Source: Brachyspira suanatina (GTDB lineage: Bacteria; Spirochaetota; Brachyspiria; Brachyspirales; Brachyspiraceae). From it: DNA of 64,000 bases. The DNA is taken from assembly GCF_001049755.1 (NCBI RefSeq), contig NZ_CVLB01000002.1, positions 109,743 to 173,742 of the forward strand. The letters run 5' to 3'. The position numbers were made by a program, and so were the translations under genes. This document shows positions 1 to 64,000 of this stretch, one piece after another (positions within the stretch are counted from its first letter, which is position 1; every line of letters starts with the position of its first letter). The notes under the pieces were generated by a model, which searched no databases, was not told the origin of the DNA, and saw only the letters and a program-made list of their open reading frames with translations.

Positions 1-7
1 CTTCCAT
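1..7 (-). CDS. First codons of an accessory gene, cut by window start
   Basis: An ATG (complement of 5-7) follows directly after the TAA stop of the methylase cassette, and GAAGGGGA in the cassette's last codons is a well-placed ribosome binding site. Only two codons are visible, so the product is unknown. The call rests on the same arrangement at three other methylase tails in this window (6262, 10858, 17054). Confidence 0.4.
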
Positions 8-1483
8 TTAATCCCCTTCTATAACCCTAATCTCCTCATCAGTCAAATTGTATAATGAATACACAATCTTATCAATAGCCTTGTCCACCGCCTGAATACG
101 CGTGTTAAGCATCTCAATAGTGTTAGGGTTCTTCTCGGAGGAAAGTTTTTTGTTTAAATCAATGATGTTGTCAACGAGCTTAATTAAATTTTCTTCTGTA
201 TTTTTATCAATATCTGGAATAGGAAAATCATTTATATATTGAGGTTTAAACCTTGTTGTATTGCCCCTTAATATAGTACCTGTTTTTTTAACATAATAAG
301 TAAATAACTTACTATTAAAAATCCCCATATAAACATTGATGTTGTATATAGCCTTTTCATTAAATACAATACTGTAAATTGTAGTTGTATGATATAAATT
401 TTTATCATCAATTACAGCCTGCATTCTCATATTAATATCAGGAAAAGAAATTTTTTTATGCTCAAATTCATTTAAATTTTGAGGTCTGCTATATTGCCAC
501 CATGTATTTTTAAATTTTCCATGTTCTCTGCTTTCTAATACTTTTTTATTTTCTTTTAGATATTCCCAAGCCTTTGGAAAATTATCCATTATTTCTTTAG
601 AAGTATATAATGATAATGAACCATTTGATAATTTATAAGGAAATATAACACATCGAGTTGGTATTAATTCTGTATATCTTTTTAAATCTTTACCTAATAA
701 AAAGTGCTTTATAAATCCTCTCTCTATTTCTATTTCCCTATCTAATGACTTTGAATAAGTTTTTACAATTCCATTATTTTCTTCCACCCTTGTAAAACAT
801 AAATATCGTCTGCACTTGTAGCTATACCTTGAAATATTTTTTTTGTTATATCTTTTAAAACTATTTTATAATTTTTTAATTTATCTATTATAGACAAAGT
901 ATCATTATCATAAAAATTCCAATTATCTTTTGTTATTATACTAATAGGAAAAGTTTCAAAAGTAGATTCAAACAATTTTTCTTTTATATCTACATTTTCA
1001 TCAAATCTCAATAATTTAAAATCATTTTGTTCTTCATTAGATAAAAATAATAAACAAGTATATGTAGTAGCATTATTAAATATTTGATTCTCACCAAAAT
1101 ACACAACTTTTTTTAATGCCTTTCTATTAGATATTATTTCTCTTAAATTCTCTCCCATATCTACTTTAAAAAACTTATGAGATAAAATATATCCCATTTC
1201 ACCTGTAGACTTTAATAACTGAAAAGCTTTTTCAACAAAACATAAATAAATATCTATATTACCACTGTTTGCACTTTTATAAGTTTGTTTTAATGCATCT
1301 ACAGTTAATGGGCTTGATTCTGCCATTGTCTGAATTTTTACATAAGGAGGGTTTCCAATTACTACATCAAATCCCCCTGCTTTCATTATATCCCTAAACT
1401 TAGAATTCCAATCGAAACAGTTAATTTTATATAAAGTGTCATCGTCCAAATCGAGATGGCTCTCGTAAAAATCATTGCCTACT
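8..1483 (-). pseudogene. Frameshifted 3' cassette of a type IIG-like restriction-methylase
   Basis: This is a 3' half-copy of the enzyme at 11295-14153. It starts at the codons for GNDFYES, carries methylase motif IV (GNPPY) and a TaqI-like C-terminal specificity region, and ends RVIEGD. The N-terminal nuclease and SAM-binding motif I are absent. The reading frame breaks at about 787-789: the upstream frame (763-1497, GTG start) runs out after YVLQGWKKIMEL, while the downstream frame (8-787) resumes with NGIVKTYSKSLD. Comparison with the cassette at 6262 shows that one base is missing in a GGG run. The last ~130 codons are nearly identical to that cassette, while the middle (residues after PYKL) differs, as expected for exchangeable target-recognition segments. 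Its 5' end abuts a hairpin repeat. It is probably not expressed as an active enzyme and could act as a sequence donor (inference). Confidence 0.8.
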
Positions 1484-1973
1484 ACTATCTGTAGCACCTT
1501 CCCGCACGATAACGCTCACCCTTACAGCAAGTACAATGTACGCGACCGAAGGAAGTACTGTAAAGTATGCGGCTAATTACCCAACCATAAAAAATAAAAT
1601 TAACCAAAAAGCCAACCCAGAAATAATTTTTTTGAAAATTTACCTAACAATCAACACCTTGACCGAGCGAAACAAAAAATAAAAAGATATAAAATTTTAA
1701 TTTTTTACTTATATAGTACCCACTCGAACCCGCCCTTATAGTTAAACAGAATTTTTTTAAACAATAAGCCCAAAAAACTAACTTTTTTAGAAAAAACTAC
1801 GAGCTGTAGCACCGCCCCGCAGTATTCGCCATACGGGCTTCCCGCACGGTAATGCTCACACTTACAGCAAGTACAATGTACGTGCGGCTGATTACCCAAC
1901 ATTAAACAAAAATAAATTAATTGTAAAAACATAACCTATATGTTAAAATTAATAATAAAAATAAGGACTAAAA
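1484..1973 (+). repeat. Hairpin repeat blocks flanking the first methylase cassette
   Basis: Two copies of the island's dispersed repeat lie here in the plus orientation, near 1493-1790 and 1797-1920. Each contains CCGCACG, a ~40-60 base insert and a matching TGCGG arm followed by CTAATTACCCAAC or similar. AT-rich spacers with the phrase AACCCAGAAATAATTTTTTT and a C-rich stretch (CCCACTCGAACCCGCCC) follow. The open frame on the minus strand at 1705-1932 is repeat sequence read through and is not supported as a gene. The last ~40 bases hold the leader of the DUF4160 gene, with AAGGAC as its ribosome binding site. Confidence 0.7.
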
Positions 1974-2228
1974 ATGCCTGTTATATCAAGATTTTACGGT
2001 ATCATCATCAAAATGTATTTTCAGCAAAAAGAGAATAACCCTCCGCATTTTCATGCTATATATGGTGAGTATGTTGGAGTAATTGATATCAATGAATTAA
2101 AAATGATAGAAGGCGATTTACCTAATAAAGCATGTTCGCTTGTATTGGAATGGGCTAAAAATAATCAAGACGAACTTTTAAATATATGGAATACTCAAAA
2201 CTTTAAACAATTAGAACCTTTGGAGTAA
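1974..2228 (+). CDS. DUF4160 family protein
   Basis: This 84-residue protein has the DUF4160 signature: MPVISRFYGI at the N-terminus, then NPPHFHAIYGEY around residues 22-33, and a C-terminal helix with LVLEWAKNNQDELLNIW. Family members are small, of unproven biochemical role, and are often encoded next to a DUF2442 protein, as here (2-base gap). The pair resembles a toxin-antitoxin-like two-gene unit by size and layout, but that function is inference. AAGGAC sits about 8 bases before the ATG. It is one of only two genes on the plus strand in the island and is surrounded by repeat blocks, which suggests separate acquisition. Confidence 0.75.
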   Translation: MPVISRFYGIIIKMYFQQKENNPPHFHAIYGEYVGVIDINELKMIEGDLPNKACSLVLEWAKNNQDELLNIWNTQNFKQLEPLE

Positions 2229-2230
2229 TT

Positions 2231-2473
2231 ATGACTTTCCATAAAATTAAAAATGTTAAAGCTTTGGACAATCTCATTTTAGAAATAATATTTGAAAATG
2301 AAGAAATAAAATATTATGATATAAAAAAATTAATCCCTGAACATAAAGAGTTTGAAATTTTGAAAGATAAAACTTTATTTAATCTTGTAAAAGTAGATGT
2401 CGGCGGATACGGTATTTCTTGGAACGATGATTTGGATATATCATGCAACACTTTATACTACTCGCCTAGCTAA
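2231..2473 (+). CDS. DUF2442 family protein
   Basis: This 80-residue protein matches DUF2442: a short beta-rich domain with VKALDNLILEIIFENEEIKYYD near the start and VDVGGYGISWNDDLDISCNTLY near the end. It begins 2 bases after the DUF4160 stop and is surely cotranscribed with it. DUF2442 proteins are thought to be small binding or antitoxin-like proteins; no reaction is known. The final codons (YYSPS-stop) are already part of the dispersed repeat (CTCGCCTAGCTAA), so the native C-terminus may have been replaced by a few residues when the repeat inserted. Confidence 0.75.
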   Translation: MTFHKIKNVKALDNLILEIIFENEEIKYYDIKKLIPEHKEFEILKDKTLFNLVKVDVGGYGISWNDDLDISCNTLYYSPS

Positions 2474-3973
2474 CGCACTACTCGCCGTAGGGGCATTCCG
2501 TACGGTAACGCTCACCATTACAGCAAGTACAATGTAAGCGACCGAAGGAAGTACTGTAAAGTATGCGGCTAATTACCCAACCATAAAAAATAAAATTAAC
2601 CAAAAAGCTAACCCAGAAATATAAAAACGTATCCAGAAATAATTTTTTTTGAAATTTACCTTATTCCCCCACTGACCGAGCGAAACAAAAAATAAAAGGC
2701 TATAAAATTTTTAATTTTTACTTATATTATACCCGCCCGCCCACCCTATATAGTTAAACAAACATTTTTAACAAAACAAGCCTACAAATATAATTTTTTT
2801 AGAAAAAATTAGAAAAAGATTGTACTTTTTTCAATAAAAATTGTGAGCTTCTGGCAAGTTTACTTGACAGAACCCAAAAGCGAACAATTTTTATTTATAA
2901 TAAAACAAAAGAAGCAAAAATCATTTACATACTGTAGGATAATCCAAACATTCTGGCAATATACCAAAAACGCTAACGCGAATTTTATTAAATATACAAC
3001 GCAGGCTAAAGCCTTTTACTATGAACTACTCGCCTAGCTTACGCACTACTAGCCGTAGGGGCTTCCCGCACGGCAACGCTCACCATTACAGCAAGTACAA
3101 TGTACGTGCGGCTTATTACCCAACATCAAACAAAAACAAACTAACTAAAAAGCCAACCCAGAAATATAAAATCGAACCCGCAAACAGAAACTAACCCAGA
3201 AATATAAAACTAACCCACAAACTAAAACTAACTCAGAAATAATTTTTTTGAAATTTACCTAACAATCCCCCCTGACCGAGCGTAGCGAGGAAATACCCGG
3301 ACGAAGTCCACCGGAGGTGAGGGTACGCCCTTATTATTAAACAAACATTTTTAACAAAACAAGCCTACAAATATAATTTTTTTAGAAAAAATTAGAAAAA
3401 ATATTGTACTTTTTTCATAGGAAAAAAGTACCAAAAAACTACTTCTTTTGTGGCACAGGCGAAGCCCGCCTACGGCGAGAAGCAAAAAGCATTTACATCA
3501 TGTAGGATAATCCAATTTTTCTGGCAATATCCCAAAAAGCTAACGCGAATTTTTATTAAATATACAACGCAGGCTAAAGCCTTTTACTCTGAAATAATAA
3601 TCTACTTAAATATACGGCTAATTACCCAACATAAAACAAACTAACTAAAGAGCTAACCAAGAAATATAAAAACTAACCCACAAACTAAAACTAATCCAGA
3701 AATAATTTTTTTTGAAATTTACCTTATTACCCACCCAAACTCGCCCTTATAGTTAAACAAACATTTTTAACAAAATAAGCCCGAAAATATAAATTTTTTT
3801 CAAGAACTACTAAAAAAGTTGACTTTCCCAACCCCAACAAGCTAGCCATCTGAACCACTCGCCTAGCTAACGCACTACCTACGGTCGGGGGCATTCCGCA
3901 CCGTATATCTTAATATTAAGGCTAGTAAAATGTAGGTGCGGTTTATTATGCAATATTAAACAAAAATAAAAAA
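2474..3973 (+). repeat. 1.5-kb gene-free mosaic of dispersed repeats
   Basis: Three tandem-like mosaics occupy this stretch (about 2463-2800, 3025-3400, 3600-3970), all in the plus orientation. Each has parts of the same order: CTCGCCTAGCT(A/T)ACGCACTA, CCGCACGG hairpin, AACCCAGAAATA phrase, C-rich tract, and AGTTAAAC or TTAAAC followed by T-runs. A second repeated segment (about 2925-3025 and 3485-3590) carries AACGCAGGCTAAAGCCTTTTACT. Short plus-strand frames at 2843-3037 and 3450-3644 translate this segment and resemble each other only because the DNA is repeated. They lack convincing start sites and are not called genes. Confidence 0.7.
2732..2746 (-). other. G-quadruplex motif (minus strand)
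   Basis: The plus strand reads CCCGCCCGCCCACCC, so the minus strand has four GGG runs separated by single bases, the tightest form of a G-quadruplex motif. Such a run is very unlikely by chance in DNA this AT-rich. It lies inside a dispersed repeat block of the methylase island. Confidence 0.6.
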
Positions 3974-4771
3974 CTATATATTGTCTAACAATAATATAAA
4001 TTTGTTAAGGTCAAGTATTCGTGTATTATTAGAAGTATGAAAAAAACGAATATTATATCCATTATCTTTAACATAGCATAAATTAGATTTTAATGACAAG
4101 TTTTCATCATTAGTAACAAAATAATCACTAGACATTGAAAAACAGGAATGCATACCATCTATAAACATATTTCTATATTTTAATTTAGAATTTTTTTCAG
4201 ATAATTTATCTTCTACAATATCGATAAACAAATACATAGAAAGATATTTTTGAAATATATTAAAGTTTTTATTTTTATAAAAATTCTCTATTATTGTACT
4301 CATATATAATTGTTTTATATCATCATTATTTTTTAAAATGAACTTAATATTTTTTCTATCTTCGTTATATAGTTTTTTGTTTTCAATATATTTATTATGT
4401 TGTATTATAAAAGGATTTGACACAGAATCAATATAACCTAAATCCATCTGCTTAAACATATCATCAAAATTTTCTGCTTTTTTATACTTATCAGTTATTT
4501 TTATATTATGATCAATACAAAATCTTTCTTCTTGTTCAAAATAATATAAATAATTACTATCAACTATTTGACTCATAAATTCAAAATCTTCTTCTTTTTT
4601 ATTTGTTTTATCATTTTGCAAATCAAAAATGTGAGCCATAGAATATACATACAAAAATTTATTTTTTGAATTAATTATTTTATTAAAATTATTTGTATTA
4701 CCAGATTTATATTCATTTTTTAATATACTAAATATATTTTTATCAAAATAAACTATTTTTTTATTTTCCAT
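3974..4771 (-). CDS. PIN-like domain protein, second gene of a two-gene accessory operon
   Basis: This 265-residue protein starts with KIVYFDKNIFSIL, which places an Asp at the end of the first strand as in PIN nucleases. Near the C-terminus it has DGMHSCFSMSSDYFVTNDENL, matching the PIN pattern of an Asp-x2-His helix followed by DYFVTxD. The middle ~150 residues are helical and charged with no recognised domain. PIN-like folds usually cleave RNA with a metal bound by these acidic residues; activity here is inference. Its ATG lies inside the 3' end of the upstream TPR-DUF2971 gene (19-base overlap), with AAGGGTGA as ribosome binding site, so the two proteins are translationally coupled and probably act together. 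The whole unit sits directly behind a methylase cassette. Confidence 0.65.
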   Translation of the reverse strand: MENKKIVYFDKNIFSILKNEYKSGNTNNFNKIINSKNKFLYVYSMAHIFDLQNDKTNKKEEDFEFMSQIVDSNYLYYFEQEERFCIDHNIKITDKYKKAENFDDMFKQMDLGYIDSVSNPFIIQHNKYIENKKLYNEDRKNIKFILKNNDDIKQLYMSTIIENFYKNKNFNIFQKYLSMYLFIDIVEDKLSEKNSKLKYRNMFIDGMHSCFSMSSDYFVTNDENLSLKSNLCYVKDNGYNIRFFHTSNNTRILDLNKFILLLDNI

Positions 4772-6255
4772 TTATCACCCTTAATAATATTAATCTCTTT
4801 AGGTATCAGATTAAACAAATTATTTTTATCAGACTCCATTTTATAAAATTTAACATTATCATCTTTAACTAAACTTTTTATCAATTTAATATCATCATTG
4901 CTTGAATTCATTCCAAAATAAATAGCCTTAATTGGTAAATAAATATATTCCTCTTTAGTATCAGCAATAATCCTATATTCATTTTCATACTGCCAATTTT
5001 TATGTTTTATATAAAATAATGATATAAATTTATTTTCATATTCAATATCTTTATTGTTTAATATATAAGGATATACCTTATTAGTAATTATTTTATTAGT
5101 GTAAATAACTTTTTTTAAAATCAATTTATTAATTTTACTATTCAGTTTTTTTAAATAACTTATATCATATTCTATACATATACCTTTATGTTCATCAGCA
5201 TAATGACTCCACATAAGAAAATTATCATATTCTACAGCTAAAGAACATATTTTTATTCTATCTATATTTTTTATATTTTTAAAATCATATATATTTAATT
5301 TAATTGGTGGATCAATGGGGTCATTAAAATAATTATAATTACTTAATCTCAAATTTTTTAATTTATCATTATTATTAGATATTAATTTTAATGTACTAAT
5401 ATTTATACATCTATATTTATATAATATATTATTTTCCAATATATCAGATTTTATACTAAAATCTTTTTTTATTATTGTTTGAAATATTTTATAAAAATAT
5501 CGTTTCATATTAATATTTTTTGATAATATTAAATATAAAAAATAGAAAGTTTCTAATGTCCTATTATTATCACAATTTATACTCTTATTAAAATATTCAT
5601 AAGCTAACTCTAAATGATTAACAAATCCTTCAAATAAGGCTCTACTATTATAATGTACTGATTGTAAACCATAATGTGACTCCCTTAAATTCATAAATCT
5701 TATAATATCATTTAAAGCCTCATCGTATTCTCCCAATTCAAAAAAACTAATAGCTCTATTATAATAAGAATTATAATTATCATATTCTATTGATTTATTA
5801 TAATAATATATAGATTTCCTATATAACTTTTTTCTATGATATAAAAAACCAATATAATTATATAGAGTCCCTTTACCTACAATATGTTTTAGAAAATTAT
5901 TAGTATGCAATGATATAGCTTTTTCCAAATCTTTTAATGGCTGTTTAACTTTATTTTTATACAAAAGAATATGCCCTCTATAATATAAAGAAAAAACATA
6001 TTTATCATTTAATTTGATAGAATCATTAATATAACGAATCGCTTTTTTCTCATTATCTAATAAATAGTAAAAAACGCCTATATAACATTTTACTAAATAT
6101 TTACAGTCATTATCACATTTTTTTTCTTCATCAAGAAAATAGTTCAATCCATTTTGATAATTAGTATTTCTATCATTAATATCTAAGCCAATATCTTGAT
6201 AAAAATAATAAAATAAAAATTTATGATAATACTTATTAGCAAGTTTATCACTCAT
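4753..6255 (-). CDS. TPR-DUF2971 fusion protein
   Basis: The 500-residue product has two parts. Residues ~45-280 are helical repeats of TPR type (for example YYNKSIEYDNYNSYYNRAISFFELGEYDEAL). Residues ~285-490 match DUF2971: LRLSNYNYFNDPIDPP, then ICSLAVEYDNFLMWSHYADEHKGICIEYD, then KNWQYENEYRII. DUF2971 proteins are of unproven biochemistry and are recurrent in phage-defence neighbourhoods (general knowledge). The TPR part suggests sensing or binding of another protein. The ATG lies 6 bases after the stop of the methylase cassette at 6262, and GAGGGAT in the cassette's final codons is the only good ribosome binding site. The gene overlaps the PIN-like gene downstream. Codon use is extremely AT-rich, more so than the core genes. 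Confidence 0.7.
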   Translation of the reverse strand: MSDKLANKYYHKFLFYYFYQDIGLDINDRNTNYQNGLNYFLDEEKKCDNDCKYLVKCYIGVFYYLLDNEKKAIRYINDSIKLNDKYVFSLYYRGHILLYKNKVKQPLKDLEKAISLHTNNFLKHIVGKGTLYNYIGFLYHRKKLYRKSIYYYNKSIEYDNYNSYYNRAISFFELGEYDEALNDIIRFMNLRESHYGLQSVHYNSRALFEGFVNHLELAYEYFNKSINCDNNRTLETFYFLYLILSKNINMKRYFYKIFQTIIKKDFSIKSDILENNILYKYRCINISTLKLISNNNDKLKNLRLSNYNYFNDPIDPPIKLNIYDFKNIKNIDRIKICSLAVEYDNFLMWSHYADEHKGICIEYDISYLKKLNSKINKLILKKVIYTNKIITNKVYPYILNNKDIEYENKFISLFYIKHKNWQYENEYRIIADTKEEYIYLPIKAIYFGMNSSNDDIKLIKSLVKDDNVKFYKMESDKNNLFNLIPKEINIIKGDKWKIKK

Positions 6256-6261
6256 AATATT

Positions 6262-7752
6262 TTATCCCTCAATAATCCTAACTTCATCATCAGTTAAATT
6301 GTATAACGAATACACAATCTTATCAATAGCCTTGTCCACCGCCTGAATACGCGTGTTAAGCATTTCAATAGTGTTAGGGTTCTTCTCGGAGGAAAGTTTT
6401 TTGTTTAAATCAATGATGTTGTCAACGAGCTTAATTAAATTTTCTTCTGTATTTTTATCAATATCTGGAATAGGAAAATCATTTATATATTGAGGTTTAA
6501 ACCTTGTTGTATTACCCCTTAATATAGTACCTGTTTTTTTAACATAATAAGTAAATAACTTACTATTAAAAATCCCCATATAAACATTAATGTTATATAT
6601 AGCTTTTTCATTAAATACAATACTGTAAATTGTAGTTGTATGATATAAATTTTTATCATCAATTACAGCCTGCATTCTCATATTAATATCAGGAAAAGAA
6701 ATTTTTTTATATTCAAATTCATTAAGATTTTTAGGATATATATATGCATAAAATTTTTCATTTTTCATTTTACCATTTTCTCTATTTTCCAATGATTTTT
6801 TATTCTCTTTTAAATATTCCCAAGCTTTTGGAAACTGCTCTTTTATTTCTTTTTGTGAATATAATACTGCTGAACCAGATACTAATTTATATGGAAATAT
6901 AACCCATTTAGTATTTGTAGGTATACAATATCTTTTAATATCTTTACCAAATAAAAATGGTTTTATAAATTCTCTTTCTATCTCAATTTCTTTATCTAAT
7001 GACTTTGAATAAGTTTTTACAATTCCGTTAACTTCTTCTCCTCCATGTAAAACATAAACAATATCAGAACTAGTTTGAAGTCCAACAAAAATTTTACGAG
7101 ATATATCTTTTAATACTGTTTTATAATTTTTTAATTTTTCAATTATGGATAAAGTATTATTACTATAAAAATTCCAATTATCTTTTGTTATTATACTAAT
7201 AGGAAAAGTCTCAAAAGTAGCTTCAAATAACTTTTCTTTTATATCTACATTTTCATCAAATCTTAATAATTTAAAATTATCTTGTTCTTCATTAGATAAA
7301 AATAACAAACAGGTATATGTAGTAGCATTATTAAATATTTGATTCTCCCCAAAATACACAACTTTTTTTAATGCTTTTCTATTAGATATTATTTCTCTTA
7401 AATTCTCTCCCATATCTACTTTAAAAAACTTATGAGGTAAAATATATCCCATTTCACCTGTAGACTTTAATAATTGGAGAGCTTTTTCAACAAAACATAA
7501 ATAAATATCTATATTACCGCTGCTTGCACTTTTATAATTTTGTTTCAATGTTTCAACAGATAACGGACTTGATTCCATCATAGTTTGAATTTTTACATAA
7601 GGAGGGTTTCCAATTACCACATCAAATCCCCTTGCTTTCATTATATCCCTAAACTTAGAATTCCAATCGAAACAGTTAATTTTATATAAAGTGTCATCGT
7701 CCAAATCGAGATGGCTCTCGTAAAAATCATTGCCTATTAAACTATTACCGCA
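6262..7752 (-). pseudogene. Silent 3' cassette of a type IIG-like restriction-methylase
   Basis: This is an intact-frame 3' half-copy of the enzyme at 11295-14153, from NSLIGNDFYES through methylase motif IV (GNPPYVKIQ) and a specificity region to VRIIEG-stop. It lacks the nuclease and motif I (DPACGSG). The junction with a dispersed repeat is sharp at TGCGG (7748-7752), a pentamer shared by repeat and gene. The frame continues into the repeat and could start at TTG 7806, giving 514 residues beginning MAFDKGRRYRAGSPYDEYCG, but no proper start site is visible. The C-terminal ~130 codons nearly match the cassette at 8-1483, while the central target-recognition part differs. It could be a silent donor for specificity switching or a decayed duplicate. 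The TPR-DUF2971 gene follows 6 bases later. Confidence 0.75.
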
Positions 7753-7859
7753 GTATTCGTCATACGGGCTTCCCGCACGGTATCGCCTCCCCTTATCAAA
7801 CGCCAACTATACGTGCGGCTAATTACCCAACATCAAACAAAAACTAAAACAATAAAATT
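7753..7859 (+). repeat. Hairpin repeat at the 5' edge of the second cassette
   Basis: A short copy of the dispersed repeat, with GCTTCCCGCACGGTA, an insert and ACGTGCGGCTAATTACCCAAC. It has the same orientation and the same junction side as the repeat beside the first cassette. No gene is visible in it. Confidence 0.65.
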
Positions 7860-8036
7860 TCATGATCTTTTTAATGGTATATTTTTTTCTTCAAAATAAA
7901 GTGATATGGCATTTTTTATTTCTTTCAAGGCTTCTTCTTCTGTTGCTCCAAAAGCACTTATATTATCTAATTCTTCTGATAAAGCTATATAGCCATCATC
8001 TTCTTCACTATAAAAAATTTTAATGCTATATTTCAT
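7860..8036 (-). CDS. hicB: HicB-like antitoxin, short
   Basis: The 58-residue product begins MKYSIKIFYSEEDDGYIALS and continues with ELDNISAFGATEEEALKEI. This is the HicB partial RNase H-like fold: a strand, a D/E-rich turn with DGY, then G-x-T-x-EEAL and a helix. HicB proteins bind and neutralise HicA and often repress their own operon. This one lacks the C-terminal DNA-binding helix-turn-helix or ribbon domain of longer HicBs. The ATG is 1 base after the hicA stop, and TTGGAGGAATGAT in the end of hicA supplies a strong ribosome binding site. The order toxin-antitoxin is typical of hicAB. Confidence 0.8.
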   Translation of the reverse strand: MKYSIKIFYSEEDDGYIALSEELDNISAFGATEEEALKEIKNAISLYFEEKNIPLKRS

Positions 8037-8037
8037 A

Positions 8038-8280
8038 TCATTCCTCCAAATTATATTTATTAACTAGATATAAAAATTGTTTAACTTGATAAGGTTTTAC
8101 CTCTCCATTAACATTTTGAATATTAATTAACTCAGAAATACCAATTCTTGAATATATTCTATGACTTCCTCTTTGTCTTTTACACACAAAACCAAAAGAT
8201 TCTATAATATTACAAAAATAAGAATATTTAATATTTTTATTATTATTTGTAAGTTTATTAATAATTTCTTTTTTATCCAT
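8038..8280 (-). CDS. hicA: HicA-like mRNA interferase toxin
   Basis: This 80-residue protein has the HicA double-stranded-RNA-binding-like fold: a helix (KEIINKL), then FCNIIESFGFVCKRQRGSHRIYSR, where GSH at residues 38-40 includes the catalytic His of the family. The C-terminal KPYQVKQFLYLVNKYNL helix also fits. HicA cleaves mRNA on ribosomes until bound by HicB. The gene sits directly upstream of hicB with a 1-base gap. Repeat blocks border the pair on both sides. A plus-strand frame over the same stretch (8161-8349) has no family features and is ignored. Confidence 0.8.
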   Translation of the reverse strand: MDKKEIINKLTNNNKNIKYSYFCNIIESFGFVCKRQRGSHRIYSRIGISELINIQNVNGEVKPYQVKQFLYLVNKYNLEE

Positions 8281-8319
8281 AATTTAATTATAAAATTATT
8301 TAATATAAAATCAACTGTT

Positions 8320-8891
8320 TTCCTTGTTTCCGCCTACTCGCCTAGCTAACGCACTACTCGCCGTAGGGGCTTTCCGCACGGTACTGCAACCCCCTTACAG
8401 ACAGTCAACTGTACGCGACCGAAGGAAGTACCCGAAGGGTATGCGGTTTATTATCCAACATAAAACAACTACGATCCGTAGCACCTTCCCGCACGGCAAC
8501 GCTCACCCTTACAGCAAGTACAATGTAAGTGCGGCTGATTACCCAACATCAAACAAAAACAAACTAACTAAAAAGCCAACCCAGAAATATAAAATCGAAC
8601 CCACAAACAGAAACTAACCCAGAAATAATTTTTTGAAAATTTACCTTATAACCCACCCAAACCCGCCCTTTAAAGTTAAACAGAATGTTTTTAAACAATA
8701 AGCCCGAAAATCTAATTTTTTTAAAAGACTACTAAAAAAAGTTGACTTTCCCCACCCCAACAAGATAGCCATTTGAACCACTCGCCTAGCTAATGCACTC
8801 CCTACGGTCGGGGGCTTCCCGCACTGTATATCTTAATATTAAGGCTAGTACAATATATGTGCGGTTTATTATCCAATATTAAACAAAAAAA
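8320..8891 (+). repeat. Gene-free dispersed-repeat mosaic
   Basis: About 570 bases hold at least three hairpin modules in plus orientation (CCGCACGG with inserts near 8376, 8491 and 8817) plus the AACCCAGAAATAA phrase, a C-rich tract and TTAAAC/T-run modules. The plus-strand frame at 8324-8617 is translated repeat DNA and is not a gene. Confidence 0.7.
8652..8668 (-). other. G-quadruplex motif (minus strand)
   Basis: The minus strand reads GGGCGGGTTTGGGTGGG: four GGG runs with loops of 1, 3 and 1 bases. Its layout is very close to the guanine motif that starts pilin gene conversion in Neisseria. It lies in a repeat block between hicAB and the unknown 329-residue gene. Confidence 0.6.
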
Positions 8892-9881
8892 TTAATCTGC
8901 AAATGGTATATATGGTGTTTCTACAGCTTTTATATGTTCCAACACTTCTTCTACAAAATATTCTGTAACTCGTTTATCATTTTTATAAAATTCTTCTATC
9001 CTTAAAATAACTCTTAATTCATCATCTTTAGAAAAATATTCTTTATTATATTTAACATTATTTAGAAATTTTTTATCTTCTATTATGACAGATATCTTTG
9101 GCATATCAACATTATAAAGTGTCCATTTATTATTTTCATTAAAAGAAAGTTTATCTATACATAAAACTACTTCTTTTCTATATTTACTATTTTTGCTATT
9201 TAATATAATATCAGGAGCTTTATAAAAATCTATATTAGATTTATCTGCAACATCTTGAATTTCACCATTACTATATTCTATTTTTAATTCATCTATTTTA
9301 TTATTTCCTTTTATAGGAGATGTTATTTTTTCAACATTTTTCCTAACCGCACCATTATAACATAATTTTACCATCTTTTGAGATTTAGTTTTAGTTGTGA
9401 TGGTATTTCCATCTTTAATTTCTGTAGTATCTGTATTTTCTACATATTCATATTTTATATAGCTATCATCTATATTTTTAACATATATAGCTCCATCTTC
9501 TTCTATTTCTATAGATGAATCATTATTTTCTGAAATCTTTCCTTTAGTTATTTTAATAAAATTAAGTATATTTCTTAATATATTAATAATCTCTATTGCT
9601 GTTAAAGTAGCTGTAGTAGGGCTACTATTCAATAATAGTTCTATATTTTTTAAAACTTCAACAATAAATTCTATCCCAAAACTACCTTTTTCAAAATTAG
9701 CTTTAACTTTTAATTTAATTGTTGTAAAATCAAAATTGAGTTCACTATTAACTTCTAAAAATAAATCATTTAAACTTTCTATAATTAAAGCTAACTCCAT
9801 TGCATCCATTTCATGATTTTTTAAATCCTCACCATCATATATAAATTTTAAAGAACTAGTAGTAATATCAATATTTTCCAT
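8892..9881 (-). CDS. Conserved-looking protein of unknown function (329 aa)
   Basis: I do not recognise a named family with confidence. The N-terminal ~110 residues (FIYDGEDLKNHEMDAMELALIIESLNDLF, then LKVKANFEKGSFGIEFIVEV) resemble an alpha/beta domain seen in island proteins of ~300 residues. A hydrophobic stretch follows (about residues 85-115, LLLNSSPTTATLTAIEIINILRNIL), then a beta-rich C-terminal half with many charged residues. It starts at an ATG with TTGGAGGAATA in front. It is flanked by repeats downstream and an AT-rich 137-base gap upstream, and is not coupled to a methylase tail. The hydrophobic part may touch a membrane or be a buried helix pair. Confidence 0.6.
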   Translation of the reverse strand: MENIDITTSSLKFIYDGEDLKNHEMDAMELALIIESLNDLFLEVNSELNFDFTTIKLKVKANFEKGSFGIEFIVEVLKNIELLLNSSPTTATLTAIEIINILRNILNFIKITKGKISENNDSSIEIEEDGAIYVKNIDDSYIKYEYVENTDTTEIKDGNTITTKTKSQKMVKLCYNGAVRKNVEKITSPIKGNNKIDELKIEYSNGEIQDVADKSNIDFYKAPDIILNSKNSKYRKEVVLCIDKLSFNENNKWTLYNVDMPKISVIIEDKKFLNNVKYNKEYFSKDDELRVILRIEEFYKNDKRVTEYFVEEVLEHIKAVETPYIPFAD

Positions 9882-10018
9882 TATTCCTCCAATAATATAT
9901 ATTTGTAATTTAATAATTATTATATAGAATAAATCGACAGAATTAAATAAAAATTTATCTTTAAATTATCGGTATTTTTGTCAATATAATTTAATAAAAA
10001 ATAATAATATTAATAAAA

Positions 10019-10849
10019 CTATTTTTTATTAATATCATTATACAAATCTAACAATTTATAAAATGAATCATCAGGTAAAGATCCTACAATTTGCATAATA
10101 TCACTAGAATATTTTATATCAATATCAGATATAAAATATAATTTAGATTTTATAAACTTACAAGTATCTTGATGATTAAATAAAGTAATATTTATACCTC
10201 CTTTATTTAAAGAACTTTCAAATTTAATACCATCAAATCCAAGATTTTTTAATAATTCTGCAATATATTGAGTTGGTATATAATCTATATCATTTCCATA
10301 ATTTATATTAGAAAAACATTTATTTAAAGAAATAAATTCTGTTTTAATATTTTCAATATTCTCAAATGTAAATTTTGTAATATCAAATAACGTTAAATCA
10401 CATAAAGTTTTTATTTCAGCTACACTTACAAAATTACGCACCATGGGTCTAACTTCTTTTATACTTGTATTTATATCTTCGGATGTGTATAAATAACTAA
10501 TTTTTTCAGGATTTGCTCTTCCTGCTTTTGCTATTTCTGGACTTGGTGCCATAGAATTTTTTTCATCATAACCAGTTATTTCTTTTTCATCATTAATTTT
10601 TTGTTCGTCTATATCTCCATCAAATATCCTACTACGATATAAGTAACTATCTTTTTTTAATATATATTTATGATTTAATCCCTCTTTTTGTACAGTATCT
10701 ATTATTTTATGTTTTGGAAAAAATCTGTTATTAGAAATAATTTCTTTTTTGAAATCTTCAACATCAATGATTATTTTATATTTAAAATATAACAAAACAA
10801 TTGCTACAGCCCATACTGGATTAATATCTTTGTTATTATCTTCTTCCAT
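10019..10849 (-). CDS. RES-domain protein, probable NAD-degrading toxin
   Basis: The 276-residue protein contains a full RES domain from about residue 68. It has YRSRI (Arg72), then MAPSPEIAKAGRANPEKISYLYTSEDINTSIKEVRP (Arg111, Tyr119, Glu132), and GFDGIKFESSLNKGGINITLF (Ser212/213). RES is named for its conserved Arg, Glu and Ser; characterised members phosphorolyse or hydrolyse NAD+ and stop growth. The N-terminal 60 residues form a helical extension of unknown role. No RES-linked Xre/MbcA-type antitoxin gene is visible next to it. The ATG lies 8 bases after a relic of the methylase C-terminus (10858-10949), whose GAAGGAGA is its ribosome binding site. A defensive growth-arrest role is inference from context. 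Confidence 0.75.
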   Translation of the reverse strand: MEEDNNKDINPVWAVAIVLLYFKYKIIIDVEDFKKEIISNNRFFPKHKIIDTVQKEGLNHKYILKKDSYLYRSRIFDGDIDEQKINDEKEITGYDEKNSMAPSPEIAKAGRANPEKISYLYTSEDINTSIKEVRPMVRNFVSVAEIKTLCDLTLFDITKFTFENIENIKTEFISLNKCFSNINYGNDIDYIPTQYIAELLKNLGFDGIKFESSLNKGGINITLFNHQDTCKFIKSKLYFISDIDIKYSSDIMQIVGSLPDDSFYKLLDLYNDINKK

Positions 10850-10857
10850 TTTTTTAT

Positions 10858-10949
10858 TTAATCTCCTTCTATAATCTTTCTTTCTTCCTCTGATATATTA
10901 TAAATGGAATAAACAGTTTTATCAATAAAAGAATTAATATATAAATAAT
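10858..10949 (-). pseudogene. Relic of a methylase C-terminus
   Basis: The minus strand encodes INSFIDKTVYSIYNISEEE and then RKIIEGD-stop, which aligns with QIDALVYKLYNFIDEEVRIIEGE of the intact enzyme and IDKIVYSLYNLTDEE of the cassettes. Nothing of the rest of the enzyme remains: the HNH-like gene ends at 10950. The relic's GAAGGAGA followed by the stop serves as ribosome binding site for the RES gene. Confidence 0.7.
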
Positions 10950-11228
10950 TTACTGATTAAGTCTAAGTAAATCTATTCGTTCTACATTCATAGGTGATTG
11001 ATTATAAATATAATTGCATTCTTTACACAAAGGTACTATATATACCATATCATGAGAATAATTAGGATAAACATGAGCTCCAACCTCAGCATCGTTATTA
11101 CATGCTAAATTAGAGCACTTTTGAAATTTTCTTCCTTTTTTATCTTCCCAATATTCTTTCCAAGTATTATAACCACTTGGTGGATTTTCATTTGAAGTTC
11201 CTATTTTATTATATACTGTAATCATCAT
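10950..11228 (-). CDS. Small HNH-like zinc protein
   Basis: This 92-residue protein has Cys38-x4-Cys43 (KCSNLACNN), then GAHVYPNY with His52, then YIVPLCKECN with Cys68-x2-Cys71. This is the zinc scaffold and betabeta-alpha layout of HNH endonucleases; the first His of the classical active site could be His52, but the final catalytic His is not obvious. It might be a small nuclease or only a zinc-binding protein. It starts at one of two adjacent ATGs behind AAAGGAG, 66 bases after the stop of the intact restriction-methylase, and probably shares its transcript. Confidence 0.6.
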   Translation of the reverse strand: MMITVYNKIGTSNENPPSGYNTWKEYWEDKKGRKFQKCSNLACNNDAEVGAHVYPNYSHDMVYIVPLCKECNYIYNQSPMNVERIDLLRLNQ

Positions 11229-11294
11229 AACTCCTTTGTAATTTATATAAATTATAATAATGTAATAATTTTATTTAAACCTCTTATAGTTCCT

Positions 11295-14153
11295 TTATTC
11301 CCCTTCTATAATTCTCACTTCCTCATCGATAAAATTATACAACTTGTACACCAACGCATCAATCTGCTTGTCAACAGCATTGATTTGCCTGTTAATCATA
11401 GTAACAGCATTAGGATTTTTTTCAACAGCTAACTTCTTGTTTAACGCAATGATACTGTCAACTAAAGTAACCATTTTGTCATGCATTTCCTTGTCTTGTG
11501 TATTGGACATATCTAACAATGGTACAGGTAAATTATATAATTCATTAGTTAATATATGATTATTTGAACTTGTTAACTTATATCTCCAATTTAATAATTT
11601 AGAATTTAGTAATCCTAAAAAATATTTAATATCATAATCGCTATTATTGACAACATAACCACATGTATTTGCAACATAACTATTATTTTCTAATAATTGA
11701 AAATTTAATCTTCTATCTTTTTGAGTGTTAACTACTTGTTGATATACAAGCCTTACATTATTTCTATCATTAAGTTTTTTAGAAGAAGAAATACTTTTTA
11801 CAATTTTATCATCTATAAAACTATCCTTTTTTGACTCCAAAAATAAATATCTTTGTACTGCATCACCTCTAATTAAATTAAAAATATTTTCTGATTCCTT
11901 ACTACTTCTTATAGCATCTGAAAATTTAGTTAAATGAATTTCCCCTTCTATAAAAGATACAAAATTATCTTTCTTAAAATTATCTAATTTACATAATTTA
12001 GATAATAAAGAAATTTCACCACTACTATTTATTAAAGGTATTTTTTCTAAATAAATAACTATATCTTTAGGTATTAAAACAGAATACCTACTTTTTAAAT
12101 CATCAGAATTCATCAAACCTTTAGATAACATAATTTCTTTTTTATTATTTGATAATATATATATACTAACATCTTGAGTAACATTTTTAAAAACTTTTGC
12201 TTTTTCTGGAAAATGTTTTATGTTTAAATAAGAAAAAGTATCTAGTATATAATTTCTTAAATTTATATTAGATTTATCTGTTAAAATACCTGTTGGCATA
12301 ATTACACCAATTAATCCATTTGTATTAATTAGCTTTGTCATTTTTTCAGTAAATACTTTATATAAATTTATTTCTCCTTGTATAGTGTTATATTTAATTT
12401 TTATATAATTATTAGTCTGTTTTAAAGTATTATAATCTTCTTTATTTTCTTTTCCTAATGTTATTTCATACGGCGGATTGCCTATCACCACATCGAAACC
12501 GCCACCTTTAAAAATATTTTTAAATTCGTCCTCCCAATCAAAACAATTTATTTTATATTGCGTCTCCTCGTCAAAATCAAGCACCGACTGGCTCTCGTAA
12601 AAATCATTGCCTATTAAACTATTACCGCATTTGATATTGTCCTCCAATGACGGTAAAGCTCGCTCATTAAATAAATCCTGATTGTTCTGTATTGACGCTG
12701 GACTCTCCCCCTCCAAACATTTCATAAGTAATGATAATTTCGTTACCTCTACCGCATTGCTGTCTATGTCAACTCCAAATATATTGTTGCGTAATATCTG
12801 CTTCTTTATCCAAATTGTTAAATCCCCATTCTCTTTTATTACATCTTCTTTTGAACCCTTAAACTTCGCCCTGTCCTTTATCTTGTTGTAATATTCAATA
12901 TGATAATTAAGTAAATATTTATACGCCCCAAGTAAAAAACTTCCGCTGCCGCAAGCCGGATCCAATATTTTTATATTCGCTATCTCCTCAGGCTTCTTCC
13001 CCTTTATAGCCTCCCCAACCGTATTCGCTACTATATAATCAACTATATACTCAGGTGTATAATAAACCCCTCCTGCCTTACGCACCTCTGGTTTTAATTC
13101 TATCTTCGCACTATGATTCTTCCCTATAGTGATAGTCTTACCCAAAAACTGCTCATAAGCATTCCCTATTATCTCAACCGATATCACAGAAAACTCATAA
13201 GGACTCAAAGGATAATAAAGCTCATTAATAATCTCTTTTATTACTTTATTATCAATCTCAATACTGCTGCTAATACTGTCTTTAGAAAAATCAAACAGCC
13301 CCGAATTATACCTGCCGTCAGCCTTCTCAAAAATTTTTAAAAGATTACCATAAAAACTCTCGCCCTTATTCTCGCAAGTCCTTTTTAAATCCCCATACTC
13401 CTCAATGCCTCTGTCTTCAGCCGCCCTCAAAAATATAATCCTGTCAATAATCTGCTGAACTGCATAATTCAAATCACGTACAGATAAATTTTTATTAAGC
13501 TTCGCAATATTAGATGCAAGCTTAGTCCTTAAATTATCAAGTGAATTAAGAAAATCTATATCAACACTTTCAGTACCTTTTTTGTTTGAAGTACCTGCAA
13601 TATATTTTTCAAGCGAACCCTGTTCAATCCTCTCTTTATTAAGTATCTCATAAAGAAAATCAAATCTATTAAGATAATCTTCAAAATGAATATACTCAAT
13701 CCTAGCAGTAGAAGCCTTATCATTAATATTTGGCTTTCTAGTGCAGTCATAAACGGCAAGCTCTTCAAAATCAGTGAGGAAACTTATACCGAGCTTAGCA
13801 CTCCAGCCATACCTCCTAAGCTGAAAAGCAGGCAAACTGTCCTCTTTAAGATTAACACCCGGCTTTTTCGCCTCCACAAAGAAAACCCTATTCCCCCCAA
13901 TACGAAATGCATAATCAGGAGCTTTAGTTTCCTTCCCCACTTTCACCTTATCCTCATGAATTACATCACGATAAGTTTGTGATTTACCCGCCCTGTTAGC
14001 TACATCCCAACCAAATGCCTCAAAGAACGGATCCAAAAAATCCCTTCTAGTCTCCGTTTCATTATAATTTTTATTTGTATACTGATCCTTGTTATTCCTA
14101 AACTTAATAACTAACTCTTCAACTTTTTTATAAACTTCTTCTTTACTATACAT
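11295..14153 (-). CDS. Full-length type IIG-like restriction-modification enzyme
   Basis: A 952-residue fused restriction-methylase. The N-terminus carries a PD-(D/E)xK-type nuclease (PDYAFRIGGNRVFFVEAKKPG). An N6-adenine methylase domain follows, with motif I ILDPACGSGSFLLGAY near residue ~400 and motif IV GNPPYEI near ~560. The C-terminal third is a TaqI-like target-recognition region ending DEEVRIIEGE. One chain of this type methylates its site and cuts unmethylated DNA. I place the start at ATG 14151-14153 (MYSKEEVYKK), since GGGGGAC precedes it; an in-frame ATG at 14198 would add 15 residues without a good binding site. It is the only complete copy in the window. The two half-copies and two relics elsewhere match its 3' portion only. 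A heptamer repeat and a hairpin repeat lie in its upstream region. Confidence 0.85.
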   Translation of the reverse strand: MYSKEEVYKKVEELVIKFRNNKDQYTNKNYNETETRRDFLDPFFEAFGWDVANRAGKSQTYRDVIHEDKVKVGKETKAPDYAFRIGGNRVFFVEAKKPGVNLKEDSLPAFQLRRYGWSAKLGISFLTDFEELAVYDCTRKPNINDKASTARIEYIHFEDYLNRFDFLYEILNKERIEQGSLEKYIAGTSNKKGTESVDIDFLNSLDNLRTKLASNIAKLNKNLSVRDLNYAVQQIIDRIIFLRAAEDRGIEEYGDLKRTCENKGESFYGNLLKIFEKADGRYNSGLFDFSKDSISSSIEIDNKVIKEIINELYYPLSPYEFSVISVEIIGNAYEQFLGKTITIGKNHSAKIELKPEVRKAGGVYYTPEYIVDYIVANTVGEAIKGKKPEEIANIKILDPACGSGSFLLGAYKYLLNYHIEYYNKIKDRAKFKGSKEDVIKENGDLTIWIKKQILRNNIFGVDIDSNAVEVTKLSLLMKCLEGESPASIQNNQDLFNERALPSLEDNIKCGNSLIGNDFYESQSVLDFDEETQYKINCFDWEDEFKNIFKGGGFDVVIGNPPYEITLGKENKEDYNTLKQTNNYIKIKYNTIQGEINLYKVFTEKMTKLINTNGLIGVIMPTGILTDKSNINLRNYILDTFSYLNIKHFPEKAKVFKNVTQDVSIYILSNNKKEIMLSKGLMNSDDLKSRYSVLIPKDIVIYLEKIPLINSSGEISLLSKLCKLDNFKKDNFVSFIEGEIHLTKFSDAIRSSKESENIFNLIRGDAVQRYLFLESKKDSFIDDKIVKSISSSKKLNDRNNVRLVYQQVVNTQKDRRLNFQLLENNSYVANTCGYVVNNSDYDIKYFLGLLNSKLLNWRYKLTSSNNHILTNELYNLPVPLLDMSNTQDKEMHDKMVTLVDSIIALNKKLAVEKNPNAVTMINRQINAVDKQIDALVYKLYNFIDEEVRIIEGE

Positions 14154-14351
14154 AATGTCCCCCATTACTTTTAATAATTTTATTTTTGTAACATTCAAAT
14201 ATAAAAAATAAACTTTAAACGCAATACTCTCATTAAACTATAAAATAAATATACACTTTTATATAGTATACAAAATTTTACTTAAATATTCAATGAAAGA
14301 TACCATTTTTTATAGTACAACCTTTAAGAAATATAATTGATAGAAAACTGA

Positions 14352-14407
14352 TTGACTATTGACTGTTGACTGTTGACTGTTGACTGTTGACTGTTGACTG
14401 TTGACTT
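14352..14407 (+). repeat. Heptanucleotide tandem repeat, 8 units of TTGACTG
   Basis: Six perfect TTGACTG units (14359-14400) are preceded by TTGACTA and followed by TTGACTT, with no spacers. It lies about 200 bases upstream of the restriction-methylase start. Unit-number change by slippage could alter promoter spacing, a known form of phase variation. Whether the promoter lies nearby is not shown by the sequence. Confidence 0.85.
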
Positions 14408-14499
14408 TCATAATATAAAATACCCCAATTATAACTTTATACTACAATACACCCAAACCGCACATTTTGCAACTAAATATAAGTAGAAAAAACAACCCA

Positions 14500-14655
14500 A
14501 ACATCAAACAACTACGAGCTGTAGCACCACCCCGCACGGTAACGCTTTACCTTATCAAATGTCCACTATATGTGCGGCTGAATATCCAACCATAAACAAT
14601 AAAATTAACTAAAAAGCTAACCCAGAAATAATTTTTTGAAAATTTATTTAGTACA
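14500..14655 (+). repeat. Hairpin repeat upstream of the restriction-methylase
   Basis: A copy of the dispersed repeat in plus orientation: GAGCTGTAGCACC, CCGCACGGTAACGC, an insert, TGTGCGGCTGAATATCCAAC and AACCCAGAAATAATTTTTTG. It ends just before the stop of the ASCH gene. Apart from this repeat and the heptamer array, the 14199-14671 interval shows no gene. Confidence 0.7.
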
Positions 14656-14671
14656 TTAATAAATTCATTAA

Positions 14672-15040
14672 TCATAGATATACAAAAGATTGAGGAGCAT
14701 AAAAAATATTAAAATCTTCTAATTTTTTAGGTTTACGATATTTTTTTATTTTACCTATTTTTATAGCATATGCTATTTCTTTATTTTCAAGATATTTATA
14801 AAAAAAATCTACAGAAACACCAGACTCATATTTTATTATGTTCCATACATTATCTAAATCATCAGATATTATATCTTCTATTTCAAATTCACCTACTACT
14901 TTAGAAATAGGAGATGAAGAATATATTATAATTTTTTTTATATTCTTCCTTTTAAAAATAGATTTTCTAATTTCATATTTTTTACTACCATTGAATATTT
15001 TTTCAACATATTCAGGTTTAATAGACAATAAAACTTTCAT
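14672..15040 (-). CDS. ASCH/PUA-like domain protein
   Basis: The 122-residue protein begins MKVLLSIKPEYVEKIFNGSKKYEIRK, the classic ASCH opening (strand, helix with I-F-x-G-x-K-x-x-E-x-R), followed by IIIYSSSPISKVVGEFEIEDI. ASCH domains have a PUA-like beta barrel and bind RNA or modified nucleotides; some family members cleave acylated cytidine. Its ATG overlaps the 3' end of the upstream PIN-GNAT-PUA gene by 23 bases, so the two are translationally coupled and probably act in one process. The specific substrate is unknown. Confidence 0.75.
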   Translation of the reverse strand: MKVLLSIKPEYVEKIFNGSKKYEIRKSIFKRKNIKKIIIYSSSPISKVVGEFEIEDIISDDLDNVWNIIKYESGVSVDFFYKYLENKEIAYAIKIGKIKKYRKPKKLEDFNIFYAPQSFVYL

Positions 15041-16544
15041 TTACTTTACACTCTCTTAATATTAATAAGAATTGTTCTTTTGTTATTTTTGTTAGACCTC
15101 TAATTCCATTATCAGCATCACTTATAATTCCTAGCTGCAGTAATCTACCTCTATTCATTCTATTACCAATTTTAAATGAATATACATATAAAAAATTAAT
15201 TAAAAATGGTTTAGTACCTTTACCATTCCAAAAATTAGATAATTCTTTATCTGTAAAAATACTTCTTTTCCTAGAATTTATTATAAATTCTTTTTCATTT
15301 TTTATCTTATCAATTTTTTCTTCAACTATTCCTATAGTAGTTATCACAGATGAATATTTTGCTGGTTTACCCTCTTCTTTAGTTCTATAAAATATTATAA
15401 TATCTCCCTTTTTTATATTTTTATTTAATGAACGAGATACATAAACTTTACTTATTGCATTCCTATGTGGTAAATTATCTTTAAAATCTTTTGCAGATTC
15501 TGTTTTTAAATAAGAATCAGGTAATAAATCTGTATGATAATCTGGATATATTGGTACTAAAAAGATATTTGTATTTATTGAAAAAAATGGATAAGTATGT
15601 TTTGGTTCTTCTATATTAAACATTTTTGAAAAATCCCTGACATAAACTAATTCTCCATTCTCCCCTTTTTTTCCCCATTTAATAAAACCATATTCTTCAA
15701 ATAAATTAATTAGTCTATTTTGTCCTTCTCTTTTATCAAAAATTGTAACATATATTTCATCAACTTTATTAGCTATTGCATTATCAAATATTATTTTTAT
15801 AAATCTCTCACCTAATTTGACTCCGTTATATTCTACTTTAAAAGTACCTATTTTTAGTCTTTTTTTAGGAGAAAATGCAGGAATTATATCAGTATAGTTT
15901 TCATCTTTATCTTCAACTTTTAAATATAAAAAAGATAATAATTTTTTATCTTTGTAAGTAACATAAGCTATTTCATTAGATTTTTTATTAAACCATTTAT
16001 CAAACTCGACATAATCTTCTTTTAAAGAATCAAAGAATTTATCTTCTAAATCTATATTTCCAAAATATTCTTTTTCTACAGATAAAACTTTATAATCAAT
16101 GAGTTCAGGATTTTCTGAAATAACTTTTTCTAGAAAAGAGTCTATTGTAAATACTTTATTATCTATATTTACTAATTTAGCTTTTTGATGTATTTTTTTA
16201 TCTTCTGTAATAAATATATCAACTCTATCATTTAAAAGTTCATTTAATAATAAAGTATCATTTTTATCATTTTCTGTTTTATCAAATTTTTCATATATCT
16301 CAAGTAGTTTTTTATTTAATGGAGCTTGAGTCATAAGTACTGTATAATTTTTGGATTTTATATTCATAACATTTACAGTATCAGAATTTGAGTTTTTATT
16401 TAATTCTTCAAGATTAATTTTATGTATACATTTTTCATATTTAGTCCTTTCTAGCCATTTAAATAGACTACCTATTTCTCTATTGATTATTTTATTACTA
16501 CTTTCTCTATGAATAATAATATTTGTATCTAAAAGTGCTTTCAT
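15018..16544 (-). CDS. PIN-GNAT-PUA-like three-domain protein
   Basis: The 508-residue chain contains three recognisable parts. Residues 1-~145 are a PIN nuclease domain (MKALLDTNIIIHRES with Asp6; NDTLLLNELLNDRVDIFITEDKKIHQKA, with a late acidic cluster). Residues ~165-315 look like a GNAT acetyltransferase (IGTFKVEYNGVKLGERFIKIIFDNAI, then LINLFEEYGFIKWG). Residues ~330-508 contain an EVE/PUA-like region (KGDIIIFYRTKEEGKPAKYSSVITTIGIVEE). The combination suggests cleavage and acetylation of RNA or aminoacyl-RNA guided by PUA-like binding, but no activity is known to me. It overlaps the ASCH gene downstream and follows the DUF2513 gene by 91 bases. The ribosome binding site is weak (TTGGAT). 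Confidence 0.7.
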   Translation of the reverse strand: MKALLDTNIIIHRESSNKIINREIGSLFKWLERTKYEKCIHKINLEELNKNSNSDTVNVMNIKSKNYTVLMTQAPLNKKLLEIYEKFDKTENDKNDTLLLNELLNDRVDIFITEDKKIHQKAKLVNIDNKVFTIDSFLEKVISENPELIDYKVLSVEKEYFGNIDLEDKFFDSLKEDYVEFDKWFNKKSNEIAYVTYKDKKLLSFLYLKVEDKDENYTDIIPAFSPKKRLKIGTFKVEYNGVKLGERFIKIIFDNAIANKVDEIYVTIFDKREGQNRLINLFEEYGFIKWGKKGENGELVYVRDFSKMFNIEEPKHTYPFFSINTNIFLVPIYPDYHTDLLPDSYLKTESAKDFKDNLPHRNAISKVYVSRSLNKNIKKGDIIIFYRTKEEGKPAKYSSVITTIGIVEEKIDKIKNEKEFIINSRKRSIFTDKELSNFWNGKGTKPFLINFLYVYSFKIGNRMNRGRLLQLGIISDADNGIRGLTKITKEQFLLILRECKVNESFIVY

Positions 16545-16635
16545 AAAAATAAATCCAAAAATTAATTTTATACATTATATAATAAAAAATAAAATAAAAA
16601 ACTTATTATAGTTCTTTTTTACTCCACAATAATTT

Positions 16636-17049
16636 TTATTTTAACTGTTCAACCAATAATTGAGTAACTAAAGAAATAGCACTATTAATTGCTAAATCCT
16701 TTATTTTAGTAAAAATTTTCTTTTGTTTCAGCCCACTTAAAAATTCACTTCCTTTTAAAGTTAGTTCATAAGAAGTACAATCAACTCTTACAAAAGGACT
16801 CTCAATATTTGGAGCAAAAGAATATTGATACTCTTTATTAATATTTTCTATACACTCTGCTTTTAATAATTCTTTCATATGATATACTAATGTAACATAT
16901 TTCAAATAATCTTCATCTGTTTCTAATGCCCTTCTACTTGGTATTTTCACATCTAATTTGTTAAGTAATTCTTTACCGTCTATTTTAGGTAATGGGTAAT
17001 CCTCTATTACAGTTAAAATATTTTTAATTAATTGATAATCTATTTTCAT
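16636..17049 (-). CDS. DUF2513-like protein
   Basis: This 137-residue protein fits DUF2513: MKIDYQLIKNILTVIEDYP at the N-terminus, a middle segment YLKYVTLVYHMKELLKAECI, and YELTLKGSEFLSGLKQKKIFTKIKD. The family has a winged-helix look and occurs in mobile regions; it may be a regulator of the following PIN-GNAT-PUA/ASCH genes. The C-terminal ~25 residues are hydrophobic. The ATG lies 4 bases after the stop of a methylase tail relic, whose AGAAGGAGAA is the ribosome binding site. Confidence 0.65.
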   Translation of the reverse strand: MKIDYQLIKNILTVIEDYPLPKIDGKELLNKLDVKIPSRRALETDEDYLKYVTLVYHMKELLKAECIENINKEYQYSFAPNIESPFVRVDCTSYELTLKGSEFLSGLKQKKIFTKIKDLAINSAISLVTQLLVEQLK

Positions 17050-17053
17050 AAAA

Positions 17054-17101
17054 CTATTCTCCTTCTATAATTCTCACTTCATCATCGCTCAAATTATAAA
17101 T
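17054..17101 (-). pseudogene. Relic of a methylase C-terminus
   Basis: The minus strand encodes YNLSDDEVRIIEGE-stop, matching the last 14 residues of the intact enzyme (YNFIDEEVRIIEGE). Upstream of it the frame closes at once. It marks the right edge of the island and provides the ribosome binding site of the DUF2513 gene. Confidence 0.7.
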
Positions 17102-17104
17102 TTA

Positions 17105-17393
17105 TATATAAAATTATCAACCCGCTATATATACCCTTAAATCTAAACAAGGGCTAACAGCCCGAGCCATAAACTTAATAAAAATTTTTTTGCTTCTTTT
17201 GACGAAGTCCGCCTGTGGCGTAACAAAAAAGAAGTATAACTCAATACCAGAAATAAAGAGTTATACCTCAAGATTGTAAATGTTTTTTGTTTCTTTTTTA
17301 CAAAAAAGAAATGCCATTTTTTTGGTTCTTTTTTTGGGCAAGCAAAAAAAGAACATGGGAAAAGTTTGCTTTCTTTTACAAAGAAGTTCTAAT
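17105..17393. repeat. Gene-free edge of the island with small inverted repeats
   Basis: This stretch holds a short GGGCTAACAGCCC palindrome near 17151, a perfect stem GTATAACTC/GAGTTATAC (about 17234-17263), and fragments of the genome-wide GC-rich repeat (GACGAAGTCCGCCTGTGGC). No open frame with start signals is seen. It separates the accessory island from ileS. Confidence 0.5.
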
Positions 17394-17430
17394 AAAAAAG
17401 GATAGCCAGCAAACACCAGCTACCCTTTTA
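17394..17430 (-). terminator. Intrinsic terminator of ileS
   Basis: On the minus strand an AAAAGGGTAGCTGG arm pairs with GCTATCCTTTT and is followed by a T-run (complement of 17394-17399). It lies 24 bases after the ileS stop. Confidence 0.8.
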
Positions 17431-17453
17431 TAATATCTAAATATTAATTATTT

Positions 17454-20225
17454 TTATCTCACTGCCTCAGCACATCTAGTACATAGCTCTTTATGCTCGC
17501 TGTCTGTTCCTACACTGTCATAATGTCCCCAACAGCGTACACATTTTTCATGACTAGCCTTCTCTGTCTTAACAAAAGAAACGCCGCCCTCTATAAATGT
17601 ATCGTCCTTGCTGTCAGAAAGTGTTACTTTACTTACAATGAATATCTCGTTTAAATATTTTTCATATTTAGTAAGTAATTCTTTAGTTGCTGGTTCTTTA
17701 GTGCATATTGTTACATAAGCCTCTAAAGATTTACCTATTGTGCTATTATCTCTAGCTCTTTCAAGTGATAATAATACATCATCGCGTACTTTAAGAATTG
17801 AAGCCCATTCTTTTTCTAACTCTAAATCAATTAAATTGTCATCAGCTTTAGGATATAACTCTAAATGTACAGAAGAAGCATTTTCTCCTTTGTAGTATCC
17901 CCAAACCTCATCAGTTGTGAAAGGAAGTACTGGAGCTATTATTTTTACTAATACATCTAATATTTCAACAAGTACAGTTTGAGCACTTCTTCTTGAAACA
18001 GAATCTTTTCTATCACAGTATAATCTGTCTTTGATAATGTCAAAGTAAGTAGCAGAAAGCTCAACAACACAGTAATTTATAAGTCTTTGATAGAATAAAT
18101 GGAACTCATAACCATCGCAAGCCTTCTCAGCAACTTTTATAAAACTATGAAGTCTTGATAAAGCATATCTGTCTACAGGAAGTAAATCTTTAACTTCAAT
18201 CTTTTCTTTAGTGAAATCAAAATCAGAAATATTGCCAAGTAAATATCTGAAAGTGTTTCTTATTTTTCTGTAATTGTCAGCAATAGCCTTCATCATGTTA
18301 TCACCAACACGTGCATTGTGAGTGAAGTCTTCGCTTATACACCAAAGTCTTAATATATCGGCACCGTATTTGTCAATAACTTCTAAAGGTGAAACAACAT
18401 TTCCCGCACTCTTATGCATAGCTCTGCCTTGTTCGTCTAAAGTCCAACCATGAGTTACAAGCTCTTTGTATGGAGGTATTCCTCTTATAGCCATAGAAGG
18501 CCAAATTGCAGCTTGGAACCAACCTCTGTATTGGTCGCCTCCCTCTAAATATATATCAACAGGGAAAACTCCGTCTAAATCTTTATTAGTTTTCTGTGCA
18601 GCAAAAGATGATACACCAGAATCGAACCAAACGTCCAAAATATCTTGTTCTTTATCAAAATCAGTGCTTCCGCATTCACATTTAGTGCCTTCAGGAAGTA
18701 AATCTTTAGCCTCTAATTCAAACCAAACATCCATTCCTTTAGTTTTTACTATTTCAGCAAAATGTCTTGTAGATTCAGCAGTTAATAAAGTTTTTCCGCA
18801 GTTCTTACAATAGAATGCAGGTATAGGAACTCCCCAAGAACGCTGTCTTGATAAACACCAGTCAGGACGATTTTCAAGCATTTTCTGCATTCTTTCATGT
18901 CCCCAAGTTGGATACCATTTAATATTATCTAAAGCTTTAACTGTTCTTTTATCTATATCATCATGTGTCATATCCATAAACCACTGAGAAGTAGCTCTGA
19001 ATATCAATGGATTTTTACATCTCCAACAAATAGGATAACTGTGAGTAACTTTTTCTTTATGGTATAATGAACCGTTATTTTCAAGTATCTCTACTACTTT
19101 AGGATTTGCATCTCTTACTTTCATTCCATGCATTTCTGGGAAATCGCTTGTATATCTTCCAGCTTTATCTACTGGACAATATATTTCAAGTCCGTAATTC
19201 ATACCAGTTTGATAGTCTTCCATACCATGACCAGGTGCAGTATGAACTATACCAGTACCTGAAGTAGCCTCAACATAATCAGCAAATACAACAGCAGATT
19301 TTCTATCTTTTATGAATGGGTGTGCTATTTCAAGTTTTTCAATCTCTTCCATAGATACCGGAATCATATCTCTGCCTTCTGCTTTCATGTCTTTTTTAGA
19401 TAGAACAGTATCAACTAAAGAAGTTGTCATTATTGCATATCTTCCGTCTATTTCAACAGCAACATATTCTAAGTCTCTATTGAAAGCACAAGCCATATTT
19501 GAAGGCAATGTCCAAGGAGTAGTAGTCCATATCATAACATCAACATTACCGTCTAATTTATCATTGATTTTATTTAATACTGGGAATCTTACATAAACGC
19601 TTGTAGAAGTATGATTATCATCATATTCTATTTCAGCTGCAGCTAAAGCAGTTTCACAATCCATACACCAGTGAATAGTTCTTAAACCTTTATATATGTA
19701 TCCCTTCTCTACTAATTGTGCAAATACTTCAACTATTTCAGATTCATATTCAGGCGACATAGTAAGATAAGGATTTTCCCAATCTCCCATTACACCAAGT
19801 CTTTTAAACTCTTTTCTTTGAATATCAATATATTTCTGAGCATAAGCACGGCATTTTTTTCTCATTATAAATTTAGAAGTTTCTTTATATTTATCTCCTA
19901 AACTCTCCTGTACCTTTAATTCTATAGGCATACCATGACAATCCCAACCAGGAACATAAGGAGAATCAAAACCTTTAGCTGATTTATATCTTACAATAAT
20001 ATCTTTAATAATTTTATTCAATGATGTTCCAATATGAATGTCTCCATTCGCATAAGGCGGTCCATCATGTAAAATACATTTAGGAGCACCTTTTCTTAAT
20101 TCTCTAAGTTGTTGATAAAGTTTTTCATCTTCCCATTTTTTTATTATTTTGGGTTCTTTTTCCTTTAAACCTGCTTTCATAGGAAAAGCAGTTTTAGGCA
20201 AATTAATAGTAGAACTATAATCCAT
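17454..20225 (-). CDS. ileS: Isoleucyl-tRNA synthetase
   Basis: The 923-residue class I synthetase charges tRNA-Ile in the cytoplasm. The nucleotide-binding HIGH motif appears as HIGT at residues 64-67 (PPYANGDIHIGTSLNK), and the KMSKS loop as MHKSAGN near residue 602, variants seen in other bacterial IleRS. The CP1 editing domain is present (MIWTTTPWTLPSNMACAFN and GTGIVHTAPGHGMEDY). The C-terminus has the zinc knuckle CVRCWGHYDS and CTRCAEAVR. Length is normal for the family. It starts at an ATG with a purine-rich leader and stands alone, with its own terminator. No T-box leader was found in the ~145 bases upstream. Confidence 0.97.
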   Translation of the reverse strand: MDYSSTINLPKTAFPMKAGLKEKEPKIIKKWEDEKLYQQLRELRKGAPKCILHDGPPYANGDIHIGTSLNKIIKDIIVRYKSAKGFDSPYVPGWDCHGMPIELKVQESLGDKYKETSKFIMRKKCRAYAQKYIDIQRKEFKRLGVMGDWENPYLTMSPEYESEIVEVFAQLVEKGYIYKGLRTIHWCMDCETALAAAEIEYDDNHTSTSVYVRFPVLNKINDKLDGNVDVMIWTTTPWTLPSNMACAFNRDLEYVAVEIDGRYAIMTTSLVDTVLSKKDMKAEGRDMIPVSMEEIEKLEIAHPFIKDRKSAVVFADYVEATSGTGIVHTAPGHGMEDYQTGMNYGLEIYCPVDKAGRYTSDFPEMHGMKVRDANPKVVEILENNGSLYHKEKVTHSYPICWRCKNPLIFRATSQWFMDMTHDDIDKRTVKALDNIKWYPTWGHERMQKMLENRPDWCLSRQRSWGVPIPAFYCKNCGKTLLTAESTRHFAEIVKTKGMDVWFELEAKDLLPEGTKCECGSTDFDKEQDILDVWFDSGVSSFAAQKTNKDLDGVFPVDIYLEGGDQYRGWFQAAIWPSMAIRGIPPYKELVTHGWTLDEQGRAMHKSAGNVVSPLEVIDKYGADILRLWCISEDFTHNARVGDNMMKAIADNYRKIRNTFRYLLGNISDFDFTKEKIEVKDLLPVDRYALSRLHSFIKVAEKACDGYEFHLFYQRLINYCVVELSATYFDIIKDRLYCDRKDSVSRRSAQTVLVEILDVLVKIIAPVLPFTTDEVWGYYKGENASSVHLELYPKADDNLIDLELEKEWASILKVRDDVLLSLERARDNSTIGKSLEAYVTICTKEPATKELLTKYEKYLNEIFIVSKVTLSDSKDDTFIEGGVSFVKTEKASHEKCVRCWGHYDSVGTDSEHKELCTRCAEAVR

Positions 20226-20371
20226 CTTATTTTTTGCTCCATTGATTAAATTTTTCTTTAATAAAATTTTACTACTTTATAAAGATATTCAATTCTATAT
20301 TATAAGTAGAAATTTTACAAGTTTTATATATGTAAAATAATTTAATATTTTCAAATTTTATTCTTCAATGC

Positions 20372-22699
20372 TTAATTAAACATATCAGTAAGTCTAAAAT
20401 CCCATACCATAAATATTAAAAAAGTATATATAAATCTTTTTGACACTTCTTTGTTTTCATTATTTGTAAATTCAATATTTATTTTAACTTTATCTTTATA
20501 ATCTGCCTCTCCATCAATTTGAGCTTTTATTGTAAAAGTATCTCTATCATCAATAGTTAAAGAATATTCTTTAATTGTTCTATATTCTGTATATAAAGGA
20601 AACATACCATATCTCATTCCAAACGCTTTGAAAGTACCGTAAGCAATTTCTATATTTTGAAGTTTATCTATTTCATTTTCTAAATTATTTTTATCAATAT
20701 TTATGATGCTTAATTGATTTATAGTCTGTGATAATTCATAATCCTGTAATTGTTGTCTCCATTTTGTAATTGTTTCTTCTTCCATTTCAATAGGGCTTGC
20801 TAAACTAATAAAACTACTATTATCAATTTTTACTTCTTCATCATTACTATTTGTATAGCTTCCATCGCCTGAATATCTGAATGTGGTTATAAAATTATTA
20901 CTATTGTCGTATAAACTCCATATAAGAGATAAGTCAAATTTATTCATTATTGGGTTATCAATAAATACCTCTTTGAAAAAATCATAATCGTATTTATCTC
21001 CTGCAATGAGTAATTGATTTAATATATACGAAAATTTTTTTATAATATTAGAAACTTGTTCCCTTATATATTTTATATTTTGTTTTTTGTTTTCGTCTAA
21101 ATTTCTTGGAATAGATTTTAATATTTTACTTTCTTTTATATCGAATATACTTACAGAATAATCATTGTTTAGTATTAATTTATAATTTTCATCAAGAATC
21201 TTTTCGTTATTTTTGTCAAAGCCAATATTTGAATTATATTTCAATTCTAAATTGTAGAATGGAATTTTTTTATCTTTTGCAATTTCTATCAAAATATCTA
21301 AAGCATTGTTTTTTGTTGCCATTTTTTTTGCATTATTATATATATTGAATAATATTTTAATTGTGTATTCATTTTCTTTATTTAAAGATAGTATTTTAAA
21401 AAATAATTTTGATTCGCCGTCTTTTTTGTATATTTCTTCTAATGCTTCATAGCCCCCATATAATCCGTAAATTAATTGTGCTGTTTCCTTATTTGTTTCT
21501 CTGTAAATATTTTCAGCAAAGCTCAAAAAACTTTCTTTATCAAGCAAATCTATAATAGAATCAATTTCAACAATACGATAAATATACTTCTTTAATTCTA
21601 AATATTTTAAATATAAGTATTTTATTACTTTTATATTAACTTCTCTTGATTTATCTTTTATTAATACATTAGCTTCTTTTATAAAATCAACTTTCTTTTC
21701 ATCTTTTTTATTTAAAGTATTCTCAGCATAATTTTCTACTTCTTCTATACTTTTAAAAATTTTGAAATCTGATAAATTTTTTAATTCATCATAATAAATA
21801 TTTTCTAATCTTCTTTTGAAAGCTATTATTTTTTTATTTTTACTTTCGGAAGCTATTTTATGAGCTTCTTTCAAATTGTCTTCTATAATATCATTACCGT
21901 AATAATAATCACCTAATACATGTAAATATAAAGTCCATTTCAAATTTTGAAAATTTTTAAAGTTATTACAGAATTGAAAAATATTTTCCATTGAATTAAC
22001 TTGACTAATATCCCAATTTTCTAAAGAACTGTACTGATTAAAATTATAAGTGCCGCCGAACATGTAACTCATATTCTTTATTTTTGAAGTATTCCATTTA
22101 TCAAGAGGCTGATTAAACTTTGAAGCAAGATAAAACATATATGATGTATCTTTAACATTTGATATATTCCAATCATTTAAAGGCTGATCGAACTCAAAAG
22201 ATTGTGCAAACATACAATACATATTTTCAACATTAGATACATTCCAACTATTAAGCGGCTGATTAAATTTACTGCATCCCTCAAACATACAAGTCATATC
22301 TTTAACACTCTCAACATTCCAAGATGAAATATCCTGATTAAATTCCATAGCATCATTAAACATATAATTCATAATTTTTAATTTATGAACATTCCAATTA
22401 TTAAGAGGCTGATTGAATTTAATTGCATACCTAAACATATAGCCCATATCTTCTACATTAGATACATTCCAGTTATTTATATTATGATTAAATTTACGGG
22501 CAAAAGAAAACATTGAGTTCATACTTACTACATTAGAAGTATCCCAAGTTTCTATTCCTGAAAAATCTTCTCTTTCGCTTCCTGAAAATAATCCGCTCAT
22601 ATCTTTAATAAGACTTGTATCTATATCGCCTAAATAAATATTTTCATCTTGTACTATTTCGTATAATTCTTTTAAAATTTCTGGTTTGTATTTATGCAT
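20372..22699 (-). CDS. BspA-like (DUF285) repeat protein with DUF4132-like C-terminus
   Basis: The 775-residue product has ~8 repeats of ~25 residues between about residues 40 and 240, each of the form FNQPLNNWNVSNVxxMxxMF, the DUF285/BspA leucine-rich-like repeat. A long helical middle follows. The C-terminal ~200 residues (FRYSGDGSYTNSNDEEVKIDNSSF, then TKWRQQLQDYELSQTINQL) resemble the DUF4132 C-terminal domain, where the usual QPFxQ appears as QTINQ. There is no signal peptide (MHKYKPEILKEL), so unlike secreted BspA proteins it is probably cytoplasmic. DUF285 repeats mediate protein binding; DUF4132 is of unknown reaction. It is a single-gene unit. Confidence 0.8.
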   Translation of the reverse strand: MHKYKPEILKELYEIVQDENIYLGDIDTSLIKDMSGLFSGSEREDFSGIETWDTSNVVSMNSMFSFARKFNHNINNWNVSNVEDMGYMFRYAIKFNQPLNNWNVHKLKIMNYMFNDAMEFNQDISSWNVESVKDMTCMFEGCSKFNQPLNSWNVSNVENMYCMFAQSFEFDQPLNDWNISNVKDTSYMFYLASKFNQPLDKWNTSKIKNMSYMFGGTYNFNQYSSLENWDISQVNSMENIFQFCNNFKNFQNLKWTLYLHVLGDYYYGNDIIEDNLKEAHKIASESKNKKIIAFKRRLENIYYDELKNLSDFKIFKSIEEVENYAENTLNKKDEKKVDFIKEANVLIKDKSREVNIKVIKYLYLKYLELKKYIYRIVEIDSIIDLLDKESFLSFAENIYRETNKETAQLIYGLYGGYEALEEIYKKDGESKLFFKILSLNKENEYTIKILFNIYNNAKKMATKNNALDILIEIAKDKKIPFYNLELKYNSNIGFDKNNEKILDENYKLILNNDYSVSIFDIKESKILKSIPRNLDENKKQNIKYIREQVSNIIKKFSYILNQLLIAGDKYDYDFFKEVFIDNPIMNKFDLSLIWSLYDNSNNFITTFRYSGDGSYTNSNDEEVKIDNSSFISLASPIEMEEETITKWRQQLQDYELSQTINQLSIINIDKNNLENEIDKLQNIEIAYGTFKAFGMRYGMFPLYTEYRTIKEYSLTIDDRDTFTIKAQIDGEADYKDKVKINIEFTNNENKEVSKRFIYTFLIFMVWDFRLTDMFN

Positions 22700-22780
22700 A
22701 TATTTATCCGTAATTTTTATTTTAACAGTATAATATATTTATTTAAGAATTTCTATTAACTAAATATATTAATTTTATAA

Positions 22781-23650
22781 CGCACGGTTAATAAAACTTT
22801 ATAAATAATTAAAATATATATTTAAAAATTAATCTAAATTATTAATTTTCTCTGCGTGCGGTGGATAATACAATAAATTTAAAAAAATCTTGGGTGGGTA
22901 TTATAATCACAGTATAAAATAAAAAAGAAAAGTAATACAAAAATGACAAATGAGATTAAAAAATATAAAGGGTGGGCAAATGTAATTAATTTTTAAAACT
23001 TTAATTACATACCCCGCCATTTAATATTTATAGTTTATTGTTGAAAAAATTGATAATAAAATAGTATAATTTTTTTATTTATCAACTTTTTTATACCTAA
23101 AAAAGTTGCAAAAAAGACAAGTTTTATAAGTTGAAAACTAAATAAAATTATAATATTAATTTAATACAAGTTTTATAAATTATTTTATTTAGTATGCATT
23201 TATTTTAAAAGTCAATAAAGTAATTATTATCAATTAATTTATTTATATACTTATAATTTTATATTTTTATTTTATTCAAAATTTTCAAATGATTAATTCG
23301 TTGTTATTGTAGTTAATACAATGAATAAAAAAAACTTGGGTGGATGTTATAATACAGTATAAAATAAAAAAGAAAAGTAATACAAAAATGACAAATGAGA
23401 TTAAAAAATATAAAGGGTGGCAAATGTAATTAATTTTTAAAACTTTAATTACATACCCCGCCCTTTAATATTTATAATTTATTTTTGAAATTATAATTTA
23501 AATTTGTTTTTTTATTAAATTAGAAAATATAGCACCCACCCAATTGTTATTTAAATTTATAATGATACCTCCGCACGCTGAATGCATTTTGTATATAAGA
23601 TGATGGAATAACAGAATTTTAATAATATAAAAAAATATACTTACCGTGCG
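22781..23650. mobile_element. ORF-less element with long inverted ends, copy 1
   Basis: The left end reads CGCACGG, ~65 bases, GCGTGCGG, then ATAAATTTAAA and TTGGGTGGG. The right end, read on the minus strand, has the same order (CGCACGG, insert, GCGTGCGG, ATAAATTTAAA, TTGGGTGGG). The ends thus form imperfect inverted repeats of ~120 bases, each with a nested hairpin. Inside, a ~145-base block with a GTAATTAA/TTAATTAC stem occurs twice (22889-23037 and 23335-23480). No protein-coding frame is supported. It looks like a MITE-type non-autonomous element or a large structured RNA locus. Confidence 0.65.
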
Positions 23651-23673
23651 TTAAATAAATAGAATAATAAATA

Positions 23674-23716
23674 AAAGCATATAAAAGTTTTATTAAATTA
23701 TACTTTTATATGCTTT
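23674..23716 (-). terminator. Terminator of the sodium:solute symporter gene
   Basis: A perfect 15-bp stem AAAGCATATAAAAGT / ACTTTTATATGCTTT lies 13 bases after the symporter stop and is followed by a T-rich stretch on the minus strand. Confidence 0.75.
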
Positions 23717-23728
23717 ATTAAAAAATTA

Positions 23729-25168
23729 TTATTTAGCTTCTTTAGTATCTGAAACATCAGGCTTAGGCTGTATTATAGCAGAAAGAACTAAGAATACTAC
23801 TAAGCTTGCAACTATACCAGGTATTATAGGGTCAACTCCAAATAAATTAATATTTTTATTGTATTGGAAGAATATTGTAACAACACTTCCGGCTATCAAT
23901 GAACCCATACTAGCAACCGCAGAAAGTTTTTTGTTTGTGTAGTTTCCAAATAAATATGGTATAAATACACCTGCAGCACGCAAGCTGAATGAGAACATTA
24001 ATATTGTTATTAAGTTTGAAGCTTTGAAAGCTATAAACATAGATATAAGCCCAACAGCAACCATACATGCTCTTCCAATGAAAAGTAATTGTTTGTCAGT
24101 AGCATCCTTATTAATGTATTTTTTGTATATATCATTTGTAGCTATTACTGATACTGCAAGCATATCAGAGTCAGCTGATGACATAGTAGCTGATATTAAT
24201 GCAGAGAATAATAAACCAACTATTACAGGAGGCATTGTATGCATAGCAAGTACAGGTAAAATATATCTAGTACCTTCAGAAGTAAGAAGTTCAGAAGTAA
24301 GAAGTCCGTCTTTAACAACACTTGAAGCAATCAAACCCAAAAATGCTGGGAATAAAGAATATAATATACATACCAATCCGCCGACTAAAGAACCTATCAT
24401 CAAAGATTTAGAATCCCTAGCAGAAAAGAATCTCTGACTAATTTCAGGACCTACAGAATATGAAGCAATATACATTATGGTTAATGATATTATAGTAGGC
24501 CAGCCCATACCAGCAGTAAAAGATTTTTGTGCAGGTGTTAAATTTGAAAGTACATGATCAAAACCGCCTGCGTAATTCAAAGCAAAAGGTATAGCAACTA
24601 AACTGCCTATAAATACTAATGAACCTTGAATCAAATCTGTAAAAGCAACTCCCCAAAGTCCACCCATAGAAGAATATGCAGTAACTACTATTGTAACTAT
24701 AACTACAGATAATTTATAATTCCAGCCAGTCATAACTGTTAATATACTTGCTGAAGCTATTATCTGGGCTGCTGTTATACCTATCATAGGAAGCCCCATT
24801 ATAATAGAAGTAACTAATGCATTTGCTTTACCATATCTTTTGTAAAAATATTCTGATACAGTAGTAACCATTGCATTTCTAAATCTTTGAGCTAAAAATG
24901 CTAAAACAAGATAAGCAATAGAAGCTGTTATTACATACCAAACAGCAGAAAGTCCCCATTTACCAAAAGCCTGTTCTGCTAAACCTAATGAAGTACCTCC
25001 TCCAATATTTGTAGCAGCTAAAGTTCCAGCCAAAAGTACAGGTCCTAAATTTCTTCCGGCTAATGCAAAATCATTACTGTTGCTTATTTTTTTACTGGAG
25101 TACACGCCTATAAGAAGCATAGCTACCAAGTATAGAACTACTATAATTATTACTATAGTTCCGCCCAT
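23729..25168 (-). CDS. Sodium:solute symporter family transporter
   Basis: The 479-residue protein is hydrophobic throughout, with about 13 membrane segments, the normal size for the SSS family. Diagnostic stretches are YSSKKISNSNDFALAGRNLGPVLLAGTLAATNIGGGTSLGLAE in the first two segments, TAYSSMGGLWGVAFTDLIQGSLVF in the middle, and ISATMSSADSDMLAVSV with the sodium-site Ser residues. It imports an organic solute with sodium; the substrate cannot be told from sequence. ATG with TTAAGGAG in front, followed by its own terminator, indicates a single-gene unit. Confidence 0.9.
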   Translation of the reverse strand: MGGTIVIIIVVLYLVAMLLIGVYSSKKISNSNDFALAGRNLGPVLLAGTLAATNIGGGTSLGLAEQAFGKWGLSAVWYVITASIAYLVLAFLAQRFRNAMVTTVSEYFYKRYGKANALVTSIIMGLPMIGITAAQIIASASILTVMTGWNYKLSVVIVTIVVTAYSSMGGLWGVAFTDLIQGSLVFIGSLVAIPFALNYAGGFDHVLSNLTPAQKSFTAGMGWPTIISLTIMYIASYSVGPEISQRFFSARDSKSLMIGSLVGGLVCILYSLFPAFLGLIASSVVKDGLLTSELLTSEGTRYILPVLAMHTMPPVIVGLLFSALISATMSSADSDMLAVSVIATNDIYKKYINKDATDKQLLFIGRACMVAVGLISMFIAFKASNLITILMFSFSLRAAGVFIPYLFGNYTNKKLSAVASMGSLIAGSVVTIFFQYNKNINLFGVDPIIPGIVASLVVFLVLSAIIQPKPDVSDTKEAK

Positions 25169-25350
25169 AATTAAAACTCCTTAAACATTTTATTTTTTTA
25201 AATGAAAATTTTAATGAATAATTATAATATTTTTATTTTTAATATAAAGATATTATATGTAAAAAATACCGAAAACATATTATATATTATTTACAAACAA
25301 AACACTTTCGTAAATAAAAACAAAAATTATTGTTATATTAATAAAAATAT

Positions 25351-26712
25351 TTACAGGGTAATATTTGAATTCTTCTGCCATTTGTTGGATTTTAAATAAT
25401 ACATACTAAAGAAAGTATTGATTATATAGCATATACCCATAGAAAGCCATATTCCTATAAGCTCAAAATGTGGAGATAATGCATAGGCTAAAATCGTTCT
25501 CAAAATTAAAGTAGTAGATGTTGTGAAAGCCATTATTACTATAGTTTTACCTGCACCGTTTATAACTCCATTACATACAAACATCACAGAATAAAAAATA
25601 AATATTGGCATTATAGTATAAATATAGCTTCTTGCATATTCAAAAACCTGAGTATCTTTTGTAAACATTCTTATGAGTAAATAAGGATTAGTTATTGAAA
25701 ATATACTCATAATAGAAGAAATTATAATACCTATAACGATTCCGCTTTTTAGAATTTCTTTTACTCTCTCTAATTTTTTAGCTCCGATATTCTGTGCTGA
25801 CATTGTCATAACAGCATTTCCTAAAGCTCCCATAGGCATTATAAAAAGCGACTCTACTCTATTAACAATAGCCACAGTTGCACTTGCTGCCTCTCCGAAA
25901 CTGCTTATAAGTCTTGTAATTACTAACCATCCGAAAGCTACTATAAACTGATTGAATGAAATAGGTATTCCTAATTTAAGTATTTTTTTAGTCATATTCA
26001 AATCGAATGTAAATACAAAAGGATTTATTTTTATAAAGCTGTTTTTTATTCTAAGATATGTTGTGCTTATAAATACAGAAGTAAATTGAGCAATTACTGT
26101 AGCAATAGCAGCACCTTGAAGTCCCATTGCAGGTATTATCCAAAAACCTTTTATAAGTATAGGGTCTAATATTATGTTAATTATAGATGATACAATCAAA
26201 AATATTAATGGTCTTACGGTATCGCCTACAGCTCTTAATATAGAAGAAATAAAAAAGTAAGTATATGCAAATGGCATACCCAAAATAGATATTCTTAAAT
26301 ATATTAATGCCATCTCCATAGCATTTTCAGGAGTTTTCATCATTATTAATATATTTCTTGAGAATATAAGCATTAAAGCTCCAACTGTAAATAATATTAT
26401 AACTCCCAAAGTGGTAGATACTTTTATAACATGGCTTACAGTATCATAATCTTTAGCTCCGTAATACTGCGAAACTATAACACCATTAGCCATATTAACA
26501 CCGAATGCAAAAGAACCCATTATAAGCATTATTGGAAAGCTTACTGCAACTGCCGAAAGTCCAAGAGGCCCTATAATATTACCTATCCAAATACTATCTA
26601 CTATATTATATACAACATTAAGCATATTAGACATCAGTATTGGTATAAGCAGTTTTAATAATGTGGGAACAACTTTTGCTTCTGTGAGATCTGTTCCTAT
26701 ATGATTAGCCAT
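25351..26712 (-). CDS. MATE family efflux protein
   Basis: The 453-residue protein has 12 predicted membrane segments in two related halves, as in MATE exporters. The N-terminal pattern LLKLLIPILMSNMLNVVYNIVDSIWIGNIIGPLGLSAVAVSFPIM and the second-half LGIPISFNQFIVAFGW fit the family. MATE proteins expel cationic drugs or metabolites using Na+ or H+ gradients. The start ATG follows TAGGTG. The neighbouring symporter gene lies 182 bases downstream in a gap with no features beyond AT-rich sequence. Confidence 0.9.
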   Translation of the reverse strand: MANHIGTDLTEAKVVPTLLKLLIPILMSNMLNVVYNIVDSIWIGNIIGPLGLSAVAVSFPIMLIMGSFAFGVNMANGVIVSQYYGAKDYDTVSHVIKVSTTLGVIILFTVGALMLIFSRNILIMMKTPENAMEMALIYLRISILGMPFAYTYFFISSILRAVGDTVRPLIFLIVSSIINIILDPILIKGFWIIPAMGLQGAAIATVIAQFTSVFISTTYLRIKNSFIKINPFVFTFDLNMTKKILKLGIPISFNQFIVAFGWLVITRLISSFGEAASATVAIVNRVESLFIMPMGALGNAVMTMSAQNIGAKKLERVKEILKSGIVIGIIISSIMSIFSITNPYLLIRMFTKDTQVFEYARSYIYTIMPIFIFYSVMFVCNGVINGAGKTIVIMAFTTSTTLILRTILAYALSPHFELIGIWLSMGICYIINTFFSMYYLKSNKWQKNSNITL

Positions 26713-26834
26713 TTATATTTTTAACACCTATTATTTAATTAAACTTATCATAATATTATAAACTAAATAACAATTAATTAAATAGTAAAAACAAAATTAT
26801 TTTTTTATATTAACTTTCATTTTCTAAAATTAAA

Positions 26835-27570
26835 CGCACGGTAAATATATTGTTTATTTAATTTAAATTATATTATTCAATAATCTTATATAAAAAATTG
26901 CATTCATCGTGCGGTGTAAACATTATAAATTTAAATAATGCTTGGGTGGGTTTTATAATATCAGAATTAGTTTTTAATAAACAAAAAATAAAAAATGCAG
27001 AATATATTAAAAAAATATAAAGGGCGGGCAAATGTAATTAAATTTTAAAACTTTTATTACATACCACATCCTTTAATATATACTGAAAATTTTTGAGTTT
27101 GTCAATCAATACACTTTATGTAGAATTATCAACTTTTTTGCCGCACAAAAAAGTTGCTGCCACAGGCACGCTTCGCGAAAACGCAATTGCTAGAATTTTA
27201 TATTTTAAGAATATCTATCAAATATGGTGTAATAGAGTAATTTTAGGTTAAAAATGCAGTTGTTTTGGTTCTTTTATACCAATACCGAAAGGTACCTACT
27301 CGGTAAAAGAACTGGGGTATGGGGCAAAGCCCCATATATTAAAAAGAAACTATAGTTTTATTTTTGACAAAATATAGTTGTTTAGGTATATATTGCTTAT
27401 TTAAAAAATATTAACTTCAATTTATTTTTGAATTAAATTAGAAAATAAAGCACCCACCCAAGTTTAGATTAGGTTTAAAAATTTATTCAACGCACGATTA
27501 ATTTTATTTTTATTAATAGTTTATAATAAAATAGCATCTAATTTTATTTTTTAGTCTTACTCACCGTGCG
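26835..27570. mobile_element. ORF-less element with long inverted ends, copy 2
   Basis: The left end has CGCACGGTAAATAT, ~65 bases, ATCGTGCGGTG, then ATAAATTTAAATAATGCTTGGGTGGG. The right end on the minus strand has CGCACGG, insert, CGTGCG, AAATTTTTAAA, CTTGGGTGGGTGC. Inside is one copy of the GTAATTAAA/TTTATTAC stem with flanking GGGCGGG, plus fragments of the GC-rich genome repeat (near 27130-27330). It shares ends and inner block with the element at 22781-23650 but is shorter (736 versus 870 bases). No coding frame is supported. Confidence 0.65.
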
Positions 27571-27572
27571 AA

Positions 27573-27827
27573 TCATAAAGCAGGCGAATGCTTACCCTTA
27601 TTAGGACCATTAGGGTGCTTTAGACAATAACCATTTACTAATGACTGCAGAGATTTATTTTTAGCCCCGCAATACTTGCAAAAATATTCTGACTTCTCAC
27701 CACCTTCATAAAGTTTATGCTTACCATTGTTAGGACCATTTGGGTGCTTTAGACAGTAGCCATTAGTAAGTGAAGCTATTGAAGAATATTTAGCACCGCA
27801 ATATTCACAGTAAAAATTTTGAGTCAT
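27573..27827 (-). CDS. Tandem zinc-knuckle protein (two HPNGPNKG repeats)
   Basis: The 84-residue protein is two copies of a ~38-residue unit: F/Y-C-x-Y-CGAKxxSxxSLxNGYC, then LKHPNGPNxGKH. Each unit has CxxC plus a later Cys and two His, a plausible single-zinc site. Similar units occur in scattered host-associated bacteria, but no function is known to me. The stop lies 3 bases from the end of the ORF-less element, so the element inserted right behind the gene or carries it. The ATG has AAGGAGG in front. Confidence 0.7.
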   Translation of the reverse strand: MTQNFYCEYCGAKYSSIASLTNGYCLKHPNGPNNGKHKLYEGGEKSEYFCKYCGAKNKSLQSLVNGYCLKHPNGPNKGKHSPAL

Positions 27828-27917
27828 AAAAAGCCTCCTTTTAATTTTGATTATAATTTAATTATATATTATTATGACGACAAAAACTGTCATAATTTCA
27901 TTTAAATATAAAAAAAG

Positions 27918-29954
27918 TTATAATTTATAATTAAAACTAAATATATATCCATAATCTAATACACCATTTTGATTTTGATTTATAATAGGAGCAAAAGAAT
28001 AATATATTTTTCTCTCTAAATTGCTTTTATAAACTGATGAAATAATAGAAGTTAATGCTCCAGCTGTAAATAAACCTATACCTGTAAAAAATAGTGTTCT
28101 ATTTAGCTTGCTTGTTTTATCAGTTTTGCTGAAATCAAAAAAATCAAAATTATTAGGCTGTCCGTTTACTGCATTTAACATAAACGGACTAGCGGCAGTT
28201 AAAGCTCCTCCAATCATTGTTATTATTCCGAAAGTATTGAAGCCTTTTGCTATATTTATACTATTCATATTTTTTTCTATTAATGCTCTTCTATCTGCTT
28301 CATAAATTAATCTTTGTCTTTCTGCTTCTAATTTTTTTAATTCCTGTTCTTTTAAACGGTTCTGTATTTCAATTTCTTCCTGTTCTTTTATTCGCTTTTC
28401 TTCCTCTAAAGTTTTTAATTCCTGCATTTTTATTTTTAAATCTTCTGTTTCAATGGCACCTTTACTTTTTAAATAATCATACATTTCAAAATTATTATTA
28501 TCAAATGCATAATGCAAAGCTGTTTTATTATCATCAACTTTAGTATTAATATCCGCTTTTTTAGAAATAAGTAGTTCTGCCATTTCTCTATTATTATTTT
28601 CTGCAGCAATCATTAAATATGTTTTATTATCATATCTTGTATTTACATCTGACTTATTTTCAATGAGAAGCTCAGCTATTTCTAATTTATTGTCTTTTAC
28701 TGCTAAATATAATTCTTTACCATCATTTTCATTTAAAGATATTTTTTTTGATAAAAGAGCTTCAACTATATCTTTATTGCCTTTTTCTATAGCATACATT
28801 AATGTTGTATTTTTATAATCTTCATAATATTCATAATCATTATTTATAGTATTATATATATAAGCATTATTTTTAAGAAGAAATTTAACTCCTTCTAAAT
28901 CATTACCATTAATAGCATATAAAAGAGGATATGTATTATTAAAATTCTTATCAATATCTAAATATCCTATATCAATTAACTGCTGAGCTACATCATAATA
29001 CTCTAATGCAGTACATAAACTTATAAGATAAGTTCCTTTTTCAAAACTTTTAGTATTTCCATTTTTGCTTTCAAAACTAGTATCTCTTCCTAAATATAGT
29101 TTTTGATTAGTTACCATATTATTTATTTCTTCTATTACAGAATTATTATTAGTATATGATGATATTAAAGTTTTATATTTATCAAATACATAGCTATTAA
29201 AAAATATATTCATAATATCTTTACTGTATGAATAATCCATAGCAAGCATAATAGCTGTTTTTCTGCTATTATTTGTAATTTTTAAATTTGGTTTTTTATC
29301 TAATATTTGTTTTATTATATTTGTAGAATTTTTATCTATAGCATACATTAATAGACTATGATTATTATAATTGCTATATTGATAATTAATATTTATGCCT
29401 TTATCTAAAAGACTTTTAAAAACATCATCATAATTTTTTGATATTATAAGTTTAACAGCATACCAATCATTATTTTTATAATCAGCATTATTATTGATGA
29501 GTAATTTTGCAATATCTCTATGCTCATATCTTGCTGCTATTTCTAAGGAAGTTAAAGATTCAGTAACAAATTTATTTAGATAACTATCAATATAAATTAT
29601 CTTAAATAAATTATTTGAATACTCTGCCTTATTTTCCATTAATAATTTTACTATATCATAATGCCCGTTCATAATAGCATCTCTTATTGGAGTATTAAGA
29701 TTAACATCAGCACCATTTTCTATAAGAAGTTTAACTATATCAAAAGATCCTTTACGGCTTGCAATCAATAAAGCAGTATCCTCAATAAAATCGCTTTTTT
29801 CATTAACATTAACACCTTTTCTAATTAACTCCCTAATCTTTTTAATATCTCCAGATTCGCATGCTTCGTATAATTGATAATTGAGCCTATCCTCAGAGTA
29901 TAGATAGGATAAATTAAATATTGTAAATAGAATAAATAATTTGAATAATTTCAT
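27918..29954 (-). CDS. Exported ankyrin-repeat protein
   Basis: The 678-residue protein has a signal peptide (MKLFKLFILFTIFNLSYLYS), then about ten ankyrin repeats from residue ~27 to ~510 (for example DTALLIASRKGSFDIVKLLIENGADVN). A Glu/Lys/Arg-rich coiled coil (~515-570) follows, and a C-terminal part with two hydrophobic segments (FGIITMIGGALTAASPF and FTGIGLFTAGALTSIISSV). Ankyrin repeats bind proteins. The layout suggests a periplasmic or surface protein anchored by its C-terminus. It lies 20 bases behind a lipoprotein gene and may share its transcript. Confidence 0.85.
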   Translation of the reverse strand: MKLFKLFILFTIFNLSYLYSEDRLNYQLYEACESGDIKKIRELIRKGVNVNEKSDFIEDTALLIASRKGSFDIVKLLIENGADVNLNTPIRDAIMNGHYDIVKLLMENKAEYSNNLFKIIYIDSYLNKFVTESLTSLEIAARYEHRDIAKLLINNNADYKNNDWYAVKLIISKNYDDVFKSLLDKGININYQYSNYNNHSLLMYAIDKNSTNIIKQILDKKPNLKITNNSRKTAIMLAMDYSYSKDIMNIFFNSYVFDKYKTLISSYTNNNSVIEEINNMVTNQKLYLGRDTSFESKNGNTKSFEKGTYLISLCTALEYYDVAQQLIDIGYLDIDKNFNNTYPLLYAINGNDLEGVKFLLKNNAYIYNTINNDYEYYEDYKNTTLMYAIEKGNKDIVEALLSKKISLNENDGKELYLAVKDNKLEIAELLIENKSDVNTRYDNKTYLMIAAENNNREMAELLISKKADINTKVDDNKTALHYAFDNNNFEMYDYLKSKGAIETEDLKIKMQELKTLEEEKRIKEQEEIEIQNRLKEQELKKLEAERQRLIYEADRRALIEKNMNSINIAKGFNTFGIITMIGGALTAASPFMLNAVNGQPNNFDFFDFSKTDKTSKLNRTLFFTGIGLFTAGALTSIISSVYKSNLERKIYYSFAPIINQNQNGVLDYGYIFSFNYKL

Positions 29955-29974
29955 AAACCTGCTCCATTTAATAA

Positions 29975-30409
29975 TTACTCATTAGTAGAACTATATTCTT
30001 CCCACCATTTTTTTATTTCGATTATATTTGTATAATATTTTTTAGTTAATTCATCATTGTAATAATAGTTTTCTCCTTCCTCTCCTTCTATAGAACAATT
30101 AAGAGTATTACCATTTAATTTGAAATTTAAATATGATTTTGTAACAAACAAATCCATAGTATAAACAGCCTCATTTTTACTTTTTATTTCACTTACAGAA
30201 GTGGTTAATAATGTTAGAATTGAAGCCAGAGGATTTATTACAGCTTCTTCATCTCCTACTAAAACTTTATTTCCTACAAAGAGCAGGGATTCATTACCAT
30301 TAGTATAGAATTTATAACTTACATTTTTATACCACCCTTCTTCTTTGCTTTCACAGGATATAAATACTAATATTGATAATAAAGCTAATAAGAATATTTT
30401 TAATTTCAT
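29975..30409 (-). CDS. Small lipoprotein of unknown function
   Basis: The 144-residue protein has a lipoprotein signal (MKLKIFLLALLSILVFISC, Cys19). The mature part is hydrophilic, with KNVSYKFYTNGNESLLFVGNK and a Tyr/Asn-rich end; no domain is recognised. It is the first of two genes with the ankyrin protein 20 bases downstream, which suggests a shared envelope role. Confidence 0.75.
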   Translation of the reverse strand: MKLKIFLLALLSILVFISCESKEEGWYKNVSYKFYTNGNESLLFVGNKVLVGDEEAVINPLASILTLLTTSVSEIKSKNEAVYTMDLFVTKSYLNFKLNGNTLNCSIEGEEGENYYYNDELTKKYYTNIIEIKKWWEEYSSTNE

Positions 30410-30447
30410 TTTTTACTCCTAATTAAATATAATTCAAAATAAAAACT

Positions 30448-30484
30448 AAAGGCTTCACTCAAAAAACTTCAAGCAAAGCCCTTT
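30448..30484 (-). terminator. Probable terminator of the 231-residue lipoprotein gene
   Basis: An imperfect stem built from AAAGGGCTTTGCTT and AAGCCTTT on the minus strand lies 19 bases after the stop and is followed by TAGTTTTTATTTT. Confidence 0.55.
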
Positions 30485-30502
30485 AATTTTTAATATGATT
30501 GA

Positions 30503-31198
30503 TTATTTTTTTATATTACAAACTATATCTTTATTTAACATTTCTGCAGGTGCACCTGGATTTTCTGTAAATCTAACTGTTACAGAATTTCCATCAGAAG
30601 CAAATTTTAAAGTACCTTTAATTGCATTTGGTTCTCCATAAAAGTCAGTAGAAAAGCTATAATCAATACCATAACCTGTTACAGGGAAATATCCTTGATA
30701 TTGAGGTTCTGATGTTTGGTCATTACCGGCACTCATACCAACTTTAGAATCTTTTATTGATACCCAGAAATATTGAGACTGAATTACAGCAGATGTTGAT
30801 ACGTAGGAATTATTGTTATACTGTTCTATGCCTTTTGATGTTTTAGTATATGTAACATCTTGTCCATCAATATTTACAGTTGCTTTATTTACATTGTTAA
30901 ATGTTATCTTAATTTCCTTTCCATAAATTTTTACTTTATAATTAGGATCATTAGCTTCTATGATTTCACCTTGTGGTCCACGTGACGAATTTTTATATTC
31001 GTGTATATTACCGTTTATATCTATTTCTACATTATCACCAGTACTATATTCCCATATACCAGCATATTGTGCATTTATAGTTTTTGGGGTACTTGTATCT
31101 GGTGCTGTTTTGTCCTTATTGGAACAGCTTACTGATAAGATACCTACTAAAAATAGGCTTAAAAATATTGTTGAAATTTTTTTACTAATTTTACTCAT
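30503..31198 (-). CDS. Lipoprotein of unknown function (231 aa)
   Basis: A lipoprotein signal is clear (SLFLVGILSVSC, Cys25), followed by a Thr/Pro/Lys linker (SNKDKTAPDTSTPK). The rest is beta-rich with evenly spaced aromatic residues (YAGIWEYSTGDNVEIDINGNIHEYKN), similar to the lipocalin-like or small-barrel lipoproteins common in Brachyspira. No specific family is recognised. It is monocistronic, with a terminator downstream and ~1.3 kb of repeats upstream. Confidence 0.8.
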   Translation of the reverse strand: MSKISKKISTIFLSLFLVGILSVSCSNKDKTAPDTSTPKTINAQYAGIWEYSTGDNVEIDINGNIHEYKNSSRGPQGEIIEANDPNYKVKIYGKEIKITFNNVNKATVNIDGQDVTYTKTSKGIEQYNNNSYVSTSAVIQSQYFWVSIKDSKVGMSAGNDQTSEPQYQGYFPVTGYGIDYSFSTDFYGEPNAIKGTLKFASDGNSVTVRFTENPGAPAEMLNKDIVCNIKK

Positions 31199-32530
31199 AG
31201 TAAAACTCCTTTTTTTGATTTTTTTATTCTAAACATTTTCATGTTTATTTGCTCATTCAATTTTTTATAGCTTAATCATGCACTATCAATGCGACAAAAA
31301 CTGTCATAATTTTTTAAGTTTTTATGTATTTTATATTTTTTATACAAAACAATTATCTATTATTTTAAATGTATTTTTAAATTTAAATACGAATTTAAAT
31401 TTATTTTTAAATTTATTATACTATATATTATTTTAAATTTAAAGCAAGATAATTCTATATTTTTTATATTCTACTAATATACAATTATCAACATTTTAAA
31501 AAAGCTAGAATATCAGTATTATTTTTTATAAATGGTAATATCACAAACAATAAAAGTTTTAATAATTTTAAATATTAGTACATAACAAAACTATATCTAT
31601 CATCCAATAGAAAGGCTTTGAAGCGTTTTGAAAATCAATATATAAAAGAAAAAATGAATAAGTTAAAGATAATACTACATAAAACAATTATATAATAATA
31701 TTCAAACTGAATATAAAAATAATATCTGCTTTTGCAACTTTTACCACGGGAAAAATTGAGTAAATATTATTAATTATATTATTTAATGTCTATGTTTTTA
31801 TAAAAAATTAGTACATTATAGGACTTTAGTCTTCCCTTCAATTACAAGGCTTTGAAGCGTTTTAAAAATCAATATCTAAAACAAAAAACAATGAATTAAA
31901 AATATTATTATATAAAACAATTATTTGTTTATATATACTTAAAATTTTCAAGTTCTAATTTTTTATGTCGTTCTTTTTCCCGCCGCAAAAAGAACCAAAA
32001 AGTGCAAATTAAAATTAGTACATTATGAAACTTTATTGTTCCATTCAATATAAAGGCTTTGAAGCGTTTGGAAAATTAATCTTATAAAACAAAAAACAAT
32101 AAATTAAAAATAATATTATATAAAAACATTATTTGTTTATATAATAATATTAAACTATAATAAAAATACTATGTGCTTTTGCAACTTTTACCACGGGAAA
32201 AGTTGAATAAATATTTTAATTTATAGATAAACAACTATATTTTGTCAAAAATTATTTTTTAAATTTTAAAGATCTGCAGGGCTTCGCCCACCGCGAAGCG
32301 TACCCGTAGGGTAACACCCACTTCTTTTGTTGCCACATACGCAGTACGCCTTCGGCGAGAAGCAAAAGGGCTATATTTGAGCTTAAACTGATAATTTATA
32401 TTAAGTGAATCAGTTGAGAAAGTTAAAAATTTTAATAATATTATAGGAATTTATTCTTCCATTCAATAACAAAGATTTGAAGCGTCTGCAAAATATATAA
32501 ATAAAATAAATTAATAATATAATGCAAATA
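31199..32530. repeat. 1.3-kb gene-free region with four related repeat units
   Basis: Four units share AAGGCTTTGAAGCGTTTT or a close variant (31611, 31846, 32052 and, as AAAGATTTGAAGCGTCTG, 32471). Each is preceded by a CATTCAAT-like phrase and, in the first three, by ATTAGTACAT. Two units also share CTTTTGCAACTTTTACCACGGGAAAA (31733, 32172). GC-rich genome-repeat fragments interrupt (31970-32020, 32275-32370). Units are ~200-240 bases apart. No coding frame is supported; the first ~100 bases hold the lipoprotein gene leader. Confidence 0.6.
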
Positions 32531-32532
32531 AA

Positions 32533-32564
32533 AAAGGCATACATAAATTAATATGCATGCCTTT
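32533..32564 (-). terminator. Terminator of the Bax-inhibitor-1 family gene
   Basis: The minus strand forms AAAGGCATGCAT / ATGTATGCCTTT with a following T-run (complement of 32531-32535), 22 bases after the stop. Confidence 0.8.
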
Positions 32565-32586
32565 AATTTCCTTAATTATATTAATT

Positions 32587-33321
32587 TTAATCTCTGCTTC
32601 TTATTTTAGATAAAAGTTTTAATATCTCTAAATAAAGCCATACCAAAGTAACAAGAAGTCCGAAAGCAGCGTACCATTCAAAGTATTTAGGCATATTATA
32701 CTGCTCGCCTTTCTCCATAAAGTCAAAATCCAAAAGTAAATTAAATGAAGCAACAAGAACTATTACAATACTTATTCCAATACTTAAAGGACTTGAACCA
32801 TATAAGAAAGGAATTCTAGCACCAAAGAATGACATTATAAAATTAGCTAAATATACAAGACCTATACATAATGTAGATACTGTTATTACGCTTCTAAATT
32901 TTTCAGTTACTCTTATTATTCTAAATCTATATAATACCAACATTATAAATAAATCTAAAAATGTAAGAAATACTGCCTGTACAACTATACCGTCATAAGC
33001 AGCATTAAAAAGATAAGAAACTGCACCTATAGCAACACCTTCAAGTATAGCATAAAGTATAGAAAATACTTTAGATAATTCTTTTTTGAAAGTCATTATC
33101 AAAGCCAATATAAAAGAAGCTATAGATGAACCTAAAGCAGCAGGATAAAGAAGACCAGGATTAGCAGCTAAAACAAAAAATACACTTACCATAGCTGAAA
33201 GTATTAACACTAACGTAAGTATTATTGATTTGTTAATTGCCCCATTAACAGTCATTGTATTATCATTTTCATAACTTGATGCATAATTAAATGCCTTATC
33301 TGATAAAACAGGATTTGCCAT
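32587..33321 (-). CDS. Bax inhibitor-1/YccA family membrane protein
   Basis: The 244-residue protein has seven hydrophobic segments after a polar N-terminus (MANPVLSDKAFNYASSYENDNTMTVNGAINKS). Family signs include ILYAILEGVAIGAVSYLF and LLLDFDFMEKGEQYNMPKYFEWYAAFGLLVTLVWLYLEILKLL, where the acidic residues at the sixth and seventh segments gate a calcium leak in studied relatives. It acts in the inner membrane; a role in calcium or stress handling is family knowledge. ATG with TTGGAGG upstream and own terminator. Confidence 0.9.
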   Translation of the reverse strand: MANPVLSDKAFNYASSYENDNTMTVNGAINKSIILTLVLILSAMVSVFFVLAANPGLLYPAALGSSIASFILALIMTFKKELSKVFSILYAILEGVAIGAVSYLFNAAYDGIVVQAVFLTFLDLFIMLVLYRFRIIRVTEKFRSVITVSTLCIGLVYLANFIMSFFGARIPFLYGSSPLSIGISIVIVLVASFNLLLDFDFMEKGEQYNMPKYFEWYAAFGLLVTLVWLYLEILKLLSKIRSRD

Positions 33322-33455
33322 AATTTTAAACCTCCAAAATTGTTTTTATTTAATTTACTATTATATAACAAGTTTAATAAAATACTAGTCTAAAGTATAA
33401 CTAATTATTTTAAATAAAGTAATATTATTATTTTCATTGATATAAAAAATTAAAT

Positions 33456-33737
33456 TCATTTATTTTCCTCATCTCCTGCTATTTTCCTGACAAGAAGTAT
33501 CCCAATTAATGTTAAAACAAGTAATATAAGCTTATGAACAATTACTGTTATTAACTGGCTTATTATAAATGCTATTAAAAAAGATACTGCATATTTAGAA
33601 AAAGTATTAGGAAGAAAAGAAGCATTTTCTAATTTAAAATTATAAATAATAAAAGTTAGCGGTACAGCAATTATAATAGTAAATATAGAAACTGATATTA
33701 TAGAAGACGACATAATTTTTTTATTTTCTTTTTCCAT
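33456..33737 (-). CDS. Small membrane protein (93 aa)
   Basis: Three hydrophobic stretches are visible (SIISVSIFTIIIAVPLTFIIY, YAVSFLIAFIISQLITVIVH and LILLVLTLIGILLV) between charged ends (MEKENKK, RKIAGDEENK). No family is recognised. It lies 134 bases upstream of the Bax-inhibitor-1 gene on the same strand, with a short unremarkable gap. Confidence 0.6.
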   Translation of the reverse strand: MEKENKKIMSSSIISVSIFTIIIAVPLTFIIYNFKLENASFLPNTFSKYAVSFLIAFIISQLITVIVHKLILLVLTLIGILLVRKIAGDEENK

Positions 33738-33922
33738 TTTTCAAAAACCTCATAAATTATTTTTATTTAATTATTATCGTATTTTAATTAAAATAAAATA
33801 CCTATATAAAGTATATATAACTAATTATTTCAAATAAAGTAATATTTGCAAGGATATAATGAAATATAATACTAAATTATTTCTGAACTAAAATAATGGA
33901 ATCTTTTGAAAGCTATATATTA

Positions 33923-34117
33923 TTAGAAAAAATATTCTCTCATCTCTTTTAATAATTCTTTGTTTAATTGATAACTATAATACTTTGGTATAATAGAATC
34001 AATGCCGCAATATGGACAAATAGCAGTTAAATCATTTTGATCTTCTATCCAATCAGTTATAAGTTTATAGCTAAAAATGCTCACGCAATAAAAACAGCCG
34101 CAAACATCTTCTTTCAT
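33923..34117 (-). CDS. Small zinc-binding protein (64 aa)
   Basis: The protein begins MKEDVCGCFYCVSIFSYKLI and has TAICPYCGIDSIIPKY in the middle. Cys8-x2-Cys11 and CPYC form a likely zinc ribbon. Short proteins of this pattern (GCFYC, then AICPYCGIDSVI) occur widely in bacteria as uncharacterised cytoplasmic proteins. It seems to stand alone. Confidence 0.7.
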   Translation of the reverse strand: MKEDVCGCFYCVSIFSYKLITDWIEDQNDLTAICPYCGIDSIIPKYYSYQLNKELLKEMREYFF

Positions 34118-34195
34118 TAATAATTCCTTATGATTAGAAGATAATTTATATATTTTTAATAGTTTTTCAACTGTAATTTTTTATTAAATAAATTG

Positions 34196-34426
34196 TCAAT
34201 CTTTCATTTTCTTATTTATAACTTTTATTAAAATAACACACACTAATATAGCAATAATGAAAGGCACAGCAAAAATAAAAGAAACACTAGGAGGAGCAGA
34301 AGCCCCATCAAATTTAACAGCATAATACATATAACCATAATTGAAAGCAACTACAGTAACCATCATATAAGAAAATAAATAAGCTATAATTTTAATAGTT
34401 TTTATAATTCTTTCTTTATTATTCAT
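34196..34426 (-). CDS. Small membrane protein (76 aa)
   Basis: Two hydrophobic segments (IIAYLFSYMMVTVVAFNYGYMYY and SFIFAVPFIIAILVCVILI) are separated by a short loop with DGASAPPS. The ends are Lys-rich. No family is recognised. It lies between the 5S rRNA terminator and the zinc-ribbon protein. Confidence 0.55.
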   Translation of the reverse strand: MNNKERIIKTIKIIAYLFSYMMVTVVAFNYGYMYYAVKFDGASAPPSVSFIFAVPFIIAILVCVILIKVINKKMKD

Positions 34427-34480
34427 TTATAAATCTCTTTTATTTTTAAATTTAAAGGATTAAGATTTTAAATATAAAAA

Positions 34481-34508
34481 ATCCCAACAGAAATAAATCT
34501 ATTGGGAT
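34481..34508 (-). terminator. Terminator of the 23S-5S rRNA transcript
   Basis: The minus strand forms ATCCCAATAGA / TCTGTTGGGAT with one mismatch and is followed by TTTTTTATATTT. It lies ~15 bases after 5S. Confidence 0.85.
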
Positions 34509-34522
34509 AAATATATAATATA

Positions 34523-34641
34523 TACCCGGCAACGTTCTACTCTCCCGTAAAGCTACCCTTACAGTACCATCGACGATGAAAGGCTTAACTGCCGTGTTCG
34601 GAATGGGAACGGGTGTATCACTTTCTCTATGGTCACCGAAA
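34523..34641 (-). rRNA. rrf: 5S ribosomal RNA
   Basis: The minus strand contains the 5S hallmarks: CCCGTTCCCATTCCGAACACGG, AGTTAAGCC and the 3' closing helix GCCGGGTATA. Its 5' end near 34641 is estimated from the GGTGACC helix. It lies ~110 bases downstream of 23S in the same transcript. Ends may be off by a few bases. Confidence 0.95.
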
Positions 34642-34751
34642 TAATATTAGCAAATTAAAAGAACAATTTTTAATCTCTTTGCCAGATATATAAGAGCGTA
34701 GATGTCTCATTCTACTCTTTATTATAATTTCCTTTATTTTTAAGAAGAAAA

Positions 34752-37750
<2,999 letters not shown>

Positions 37751-38062
37751 ATTATCCTTTTCTTCTTTATATAGAAGCTAAAGCTAATATATCAAATTGA
37801 ATGAGACTTTTAGCTAATTAAAGCTGTTTCTTATCTAATTCTTTAGTAACGCTCCGCTTAATTGTTTCTACTCTAAGACACACAATCTAATTGTGTTTTC
37901 TTTATCTAGTGAAGATTTTTATAATCGCTGATTTCCGTCTTTTATGTTGGAAAAAACTTTCTAAAAATCTACGCTCTCATATATCTGTCAAAGATCTTAA
38001 GTTTTTCATTTTCAGTTGGTGTTTCGTTTCTTTCGTTTTGTTTTTTGTTTCTCATCAACTGT
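37751..38062 (-). other. Leader of the 23S-5S transcript
   Basis: About 310 bases lie between the promoter and 23S. They contain no tRNA or 16S sequence. The bases next to the 23S 5' end (AATATGGTCAAG) can pair with those at its 3' end (CTTGACCATATT), forming the processing stem. A plus-strand frame at 37891-38103 is not supported as a gene. Confidence 0.6.
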
Positions 38063-38068
38063 TTTATT

Positions 38069-38096
38069 ATTATAGCATACAGTTAGAAAAACGCAA
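38069..38096 (-). promoter_or_regulatory. Promoter of the 23S-5S unit
   Basis: On the minus strand TTGCGT (complement of 38091-38096) and TATAAT (complement of 38069-38074) are spaced by 16 bases, with TG one base before the -10 box (TATGCTATAAT). This is the best sigma-70-type promoter in the window. Confidence 0.75.
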
Positions 38097-38416
38097 TACT
38101 TAAAAAGCCCTATTTATGTCAAAAAAAGCAAATATTTTTAAAATAATTGATTATATAATACATTTCATACAAAAATTAAGTTAGAAAAATTAAAAAGCTA
38201 TAAAAAGCCTTTTTTGAGGCCCAATTTTTTTCAAAATTTCATGAATTTCAGTGAAATTTGGGATGAATTTTGGAAATTTTTTATTAAAAAAATGAATTTC
38301 TAGAAGAATTTGGGATTTTTTTTATTAAAAATTCAAATAACTAGCATATTTTGGAAAAATAATATATAATTTTTTTTAAAATTACTAATAAACATTTGAA
38401 AAGAGAGTTATTAATT

Positions 38417-40924
38417 ATGAGTGTAAACATTGAAGAAAATGGAAATTTAAAATTAAGTACTGGAAATATTGTTTTTTATGAAGGAGAAAATGTAAAAAAC
38501 ATATCAATAGTTACAAAAGGAGAAATAGATGTTTATATTTCTTCTAAAGAAATTCTAGGTATAGAAGATGAAAATGAAGTTATGAGATATAGCTGCAGAT
38601 TATTTTCGATTCCTAAAAATATTATGCTTGGTATTGGAAGTTATAAATCTAATTCTAAATATATGTTTTCTTTTAAAGCAAAAGAAAACACTGAAATATA
38701 TGCTGTAAAAACACCAAATCAAGATTATGTAAAAAGTTTTTTTAAAGTTAATAAACCATATCTTACAAGCATGTATCATTCTATAGCATATATGATACTT
38801 AAATCCTATGAGGAATATATTAAAATAAAAAAAATAAATTCTGATATAAAAATAATATCTTCAAATCTTGCTGTTATATATTTTAATTTACAGCAGAACA
38901 AATCAAAAAATATAAAATCAGAAATTTTTAAAGGATATAAAGAAATTTATGATGATTCTATAAACTCTGGTTTTAATTTTCCTGCTTCTTTTGATGTAGA
39001 TTTCATAAGAGCAGATCACTCTGAAATATATATGCATAATAAAAATCAATTAATAGAAAATACTGAAAAATTAGATTTTGAAATTGACTATGTAAGAAGA
39101 TTTTTAACTATGCCTAGAGAAATTAAAAATCAATTCTTTACCTATGATGAAAATATGAGTTTAGATGCTTCTCATATGCTATATGAAAATTTAAAAAAAA
39201 TATCATCACTATTAAAAAATGAAATAGTTGAAGCGATAGAAAACATACTCTTTTTATCTTCTAACGAAGAAGAATCTTTATTTGGAGAGTATACTAAAAC
39301 TGCTCTTGATTTAGACAAGCAAGGAAGAGATAATGAAGTATGGGTTAAATATATAAAATTTATGTCTAATATTATTAAAGACATATACAATAAAATTAAA
39401 ACAGAATATGATTATGATCTTCACATAGATGTTGATGATATAGATTCGATAATTAGAAGAATATCTGCAAACTCTACAAATACATCCGATGACAATATAA
39501 TTCTTGGAATCGATGATGTTGATAATATTAAAGTTACTTTAGGATTTGAAGAATTACCTGAAGAAGTAAAAAATCCTACTAAAAAATTAATAGAGATGTC
39601 TGGAATTGATGAAAATAAAGCTAAAAACTTTATGAAATCCTTACAGGCATTTAGAAAATTAAGAGATAAATTCAGCACAGACGATGATGTAAGAAAAATA
39701 AGAAGAGGTGTTACAAGTGTATTCTTTGAAATATACAGAGAAATTGCTAAAAGATCTATAATAAACGGAGATAACAGCAGACTTATAAAAATGTTTTTAA
39801 ACTTCGGATATATGGATGATCAGCTTCTTACTCCTAATCAAATAATGGATCTTTATGAAATAAAAGATAAAAGTAAAACTAAAAGAATTAATGTATATTA
39901 CATAGATGAATGGCTTCAAAAAATTTATGATAAAGATGAGCCTCCTTCTGTTAATGGATTCGGTCAGGATTATAGAGAAGCTTTAAGAGAATTGAAAAAA
40001 CGTGGTACTATAAATGATAAAGAATTAGAAGATCATTGGGAAAGCTCATCAAAAAGACTTGAATATGAAGTTGATAATATGATTGAAACTACTCATAGAT
40101 TATGTTATGGTCAGGTTAGTGTATATTTCCCTATACTTCATAAAGATATGATCACTAAAGATTTTGAAAGAGCATTAATCAGAAGAGATGTAATGGAAAA
40201 ATCTATAAAAGATATAACTGATATAGATTTCTCAGCATTCTACAGAGAGGTATTATATAAAAATAAAGAATTAAACATAGAAAAAGAATTAGTTATGCAG
40301 GAAGTTTTGCCTAATATAATACTTATGCCTACATTCGGTTCAAGAGCAATAATGTGGGAAGAACTTTCAAGCAGACAAAAAAATAGTACAGGAAGATTCT
40401 TATTCCCAATATTTACTTCTGAAGAAATAGATTCTTTGTTAATACCTACTATAGGAGCATTTAGATGGGAGTTATGTAAAACTATGCTCGGACCTGCTTG
40501 GAATGATATTACTCAAATGTCAATTACTTCTGAGTATAGCGATTATGTTCAGTTCTATAAGAAAAACAGAGGACTTTCTGATGAAGCTAAAGAAAAATTA
40601 AAAGTACAAATTAAAAAATGCAGAAACAATCTAAGAGAAGTATTTGTAACTGACTATAATCTATGGATAAGATATGAAAGTAAAGGTATTATGAGACTTA
40701 ATAGAGTAGCAAGAGGTATATTATACAGACAAGTACCATTTGCTAAAGATATAAGAGTTGAACTTGAAAAACAGCCTATGTATACAGAAATAGCAAATAG
40801 ATTCAAAAACATAAGAAACAAAAAAGCTACTGAATTAGAAAATAGATATTTCAAATTCACAAAATCAGGAAATCCTTTACCTGATGAATTACAGCATCAT
40901 ATAGATTTCTATAAAAACATGTAA
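38417..40924 (+). CDS. Large protein with N-terminal cyclic-nucleotide-binding-like domain
   Basis: I place the start at ATG 38417 (MSVNIEENG), behind AAGAGAG; an in-frame TTG at 38396 would add seven residues. The 835-residue protein opens with a cNMP-binding-like beta roll (~5-130: GNIVFYEGENVKNISIVTKGEIDVYIS, as in CRP-type domains). A long, mostly helical remainder follows without a recognised domain; there is no helix-turn-helix of CRP type. Conserved-looking segments include LMPTFGSRAIMWEELSSRQK and TIGAFRWELCKTMLGPAW. Function is unknown; it may be a cNMP-responsive scaffold. It is monocistronic with a strong terminator. Confidence 0.75.
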   Translation: MSVNIEENGNLKLSTGNIVFYEGENVKNISIVTKGEIDVYISSKEILGIEDENEVMRYSCRLFSIPKNIMLGIGSYKSNSKYMFSFKAKENTEIYAVKTPNQDYVKSFFKVNKPYLTSMYHSIAYMILKSYEEYIKIKKINSDIKIISSNLAVIYFNLQQNKSKNIKSEIFKGYKEIYDDSINSGFNFPASFDVDFIRADHSEIYMHNKNQLIENTEKLDFEIDYVRRFLTMPREIKNQFFTYDENMSLDASHMLYENLKKISSLLKNEIVEAIENILFLSSNEEESLFGEYTKTALDLDKQGRDNEVWVKYIKFMSNIIKDIYNKIKTEYDYDLHIDVDDIDSIIRRISANSTNTSDDNIILGIDDVDNIKVTLGFEELPEEVKNPTKKLIEMSGIDENKAKNFMKSLQAFRKLRDKFSTDDDVRKIRRGVTSVFFEIYREIAKRSIINGDNSRLIKMFLNFGYMDDQLLTPNQIMDLYEIKDKSKTKRINVYYIDEWLQKIYDKDEPPSVNGFGQDYREALRELKKRGTINDKELEDHWESSSKRLEYEVDNMIETTHRLCYGQVSVYFPILHKDMITKDFERALIRRDVMEKSIKDITDIDFSAFYREVLYKNKELNIEKELVMQEVLPNIILMPTFGSRAIMWEELSSRQKNSTGRFLFPIFTSEEIDSLLIPTIGAFRWELCKTMLGPAWNDITQMSITSEYSDYVQFYKKNRGLSDEAKEKLKVQIKKCRNNLREVFVTDYNLWIRYESKGIMRLNRVARGILYRQVPFAKDIRVELEKQPMYTEIANRFKNIRNKKATELENRYFKFTKSGNPLPDELQHHIDFYKNM

Positions 40925-40943
40925 AAATTCAGACTATAAAAAT

Positions 40944-40985
40944 AAAAGGCTTTGAAAAAACGAATAATTTTTCAAAGCCTTTTTT
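40944..40985 (+). terminator. Terminator of the cNMP-domain gene
   Basis: AAAAGGCTTTGAAAAA pairs with TTTTTCAAAGCCTTTT around a 7-8 base loop, followed by T residues, 20 bases after the stop. Confidence 0.9.
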
Positions 40986-42119
40986 CACAAATATTTATTT
41001 TTTGATATTATAAAATGTATAATAAATATTAAGTAAAATTATCTGTTATTTCAGACTCTCCATTAATTTCTAAACAATAAACTATCTCTAAGATTCATTA
41101 TCTAATATTTTAAATTGTACAAAAACAGACTCTTTGAAAACTGTTACTGTTCTTCCAGATAATAAATATAACTTTTAACTTGATAAGCTTCCTGTAATAT
41201 TAATTTTTCATTTTTTTTACATCACTATTATTATTTAATACATTTGTGTTTGTATTTGATTCATTATTTTCGAATCATTTTGTTTAGTATCATCATAAAT
41301 ATTGATTTTATTAATTTCTGTTAATAAGCTTATTTTGATACGTCAATTAATACTAAGATAATTAAACTCCTTCATCAAATTATTTTTATTCATCACATAA
41401 AATTTATATACCCATAAGATCTATACAATATAAAATTTCATATATACCATATAACGGTATATATGCTTTCATTTAATAGGATTAAAAATTACACATCTAA
41501 CAACAATAACTATTTTTAAAATAAAAATCAAAATAATCATTTCCAAAAGCATAAAAAAATAAAGGTAAAATATAATATATTTTCATAATAATTAATTATT
41601 TCAGAAAGCTGATTAATATTATCATCTTATAATGATTGTATAGTCTGATCTTTTATAGAATCGATATGTGATTTAATTTTTATAAAATTATCAGAATATA
41701 TAATTTTTTTTATTATCATTTTTACTCTACTGCCACAATTCTGACAAAATATAATACAACTACTTTTTTATACAAATAATCATTATACTAGTATAATAAT
41801 TTATGCTTATAAAATTTTTTGTAGTAGTTATTATTTTTTATTGGTTTTTATAAAAAAATTAAAAAAATTGATTAAATTTAAAATATTTAATTGATTTATA
41901 ATTTCATAGAGGTAAAAATTAAAATTATAGTATATTTTACTATAGTACAAAAACAAATAAAATAAATAATTTGTAAAGATATATTTTAAAAATTTTCAAG
42001 CAAATTATTTTTTTTTCGATATTTATGAAAGCATAATACTATATTTTACAACTATACTTGCAATAAAATTCATATATTGTTAAAATAAGTGTAAGTATTA
42101 TTATTGTAAAGAGTGTATA
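40986..42119. other. 1.1-kb gene-free AT-rich interval
   Basis: No intact gene is visible. The sequence looks like decayed coding DNA on the minus strand (see 41627-41758) followed by the leader of the chemotaxis operon. Stops interrupt all frames. The start of cheX has a weak ribosome binding site (AAAGAG). Confidence 0.6.
41627..41758 (-). pseudogene. Decayed zinc-ribbon gene fragment
   Basis: The minus strand reads IIFCQNCGSRVKMIIKK and then SHIDSIKDQTIQSL-stop in one frame. FCQNCGSRV is the usual N-terminus of zinc-ribbon proteins, but no start codon precedes it and the protein ends after ~40 codons. Further minus-strand sequence at ~41140-41400 looks like interrupted coding DNA. It is probably a relic. 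Confidence 0.4.
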
Positions 42120-42587
42120 ATGAGACTTGACTATATAAGACCATTTACAGATGCGTCCAATGAAATATTACAAAATTATATTAAAGACGGTATCAAAATC
42201 GGCGATATAACTTTAAAAGGTGATTTTGTAAATGCTTCTGGTATTATAGCTATAGTAGCATTATCAAATGATATAGTTGGTCATTTCATAATAGATATGG
42301 AGTTAGAAACTGCCAAAAAAATAATTTCTATAATGAATGACAGAGAAATAAAAGATATTGATAAATTATCATTATCTACATTACAGGAACTTGTTAATTT
42401 AATAGCAGGTCTTGCTGTAACAAAATTAGAAACAGATGGATATGATGTTGACATATCTCCACCTGTTATTATGAAAAGCAAAAATTTGGAAGTTTCGATA
42501 AGCGATTCGGAATTTCTGCATATAAAACTAGATACCTCTATTGGCGATTTTAATATATTAGTTGCCGTAGAATCAGAAAAGGAGTAA
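42120..42587 (+). CDS. cheX: CheX-like chemotaxis phosphatase
   Basis: The 155-residue protein has the CheC/CheX/FliY fold: an N-terminal DYIRPFTDASNEIL helix and the catalytic helix LQELVNLIAGLAVTKLE with Glu90 and Asn93 in the ExxN arrangement. CheX dephosphorylates CheY-P in spirochaetes and tunes flagellar reversal. Here it is directly followed by a CheY-type receiver (6-base gap) and CheR, its expected partners. It is the first gene of the presumed cheX-to-CYTH operon. Confidence 0.85.
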   Translation: MRLDYIRPFTDASNEILQNYIKDGIKIGDITLKGDFVNASGIIAIVALSNDIVGHFIIDMELETAKKIISIMNDREIKDIDKLSLSTLQELVNLIAGLAVTKLETDGYDVDISPPVIMKSKNLEVSISDSEFLHIKLDTSIGDFNILVAVESEKE

Positions 42588-42593
42588 AGAAAT

Positions 42594-43013
42594 ATGTCTG
42601 ACATTAATACAAAAGAAGCTGATGGTATAAATGAATTTGGAAAACCATACAAAGTTCTAATCGTAGATGACTCTGCATTTGTTGTTAAACAATTACAGCA
42701 AATCTTTGTATCAGAACAATACAATGTAGTTGGCACAGCAGAAAACGGAGAAGAAGGCGTACTTATGTATAAAGAATACAAGCCAGACTTAGTAACTATG
42801 GATATTACAATGCCTAAAATGGATGGTATTACTGCATTGACTAAAATAATAGAATACGATAAAAATGCTAAAGTTGTTATGGTTAGTGCTTTAGGTAAAG
42901 AGGATATGGTAAAAAAAGCACTTCTAGCTGGTGCTAAAAACTATATTACTAAGCCTTTAGACAGAAAAAAAGTTCTTGAACGTATAAAAATGGTTCTTGC
43001 AAAAAAACAATAA
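42594..43013 (+). CDS. cheY: CheY-like response regulator
   Basis: The 139-residue single receiver domain has Asp25-Asp26 (VLIVDDSAF), phospho-acceptor Asp70 (PDLVTMDITMPKMDG), Thr/Ser at VMVSALG and Lys120 (YITKPLDR). A ~19-residue N-terminal extension precedes the domain. With no output domain it acts by protein binding, most likely at the flagellar motor, and is the likely substrate of the CheX encoded 6 bases upstream. CheR follows 37 bases downstream. Confidence 0.88.
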   Translation: MSDINTKEADGINEFGKPYKVLIVDDSAFVVKQLQQIFVSEQYNVVGTAENGEEGVLMYKEYKPDLVTMDITMPKMDGITALTKIIEYDKNAKVVMVSALGKEDMVKKALLAGAKNYITKPLDRKKVLERIKMVLAKKQ

Positions 43014-43050
43014 TAATAATTTATTGCCTATTTGTTTGGAATAATTTATT

Positions 43051-43866
43051 TTGAATGAGCTAAAATTAACCGAAACACAATTTAATCTGTTTAAAGATTT
43101 TGTATATAGAGAAAGCGGTATATGTTTTAATGTTATCAATAAAATTATTTTAGAATCAAGAATAGCTTCTTCTATGAAAGAAAGAAATCTTGAAGTAGTT
43201 GAAGATTATTACAAGCTTGTTTCTTCAGATAAAGAAGAATTAAAAAAATTTTTAGATAACATTACTACAAATCTTACCAAATTTTTTAGAAATGAGTCGA
43301 ACTTTAAATTACTAAAAAATTATGTTCTCCCAAAAATAATGAAATACAAAAAACCTGGAGAACAAATAAGAATTTGGAGTGCCGGCTGTTCTACAGGAGA
43401 AGAACCCTACTCTATAGCAATAACTTGTTTGGAAACACCTGGTATAAAAGACAGAGATATAAAAATATTTGCTAGTGATTTATCTCTTAATTCCTTAGTA
43501 GCTGCTAAGGAAGGAAGATATGAGGGACATAAAGTAGAGAATGTTCCTAAAGAATATTTAAATAAATATTTTGATAAATTATCTTCCGGAGAGTACTCTA
43601 TAAAAAATGAGATAAAAAAATTAATAACTTTTGATTATCATAATTTAAGACATAGAGGCAGTCAATCAAATATGGATGTCATTTTCTGCAGGAATGTTCT
43701 CATATACTTTGATAATGAGTCTGTTAAACTTACAGTTAATAGATTTTATGATATACTAAATGAACATGGATTTTTATTTATAGGTCATAGTGAATCACTA
43801 TTCGGACTTGATACTAAATTTAAATTTAACAATATAGATAATTCAATAGTATATACTAAAAATTAG
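43051..43866 (+). CDS. cheR: CheR chemotaxis methyltransferase
   Basis: The 271-residue protein has the N-terminal helical CheR part (FKDFVYRESGICFNVINKIILESRI) and the SAM-binding domain with RIWSAGCSTGEEPYSIAI (GxGxxG region), LNSLVAAKEGRY and DVIFCRNVLIYFD. It methylates Glu residues of chemoreceptors. The frame begins at TTG 43051; a GGA lies 11 bases upstream, and no ATG fits better. Length is normal. It is in line with cheX and cheY. Confidence 0.92.
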   Translation: MNELKLTETQFNLFKDFVYRESGICFNVINKIILESRIASSMKERNLEVVEDYYKLVSSDKEELKKFLDNITTNLTKFFRNESNFKLLKNYVLPKIMKYKKPGEQIRIWSAGCSTGEEPYSIAITCLETPGIKDRDIKIFASDLSLNSLVAAKEGRYEGHKVENVPKEYLNKYFDKLSSGEYSIKNEIKKLITFDYHNLRHRGSQSNMDVIFCRNVLIYFDNESVKLTVNRFYDILNEHGFLFIGHSESLFGLDTKFKFNNIDNSIVYTKN

Positions 43867-43877
43867 GAGTTTTATTA

Positions 43878-44288
43878 ATGTTTTCAAAAAGAAATGATAA
43901 TACAGAATCTAATTCTATTATAGGTGAAGGATCCTTCTTTAAAGGTGAATTTACATTAAATGGTACATTAAGAATAGACGGATGTTATGAAGGTGAAAAA
44001 TTAGAAGTAGATAATGTTTTTGTAGGTGCCACAGGAAAAGTGAAATCAAATATAAAAGCCGTTTCTGCTGTTATAGAAGGGATAATAATTGGAAATATAG
44101 AGGCAAAAAATAGAGTAATGCTTATGCCTACAAGCAGAGTACTTGGAGAAATAAGAACACCTGAACTTATAATACAAAATGGAGTTATATTAGAAGGATT
44201 ATGTATAGTATCTCAAGACCCTCTTACAAATCCTAAAGAAACAATTTTAGGATTATATAATAATGGTAATACAGATAATCAAAATTAA
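43878..44288 (+). CDS. Bactofilin
   Basis: The 136-residue protein is one bactofilin domain: SIIGEGSFFKGEFTLNGTLRIDGCYEG, then repeating beta strands with GKVKSNIKAVSAVIEGIIIGNIEAKNRVMLMPTSRVLGEIRTPELIIQNGVILEG. Bactofilins polymerise without nucleotide into a right-handed beta helix and shape the cell or anchor flagella. It is encoded 11 bases after cheR and upstream of mreBCD, a layout fitting a link between taxis, flagella and cell shape. Confidence 0.9.
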   Translation: MFSKRNDNTESNSIIGEGSFFKGEFTLNGTLRIDGCYEGEKLEVDNVFVGATGKVKSNIKAVSAVIEGIIIGNIEAKNRVMLMPTSRVLGEIRTPELIIQNGVILEGLCIVSQDPLTNPKETILGLYNNGNTDNQN

Positions 44289-44311
44289 TTTATGGATTAT
44301 ATTAAATAATA

Positions 44312-45250
44312 ATGCCTTACCTATATAACGTTGAAAAAAAAATTAGCATACATATCATAGTAATAACTTTAATTGCTGCAATAACTACAATAGGAACTTC
44401 ATATATATTTATTTCTAACTATATAGAAAAAAAAAGATTAAAATCTATATATGATTATATGGAATCGGAAGATTATAATAATGCTTCTTTCTTATTCAAT
44501 GATCTTTACAGTAAAAGACCTTTAAATAAAAACATATTAATAACAGGAATAGATTTATACTATGATATTCTTATAAGATCCGATAAAAAAGAAATAATAG
44601 TAAATGCAAGTGAAAATATTATAAGATATGCCAATCAATTATTACTATCTTTTAAATTCATAAAAAATAAAAATATTATACATCAAAGATTGGCTTATAG
44701 TTATCAAAGGCTAGGATATGCATACTATATAGATTCATATAATTCATATATAGATGCCATAAATGAAGGAGATAGCAGAACTTCAACAGCTATAGAGTTA
44801 TCCAAAATTTGTTATGAAATAGGGTTATTCAAAGATGCAGTAAAATATTTAGAAGATGCTATTGATAGAGAATTAAAAGAAAATAGTGATAAATTCATAA
44901 ATATGGAATTATACTATGAACTTGCAAATGCATATGAAGGTGATAAGGATTATACAAAGGCCATACAGATATTATCATCTATGGAAAGTTTTAATAATAA
45001 TGCTATGCTTGAATCAAGAACCTATTTTAAATTAGGTAATTTATATTATAGACAAGGACTATACAAAGAAAGTGAATTTTTTTACAAAAAGGCTTTAGAG
45101 ATAGATGAAAAAAATCCTGATTTATATTATAGTATAGGAACTTTATATTTAGAAACTAAAAGAAGAAATGAAGCTGTAAAAATGTTTAGAGAAGCTATAA
45201 AAATAGATAATTCGTATAAGCCCGCTAGGGATACTTTAAGGAGATTATAA
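44312..45250 (+). CDS. Membrane-anchored TPR protein
   Basis: The 312-residue protein has one N-terminal membrane segment (ISIHIIVITLIAAITTIGTSYIFIS) followed by at least four TPR repeats (e.g. YYELANAYEGDKDYTKAIQIL; YFKLGNLYYRQGLYKESEFFYKKALEI; YYSIGTLYLETKRRNEAVKMFREAIKI). It is probably periplasmic or cytoplasmic-side, and binds partner proteins. It ends 3 bases before mreB, suggesting a role in assembly of the elongation machinery. Confidence 0.8.
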   Translation: MPYLYNVEKKISIHIIVITLIAAITTIGTSYIFISNYIEKKRLKSIYDYMESEDYNNASFLFNDLYSKRPLNKNILITGIDLYYDILIRSDKKEIIVNASENIIRYANQLLLSFKFIKNKNIIHQRLAYSYQRLGYAYYIDSYNSYIDAINEGDSRTSTAIELSKICYEIGLFKDAVKYLEDAIDRELKENSDKFINMELYYELANAYEGDKDYTKAIQILSSMESFNNNAMLESRTYFKLGNLYYRQGLYKESEFFYKKALEIDEKNPDLYYSIGTLYLETKRRNEAVKMFREAIKIDNSYKPARDTLRRL

Positions 45251-45253
45251 TAA

Positions 45254-46279
45254 ATGTTTAACTGGTTATATAATATGTTCTCAAGTGATATGGGAATAGA
45301 CTTAGGTACTGCTAATACTCTTGTATATGTAAAAGGAGAAGGAATTGTTTTAGCTGAACCTTCAGTGGTAGCTATAGAAAAGAGTACAGGAAATGTAATA
45401 GCTGTTGGAAATGAAGCTAAGCAAATGTTAGGTAAAGTACCTAATTCTATAGCAGCAATAAGACCTATGAGAGACGGAGTTATTGCTGACTTTGAAACTG
45501 TTGAAAAGATGATAAGATACTTTATTAATAAAGTACATAATAAAAGAACTTTAGTAAAGCCTAGAATAGCTATAGGTATACCTACAGGAATTACAGAAGT
45601 AGAAAGAAGAGCTGTAAGAGAAAGCTGCGAACAGGCAGGAGCTAGAACTATATTCTTAATAGAACAGGCAAGAGCTGCTGCTATTGGAGCTGATATGCCT
45701 ATAAATGAACCTCATGGTAATATGATTATAGAAATAGGCGGAGGTACTACAGAGGTGGCTGTTCTTTCACTTGGAAGTATGGTAAGAAGTGCTTCTATAC
45801 GTGTAGGAGGAGATGAGCTTGATGATGCTATTATCAAATATATGCAAAGAACTCACAACCTATATATCGGTGAAAAAACTGCTGAAGAGATAAAAATCAA
45901 TATAGGTCATGCTTATAAAGGTGATATATCTAAAACTATGGATATTAGAGGAAGAGACTCTGTATCAGGACTTCCTAAAACTCTTACAATAAATAGTGCA
46001 GAAATTAAAGATGCTATAGCTGATATATTAATAGAAATTTTAGAGGCTGTAAAATCAGTACTTAATCAGACACCGCCTGAAATTTCTGCAGATATTGTAG
46101 AAAGAGGCATAGTTATGAGCGGCGGTACTTCCCTACTCCCTGGTTTTACTGATTTGATATCTATGGAAACAGGAGTACCTGTAATTCTTGCTGAAAGCCC
46201 TCTTACTTGTGTTGCTATAGGATGCGGTAAATTCATAGAGGAAACTAAGAACTTAAAGAATTATAGAAGATACTCATAA
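45254..46279 (+). CDS. mreB: Rod-shape determining protein MreB
   Basis: The 341-residue actin homologue has phosphate-1 [28 protein letters not shown], phosphate-2 [18 protein letters not shown] and the adenosine motif [13 protein letters not shown]. It forms membrane-bound filaments that guide side-wall synthesis. ATG with AAGGAGATTATAATA in front. mreC and mreD follow, as in most bacteria. Confidence 0.97.
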
Positions 46280-46326
46280 TCGGAAAAATTATAAAAGTTT
46301 TATTAATATAGCCGATATTCATATAC

Positions 46327-47214
46327 GTGAAACTTTTTATAAAACATAAATTATTAACTTTATATATACTGCTTAATCTTGTAGCAGGAATGCTTATGGT
46401 ATTAAATAGAAGTAATTTTGTATTTAATTTACAATCTATTTATGCACTTGGAGTATACCCTATTCAAAGCGCTACTAAAAGTGTATCAAGAGCATTTGTA
46501 TATCTTTATACTAGCATAACAGATATATTTACTCTTCAAAGTCAGGTACAAATATTAAGAGACAGAATAGCTGAATTAAGCGGTGCCGCATTAGAATATG
46601 AACAATTAAGTGCCGAAAATGAAAGACTTAGGGGATTATTAAATGAAGCTCCTACAGATGAATATCCTTTGGAATATGCTGAAATAGTTTCTAAAGACCC
46701 GCAGAATTTCTATACTACTATTGTTATAAATAAAGGCAGTGCTCATGGAATAGTAGTTGGAATGCCTGTTATATCTTATCAAAATGGATATAAAGGATTA
46801 GTAGGAAAAGTTGTTGAGGTTAGAAGATATAACAGCAGAATATTATCTTTGGTTGACCAAAGATCTCAAATATCCGTAATGCTTGAAAGCTCAAGAACTA
46901 CAGGTATAATGGTAGGTCAAAGCCCTAAATCCACTCAAACACATTTGCAGTATATAGATTTACAAATGGATGTTGAAGAAGGTGAAAGAGTTGTTACAAG
47001 CGGTATGGGCGGAGTATTTCCAAAAGGAATATTGGTTGGTACTATATTCAAAGTTGAAAAGAAAAATTACGGACTTTTCCACGATTTATATGTAGAGCCT
47101 GCTGTTAATTTCTCAACTTTAGAAAATGTTTATGTAATAAAAAAGATACCAGATCAAGAAATCATTATGCTTGCCAATGAAGAAGATGCAGAAGAAAATG
47201 GAGATGCCAAATGA
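46327..47214 (+). CDS. mreC: Rod-shape determining protein MreC
   Basis: The 295-residue protein starts at GTG, has one N-terminal membrane helix (LLTLYILLNLVAGMLMVLN), a coiled coil (~60-95, ALEYEQLSAENERLRGLLNEA) and the MreC beta domains with NFYTTIVINKGSAHGIVVGMPVIS and VVTSGMGGVFPKGILVGTI. It scaffolds elongation enzymes in the periplasm. It lies 47 bases after mreB and overlaps mreD by 4 bases. Confidence 0.95.
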   Translation: MKLFIKHKLLTLYILLNLVAGMLMVLNRSNFVFNLQSIYALGVYPIQSATKSVSRAFVYLYTSITDIFTLQSQVQILRDRIAELSGAALEYEQLSAENERLRGLLNEAPTDEYPLEYAEIVSKDPQNFYTTIVINKGSAHGIVVGMPVISYQNGYKGLVGKVVEVRRYNSRILSLVDQRSQISVMLESSRTTGIMVGQSPKSTQTHLQYIDLQMDVEEGERVVTSGMGGVFPKGILVGTIFKVEKKNYGLFHDLYVEPAVNFSTLENVYVIKKIPDQEIIMLANEEDAEENGDAK

Positions 47215-47750
47215 AAAGAATAGTAACAGTAGTAATTACAACTCTGATTTTGCTTCTTATACAATCATCTCCTGCCTATGATTTAATAAGAGTAGCATTA
47301 GGTGCTAAACCTGATTTGCTTTTGATTTTTTTAACATTCATAGCATTCAGATATGGTTCATTTGATGGAATAATATATGGTTTCATTATAGGACTTTTGC
47401 AAGATATTGTATCAAGCGGAACATTCGGATCTTATGCTATAATATTTCTTAATATTGGTTTTTTTGTAGGATTCTTTAATACAAGAATATTCATAAAACA
47501 AATTGCAGCTGGAATATTTGTAACTTTAGTAGGTTATCTAATAAAAATTGTAGCTTTATTTTTGGTAACTTCTATATATTCAGATCTATCAAATGTTGCT
47601 GTATTAATAAGATCAGAATTACTTGTAGGACTTCCTCTTACTGTTATATTATCTTCGCCAGCATTCATATTATTTGAAAAAGTTGCTCCTCTAATATATG
47701 ATAAGCAAAAAATACATGTTGATGACAGCACTAAGGAATATACAGAATAA
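47211..47750 (+). CDS. mreD: Rod-shape determining protein MreD
   Basis: This 179-residue membrane protein has 4-5 hydrophobic segments with the MreD pattern GAKPDLLLIFLTFIAFRYGSFDGIIYGFIIGLLQDIVSSGTFGSYA. Its ATG overlaps the mreC stop (ATGA), so translation is coupled. It ends where the CYTH gene begins. Confidence 0.92.
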   Translation: MKRIVTVVITTLILLLIQSSPAYDLIRVALGAKPDLLLIFLTFIAFRYGSFDGIIYGFIIGLLQDIVSSGTFGSYAIIFLNIGFFVGFFNTRIFIKQIAAGIFVTLVGYLIKIVALFLVTSIYSDLSNVAVLIRSELLVGLPLTVILSSPAFILFEKVAPLIYDKQKIHVDDSTKEYTE

Positions 47751-48302
47751 ATGGCAAACTCTGAAATTGAAATAAAAGCATATGTAAAAGATTTTGACTC
47801 TGTTTTAAACTTTCTCAAAAACAATGCCAAGTTCAAAAAAAAGTATTTTAAAAAAGATATTTATTATGCCAGAGAAGAAAGTATTAAAAAAGAAAATATA
47901 AAAACAAGCGACTGCATAAGACTTAGAGTAGAACATGGAGGATATACTTTCTGCACAAAAGAAAGAACTTTAATTGAAGGTGTAGAAGTTAATGAAGAAA
48001 TAGAAGTGAAAGTTAGCAAAAAAAAGGCAAGATTTATAATTAGCTTTTTATCAAAACTTCAGAAATATAAAGAATATGTAAAAAAAGAAAAAAAAGGTTA
48101 TGCTTTTATATATAAAAATGCTTTAGTAGAAATTTCAAAAATAAAAAATTTAGATAATTTTATAGAAATAGAATTTTTAAACTCAGATGAAACTATTGAA
48201 AATCAAATAGTTCAATTAAAATCAATATTAAATGAAATAGGTATAGATGAAAACTGTATAGAAACAGAACCATATATCAATCTACTTTCAAAAAAAAATT
48301 AA
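47751..48302 (+). CDS. CYTH-domain protein
   Basis: The 183-residue protein starts MANSEIEIKAYVKD, with the CYTH signature ExExK at residues 5-9. It continues with CIRLRVEHGGYTFCTKERTLIEGVEVNEEIEV and ends with KIKNLDNFIEIEF. CYTH enzymes act on triphosphates (class IV adenylate cyclase, thiamine triphosphatase, polyphosphate); which reaction applies is unknown. Its ATG directly follows the mreD stop, so it is the last gene of that operon. A cAMP role would fit the nearby cNMP-domain protein at 38417 but is inference. Confidence 0.85.
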   Translation: MANSEIEIKAYVKDFDSVLNFLKNNAKFKKKYFKKDIYYAREESIKKENIKTSDCIRLRVEHGGYTFCTKERTLIEGVEVNEEIEVKVSKKKARFIISFLSKLQKYKEYVKKEKKGYAFIYKNALVEISKIKNLDNFIEIEFLNSDETIENQIVQLKSILNEIGIDENCIETEPYINLLSKKN

Positions 48303-48388
48303 TATTATAATTTATAATTTCATTGAAAAAATAATTATATTATATATAATTCTAACCTATTCAGAATTACATATAAAATGGATCCTTT

Positions 48389-49405
48389 ATGAAAAAACTA
48401 TCATATCTTATAATATTTATTTTATTTACTTTTCCTATTTACGCTCAAAATATAGAAAATACTAATTCATTAGAAAATAAAATGAATAATTATAAAGAAA
48501 AAGTAAGTGTACAATGGAAATATAATCCTCTTAGAGTATATGAAACAGATAAATATTTCTCACCTTGGCTTGATCCTGATAATTATAATACTAGTTTTTG
48601 GTTTGGAGATATTTTAAACTCCAAAAGTTTATATCTAAATAAAAATTTTAATTTGGATAATATTGTTATGTACTTTAGTCCTAAATTGGCTGTAGACTTA
48701 GCACCTATAGCATTTAACATAGATGGAGATAAACATAGATTTAGAATAGGTGTAGCATACTCATTAAAATTGTTTTTTGGCAGCTATAAAAAAGGTCAAG
48801 ATCAGCTATATGGAGCAACTTTTTTATTTGGGAATTATATGCAAGTTGAAGCATATTTTGAATATATATTTAATAATGAATTAAAAGTAAGATTCGCTCC
48901 TCTAAGACATATCTGCGTTCATATAGGAGGAGATATACTTGGAGACAATACATTATATGATAAAAATAAGGAAGAATTCAGAGATGTTGGTTTTGAGCAA
49001 ATGCATTTATCTGCAAATTACAGATGGGGCTGGTTTTCATTCTATGGAGGAACATCATTTGCAATATCAAGTTTTGATATATCTAATTTAGTTAATTTAT
49101 TTAATATTTATGCCGGTACTGATGTAAGAATACCATTATGGGGTGAAATAAGTTTAATTACAGGAATTCATATAGGAGCATATTTAGATAGAATAAATTT
49201 AATAAATAGAACTAGTGGACTTGGACAAGGATATCATGTTACTGATAGATATGAAGAATGGACTCCTTCTATAGCTACAGGTATAGGTTTTGAAATATAT
49301 AGATTTGTAATAGGTGTAAAATATGAATATGCAAGATCAAAACAATTATATGCTTATAGAAAAATGGAAAGCAGAATAGGATTAGATGCAAGTTTATTTT
49401 TCTAA
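48389..49405 (+). CDS. Outer-membrane beta-barrel protein
   Basis: A signal peptide (MKKLSYLIIFILFTFPIYAQ) leads a 338-residue protein rich in alternating aromatic strands. Examples are RHICVHIGGDILGDNTLYDK, MHLSANYRWGWFSFYGGTSF and FEIYRFVIGVKYEYARSKQLYAYRKMESRIGLDASLFF, with a terminal Phe typical of barrel insertion signals. The layout is reminiscent of DUF1207-type envelope proteins. Function is unknown, possibly a porin. Confidence 0.75.
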   Translation: MKKLSYLIIFILFTFPIYAQNIENTNSLENKMNNYKEKVSVQWKYNPLRVYETDKYFSPWLDPDNYNTSFWFGDILNSKSLYLNKNFNLDNIVMYFSPKLAVDLAPIAFNIDGDKHRFRIGVAYSLKLFFGSYKKGQDQLYGATFLFGNYMQVEAYFEYIFNNELKVRFAPLRHICVHIGGDILGDNTLYDKNKEEFRDVGFEQMHLSANYRWGWFSFYGGTSFAISSFDISNLVNLFNIYAGTDVRIPLWGEISLITGIHIGAYLDRINLINRTSGLGQGYHVTDRYEEWTPSIATGIGFEIYRFVIGVKYEYARSKQLYAYRKMESRIGLDASLFF

Positions 49406-49504
49406 AATAATATTGAAAATATAATTAAATATTTTAATATTCAATTAATTGTACATGATGATTACAATATTTACTTTTAATAAAAACAGTATAAAATATA
49501 TACT

Positions 49505-50080
49505 ATGAAACATATTTTTATTATAATATTATTAATGTTTATTTCAAAAGTATCATACCCTTATGAATTAAGGCTAAATTTTTCAAGAAGCTATATATAT
49601 AATGATACACTATATGTTGATGTAAAAACTTTTTATGAGGATCAAATTTATCAAAATATCAAAAAATATATAGATAATGGAGTTGTAGTATTTATTAATT
49701 ATAGAGTAGATTTAATAAAAAAGAATTTGATTTTTGATGATAATATAAGAGAGATATATTTGTATAGAAAATTATATTATGACTTTTTTACTAAAGAATA
49801 TGTTGTTTTAAACTCAGAAACTATGAGAGAAATAAGAAATACAGACTTACAAATTCTGATTAAAAATATTTATCAAATAAATAGAATAGAAGTTATAAAT
49901 GTAAATAAGTTAAATAAAAATAATAGATATCTATTTAAAACTAGATTGTCAATTCAATTTCAAAATGCATATCCATATTTATCAGTATTTTTTAATATAA
50001 TAACTCCTATACAATATAGAATAAAATGGCTAAAATCTAGTGAATTTACAATTAAAGAGTTGTATTATAATAACATGTAA
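49505..50080 (+). CDS. DUF4390-like exported protein
   Basis: The 191-residue protein has a signal peptide (MKHIFIIILLMFISKVSYP), then LRLNFSRSYIYNDTLYVDVKTFYED, IDNGVVVFINYRVDLIKKN, LYRKLYYDFFTKEYVVL and a C-terminal half with YQINRIEVINVNKL. This is the order seen in DUF4390 proteins of unknown function. It is in the same direction as the flanking envelope genes but separated by ~100 bases on each side. Confidence 0.65.
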   Translation: MKHIFIIILLMFISKVSYPYELRLNFSRSYIYNDTLYVDVKTFYEDQIYQNIKKYIDNGVVVFINYRVDLIKKNLIFDDNIREIYLYRKLYYDFFTKEYVVLNSETMREIRNTDLQILIKNIYQINRIEVINVNKLNKNNRYLFKTRLSIQFQNAYPYLSVFFNIITPIQYRIKWLKSSEFTIKELYYNNM

Positions 50081-50185
50081 CTATTATTTATAATGAAAAA
50101 TCCGATTTTTAAACATAAAAATAGTTTTACTAAAAAACGATAAAACAATTTTTATTAAATATACTAAATATTATTGGGAGATAAT

Positions 50186-50782
50186 ATGCGTTTCTATATT
50201 AATATTTTAATTATCTCATTATTATTTACCATACCTGCATTCAATCAGGAGAATACAAGACTTGAAATAGTGAAATGGGCTAATTTCTATATGAATAAAA
50301 AATATAAATATAACCAAAGTGATACAATAACAAATCCTTTTTCAAAAGAAAAGAGGAAAGTAAATTTTGACTGTTCTGGATTTGTTAATGCTGTGTATTG
50401 GACTGCTATTGAAAAGCCTACTATAAAACTTCAAGGCTCAACAGAAAATATACACTATATTTTAGCTAAAGAAAATAAAATATATAAAAAAATTATGCCT
50501 AATATAGGAGATATAATATTTTTTGACGGAACTACAAATCCAAATAAAAAACTTACTCATTCAGGAATCGTTGTGAATATAGATGAAGATGAAACTATAA
50601 CTTATATTCATTCATCTACAAGCAAAGGCCCTGTTTTGGGCTATATGAATTTAAAGTACCCTGATTTAGCTATAAAAGATGGAAAGCCAATAAATAGTTA
50701 TCTTAGAAGAGGAGATGCTCCTTATTCATTGGCTTCACATTGTTTTAACAGTTATGGTACTGTTTTAGAAAAACCAAATTAA
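50186..50782 (+). CDS. NlpC/P60-family exported cysteine peptidase
   Basis: I use ATG 50186, behind GGGAG; the in-frame TTG at 50174 would add four residues. A signal peptide (MRFYINILIISLLFTIPAFN) is followed by FDCSGFVNAVYW with Cys63 as the nucleophile, and LTHSGIVVNID and TYIHSST supplying the His region. Length 198 residues. Such enzymes cleave peptidoglycan peptides in the periplasm. A paralogue follows at 50862. It lacks extra binding domains. Confidence 0.8.
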   Translation: MRFYINILIISLLFTIPAFNQENTRLEIVKWANFYMNKKYKYNQSDTITNPFSKEKRKVNFDCSGFVNAVYWTAIEKPTIKLQGSTENIHYILAKENKIYKKIMPNIGDIIFFDGTTNPNKKLTHSGIVVNIDEDETITYIHSSTSKGPVLGYMNLKYPDLAIKDGKPINSYLRRGDAPYSLASHCFNSYGTVLEKPN

Positions 50783-50861
50783 TATAAATAATAATATTGT
50801 AAATTGCCTTGACTTTTTACTAATATTTTATAAAATAATTTACTATGTATAAGAGTGTATT

Positions 50862-51551
50862 ATGCGTTTTTATATTATTATACTATCATTATTGATGATG
50901 TTGTTTTATTCAGTATCATTTACTCAAACTTACGGATATGACAAAGAGTATCAAAAGAAGTTAGAAGAAAGCGGTGTTGAAATAAATGATGCACAAAAAC
51001 AAAAAGTTAGAAATGATATAAGTAAATGGGCTAACTTTTATCTGGATAAACATTATCAATATAATGAAAAAGCTACATTAACACATCCTACTTCTAAAGA
51101 GAAGAAAACATTTAGATTTGATTGTTCAGGATATGTAGCTGCAGTTTATTGGGCTTCTAATATAGCGGTATTTGAAAAACAAGCAATTTTAGATTCTGGC
51201 GGAGTAAAAACTATATATTCTACTTTGTCAAAATATAAGAAAATTTACAAAGGTGTTTTGCCGAATGTTGGAGATATAATTATGTTTGACAAAACTACAT
51301 CTAATGATAAAAAGCTTACTCATGCCGGTATAGTAATAGAAGTTGATGAAAAAGATGAAACTGTAACATATATTCATGCCTCTACAAGTAAAGGACTTAT
51401 TATTGGATATATGAATTTAAAATACCCTGATTTAGCTAGAAAAGATGGGAAAATAATAAACAGTGCTCTTAAGAGAGGCGGAGGAGTTTCTTCTCTAGCA
51501 TCTCATTGCTTTAATAGCTATGGTACTATCTTAGATATACCTGAAAAATAA
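50862..51551 (+). CDS. NlpC/P60-family exported cysteine peptidase, paralogue
   Basis: This 229-residue protein closely matches the gene at 50186 in order and wording: signal peptide MRFYIIILSLLMMLFYSVSF, a ~35-residue insert after the signal (TQTYGYDKEYQKKLEESGVE), FDCSGYVAAVYW with Cys88, LTHAGIVIEVDEKDETVTYIHASTSKG and SLASHCFNSYGTIL at the end. The pair arose by tandem duplication, and the two probably have overlapping cell-wall roles. Confidence 0.82.
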   Translation: MRFYIIILSLLMMLFYSVSFTQTYGYDKEYQKKLEESGVEINDAQKQKVRNDISKWANFYLDKHYQYNEKATLTHPTSKEKKTFRFDCSGYVAAVYWASNIAVFEKQAILDSGGVKTIYSTLSKYKKIYKGVLPNVGDIIMFDKTTSNDKKLTHAGIVIEVDEKDETVTYIHASTSKGLIIGYMNLKYPDLARKDGKIINSALKRGGGVSSLASHCFNSYGTILDIPEK

Positions 51552-51621
51552 TAATTTGTAAATATTTGATATTTTATTAATATTTATTTATATATAAAGT
51601 TAAAATAAGTTTGGAGAATAC

Positions 51622-53733
51622 ATGAGTAGTAAAAAAAATAATAGAAGACAATCTATGCCGCAATCCGGAGGCGGAGGAAATCAAATCATAATAATACTTC
51701 TTCTTACAATGGTTGTAGTAATGGCTATAATGTACTTTCAAAAAACACCACAGGTGAAAGCTCAGGAATGGGATTATTCAACTGTAGTACAGAAAGTTAA
51801 AGAAGGAGTTGTTAAAGAAGTTACTATAGTAGATCAGAATATCAGAAATGGTAAAGCTATAGAAACAGTTAATGGAAAAATTACTGAGATAAACTTTTAC
51901 TCTTATATACCATTTACTGCAAGCGGATTCGTTAACTTGCTTATAGATAATAATGTTAAAGTTAGAGGAGAAGCTGAAAAACCTAGTTATTTAAGTCTTA
52001 TACTTGTAAACTTACTGCCTATATTGTTAATAGGATTTCTGCTTTGGTTCTTTATGTTCAGGCAGGTGCAGGGTTCTAATAACAGAGCTATGAGTTTCGG
52101 AAAAAGCAGAGCAAGACTTTTAACTAAAGAAGATGTAAAAGTAACTTTCAAAGATGTTGAAGGCTGTAAAGAAGCTAAAGAAGAATTACAGGAAGTTGTA
52201 CAATTCTTAAAAGATGCAAGCAAATTCACAAAACTTGGTGCTAAAATTCCTAAAGGTGTATTATTAGTAGGCCCTCCTGGTACTGGTAAAACTTTACTTG
52301 CTAAGGCAGTTGCTGGCGAAGCTAATGTGCCTTTCTTCAGTATGTCTGGTTCTGAATTTGTAGAAATGTTTGTAGGTGTTGGTGCTTCAAGAGTAAGAGA
52401 TTTATTTGAACAAGGTAAAAGATCTGCTCCTTGTATCATATTTATAGACGAGCTTGATGCTGTTGGTAGAACTAGAGGTGCTGGATACGGCGGCGGACAT
52501 GATGAAAGAGAACAAACATTAAACCAAATGCTTGTTGAAATGGACGGTTTCAATACTGATACTAGAATCATAATATTTGCTGCTACTAACAGACCTGATG
52601 TACTTGACCCTGCCCTACTTCGTCCTGGAAGATTTGACAGACAAGTTGTTGTTGATTTGCCTGACGTTAAAGGAAGAGAGGGAATATTTAAAGTGCATGT
52701 TGCTAAAATACAGCATGATCCTTCTATAGATTTGTATCATTTAGCTAGAGCGACTCCTGGTTTTTCTGGTGCTGATATTGCTAATATGGTTAATGAGGCT
52801 GCTTTAATTGCTGCTAGAAATGATAAACCAAGAGTAGAACTTTCTGATTTTGAAGAGGCTCGCGATAAGGTTATGATGGGACCTGAAAGAAGAAGCATAC
52901 TAATCAGTGAAAAAGAAAAATTAAATACTGCTTATCATGAGGCAGGACACACTTTAATGGCCGTACTTCTTCAAAATACTGATGCTTTACACAAAGTTAC
53001 TATTGTTCCTAGAGGAAGAAGTTTAGGTGCTACTTGGACTTTGCCTTCTGATGGAAGATATACTCTTCAAAGAAAAAAAGCTGTTGATGAAATGTCTTTG
53101 CTTCTTGGTGGACGCGTTGCTGAAGAATTCAAGTTTGGAGAAGATTCTGTAACTACAGGTGCTTCAAATGATATAGAAAGAGTTACTGAACTTGCTAGAA
53201 GAATGGTATGCGAATGGGGTATGAGTAGACTTGGACCTATATCATTCGGACAAAAAGAACAGCCTATTTTCTTAGGAAAAGAGATTGCTAGACATAAAGA
53301 TTACAGCGAAGAAACTGCTCAGAAAATAGATGAAGAAGTTCACAAATTCGTAATGAGAGCTTATGAAAGAACTAAAAAATTAATAGCTGAAAATGCTGAT
53401 AAATTTGAATCTTTATCTAGAGAATTGTTTGAAAAAGAATCTCTTGATATAGAAGATATAGAAAGAATATGTGAAGTAAAATTGGATAGAATAAAAGATA
53501 AGCTAGTTTATGCTGGTAAAGACCCAAAAAGAGGTACTGATGAGCTTGAAGACCCTTCAGCATATCAGGAAGGTGAAGTAAAAAGCGTAAAAGAGGAAGT
53601 TTTTAATACTCCTATAAAACCTCTTAAAAAATCTGATAAAGCTGAAAGCGATAAAGAAGAAGTTAAATCTATAAAGAAATCAAGTGTTAAAAAAGTTTCT
53701 TCTTCTACTAGAAAGAAAAAAACAGAAGAATAA
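51622..53733 (+). CDS. ftsH: ATP-dependent membrane zinc protease FtsH
   Basis: The 703-residue protein has two membrane segments (~22-40 and ~120-145) around a periplasmic domain. It also has an AAA domain with Walker A GPPGTGKT (~residue 217), Walker [14 protein letters not shown] and sensor [18 protein letters not shown], and a peptidase domain with HEAGH (~440). It degrades damaged membrane proteins and short-lived regulators. A Lys/Ser-rich tail of ~50 residues extends the C-terminus. It is followed by a bidirectional terminator. Confidence 0.97.
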
Positions 53734-53756
53734 AAAAATATTTTTCTGATTAAAAT

Positions 53757-53796
53757 AAAATGCCATAGCATGTAAAAATGTTATGGCATTTTTTAT
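53757..53796. terminator. Bidirectional terminator between ftsH and the P1-peptidase gene
   Basis: AAAATGCCATAGCAT pairs with ATGTTATGGCATTTT, with T-runs on both strands, so it can end transcription from both convergent genes. Confidence 0.85.
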
Positions 53797-53820
53797 ATAT
53801 ACTGAAAATTTTTAAGCCAC

Positions 53821-54807
53821 TCAATTTTTTATATCATTTAAGCATTTAAAACCATGAGAAGTTTCAGCATTTCTAACAGCATTATTTATAGCCTTACCCA
53901 TTACAATAGCAGCAATAGTTCCTACTGCATCCAAATTAGCATTAACATCGCCTACACTCATAGCATAAATACTGTCGCCGTCTAATGTGGTATGAACTGG
54001 TTTTATAGCTCTTGCAAATCCATTATGTGCCATTGAAGCTATCTTTCCCATTTGTGATTTTGTAAATTTAGCATTTGTTATAATAGCACCTATTGTCGTA
54101 TTTTCTTTTGTATTTGAAACATTAGAAGTGAAAGATAAATTATTATTCTGCGTAATTTTTATTAACTCTTCTTCTGAACTTCTAAATCCATTTTTATTTT
54201 CATTAAGAACACCAGCAATCATTTTACCACTGTCATAATCATATACATCACCGAAAGCATTAACAGAAACTACTGCCCCAATCTTCACATCATCAACTTG
54301 TACAGCATAGAAACCAAGTCCGGACTTCATGGCATAATCAGCACCTAGTATCTTTCCCACAGTTGCCCCTGTTCCAGCCCCATAATTACCCATTTTAGGA
54401 TTATTACTTTGAGCATTAACACAAGCCTCATATCCCATATTAATATCAGGACGCACTTTATAATCTCCAATTCTCAAATCGAATATACAAGACTGACATA
54501 CTAAAGGCACCTTTGTAATACCAACATCAAAACCGATATTTCTCTCCTCTAAATATTTCATAACTCCGCCTGAAGCATCTAATCCGAATGCACTTCCTCC
54601 GCTAAGAAGCACTGCATGAACTATATCAGTAGAAGCTTGTGCCTTTGTGAGTTCGCTTTCTCTTGAAGCCGGTCCCCCTCCCCTAACATCTAAACCTATA
54701 ACAGCACCTCTTTCACATATTATAACTGTACAGCCTGTTGCTGCTTCCTTGTTTTGAGCATTGCCTATTTTTATATTTTCTATATCTGTGATTTTTATCT
54801 CTTTCAT
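53821..54807 (-). CDS. P1-family (S58) peptidase
   Basis: The 328-residue protein fits the DmpA/BapA Ntn-like group: EAATGCTVIICERGAVIGLDVRGGGPASRE, HAVLLSGGSAFGLDASGGVMKYLEERNIG, and NTTIGAIITNAKFTKSQ, where the autocatalytic residue is expected. Relatives are aminopeptidases that process themselves into two chains. No signal peptide is present, so it is cytoplasmic. It is a single gene convergent to ftsH. Confidence 0.88.
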   Translation of the reverse strand: MKEIKITDIENIKIGNAQNKEAATGCTVIICERGAVIGLDVRGGGPASRESELTKAQASTDIVHAVLLSGGSAFGLDASGGVMKYLEERNIGFDVGITKVPLVCQSCIFDLRIGDYKVRPDINMGYEACVNAQSNNPKMGNYGAGTGATVGKILGADYAMKSGLGFYAVQVDDVKIGAVVSVNAFGDVYDYDSGKMIAGVLNENKNGFRSSEEELIKITQNNNLSFTSNVSNTKENTTIGAIITNAKFTKSQMGKIASMAHNGFARAIKPVHTTLDGDSIYAMSVGDVNANLDAVGTIAAIVMGKAINNAVRNAETSHGFKCLNDIKN

Positions 54808-55405
54808 AATCCTATCCTAACTTATTTATTATATGATATTTATAAAACAAAATAAAAAGAAATGCAAACTATTTTTTATAATACGCATATTAGAAAATAA
54901 GTGGCGGGTGGGCGGGCTTATATAAGTTAATAAAAAAATTTAAATGCTTTTTTATAAAATACTTATAAGATTAATAAAGCCAAATTAATATATACTGAAA
55001 ATTTTTAAGTTTGTCAATTTTTTGTTGTTCTTTTTCCCGCCGCAAAAAGAACCAAAAAGTGCAAGTATAAAATTAGTCCTAAATTATACTAAAATAGTAT
55101 TACATGTAATATGGATTATTAATTTAAGCTAAAATATAGCCTTTCGCAAAGCGTATCCGAGTTTATCGAGGATATAGCTTCTCGCCGTAGGCGGGCTTCG
55201 CCTGTGGCAATACCACAGGCACTTCCTTCGGTCGCAAAAGAAGTGGGGTGCTGCGTAAGCACGCAAAGCGGTGGGCAAAGCCCTGCAAATATTTAAAATT
55301 TAAAAAAATTATTTTTGACAAAATATATTTGTTTTGGTATAAGCTAAAATATATCCTTTTCCTACAAAATATAGCTGTCTACTTAGTAAATACAAATAAT
55401 AAAAT
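54808..55405. repeat. Gene-free repeat region, left of the sulfatase block
   Basis: A G-rich run (GGCGGGTGGGCGGG, 54903-54916) is followed by a long repeat at ~54985-55385. That repeat has GTTGTTCTTTTTCCCGCCGC, TTACATGTAATAT, AAGCTAAAATATAGCC, GAAGTGGGGTGC, CAAAGCCCTGCA and TTATTTTTGACAAAATATA. The same order of phrases recurs on the opposite strand at 61615-61915. No gene is seen. Confidence 0.7.
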
Positions 55406-56638
55406 TTAATTATTCTTTTTCACCACTACAATAGGGCTTTCCTTTATTCTCATAATCTCTCTAATATCTATATTATTTTCCAAAAGCTCCCTCATAGCTT
55501 TCATGTAAGGGTGGATATGATAAAAATATTTTTTGTATCCTTCACATAAATAATTTTTTCCATCTTCACCATCATAAAATTTATCGAATCTATTTTTTGG
55601 GCATTCTCCTCTGCAGGCAAATAAAGCATCGCATCTTAAACAGTTTTTAGGCAAATTCGATTTTTTAAGTCCGAAAGTTTTCTGTTTATCTGAATCAATT
55701 ATATATCTAGGATTATCTGTTATTATGTTACCTATTTTATAATCAGGATAAACATAATGATCGCAGCTGTAAATATCCCCATTATGCTCAACTACAGTAC
55801 AGCCGCTGCATTCTTTTGCAAATAAACATATAGTACTATCTAAACCAAGCCAAGAAGTTAAAGCCCATTCAAAGTTCATAACAAATATTTCCCCAACATC
55901 TTTTTTAACCCATTCATCAAAAATAGATATTAAAAAATCTCCATAACATTCAGGCTCTACAGAATAATCAGTAACTTTTTCATTTGAATTGCTGTTAGGT
56001 ATAGAATGAGTTAGAGAAAGTTTTTTAGCTTCTTCATCTGGAAGTCTTTCTACTATAGGAGAAAATTGTATATATTTAACTTTATTTTCTTTGAAGAAGT
56101 TATATATTTCTAAAGGATATTTAGAAGAGTATCTGCTTACAGAAGCTAAAACATTGAAATCTATATTATAATCCTGAAGCAGTTTCAAAGAATTAAAAAC
56201 TCTGTCAAAAGTACCATTTCCAAAAATATCTTTTCTGTATTTATCATGAATATCTTTATTGCCGTCTAAACTTAAACCAACAAGAAAATTATTTTCTTTT
56301 AAGAATTTACACCAATCATCATCTATTAAAAGCCCATTAGTTTGCAATGAATTAGTGATATTTTTATTACCCGTATATTTTTTTTGAAGTTTTACAACAT
56401 CTTTATAAAAATCCAAAGAAGCAAGAGTAGGCTCCCCGCCCTGCCAAACAAAACTTATTTCCGGTATGTCCTGAGTTTCTATATATTTTTTTATATAATT
56501 TTCTAAAACCTCATAAGACATTTTATATTTTTCACTGTATTTAAATAATGATTTTTTCTCTAAATAAAAACAATATTCACATCTTATATTACATATAGGG
56601 CCGAAAGGCTTAGCCATTAAATGATAACCTTTATTCAT
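55406..56638 (-). CDS. Anaerobic sulfatase maturase (radical SAM)
   Basis: I start at ATG 56636-56638 (MNKGYHLMAKPFG), behind AAAGGAG; an upstream in-frame ATG would add 15 residues without a binding site. The 410-residue protein has the radical SAM cluster Cys16-x3-Cys20-x2-Cys23 (CNIRCEYC) and SPASM-type cysteines in the C-terminal half (CTVVEHNGDIYSCDHYVYP; CLRCDALFACRGECPKNRF; LCEGYKKYF). Such enzymes convert Ser or Cys in sulfatases to formylglycine without oxygen. The adjacent sulfatases carry Ser at that position, the expected substrates. Confidence 0.92.
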   Translation of the reverse strand: MNKGYHLMAKPFGPICNIRCEYCFYLEKKSLFKYSEKYKMSYEVLENYIKKYIETQDIPEISFVWQGGEPTLASLDFYKDVVKLQKKYTGNKNITNSLQTNGLLIDDDWCKFLKENNFLVGLSLDGNKDIHDKYRKDIFGNGTFDRVFNSLKLLQDYNIDFNVLASVSRYSSKYPLEIYNFFKENKVKYIQFSPIVERLPDEEAKKLSLTHSIPNSNSNEKVTDYSVEPECYGDFLISIFDEWVKKDVGEIFVMNFEWALTSWLGLDSTICLFAKECSGCTVVEHNGDIYSCDHYVYPDYKIGNIITDNPRYIIDSDKQKTFGLKKSNLPKNCLRCDALFACRGECPKNRFDKFYDGEDGKNYLCEGYKKYFYHIHPYMKAMRELLENNIDIREIMRIKESPIVVVKKNN

Positions 56639-56673
56639 ATAATTCTCCTTTATAATATAAATAAAAAAATAAA

Positions 56674-56705
56674 ATCCGCACACGATTTAACAGCATGCGG
56701 TTTTA
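56674..56705 (-). terminator. Terminator between sulfatase and maturase genes
   Basis: On the minus strand AAAACCGCATGC pairs with GTGTGCGGATTTT and is followed by ATTTTTTTATTT. It follows a second stem (56757-56786, TTTAAGGGGGG with TCCCTCTTAAA) after the sulfatase stop. Leaky read-through could still link both genes. Confidence 0.65.
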
Positions 56706-56806
56706 GGGGAAAATAAAAAATAAAAAAAATTTTAAGATATCAAATTTAAGAATGTATTTAAGAGGGAATAATTATCCCCCCTTAAAAACAAAAATTAGAG
56801 TATTAA

Positions 56807-59173
56807 TTATTTAAGTAAATCATCTCCTAAATTTATATTAACTTCTTCTACATTTCCATTAAATGCATAATTATCTTTATAATACAAACTTACTTTAGAT
56901 CCTACATCTTCCCCAATACTGAAATAGTCATAAGAAATCATTATAGGCAAAGTATTTATATCTGAAGTAGCAACAACATTTCCGTCTATAATCATATCAA
57001 TGACTCCGCTGTTTACATCATCTTTTTTATAGTCCATAACTATATTATGATTTCCTGATTCAAGTTTTGTAGGAGATATAACTTTTTGTCTTTCTCCTAA
57101 ATGATTGTATTCATATACTAAATTACCATCATAATTTACATATAATACATAACCTCCGTCTAAACCGCCATTAGCATATATAACACCAGAAGCTTTATTA
57201 GGAACTTCTACATCAACATTTATTTTATGAGAAACTGATCCTGTATGTGCTGCTGATAATGAGAAGAAATATCCGTCTTCTTTTTTATAAGTATAATTTG
57301 TTGCTCTAAGTTTTGATGAAGGAGGTCGGTACCAAACTGAACCTACACCAGCATATCCTATACCTTTAGGAACAAAGCTAAAGAATCTGTATAATCTCAT
57401 ATATTCTTCTGCATCTTTTGAAACTGCTTTACCAGTCTGCATAGAAGTAAGTACATCTTTTGCTAATTGTCCGTAACGCTCTATTAATATTTTACTGTCT
57501 ACCCTATGAGCAAAATCAATTAATAAATTTTGTGCTCCGTTAAAATCTCTTTTTACAGTTTCTTCATATTTTGAAGCCATCTCTTTTACTTTATCCGGCA
57601 TAGAAGAAGCTAGATTTTTCATTTGAGTAGGATCATTATTTATATCATAAAGCTCCCATTCCTGAGTTTTAGGATTAGTTACAATAATATATCCGCTTCC
57701 GTCTGCATAGGTTCTGTCAAGCATCATCATTAAAGCTATTTCTTTTCTAGGATTAGTCATAGGTTCAGAACTTTCAAAACTTTCTTTAAAAGATATACCC
57801 TGCATCTTTTCCTGTTTAACACCATTAACTTCTGTGAGAGGCTCAAAACCTAATACATCAAGCATAGTAGGTGAAATATCAAATACCGCTATCATCTCTT
57901 TTGATATTCTGCCTTTATCAGCTATGCCATTAGCCCAAGAAGCTATACAGAAAGTTTTAACTCCGCCGTAATGTGCTTTAGTTTTAAAATATCTTAATGG
58001 AGTATTTGAAACATTAGCCCAGCCGCTGTTATACTCTGTTCCGTATACAGCACTTCCGAATTCATCTATCAAATTGTATTGAGTATCTATATCATGAACA
58101 TATAAGTTTTCATTAGCATGAGCCATTAAACTTCCTGTTCTTCCTCCATTATAATTAGCTCCATTATCTGAAACTACTATAAAGATAGTATTATCATATA
58201 CGCCCCTTTTTTTCATTTCTGAAATTAAGCGTCCTATTTGTTCATCAGTATGTTCTAAAAAGCCTGCATAAGTTTCCATATGTCTTATAGCAACTGCTTT
58301 TTCTTTTTCTGTTAAGCTATCCCAAGCAGGTACATCTTCATTTCTTTCTGACAATATTGCATCAGCAGGCATTATACCTAATTCTTTTTGTCTTTCAAAT
58401 ATCTTTTGTCTTTCAACGTCCCAGCCATGATCAAATTTGCCTTTATATTTATCTATATATTTTTTAGCGACATTAAAAGGGCCATGCATAGCACCGAATG
58501 CCACATAAGCAAAGAAAGGTTCGTTTTTAGATTCATCAATATATTCTAAAGTTTTATCAACTATATCTTGGCTTAAATGATAATTAGGATCTGACGTATC
58601 TGCTATTATATAATTATCCCCTTCTATCATACCGCCCGGCTGATTCTGATTAGCCTGACTAGCTACGAAATTGTAATTTTTATCAAAACCTTTTCCTGAA
58701 GGCCAATGATATTTATCTCCGTCTGGTGTAAACTCATCATAAGGCCCTAAATGCCATTTTCCTATAGCATAAGTATTGTATCCGTTAGCCTGCAATGTAT
58801 GAGTGAAAGGGGCATGTTCTTTTTTTATTCTTCCTGTGATATTTGGAGCTAATTCTCCAAAATCAACATCGCTTACAACTCCCATTCCAACCTTATTGGC
58901 TTCGCATCCTGTAAGAAGTGATGCTCTGCTTGGCGAACTCAAAGGAGAAGTAAAATAATTAACATACCTTATACCATTTTGAGCCAAAGCATCAATATTC
59001 GGTGTGGATATGCTTGAACCATAACAGCCTAAATCACCGAATCCCATATCATCTAATACTATATAAACAATATTAGGCTTCTCTGATTGAGTTTCAGTTG
59101 AACATGATACTGCAGAAGCAGCCACCATTAAAGATGTACCGAAACAAAATCCTTTTTTAAATTTATTTGTCAT
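56807..59173 (-). CDS. Lipoprotein sulfatase, Ser-type (copy 1)
   Basis: The 788-residue protein has a lipoprotein signal (MVAASAVSC, Cys24), the metal-binding start NIVYIVLDDMGFGDLGCYG (Asp41, Asp42) and the formylglycine motif S79-S-P-S-R83 followed by ASLLTG. GKWHLGP and NGANYNGG lie in the catalytic core. Residues ~620-788 are a beta-sandwich-like C-terminal domain (NVEVPNKASGVIYANGGLDGGYVLYVN). It hydrolyses sulfate esters outside the inner membrane, probably on host glycans; the exact substrate is unknown. Strongly similar to the next gene, 35 bases upstream, so the two are cotranscribed. Confidence 0.93.
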   Translation of the reverse strand: MTNKFKKGFCFGTSLMVAASAVSCSTETQSEKPNIVYIVLDDMGFGDLGCYGSSISTPNIDALAQNGIRYVNYFTSPLSSPSRASLLTGCEANKVGMGVVSDVDFGELAPNITGRIKKEHAPFTHTLQANGYNTYAIGKWHLGPYDEFTPDGDKYHWPSGKGFDKNYNFVASQANQNQPGGMIEGDNYIIADTSDPNYHLSQDIVDKTLEYIDESKNEPFFAYVAFGAMHGPFNVAKKYIDKYKGKFDHGWDVERQKIFERQKELGIMPADAILSERNEDVPAWDSLTEKEKAVAIRHMETYAGFLEHTDEQIGRLISEMKKRGVYDNTIFIVVSDNGANYNGGRTGSLMAHANENLYVHDIDTQYNLIDEFGSAVYGTEYNSGWANVSNTPLRYFKTKAHYGGVKTFCIASWANGIADKGRISKEMIAVFDISPTMLDVLGFEPLTEVNGVKQEKMQGISFKESFESSEPMTNPRKEIALMMMLDRTYADGSGYIIVTNPKTQEWELYDINNDPTQMKNLASSMPDKVKEMASKYEETVKRDFNGAQNLLIDFAHRVDSKILIERYGQLAKDVLTSMQTGKAVSKDAEEYMRLYRFFSFVPKGIGYAGVGSVWYRPPSSKLRATNYTYKKEDGYFFSLSAAHTGSVSHKINVDVEVPNKASGVIYANGGLDGGYVLYVNYDGNLVYEYNHLGERQKVISPTKLESGNHNIVMDYKKDDVNSGVIDMIIDGNVVATSDINTLPIMISYDYFSIGEDVGSKVSLYYKDNYAFNGNVEEVNINLGDDLLK

Positions 59174-59208
59174 ATATCATACTCCTTTATAAATATTTAA
59201 AAATATTT

Positions 59209-61587
59209 CTATTTTAATAAATCATCTCCAAGCACTATATTAACTTCATCTACCTTGCCATTAAATACATAATCATCTTTATAATCTAAACTCACTTTAG
59301 AGCCTACATCTTCACCTATACTGAAATAATCATAAGAAATCATTATAGGAAGCATTTTCACAGTAGAACTTGCAACTGCATTTCCGTCTATAATCATATC
59401 AATGACTCCGCTATTTACTTTGTCTTTCTTATAATCCATAACTATATTATATTTACCTGCTTTCATTACTTCAGGTGATATAACTTTCTGTCTTTCTCCT
59501 AAATAATTATATTCGTATACAAGGTTTCCATTATCATTTATATAAAGTGTATATCCGCCGTCTAAACCGCCGTTAGCATATATAACACCTTTGGCATTAT
59601 TAGGCACTTCTATATCAACATTAATCTTATGAGAAACAGGGCCTGTTCTTGCTGCTGATAATGAGAAGAAATATCCGTCTTCTTTTTTGTATGTATAGTT
59701 TGTTGCTCTGAATTTAGATGTTGAAGGATAATACCAAACAGAGCCTACTCCAGTATATCCTGCACCTTCAGGAACATAACTAAAGAATTTATAAAGTCTT
59801 AAATATTCCTCTGCATCTTTTGATACAGCCTTACCAGTTTTTAGAGAAGTAAGCACATCTGAAGCTAATTGTCCGTAGCGTTTTGTTAATGTTTCCGGGC
59901 TAGTTTTATGTACTATATCCATAAGTAAATTTTCTGAGTCATGGAATTCTCTTCTTACTGTTTCATACTTCAAAGCCATTTCTTTTACCTTGTCCGGCAT
60001 AGAAGAAGCTAAATTATTTATCTGAGTAGGATCATTATTTATATCATATAATTCCCATTCCTGAGTTTTAGGATTAGTTACTATAATATATCCGCTTCCG
60101 TCTGCATAGGTTCTGTCAAGCATCATAAGCAAAGCTATTTCTTTTCTAGGATTAGTCATAGTATTAGAACTTTCAAAACTTTCTTTGAATGATATACCCT
60201 GCATTTTTTCCTGCTTCACTCCGTTAACTTGACTTAAAGGTTCTGCTCCTATAATATCAAGCATAGTAGGAGTTATATCAAATACAGCTATCATATCTTT
60301 TGAAATTCTGCCTTTATCAACTATTCCATTAACCCAAGAAGCTATACAGAAAGTTTTAACTCCGCCGTAATGAGTTTTAGTTTTGAAATATCTTAATGGA
60401 GTATTTGAAACATTAGCCCAGCCTTTATTATATTCTGTTCCATATAAAGCACTTCCGAATTCATCTAATAAACTATATTGCGTATCTAAATCATGAACAT
60501 ATAAATTTTCATTAGCATGATTCATTATACTTCCGTTTCTTCCGCCATTATAATTTGCCCCATTATCTGAAACAATTATAAATATAGTATTATCATAAAC
60601 TCCCCTCTTTTTCATTTCTGAAACAAGATATCCTATCTGCTCATCAGTATGCTCTAAAAAGCCTGCATAAGTTTCCATATGTCTTGCCGCAACTGCTTTT
60701 TCTTTATCTGTTAAACTATCCCAAGAAGGTACTTCATCATTTCTTTCTGATAATACTGCATCAGCTGGCATTATTCCCAACTCTTTTTGTCTTTCAAATA
60801 TTTTTTCTCTTTCAACGTCCCAGCCATGATCAAATTTACCTTTATATTTATCTATATATTTTTTAGCAACATTGAAAGGGCCATGCATAGCACCGAATGC
60901 CACATAAGCAAAGAAAGGTTCATTTTTAGATTCATCAATATATTTTAATGTTCTATCAACTATATCTTTACTCAAATGATAATCAGGATCTGAAGTATCC
61001 GGAACTATAAACTCATCGCCTTCTATAATACCGCCAGGCTGAAATTGATTAGCCTGTCCTGCTATAAAATTATAATTCTTATCGAATCCTTTTCCTGAAG
61101 GCCAATGATATTTATCTCCGTCCGGTGTAAACTCATCATAAGGGCCTAAATGCCATTTTCCTATAGCATAAGTGTTATATCCATTTGCTTTTAAAGTATG
61201 AGTGATAGGTGCATGTTCCGGCTTTATTCTTCCTGCCATATTAGGTGCTAAATCTCCGAAATCAACTTGACTTACCGCTCCCATTCCTACTTTATTAGCT
61301 TCGCACCCTGTAAGAAGTGATGCTCTGCTTGGCGAACTTAAAGGAGAAGTAAAATAATTAACATACCTTATACCATTTTGAGCCAAAGCATCAATATTTG
61401 GTGTAGATATGCTTGAGCCGTAGCAGCCTAAATCACCGAATCCCATATCATCTAATACTATATAAACAATATTAGGCTTCTCTGATTGATTCTTATTTTC
61501 AGTTGAACAGGATACTGCAGATGCCGCTATGAGTACAGATGAGCCTATACAAAAACCTTTTTTTAAATTATTATTATTTTTCCTCAT
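59209..61587 (-). CDS. Lipoprotein sulfatase, Ser-type (copy 2)
   Basis: The 792-residue protein is a close paralogue of the downstream gene: lipobox ASAVSC (Cys27), PNIVYIVLDDMGFGDLGCYG, Ser84-S-P-S-R88, GKWHLGPYDEF, and the same C-terminal beta domain. Differences cluster around residues 530-570 and in surface loops, suggesting a different substrate preference. The order maturase-sulfatase-sulfatase on one strand suggests joint expression. ATG has AAGGAG upstream. Confidence 0.93.
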   Translation of the reverse strand: MRKNNNNLKKGFCIGSSVLIAASAVSCSTENKNQSEKPNIVYIVLDDMGFGDLGCYGSSISTPNIDALAQNGIRYVNYFTSPLSSPSRASLLTGCEANKVGMGAVSQVDFGDLAPNMAGRIKPEHAPITHTLKANGYNTYAIGKWHLGPYDEFTPDGDKYHWPSGKGFDKNYNFIAGQANQFQPGGIIEGDEFIVPDTSDPDYHLSKDIVDRTLKYIDESKNEPFFAYVAFGAMHGPFNVAKKYIDKYKGKFDHGWDVEREKIFERQKELGIMPADAVLSERNDEVPSWDSLTDKEKAVAARHMETYAGFLEHTDEQIGYLVSEMKKRGVYDNTIFIIVSDNGANYNGGRNGSIMNHANENLYVHDLDTQYSLLDEFGSALYGTEYNKGWANVSNTPLRYFKTKTHYGGVKTFCIASWVNGIVDKGRISKDMIAVFDITPTMLDIIGAEPLSQVNGVKQEKMQGISFKESFESSNTMTNPRKEIALLMMLDRTYADGSGYIIVTNPKTQEWELYDINNDPTQINNLASSMPDKVKEMALKYETVRREFHDSENLLMDIVHKTSPETLTKRYGQLASDVLTSLKTGKAVSKDAEEYLRLYKFFSYVPEGAGYTGVGSVWYYPSTSKFRATNYTYKKEDGYFFSLSAARTGPVSHKINVDIEVPNNAKGVIYANGGLDGGYTLYINDNGNLVYEYNYLGERQKVISPEVMKAGKYNIVMDYKKDKVNSGVIDMIIDGNAVASSTVKMLPIMISYDYFSIGEDVGSKVSLDYKDDYVFNGKVDEVNIVLGDDLLK

Positions 61588-61925
61588 ATACTATTTTATT
61601 CTCCTTACAATTCGTATTTTTTATATATACCTAAACAACTATATTTTATCAAAAATAATTTTTTTACTTTTAAATGTCTGCAGGGCTTTGCCCCGCACCC
61701 CACTTCTTTTGTTGCCACAAAGAAGCAAAAAGGCTATATTTTAGCTTAAATTGATAAATTATATTACATGTAAAATAATTTTAGTATGATTTAGTACTAA
61801 TTTTACATTTACACTTTCGAGGATATAAGGTTCTTTGACGAAGTCCGCCTGCAACCGAAGGAAGTGCCTTTTAGGTATGTTGTGCAGCGGGGAAAAAGAA
61901 CAACAAAATAATTTACAAATACTAA
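61588..61925. repeat. Gene-free repeat region, right of the sulfatase pair
   Basis: It holds the same phrases as 54985-55385 in reverse orientation (61615-61915): ATATTTTATCAAAAATAA, TGCAGGGCTTTGCCCC, CCCCACTTC, GGCTATATTTTAGCTT, ATTACATGTAA and GAACAACAAAATAA. The two copies thus bracket the maturase and two sulfatases as an inverted pair. No gene is seen. Confidence 0.7.
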
Positions 61926-64000
61926 TTATATAGCTATTTTGTTATAATCATTATATCCTTCAACTGTTACTTTCTCTAAATCTCCGCTGTATTCAAAATG
62001 TCCTCTGCCTTCATATCTATCGCTTACATTGCCTTGTAAATCTCTTCCTGCTGACATTCCGTCTGTTGTATTTGCTGTCATTGGATATACTTTAGGTAAT
62101 GCGAGTTTTCCGACTTCTTTATCATTTACTAATAATGAAGCCTCTCCTGAATCCTTACCAGTTTTTATGTATTTAACTTTTATAGCTAACTCACCTAAAG
62201 GCAAAGGCTCATTTACTTCTATATGATATTTTGCGTCATCATATATATATTCATAATTTAATTTATTATTTATTATATATAATGAATATCCTCCGTAATG
62301 ATTACCAAATGCCAATAATACGCCTTCCTCTGCTGATGATTTTCTATTTAAATAAGCTGTTATATCATAAGAACGGTTTAGTGCTGTAGGTATAGCTGAT
62401 ATATTAACATTTATACTTGATGTATTTGGATATAATGTTAAAGAGTTTTTCTTTTCTATATTTTCGCTCAATTGCTTAGCTATTAGTTCAACATGCACTC
62501 TATCATCAAGAGGATTAACTCCGTATTTTTCTGCCTCTTTATCCCATAAGTTTTTCATCTCTTTTAATTTGCTCTCATTTTCTTTTGAAATATCTTTAAG
62601 CTGAGAGAAATCAGTATTCAAATCATAAAGAGCAAAATTATCATTATCAAAACTATCACCCTTTTTATGAGAAATTGATAAGAAGTATCCATTATCATAT
62701 AATCCTCTATTTCCGTAAAGTTCAAAATACTGAGTAGTTCTTTTAGTATCAGCATTTGCATCATTGAAAGTAGGAAGTAAACTATATCCATGCAAAGGCA
62801 TTTGTTCTATACCATCAACTGTTTTAGGTTCTTTTATGCCTGTAATATCTAATACGGTTTTTGCTATATCTGTAACGAAACTAAATTGTGTTCTTATGCT
62901 TCCGTTTTGTGATTTATCAATACCTTTAGGATAATGTATTATTAAAGGTACTCTTATTCCGCCTAAATAATTTGCACTTTCTTTATAATATCTAAAAGGA
63001 GTAGCAGAAACCTGTGCCCAGCCTTGAGGATAATTAGGTGCTAATTTAGAAAATTCATTTATTCTTTTAACATCTTTTTCTATATCTGACATAATACCAT
63101 TTTTTATATTAACAGTATTCAAAGTTCCTGTAGCTTTTCCAGAAGGAGAAGGGCCATTATCAGCTATTAAGAATATTACAGTATTATCAAGCTCTCCCAT
63201 ATCTTCCAATGCTTTTATTAATCTTCCTATTTGTGCATCAGTATGTTCTATGAAAGCGGCATAATGTTTTTCATATTCTATAAATAATCTTTTTGTATCT
63301 TCATCAAGTTCATTCCAAGGCTTAACATTTTCATTTAATGGAGAAAGTTCTGCATCCATTGGTACTATGCCTAATTCTTTTTGTTTTTTTAATCTCGCCT
63401 CTCTTATTTTATCCCAGCCAACATTATAAACATTCTCATACTTCTTCACATATTCTTCCGGTACTTGATGAGGTGAATGTGCTGCACCTGTTGCATAGTA
63501 AAGCATGAAAGGTTTTTCTTTTGATATTGATTTATGGCTTTTAATATAATAAATAGCTCTGTCTGTAATATCTTCTGTCAAATGATAATTATCATCATAT
63601 ACAGTATCAACATGAGTATTTCCGTCAACAAGTTCAGGATTAAATTGATCAGTTTCTCCGTCCATAAATCCGTAGAACTTATCGAATCCTCTTCCTAAAG
63701 GCCAATTATTATAAGGCCCTATGCTGCTGGTTTCCCATAAAGGAGCCACATGCCATTTACCTACTGCATAAGTATTATAATTATTATCTTTAAGTACTCT
63801 TGGTGTTAAAGCTGCAGTATTTGTTATTTGTGCTGTAGAATGAGGAGCATTTAAAGTATAATTAGCAAGCCTTCCCATACCTACAGAATGAGAATTTCTT
63901 CCGCTTAAAAGTGCTGCTCTTGTAGGTGAACTTAAAGGAGTAACACAAAAATTATTATAGCGAAGTCCGTTTTCTGCTAGCTTATCTATATTAGGCGTGC
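61926..64000 (-). CDS. Sulfatase, Ser-type (copy 3), 5' end beyond window
   Basis: The frame stays open to the window end. The visible part includes TPNIDKLAENGLRYNNFCVTP, then S-S-P-T-R-A-ALLSGRN (Ser-type formylglycine motif) and GKWHVAPLWE, with FLIADNGPSPSGKATG. The C-terminal ~180 residues form a beta domain with LLAFGNHYGGYSLYIINN. It is more distant from the other two copies than they are from each other. The signal peptide is not visible. It lies outside the inverted-repeat pair. Confidence 0.9.
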   Translation of the reverse strand, partial: TPNIDKLAENGLRYNNFCVTPLSSPTRAALLSGRNSHSVGMGRLANYTLNAPHSTAQITNTAALTPRVLKDNNYNTYAVGKWHVAPLWETSSIGPYNNWPLGRGFDKFYGFMDGETDQFNPELVDGNTHVDTVYDDNYHLTEDITDRAIYYIKSHKSISKEKPFMLYYATGAAHSPHQVPEEYVKKYENVYNVGWDKIREARLKKQKELGIVPMDAELSPLNENVKPWNELDEDTKRLFIEYEKHYAAFIEHTDAQIGRLIKALEDMGELDNTVIFLIADNGPSPSGKATGTLNTVNIKNGIMSDIEKDVKRINEFSKLAPNYPQGWAQVSATPFRYYKESANYLGGIRVPLIIHYPKGIDKSQNGSIRTQFSFVTDIAKTVLDITGIKEPKTVDGIEQMPLHGYSLLPTFNDANADTKRTTQYFELYGNRGLYDNGYFLSISHKKGDSFDNDNFALYDLNTDFSQLKDISKENESKLKEMKNLWDKEAEKYGVNPLDDRVHVELIAKQLSENIEKKNSLTLYPNTSSINVNISAIPTALNRSYDITAYLNRKSSAEEGVLLAFGNHYGGYSLYIINNKLNYEYIYDDAKYHIEVNEPLPLGELAIKVKYIKTGKDSGEASLLVNDKEVGKLALPKVYPMTANTTDGMSAGRDLQGNVSDRYEGRGHFEYSGDLEKVTVEGYNDYNKIAI

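What the first reader, a model, noticed from the sequence alone, without database searches (positions are those of the whole stretch)
1..17101. Methylase tails serially coupled to different accessory genes
Five copies of the methylase C-terminus (8, 6262, 10858, 11295, 17054) occur. In four, a different gene starts 0-8 bases after the stop, and the tail codons (EGE/EGD/EG, GAAGGAGA or GAGGGAT) are its ribosome binding site. Attached genes: unknown, TPR-DUF2971/PIN, RES, DUF2513/PIN-GNAT-PUA/ASCH. The pattern suggests modules that plug in behind a methylase 3' end and are added, lost or brought behind a promoter by recombination through the tail. Inference from repeated layout seen directly.
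Basis: partly seen in the sequence, partly recalled or inferred. Interest (0 to 1): 0.85.

Follow-up and report, generated by a model that had tools for sequence, protein, structure and literature searches.

The report
Defence cassettes plugged behind a methylase
In Brachyspira spirochaetes a recurrent chromosomal spot holds a restriction enzyme gene whose end acts as a socket behind which different anti-phage genes appear to be exchanged, with swapped-out pieces lined up after it.

Summary
The window lies in a Brachyspira genome. The methylase is a type IIG restriction-modification (RM) gene (11295-14198, minus strand). Five copies of its C-terminus lie in the window and a sixth just outside; four have a gene starting 0-8 nt after the stop. 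Of 21 genomes whose loci I analysed, 12 have two or more tails.

Three modules move separately: the N-half, the specificity half, and the tip plus accessory gene. DNA identity switches near the methylase stop, in both directions. Best case: between the methylase stop and a hairpin repeat, a KAP-ATPase cassette differs by four substitutions and two indels over 2,064 nt in two species whose acrB-like genes are 82.6% identical. In one species it follows a displaced fragment; in the other, a full-length RM of another family.

PADLOC matched 23 of 46 accessory proteins scanned (Gabija, retron-type and DRT reverse transcriptases, Rosmer, Shos/Psyr, candidates). Integron integrase over cut-off and Y1 transposase: 0 of 26 genomes each.

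Not shown: live switching, expression, the recombination enzyme. The junction at window position 8 sits at ambiguous assembly bases.

The parts
11295..14198 (-). full-length type IIG RM gene (HSDR_N, Eco57I methylase; TaqI_C match just under its cut-off), 967 aa
   Evidence: Pfam; PADLOC REase_MTase_IIG E 1.3e-191
14359..14400 (.). six copies of a 7-base repeat upstream of the RM reading frame; in six other genomes 5- or 7-base repeats lie inside the RM frame
17054..17098 (-). 15-residue methylase tail remnant
16636..17049 (-). DUF2513 gene, starts 4 nt after the tail stop
   Evidence: Pfam
15018..16544 (-).
   Evidence: PADLOC E 1.1e-202; no Pfam hit
14672..15040 (-). ASCH-domain protein, PADLOC PDC-M11B
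14511..14599 (-). hairpin repeat element between that cassette and the RM gene
10950..11228 (-). 92-aa ORF 66 nt after the RM stop (HNH-like by eye only; no Pfam hit above cut-off)
10858..10938 (-). 26-residue methylase tail remnant
10019..10849 (-). RES-domain gene, starts 8 nt after the tail stop
   Evidence: Pfam
8892..9881 (-). 329-aa protein, PADLOC PDC-S42
8351..8886 (-). three hairpin repeat elements (8801-8886, 8468-8556, 8351-8468)
7860..8280 (-). HicA-type toxin gene (8038-8280) and small partner ORF (7860-8036)
   Evidence: Pfam
7750..7840 (-). hairpin repeat element fused to the displaced methylase half
6262..7753 (-). displaced, still open C-terminal RM half; 92% identical over 448 residues to the C-half of the full-length RM of G011
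4753..6255 (-). TPR-DUF2971 gene, PADLOC PDC-S31, starts 6 nt after the tail stop
3974..4771 (-).
3872..3963 (-). hairpin repeat element after that cassette
3043..3133 (-). hairpin repeat element
2475..2589 (-). hairpin repeat element
1974..2473 (+). DUF4160/DUF2442 gene pair, a shared passenger (block 96.5% identical to the G002 array over 629 nt)
1819..1909 (-). hairpin repeat element
1480..1593 (-). hairpin repeat element fused to the second displaced half
8..1481 (-). second displaced C-terminal RM half, in two frames that meet near 763-787
1..7 (-). first bases of the ORF that follows the tail at 8; continues outside the window into ambiguous bases

Best explanation
This is a cassette-exchange locus for anti-phage genes, widespread in Brachyspira and anchored on a type IIG restriction-modification gene. 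The mobile unit is: the end of the methylase gene (from a few codons to about 70), the accessory defence gene or genes, and a roughly 90-nt two-hairpin repeat that often starts at or just after the accessory stop. Units are exchanged by recombination at three places: around the NPPY motif (swapping the specificity half), in the methylase tail or tip (swapping the accessory gene), and in the hairpin repeat. When a new unit enters, the old C-half or tip with its accessory gene is displaced downstream, which builds the array. In the active position the GAAGGAGA/GAGGGGGA codons of the tip serve as ribosome binding site, so the accessory gene is translated together with the methylase; displaced units form an archive. 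Shown by sequence: recurrence of the locus, module boundaries, the same modules in displaced and full-length positions and behind two RM families, low dN/dS of displaced halves. Inferred: the order of events, homologous or short-homology recombination as the enzymology, arrival of DNA by phage or gene transfer agent, translational coupling, archive use, and the defence function of each accessory gene.
For: Locus: one or both flanking gene clusters (ileS-like, acrB-like) in 15 of 21 genomes analysed, both in 5, stretches being limited; two or more tails in 12 of 21; G006 has both flanks. Modules: G000 v G019 RM is 85-100% identical in DNA over codons 1-575, 41-60% in the specificity part, then 95, 96 and 89% in the last ~55 codons; in 4 of 6 full/displaced pairs profiled the specificity part matches (79-100%) while the tail falls to 62-84%. 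A displaced half in one genome matches the expressed-position C-half of another whose N-half differs: G000 half v G011 full 92%, N-halves 60%. Boundary at the stop in both directions; 15 of 208 block boundaries within 35 nt of methylase stops in both genomes, random placement 3.2 on average, 0 of 2000 as many. KAP cassette: 4 substitutions, a 33-nt and a 2-nt indel over 2,064 nt in a pair with acrB-like genes 82.6% identical; block starts 32 nt before the stop and ends in the repeat; the G006 RM is another family. Repeat: 109 copies, 105 on the RM strand; 17 of 18 displaced starts follow a repeat end in GTAG, at several RM positions (my reading); hairpin 2 covaries at 4 of 4 pairs. dN/dS of six displaced/full pairs 0.07-0.22; two full/full pairs 0.10-0.11. 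Cargo: 23 of 46 accessory proteins scanned match PADLOC.
Against: One genome per species, so no strain pair shows a switch. The tail is a conserved C-terminal stretch of related enzymes (PADLOC alignments reach the profile ends), so part of the tail similarity is ordinary homology. In the G007/G000 pair the tail does not drop, and in G017's own pair the tail is shared (95-96%) while the stretch before it differs. Some C-halves have no close match anywhere in the set, the window's own full-length C-half among them (33-35%). Block boundaries share ancestry, so one search is not a clean probability; its null was run on one genome of each pair. HNH-like ORF: no tail in 2 of 6; PIN-GNAT behind an HsdM-like gene in 3 of 5. 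Only 16 of 49 tails are tightly coupled. Six of 21 genomes show neither flank in the stretch fetched, and G001, G005, G008, G011, G014 and G020 show a single tail. The c37 and c51 genes show weaker or no sharp switch. Some pieces are decaying (half at 8-1481 in two frames; G019 KAP gene in two ORFs). 23 of 46 accessory proteins have no PADLOC match. In one search the number of further pair types is not above shuffles, and hairpin 1 hardly varies. Weaker copies of the repeat occur elsewhere.
Confidence: 0.72

Rival explanations
1. Ordinary defence island: RM genes and anti-phage genes accumulate at a permissive site, duplicated RM pieces are dead debris, and tight gene spacing is normal operon packing.
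For: 16 of 49 coupled tails is only about threefold over other same-strand pairs; several displaced pieces are broken.
Against: Identity switches at the stop in both directions, a nearly identical cassette starting in the methylase tip and ending in the repeat, displaced halves with low dN/dS (0.07-0.22) that match expressed-position halves elsewhere.
Confidence: 0.15
2. Site-specific cassette system: the two-hairpin repeat is a recombination site (attC-like in position) used by an unidentified recombinase, and the methylase tip is only where insertions are tolerated.
For: The repeat begins within -10 to +10 nt of the stop in 19 of 32 genes that end near one, is almost always in one orientation in these loci, and 17 of 18 displaced starts follow a repeat end in GTAG at different RM positions.
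Against: Integron integrase over cut-off in 0 of 26 genomes, Y1 transposase in 0 of 26, no recombinase gene recognised in the arrays (not searched ORF by ORF); the two left boundaries of moved cassettes lie 7 and 32 nt before the stop, not at one fixed site.
Confidence: 0.25
3. A free-standing HNH homing endonuclease drives insertion at the methylase 3' end and leaves displaced tails.
For: The HNH-like ORF sits just after the methylase and before a short tail in G000 and G009.
Against: Present in only 6 of 26 genomes, no Pfam hit above cut-off; in G011 and G017 it lies upstream of the RM gene without a tail.
Confidence: 0.04
4. Assembly artefact: repeated tails caused contigs to be joined wrongly.
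For: Ambiguous bases flank the short fragment beside the tail at window position 8.
Against: Arrays also occur in genomes of 1-2 contigs with no N in the stretches checked (L041 of G004, L044 of G007, L048 of G010).
Confidence: 0.02

Closest known systems
Pneumococcal tvr locus (SpnIV type I RM; PMC6265443, abstract and outline seen)
   Same: Variable RM locus with spare specificity pieces and direct repeats; recombination changes specificity.
   Different: There hsdS pieces, a recombinase and circular intermediates are reported; here type IIG, no recombinase recognised in the locus, and units carry different anti-phage genes behind the methylase.
Rhs/CdiA orphan toxin-immunity modules (recalled; papers seen only as a search listing)
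   Same: Displaced 3' ends of a large gene, each with its downstream gene, lined up behind an intact copy and sharing a stretch of core sequence with it.
   Different: There the C-terminal toxin and its immunity gene; here a methylase end and a separate defence system.
Integron gene-cassette arrays (recalled)
   Same: Gene followed closely by a structured repeat, cassettes mostly in one orientation, defence and toxin-antitoxin cargo.
   Different: No integrase over cut-off; units start with part of a methylase gene; no attC boxes recognised by eye.
Domain movement in H. pylori RM genes (PMC3077401) and phase-variable type IIG RM in C. jejuni (PMC4889913); start of abstract in listings only
   Same: Specificity parts exchanged; short tandem repeats at the 5' end in 7 of 19 full-length genes here.
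   Different: Exchange of accessory defence genes together with the methylase end is not part of those cases as I recall them.
Anti-phage genes embedded in RM operons, e.g. PrrC in type I RM (recalled; listing only)
   Same: Defence effector encoded within or behind an RM operon.
   Different: A fixed partner there; a swappable slot here. PIN-GNAT behind an HsdM-like gene in 3 of 5 genomes fits the embedded pattern.

Membership tests
Type IIG restriction-modification enzyme | nuclease-like N-terminus, N6 methylase motif and specificity region in one chain | tested here: met
   HSDR_N and Eco57I over cut-off, TaqI_C just under (26.3 v 26.5 bits); PADLOC REase_MTase_IIG. Activity not tested.
Integron | integron integrase gene | tested here: not met
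   0 of 26 genomes over the TIGR02249 cut-off; matches below it in 26 of 26 and in 14 of 14 control genomes, which I take for other tyrosine recombinases
Integron | attC sites behind each cassette | tested here: inconclusive
   A two-hairpin repeat follows many accessory stops; R/L boxes were looked for by eye only and not found
REP/RAYT or IS200-type element | Y1 (HUH) transposase in the genome | tested here: not met
   PF01797 in 0 of 26 genomes; found in 5 of 14 control genomes
tvr-like shuffling RM locus | locus-encoded recombinase | tested here: inconclusive
   None recognised in the ORF maps or among the proteins scanned; not every ORF was searched
tvr-like shuffling RM locus | circular intermediates and within-clone rearrangement | not testable with these tools
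   One assembly per species; no reads
Defence hotspot | shared flanks with variable anti-phage content | tested here: met
   ileS-like or acrB-like flank in 15 of 21 genomes, both in 5; 23 of 46 accessory proteins match PADLOC
Phase-variable RM | short tandem repeat in or before the reading frame, varying in copy number within a strain | tested here: inconclusive
   5- or 7-base repeats in 7 of 19 full-length genes, 5-14 copies across species; variation within a strain not testable

The most novel reading that the evidence does not exclude
Brachyspira has an integrase-free, integron-like immune bank: anti-phage systems are traded as standard cassettes whose left connector is the end of a methylase gene (supplying homology, stop codon and ribosome binding site at once) and whose right connector is a two-hairpin repeat. 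Plugging into any compatible RM gene, even of another family, puts the cargo under that gene's promoter and phase switch, while unplugged cassettes wait in a downstream array and cycle back.
Probability: 0.3. Interest if true: 0.92.

Novelty: new variant of a known kind. Interest (0 to 1): 0.8.

Why it matters
If right, it shows how a bacterium without a recognised integron could acquire and rotate anti-phage systems at one address, with the end of a restriction gene as socket. It would tie DNA-methylation specificity, phase variation and choice of defence system into one transcription unit, and gives a guilt-by-position rule: unknown genes directly behind these methylase tips are good candidates for new anti-phage systems.

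Tried and rejected
Rejected: integron (0 of 26 over cut-off); REP or IS200-type mobility (0 of 26); HNH-driven homing as general mechanism (6 of 26 genomes); a known Rfam family in window 1-17500 at gathering scores (0 matches); assembly artefact for the whole locus. Led nowhere: TPR-DUF2971 as a tracer, because TPR repeats match in 24 of 26 genomes. PADLOC and Pfam were run on a chosen part of the accessory genes listed; the 46 PADLOC-scanned proteins include related copies and one from a second locus (L112), and the 23 hits include weak ones (capP-like; PDC-M11A at 7.6e-5). Dropped before counts: the G013 contig (L063, fetched but not analysed); displaced pieces whose start the mid-gene profile could not locate, and two hits of another RM family, from the 18 starts; same-group pairs from the listing. 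Ten literature searches listed no paper on this locus; they cover the held open-access library only.
Full report
What is there. The window is G000:C2:109743-173742. Named relatives found with the same protein are Brachyspira innocens, B. pilosicoli, B. alvinipulli, B. catarrhinii, Brachyspira sp. G79 and unnamed Brachyspira MAGs, plus one Kapaibacterium and one Bacteroidetes MAG. The methylase is a type IIG RM protein, 967 aa at 11295-14198, minus strand. Five C-termini lie inside the window and a sixth just outside. Displaced pieces are of two kinds: C-halves that begin around RM codon 520 (6262-7753, and 8-1481 in two frames), and short tails of 26 and 15 residues (10858, 17054). Four of the five have a gene starting 0, 4, 6 or 8 nt after the stop.

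Pattern in the genus. The protein has some match in 26 of 26 genus genomes (own included), not all of them this gene. I analysed loci from 21 genomes and later G006 and other pieces. An ileS-like or acrB-like flanking cluster is present in 15 of the 21, both in 5; the stretches were limited to 20-40 kb or contig ends. G006 has both. Six show neither flank in what was fetched. The tail profile finds 49 tails; 12 of the 21 genomes have two or more. Of the 49, 16 have an ORF of at least 60 aa starting -4 to +10, against 22 of 194 other same-strand pairs (Fisher p 7e-4) and 1048 of 9271 random stop triplets. One of the 16 (G003b, TTG start, 73 aa) is doubtful, and one (G000 at window 8) lies at ambiguous bases.

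Three modules. Codon-aligned DNA identity (25-codon bins): G000 and G019 RM genes are 85-100% identical to about codon 575, 41-60% in the specificity part, and 95, 96 and 89% in the last ~55 codons. G009 and G005 are the reverse: 52-85% over the first ~350 codons and 88-100% after. The displaced half of G000 (6262-7753) is 92% identical in protein to the C-half of the full-length RM of G011, whose N-half is 60% identical to that of G000. Further displaced/full pairs: G004 v G015 90-92%, G003b v G015 93%, G004 v G017 89%, G019 v G012 84%, G010 v G016 82% over 192 residues, G021 v G016 93% over 102, G019 v its own full copy 94%. Some other C-halves have no close match; the best for the window's own full-length one is 33-35%. 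Of six full/displaced pairs profiled, four show the tail dropping to 62-84% (G011/G000, G015/G004, G017/G004, G019 own); the G007/G000 pair keeps its tail, and G017's own pair shares the tail (95-96%) while the stretch before it differs. So the tail can be exchanged apart from the specificity half. dN/dS of six displaced/full pairs is 0.07-0.22; two full/full pairs give 0.10 and 0.11; two displaced/displaced pairs 0.06 and 0.30. Long-silent copies should drift upwards, so these halves were expressed recently or are kept in circulation (inference).

The junction is at the methylase end (20-nt bins). RES cassettes of G000 and G005 are 35-65% identical up to 40 nt before the stop, 75% and then 95% in the last 40 nt, and 90-100% over the next 160 nt (50-95% beyond). 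RES of G002 shares the 26-residue tail with G000 as well. The HNH-like cassettes of G000, G009, G010 and G015 switch the same way (after the stop 85-100%, with one bin of 70% in G010). Conversely G004/G010, G002/G018, G005/G009 and G005/G008 have near-identical methylases and mostly 15-65% from the stop on. The c37 pair (G010/G012) shows no clear DNA match and the c51 pair a weaker one. Of 208 boundaries of blocks of at least 400 nt and 90% identity, 15 lie within 35 nt of a methylase stop in both genomes; random placement on the query gives 3.2 on average and never 15 in 2000 trials. The blocks share ancestry.

The best single case. G006 has at the same locus a different type IIG protein (DUF7149, DUF7814, Eco57I; 1149 aa; best BLAST stretch 29% over 143 residues to the window RM; best PADLOC model PDLC03612 against PDLC03604 for the window) that ends in the same kind of tip, and directly behind it a KAP-ATPase gene. 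From the methylase stop to hairpin 1 of the repeat it matches the displaced KAP cassette of G019 with four substitutions, a 33-nt and a 2-nt indel over 2,064 nt. The block starts 32 nt before the methylase stop and ends in the repeat. The acrB-like genes of the two genomes are 82.6% identical. The KAP gene is one 663-aa ORF in G006 and two ORFs in G019. A second moved block, the ShosTA cassette of G018 and G015 (99.2% over 1,892 nt), starts 7 nt before the methylase stop in G018; in G015 it follows what reads as the end of a DUF2513 gene.

The right-hand border. A repeat of about 90 nt has 109 copies in the 24 stretches searched, 105 on the RM strand. Of 32 genes that end within -30 to +60 nt of a copy, 19 have it starting within -10 to +10 of their stop (my count; one ORF doubtful). 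It can form two stem-loops. The second has changes on both sides at 4 of 4 pairs, 23 cells against 5.0 in shuffles, though the number of further pair types is not above shuffles; the first hardly varies. Of 18 displaced pieces whose start could be located, 17 directly follow a repeat end in GTAG, 14 of them the foot of hairpin 2, at several different RM positions; the eighteenth, 6262-7753 in the window, starts inside a variant end of the repeat (my reading). In G000 the best copies are concentrated in this locus, with weaker ones elsewhere; 22 of 26 genomes have some match to a 296-nt query.

What the cargo is. Of 46 accessory proteins scanned, 23 match PADLOC models: GajA/GajB, retron-type reverse transcriptases (RT_VI, RT-Toprim), RT_UG14, RT-associated DUF1848, RmrT/RmrA, ShosT and PsyrA/ShosA, capP-like, and phage defence candidate (PDC) families M11A/B, M30A, M41B/M30B, S31, S42, S49. 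Pfam adds NACHT/NCH1 and nSTAND ATPases. RES, DUF2513, the HNH-like ORF, c15, c37 and others have no PADLOC match. RES occurs 7 times in 6 of 26 genomes, always in this locus; six copies start right behind a tail, and the G007 copy follows what looks like a decayed short tail. Against the simple picture, PIN-GNAT is behind a gene I read as HsdM in 3 of 5 genomes, and the HNH-like ORF has no tail in 2 of 6.

Switches. Seven of 19 full-length RM genes have a 5- or 7-base tandem repeat near their 5' end, inside the open frame in six; in the window it is six heptamers at 14359-14400, upstream of the open frame. If the RM frame shifts, an accessory gene coupled to the tip should fall silent too (inference).

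Mechanism. Sequence shows module borders at the tip, near NPPY and in the repeat, the same cassette in distant species, and the same modules in displaced and full-length positions. Inferred: homologous or short-homology recombination with the repeat as the longer anchor, delivery by phage or the VSH-1 gene transfer agent (in Brachyspira papers seen only as a listing), and co-translation through the tip. A site-specific system on the repeat is the main rival: integron integrase over cut-off and Y1 transposase are each found in 0 of 26 genomes, but other tyrosine-recombinase-like matches exist in all 26.

Known or new. The nearest relatives in working principle are the pneumococcal tvr locus (PMC6265443, abstract and outline seen), orphan Rhs/CdiA modules and integron arrays (recalled). 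It fails the tested integrase feature of integrons. In ten searches of the held library no listed paper described this locus.

Caveats. One assembly per species; no reads, no expression data. The left window edge has ambiguous bases at both ends of a short TPR-DUF2971 fragment. Functions are annotations, not assays.

Noticed in passing
window 14359-14400; RM 5' ends in G004, G005, G010, G018, G015, G023: Five- or seven-base tandem repeats in or before the RM reading frame, 5-14 copies, suggesting slipped-strand phase variation.
   Followed up: partly
G000:C2:109625, 109738, 109740-109742 (just left of the window): Ambiguous bases at both ends of a short fragment between two methylase tails; assembly joint or mixed population.
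   Followed up: partly
L098, L099, L100 (G006, G023, G002): PDC-M11A (PIN-GNAT) gene close behind a gene that reads as a type I RM HsdM, away from the type IIG locus.
   Followed up: partly
just after methylase stops in G000 (12706), G004 (7366), G009, G010, G012, G018, G019, G021 (oriented coordinates) and L113: A shared motif close to GGAACTATAAGAGGTTT follows the stop where the accessory gene is not tightly coupled; it also precedes the tail-less HNH-like copies of G011 and G017.
   Followed up: partly
window 16619-16635: After the DUF2513 stop a 17-nt stretch resembles the last bases of a methylase tip; in G015 the ShosTA cassette starts at the corresponding place behind a DUF2513 end.
   Followed up: partly
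window 1974-2473 and 8038-8280; arrays of other genomes: DUF4160/DUF2442 pairs (clusters in 8 genomes) and a HicA-type gene (cluster in 4 genomes) recur as passengers in the arrays.
   Followed up: no
L112 (G023:C23:40000-49448): A second locus with a broken MmeI/Eco57I-type RM gene, weak tail matches (E 5e-4 and 1e-3), a 395-aa gene starting at the stop, and the same repeat after it.
   Followed up: partly
window 20372-22699: 775-aa protein with DUF285 repeats and a DUF4132 domain next to the ileS-like gene.
   Followed up: no

What the first reader, a model, noticed from the sequence alone, without database searches (positions are those of the whole stretch)
3974..6255. TPR-DUF2971 plus PIN-like operon as a candidate defence system
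Two overlapping genes pair a helical-repeat/DUF2971 protein with a PIN-like putative nuclease directly behind a methylase cassette. The layout of sensor plus effector in a defence island is suggestive. I know of no named system with this pair.
Basis: partly seen in the sequence, partly recalled or inferred. Interest (0 to 1): 0.65.

Follow-up and report, generated by a model that had tools for sequence, protein, structure and literature searches.

The report
Toxin-like gene with swapped-in neighbour
Two overlapping genes in a Brachyspira bacterium look like a paired phage-defence unit, but only the first belongs to a widespread defence-linked family, probably an enzyme that attaches ADP-ribose; the second seems to have been spliced on by recombination and is found with a different partner in a related species.

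Summary
The two ORFs are real and overlap by 19 nt: a 500-aa TPR-DUF2971 protein (4753-6255, minus) and a 265-aa PIN-like orphan (3974-4771, minus). The "methylase cassette" in front is a 5'-truncated type IIG fragment that lacks the nuclease domain and SAM motif.

The pair does not recur. The PIN-like family was found at four places in 393 spirochaete genomes and beside DUF2971 only here. In G016 it follows a RES gene; in G000 a 95%-identical RES gene is followed by something else. The 31 nt before the PIN start resemble the type IIG gene's 3' tail and are shared with G016, so the PIN gene looks like a tail module exchanged at a recurring stop/start junction in a repeat-rich hotspot.

DUF2971 itself is an already catalogued defence candidate (PADLOC PDC-S31) seen beside R-M genes. 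A confident model (pLDDT 86) gave ADP-ribosyltransferases (DarT, KptA) as all 16 top structural matches (best Z 7.0), and two Aquimarina operons read macro domain, DUF2971, KptA. I therefore predict an ART-like effector behind TPR repeats. Profile comparison gave no sequence support, and the PIN fold could not be modelled. Defence function is untested.

The parts
4753..6255 (-). TPR-DUF2971 protein, 500 aa; predicted effector
   Evidence: Pfam TPR_2 5e-11 and DUF2971 3.5e-14; PADLOC PDC-S31 1.8e-37; PHROG 1762 1.5e-30
5668..5982 (-). best-scoring part of the TPR region (about aa 92-196)
   Evidence: Pfam TPR_12, TPR_2, TPR_1 stretches
4969..5214 (-). DUF2971 core (aa 348-429)
   Evidence: Pfam PF11185 match; the model of aa 246-500 has pLDDT 86.4, pTM 0.85
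4978..4986 (-). invariant ExE (E424-N-E426) ahead of the strand EYRII; candidate ART catalytic glutamates
   Evidence: invariant in 62 aligned DUF2971 sequences; assignment as catalytic is inference
4766..4801 (-). junction: last codons of DUF2971 gene plus start of PIN gene, resembling the 3' tail of type IIG genes followed by ATGGAA; about 30/36 to the G016 IIG-RES junction, best unrelated match in the window 24/36
3974..4771 (-). PIN-like protein, 265 aa, small orphan family
   Evidence: ORF; four homologues with conserved acids; no database family
4106..4159 (-). C-terminal PIN-like motif D205..H208..D216-YFVT-N-D222
   Evidence: invariant in the four-sequence alignment
6262..7806 (-). 5'-truncated type IIG (Eco57I-like) fragment, 514 aa: NPPY motif and TaqI_C specificity domain, no nuclease domain or SAM motif I; probable silent or remnant cassette
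   Evidence: Pfam Eco57I 9.1e-36 from profile position 38 and TaqI_C 3.1e-14; compared with full-length 11295-14198
7749..7857 (.). copy of the ~109-nt hotspot repeat at the 5' side of the cassette
   Evidence: the repeat finder family D1
3872..3980 (.). copy of the ~109-nt hotspot repeat at the 3' side of the cassette
   Evidence: the repeat finder family D1

Best explanation
The unit of function is most likely the TPR-DUF2971 protein alone: a standalone defence or toxin-like effector in which TPR repeats sense or bind a trigger and control a C-terminal DUF2971 domain with an ADP-ribosyltransferase-like fold (DarT/KptA-like), which would use NAD+ to modify a nucleic acid, protein or metabolite and so stop growth of an infected cell. 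The PIN-like gene behind it is an interchangeable passenger, joined on by recombination at a stop/start junction that copies the 3' tail of the neighbouring type IIG genes; that tail carries a ribosome-binding GGGTGA/GGGGA followed by stop and ATGG, so any gene joined there is translationally coupled. Shown: the ORFs, domains, lack of recurrence, partner switching of PIN, shared junction sequence. Inferred: ART activity, TPR as sensor, defence function, recombination as the mechanism, and any nuclease activity of the PIN-like protein.
For: Domains and PDC-S31. DUF2971 is usually a lone gene: single chromosomal TPR-DUF2971 genes in other Brachyspira, mostly lone genes in 134 further loci, 48 of 296 phylum genomes. 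PIN partner differs: RES in G016, solo in G000 C1, solo in a prophage-like region of G004. The RES gene of G016 is 95% identical in protein to one in G000; DNA identity of 93% ends exactly at the RES stop codon, after which G016 has PIN and G000 has another gene; G016 then aligns with the window from 31 nt before the PIN start. Junction sequences: the closest DUF2971 relative (G008) ends NLFNLIAEKI* without the EINIIKGD tail. Fold: rows 1-16 of the structural comparison are all ADP-ribosyltransferases from four families (DarT, KptA/Tpt1, TreX, CteC), best Z 7.0, rmsd 4.2, 146 residues. Macro-DUF2971-KptA operons in two Aquimarina. Invariant ExE.
Against: Foldseek gave no significant PDB match and the structural Z of 7 lies in the range that unrelated models can reach by the tool's own note. 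Profile-profile comparison of DUF2971 with DarT, RES or KptA alignments was not significant. The Aquimarina operons come from one genus. The first ART motif (His in DarT-like HYT) is Lys in the window copy. The two hotspot copies of PIN both follow an ART-type gene (DUF2971, RES), so a functional link is not excluded. No functional data of any kind.
Confidence: 0.5

Rival explanations
1. A true two-component system: an ART-type effector (DUF2971 here, RES in G016) with the PIN-like protein as a dedicated partner (second effector, or antidote that cleaves a modified RNA).
For: Overlapping ORFs in one operon; both hotspot copies of the PIN gene lie directly behind an ART-superfamily gene; RES belongs to the ART superfamily (PMC9503650).
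Against: Only two cases. RES genes in the same genus have at least five other downstream neighbours (S42/LAPAL family, 463-, 424-, 273-, 325-aa genes). DUF2971 is normally alone. PIN also stands alone. The overlap arises from a one-base difference at the inherited stop codon.
Confidence: 0.15
2. Degrading cargo: the hotspot is a graveyard of recombining R-M fragments, and the DUF2971-PIN pair is a chance leftover without present function.
For: The upstream type IIG gene is truncated, a second copy is frameshifted (8-787 with 763-1497), the upstream RES copy carries an in-frame stop, and a DUF2971 remnant lies at a similar site in G010.
Against: Both ORFs are intact and the DUF2971 copy keeps every residue that is invariant in 62 relatives. 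PIN keeps its acidic set.
Confidence: 0.2
3. DUF2971 is not an ART but another enzyme or a non-enzymatic TPR-linked defence protein; the ART-like matches reflect a common alpha/beta arrangement.
For: Z about 7, no Foldseek hit, no profile match.
Against: The top 16 rows are without exception ART superfamily members of several families, and DUF2971 has macro-domain and KptA neighbours.
Confidence: 0.15

Closest known systems
PADLOC PDC-S31 (DUF2971, Pfam PF11185), phage-defence candidate single gene
   Same: The window protein matches four PDC-S31 models (best 1.8e-37) and Pfam DUF2971
   Different: Here the domain follows TPR repeats (common in Brachyspira) and a PIN-like gene is attached. No paper in the searched library describes the function of DUF2971
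DarT (DarTG toxin-antitoxin, DNA ADP-ribosyltransferase)
   Same: Best structural matches of the DUF2971 model: 7yk3 Z 7.0, 7omy Z 6.9; macro-domain neighbour in two Aquimarina loci
   Different: No profile similarity, no DarG next to the window gene, TPR fusion; target unknown
KptA/Tpt1 RNA 2'-phosphotransferase
   Same: ART fold, Z about 5.5 over 90 residues; operon neighbour in Aquimarina
   Different: Different family; partial alignment only
CmdTAC (mRNA ADP-ribosyltransferase anti-phage system, PMC11618068)
   Same: Shows that a phage-triggered ART can be a defence effector, the mode of action proposed here
   Different: Three-gene toxin-antitoxin-chaperone system; no TPR fusion, no PIN gene
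RES-Xre toxin-antitoxin modules
   Same: RES is an ART-superfamily NAD+ consumer and is the partner of the PIN-like gene in G016
   Different: No Xre/DUF2384 antitoxin seen next to these genes in the neighbourhoods listed; RES is not in the DUF2971-PIN pair

Membership tests
DUF2971 / PDC-S31 | score above the curated Pfam cut-off | tested here: met
   54.3 bits against 22; PDC-S31 1.8e-37
DUF2971 / PDC-S31 | family-invariant residues present | tested here: met
   FNDP, LMWSHYAxxHxG, KxxxWxYExExR all present
DUF2971 / PDC-S31 | anti-phage activity | not testable with these tools
   needs phage challenge
ADP-ribosyltransferase superfamily | ART fold | tested here: inconclusive
   top 16 structural rows are all ART (Z 7.0 to 4.5), but Z below 8 and no significant Foldseek match
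ADP-ribosyltransferase superfamily | sequence-profile relation to a known ART family | tested here: not met
   hhalign with DarT, RES and KptA alignments not significant (probability under 1%); the KptA alignment had two sequences
ADP-ribosyltransferase superfamily | catalytic Glu at the start of a core strand | tested here: inconclusive
   invariant ExE just ahead of a predicted strand; pocket geometry not inspected
PIN domain | match to a PIN family model | tested here: not met
   no Pfam or NCBIfam PIN model; hhalign with PF01850 proteins aligned only the first motif, not significant
PIN domain | four conserved acidic residues in PIN-like motifs | tested here: inconclusive
   D10, D50, D205, D216, D222 invariant in only four sequences
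PIN domain | PIN fold | tested here: inconclusive
   model unusable, pLDDT 37
conserved two-gene DUF2971-PIN system | recurrent adjacency in independent genomes | tested here: not met
   no second pair
type IIG restriction-modification enzyme (gene 6262-7806) | nuclease domain and SAM motif I present | tested here: not met
   fragment starts after both

The most novel reading that the evidence does not exclude
A new two-component immune module in which an ART-type effector (DUF2971 or RES, interchangeable) works with a dedicated PIN-like nuclease, spread as a cassette that plugs into the 3' tail of type IIG genes at a recombination hotspot.
Probability: 0.1. Interest if true: 0.75.

Novelty: new variant of a known kind. 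Interest (0 to 1): 0.42.

Why it matters
If DUF2971 is an ADP-ribosyltransferase-like domain, a widespread family without assigned function, already on the list of phage-defence candidates, gets a testable biochemistry (NAD+, ExE mutants). The hotspot shows how genes can be added behind an R-M gene through a shared stop/start junction, a caution against reading overlapping neighbours in defence islands as functional pairs.

Tried and rejected
Pair recurrence by PIN profile in 393 phylum genomes, by tblastn in phages and plasmids, by pattern scans of GTDB contigs and IMG/VR: nothing further; the pattern scans are insensitive for so small a family. PIN search in another phylum was not possible. 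The second partial TPR copy at G000:C2:109621-109736 was rejected as a real duplication: it is bounded by N at an assembly join. A DUF2971 link to Hsp90-like and tRNA-splicing-endonuclease chains in Foldseek rejected (E above 0.4, poor rmsd). AlphaFold of PIN without an alignment failed. An integron reading of the repeats was considered but not tested. Enrichment of DUF2971 near defence genes was not quantified for lack of a background set. No DarG, Xre antitoxin or named defence system with this gene pair was found.

Full report
Observation. The window lies in a 3.26-Mb genome (G000, window = C2:109743-173742). Its closest relatives include a genome whose contig length (1,084,995) equals that of a GTDB record titled Brachyspira hampsonii 30446, so the genus is taken to be Brachyspira. 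Pfam finds TPR repeats and DUF2971 in the 500-aa protein; PADLOC calls it PDC-S31. The 265-aa downstream protein has no family match. Its PIN label rests on an acidic pattern that is invariant in four homologues.

The 'methylase cassette'. The gene 6 nt upstream is a 514-aa fragment of a type IIG enzyme. The full-length gene in the same window (11295-14198) has an HSDR_N nuclease domain, the DPACGSGSF motif, NPPY and a TaqI_C domain; the fragment starts at CGNSLIGNDFYES and keeps only the last two. A second fragment (8-1497) is frameshifted. Copies of a ~109-nt repeat flank these units, and in this genome the repeat is almost confined to C2:106.6-124.4 kb. This is a recombination hotspot, and the upstream gene is a remnant or a silent specificity cassette rather than an active methylase (inference).

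Does the pair recur? PIN homologues in 41 relatives: G016 and a paralogue in G000 (a weak match in G003 is not a homologue). A profile in 393 phylum genomes adds one in G004, in a prophage-like region. None is beside DUF2971: G016 has RES upstream, the other two stand alone. DUF2971 is common (48 of 296 phylum genomes), and in Brachyspira it is mostly a lone TPR-DUF2971 gene between housekeeping genes. The nearest relative of the window protein (G008, 53%) has an unrelated 212-aa gene behind it. Among 134 DUF2971 loci from GTDB and IMG/VR no PIN relative lies within the stretches fetched.

How the pair arose. In G016 the order is IIG fragment, RES, PIN. The RES protein is 95% identical to one in G000 just upstream of the window. 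Their DNA is 93% identical until the RES stop codon and then diverges: G016 continues with PIN, G000 with another gene. From 31 nt before the PIN start, G016 matches the window's DUF2971-PIN junction. The junctions read GAGATTAATATTATTAAGGGTGATAAATGGAAAAT (window DUF2971-PIN), GAAATAAATATTATTGATGGGGAGTAAATGGAAAAT (G016 RES-PIN) and GAGATTAAGATTATTGAGGGTGAGTAATGGAAGAT (G016 IIG-RES). The window junction has about 30 of 36 bases in common with the IIG-RES junction, against at most 24 of 36 for any unrelated place in the window. The closest DUF2971 gene lacks this tail. The reading that fits best is that the PIN gene carries a copy of the IIG 3' tail with its ribosome-binding site and stop/start, and was exchanged between RES and DUF2971 genes through it. 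The 19-nt overlap follows from one missing base at the inherited stop codon. Other RES genes of the genus have different tail genes, as expected of modular exchange. The direction of transfer is not known.

What DUF2971 may do. An alignment of 62 DUF2971 domains gave a model with pLDDT 86.4 and pTM 0.85. Foldseek found no significant PDB match. VIA-align, applied to Foldseek's candidates, put ADP-ribosyltransferases in rows 1-16: M. tuberculosis DarT (Z 7.0, rmsd 4.2, 146 residues), Thermus DarT (Z 6.9), KptA/Tpt1 (Z 5.5), DarT1 (Z 5.2), TreX, CteC. A Z of 7 is not decisive by itself; the agreement of several ART families is what counts. In two Aquimarina loci DUF2971 lies between a macro-domain gene and a KptA gene, both tied to ADP-ribose chemistry, though from one genus. 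An ExE pair is invariant. Against it, hhalign with DarT, RES and KptA alignments was not significant. I put the ART reading at about 0.7, and the whole explanation, with TPR control and defence function, at 0.5.

Defence link. DUF2971 neighbours include type III Mod and Res (L122, L137, L155), type IIG, PD-Lambda-4_A and AbiH genes, and the family occurs in tectivirus-like Vibrio phage elements and on plasmids. This agrees with its PADLOC listing. No enrichment test was made.

Verdict. The interpretation as a new pair fails its own recurrence test. What remains is a known defence-candidate family with a new, moderately supported ART prediction, and a clear case of a neighbour acquired by cassette exchange.

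Noticed in passing
window 1478-14616 (nine copies): A ~109-nt intergenic repeat frames small gene cassettes (DUF4160-DUF2442 pair, HicA-like, type IIG fragments, RES plus S42/LAPAL) and is nearly confined to this hotspot in the genome; its ends resemble inverted repeats. A mobile-cassette role was not tested.
   Followed up: partly
window 8-1497, 6262-7806; L045 5116-6476, 8448-9680, 12442-13953: Repeated 3' fragments of type IIG genes start at GNDFYES or GGFDVVIGNPPY and end at the IIEGD tail, so they could act as silent target-recognition cassettes for the full-length gene.
   Followed up: partly
L124 4296-6433 and L133 4267-6370: Macro domain, DUF2971 and KptA genes in one operon in two Aquimarina; a possible DarTG-like toxin-antitoxin arrangement for DUF2971.
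   Followed up: partly
window 14672-16544: A 508-aa protein that begins like a PIN domain (MKALLDTNIIIH) with further domains, beside a 122-aa ASCH-like protein, at the edge of the hotspot.
   Followed up: no
L059 14626-14743 (G000:C2:109621-109738, just outside the window): Single Ns bound a 112-bp copy of the TPR gene start between two copies of the IIG tail: a probable assembly join that should be re-sequenced.
   Followed up: yes
L104 7929-8618: A DUF2971 gene in Vibrio Vinavirales-like phage elements (PE003) next to toxin-antitoxin genes.
   Followed up: no
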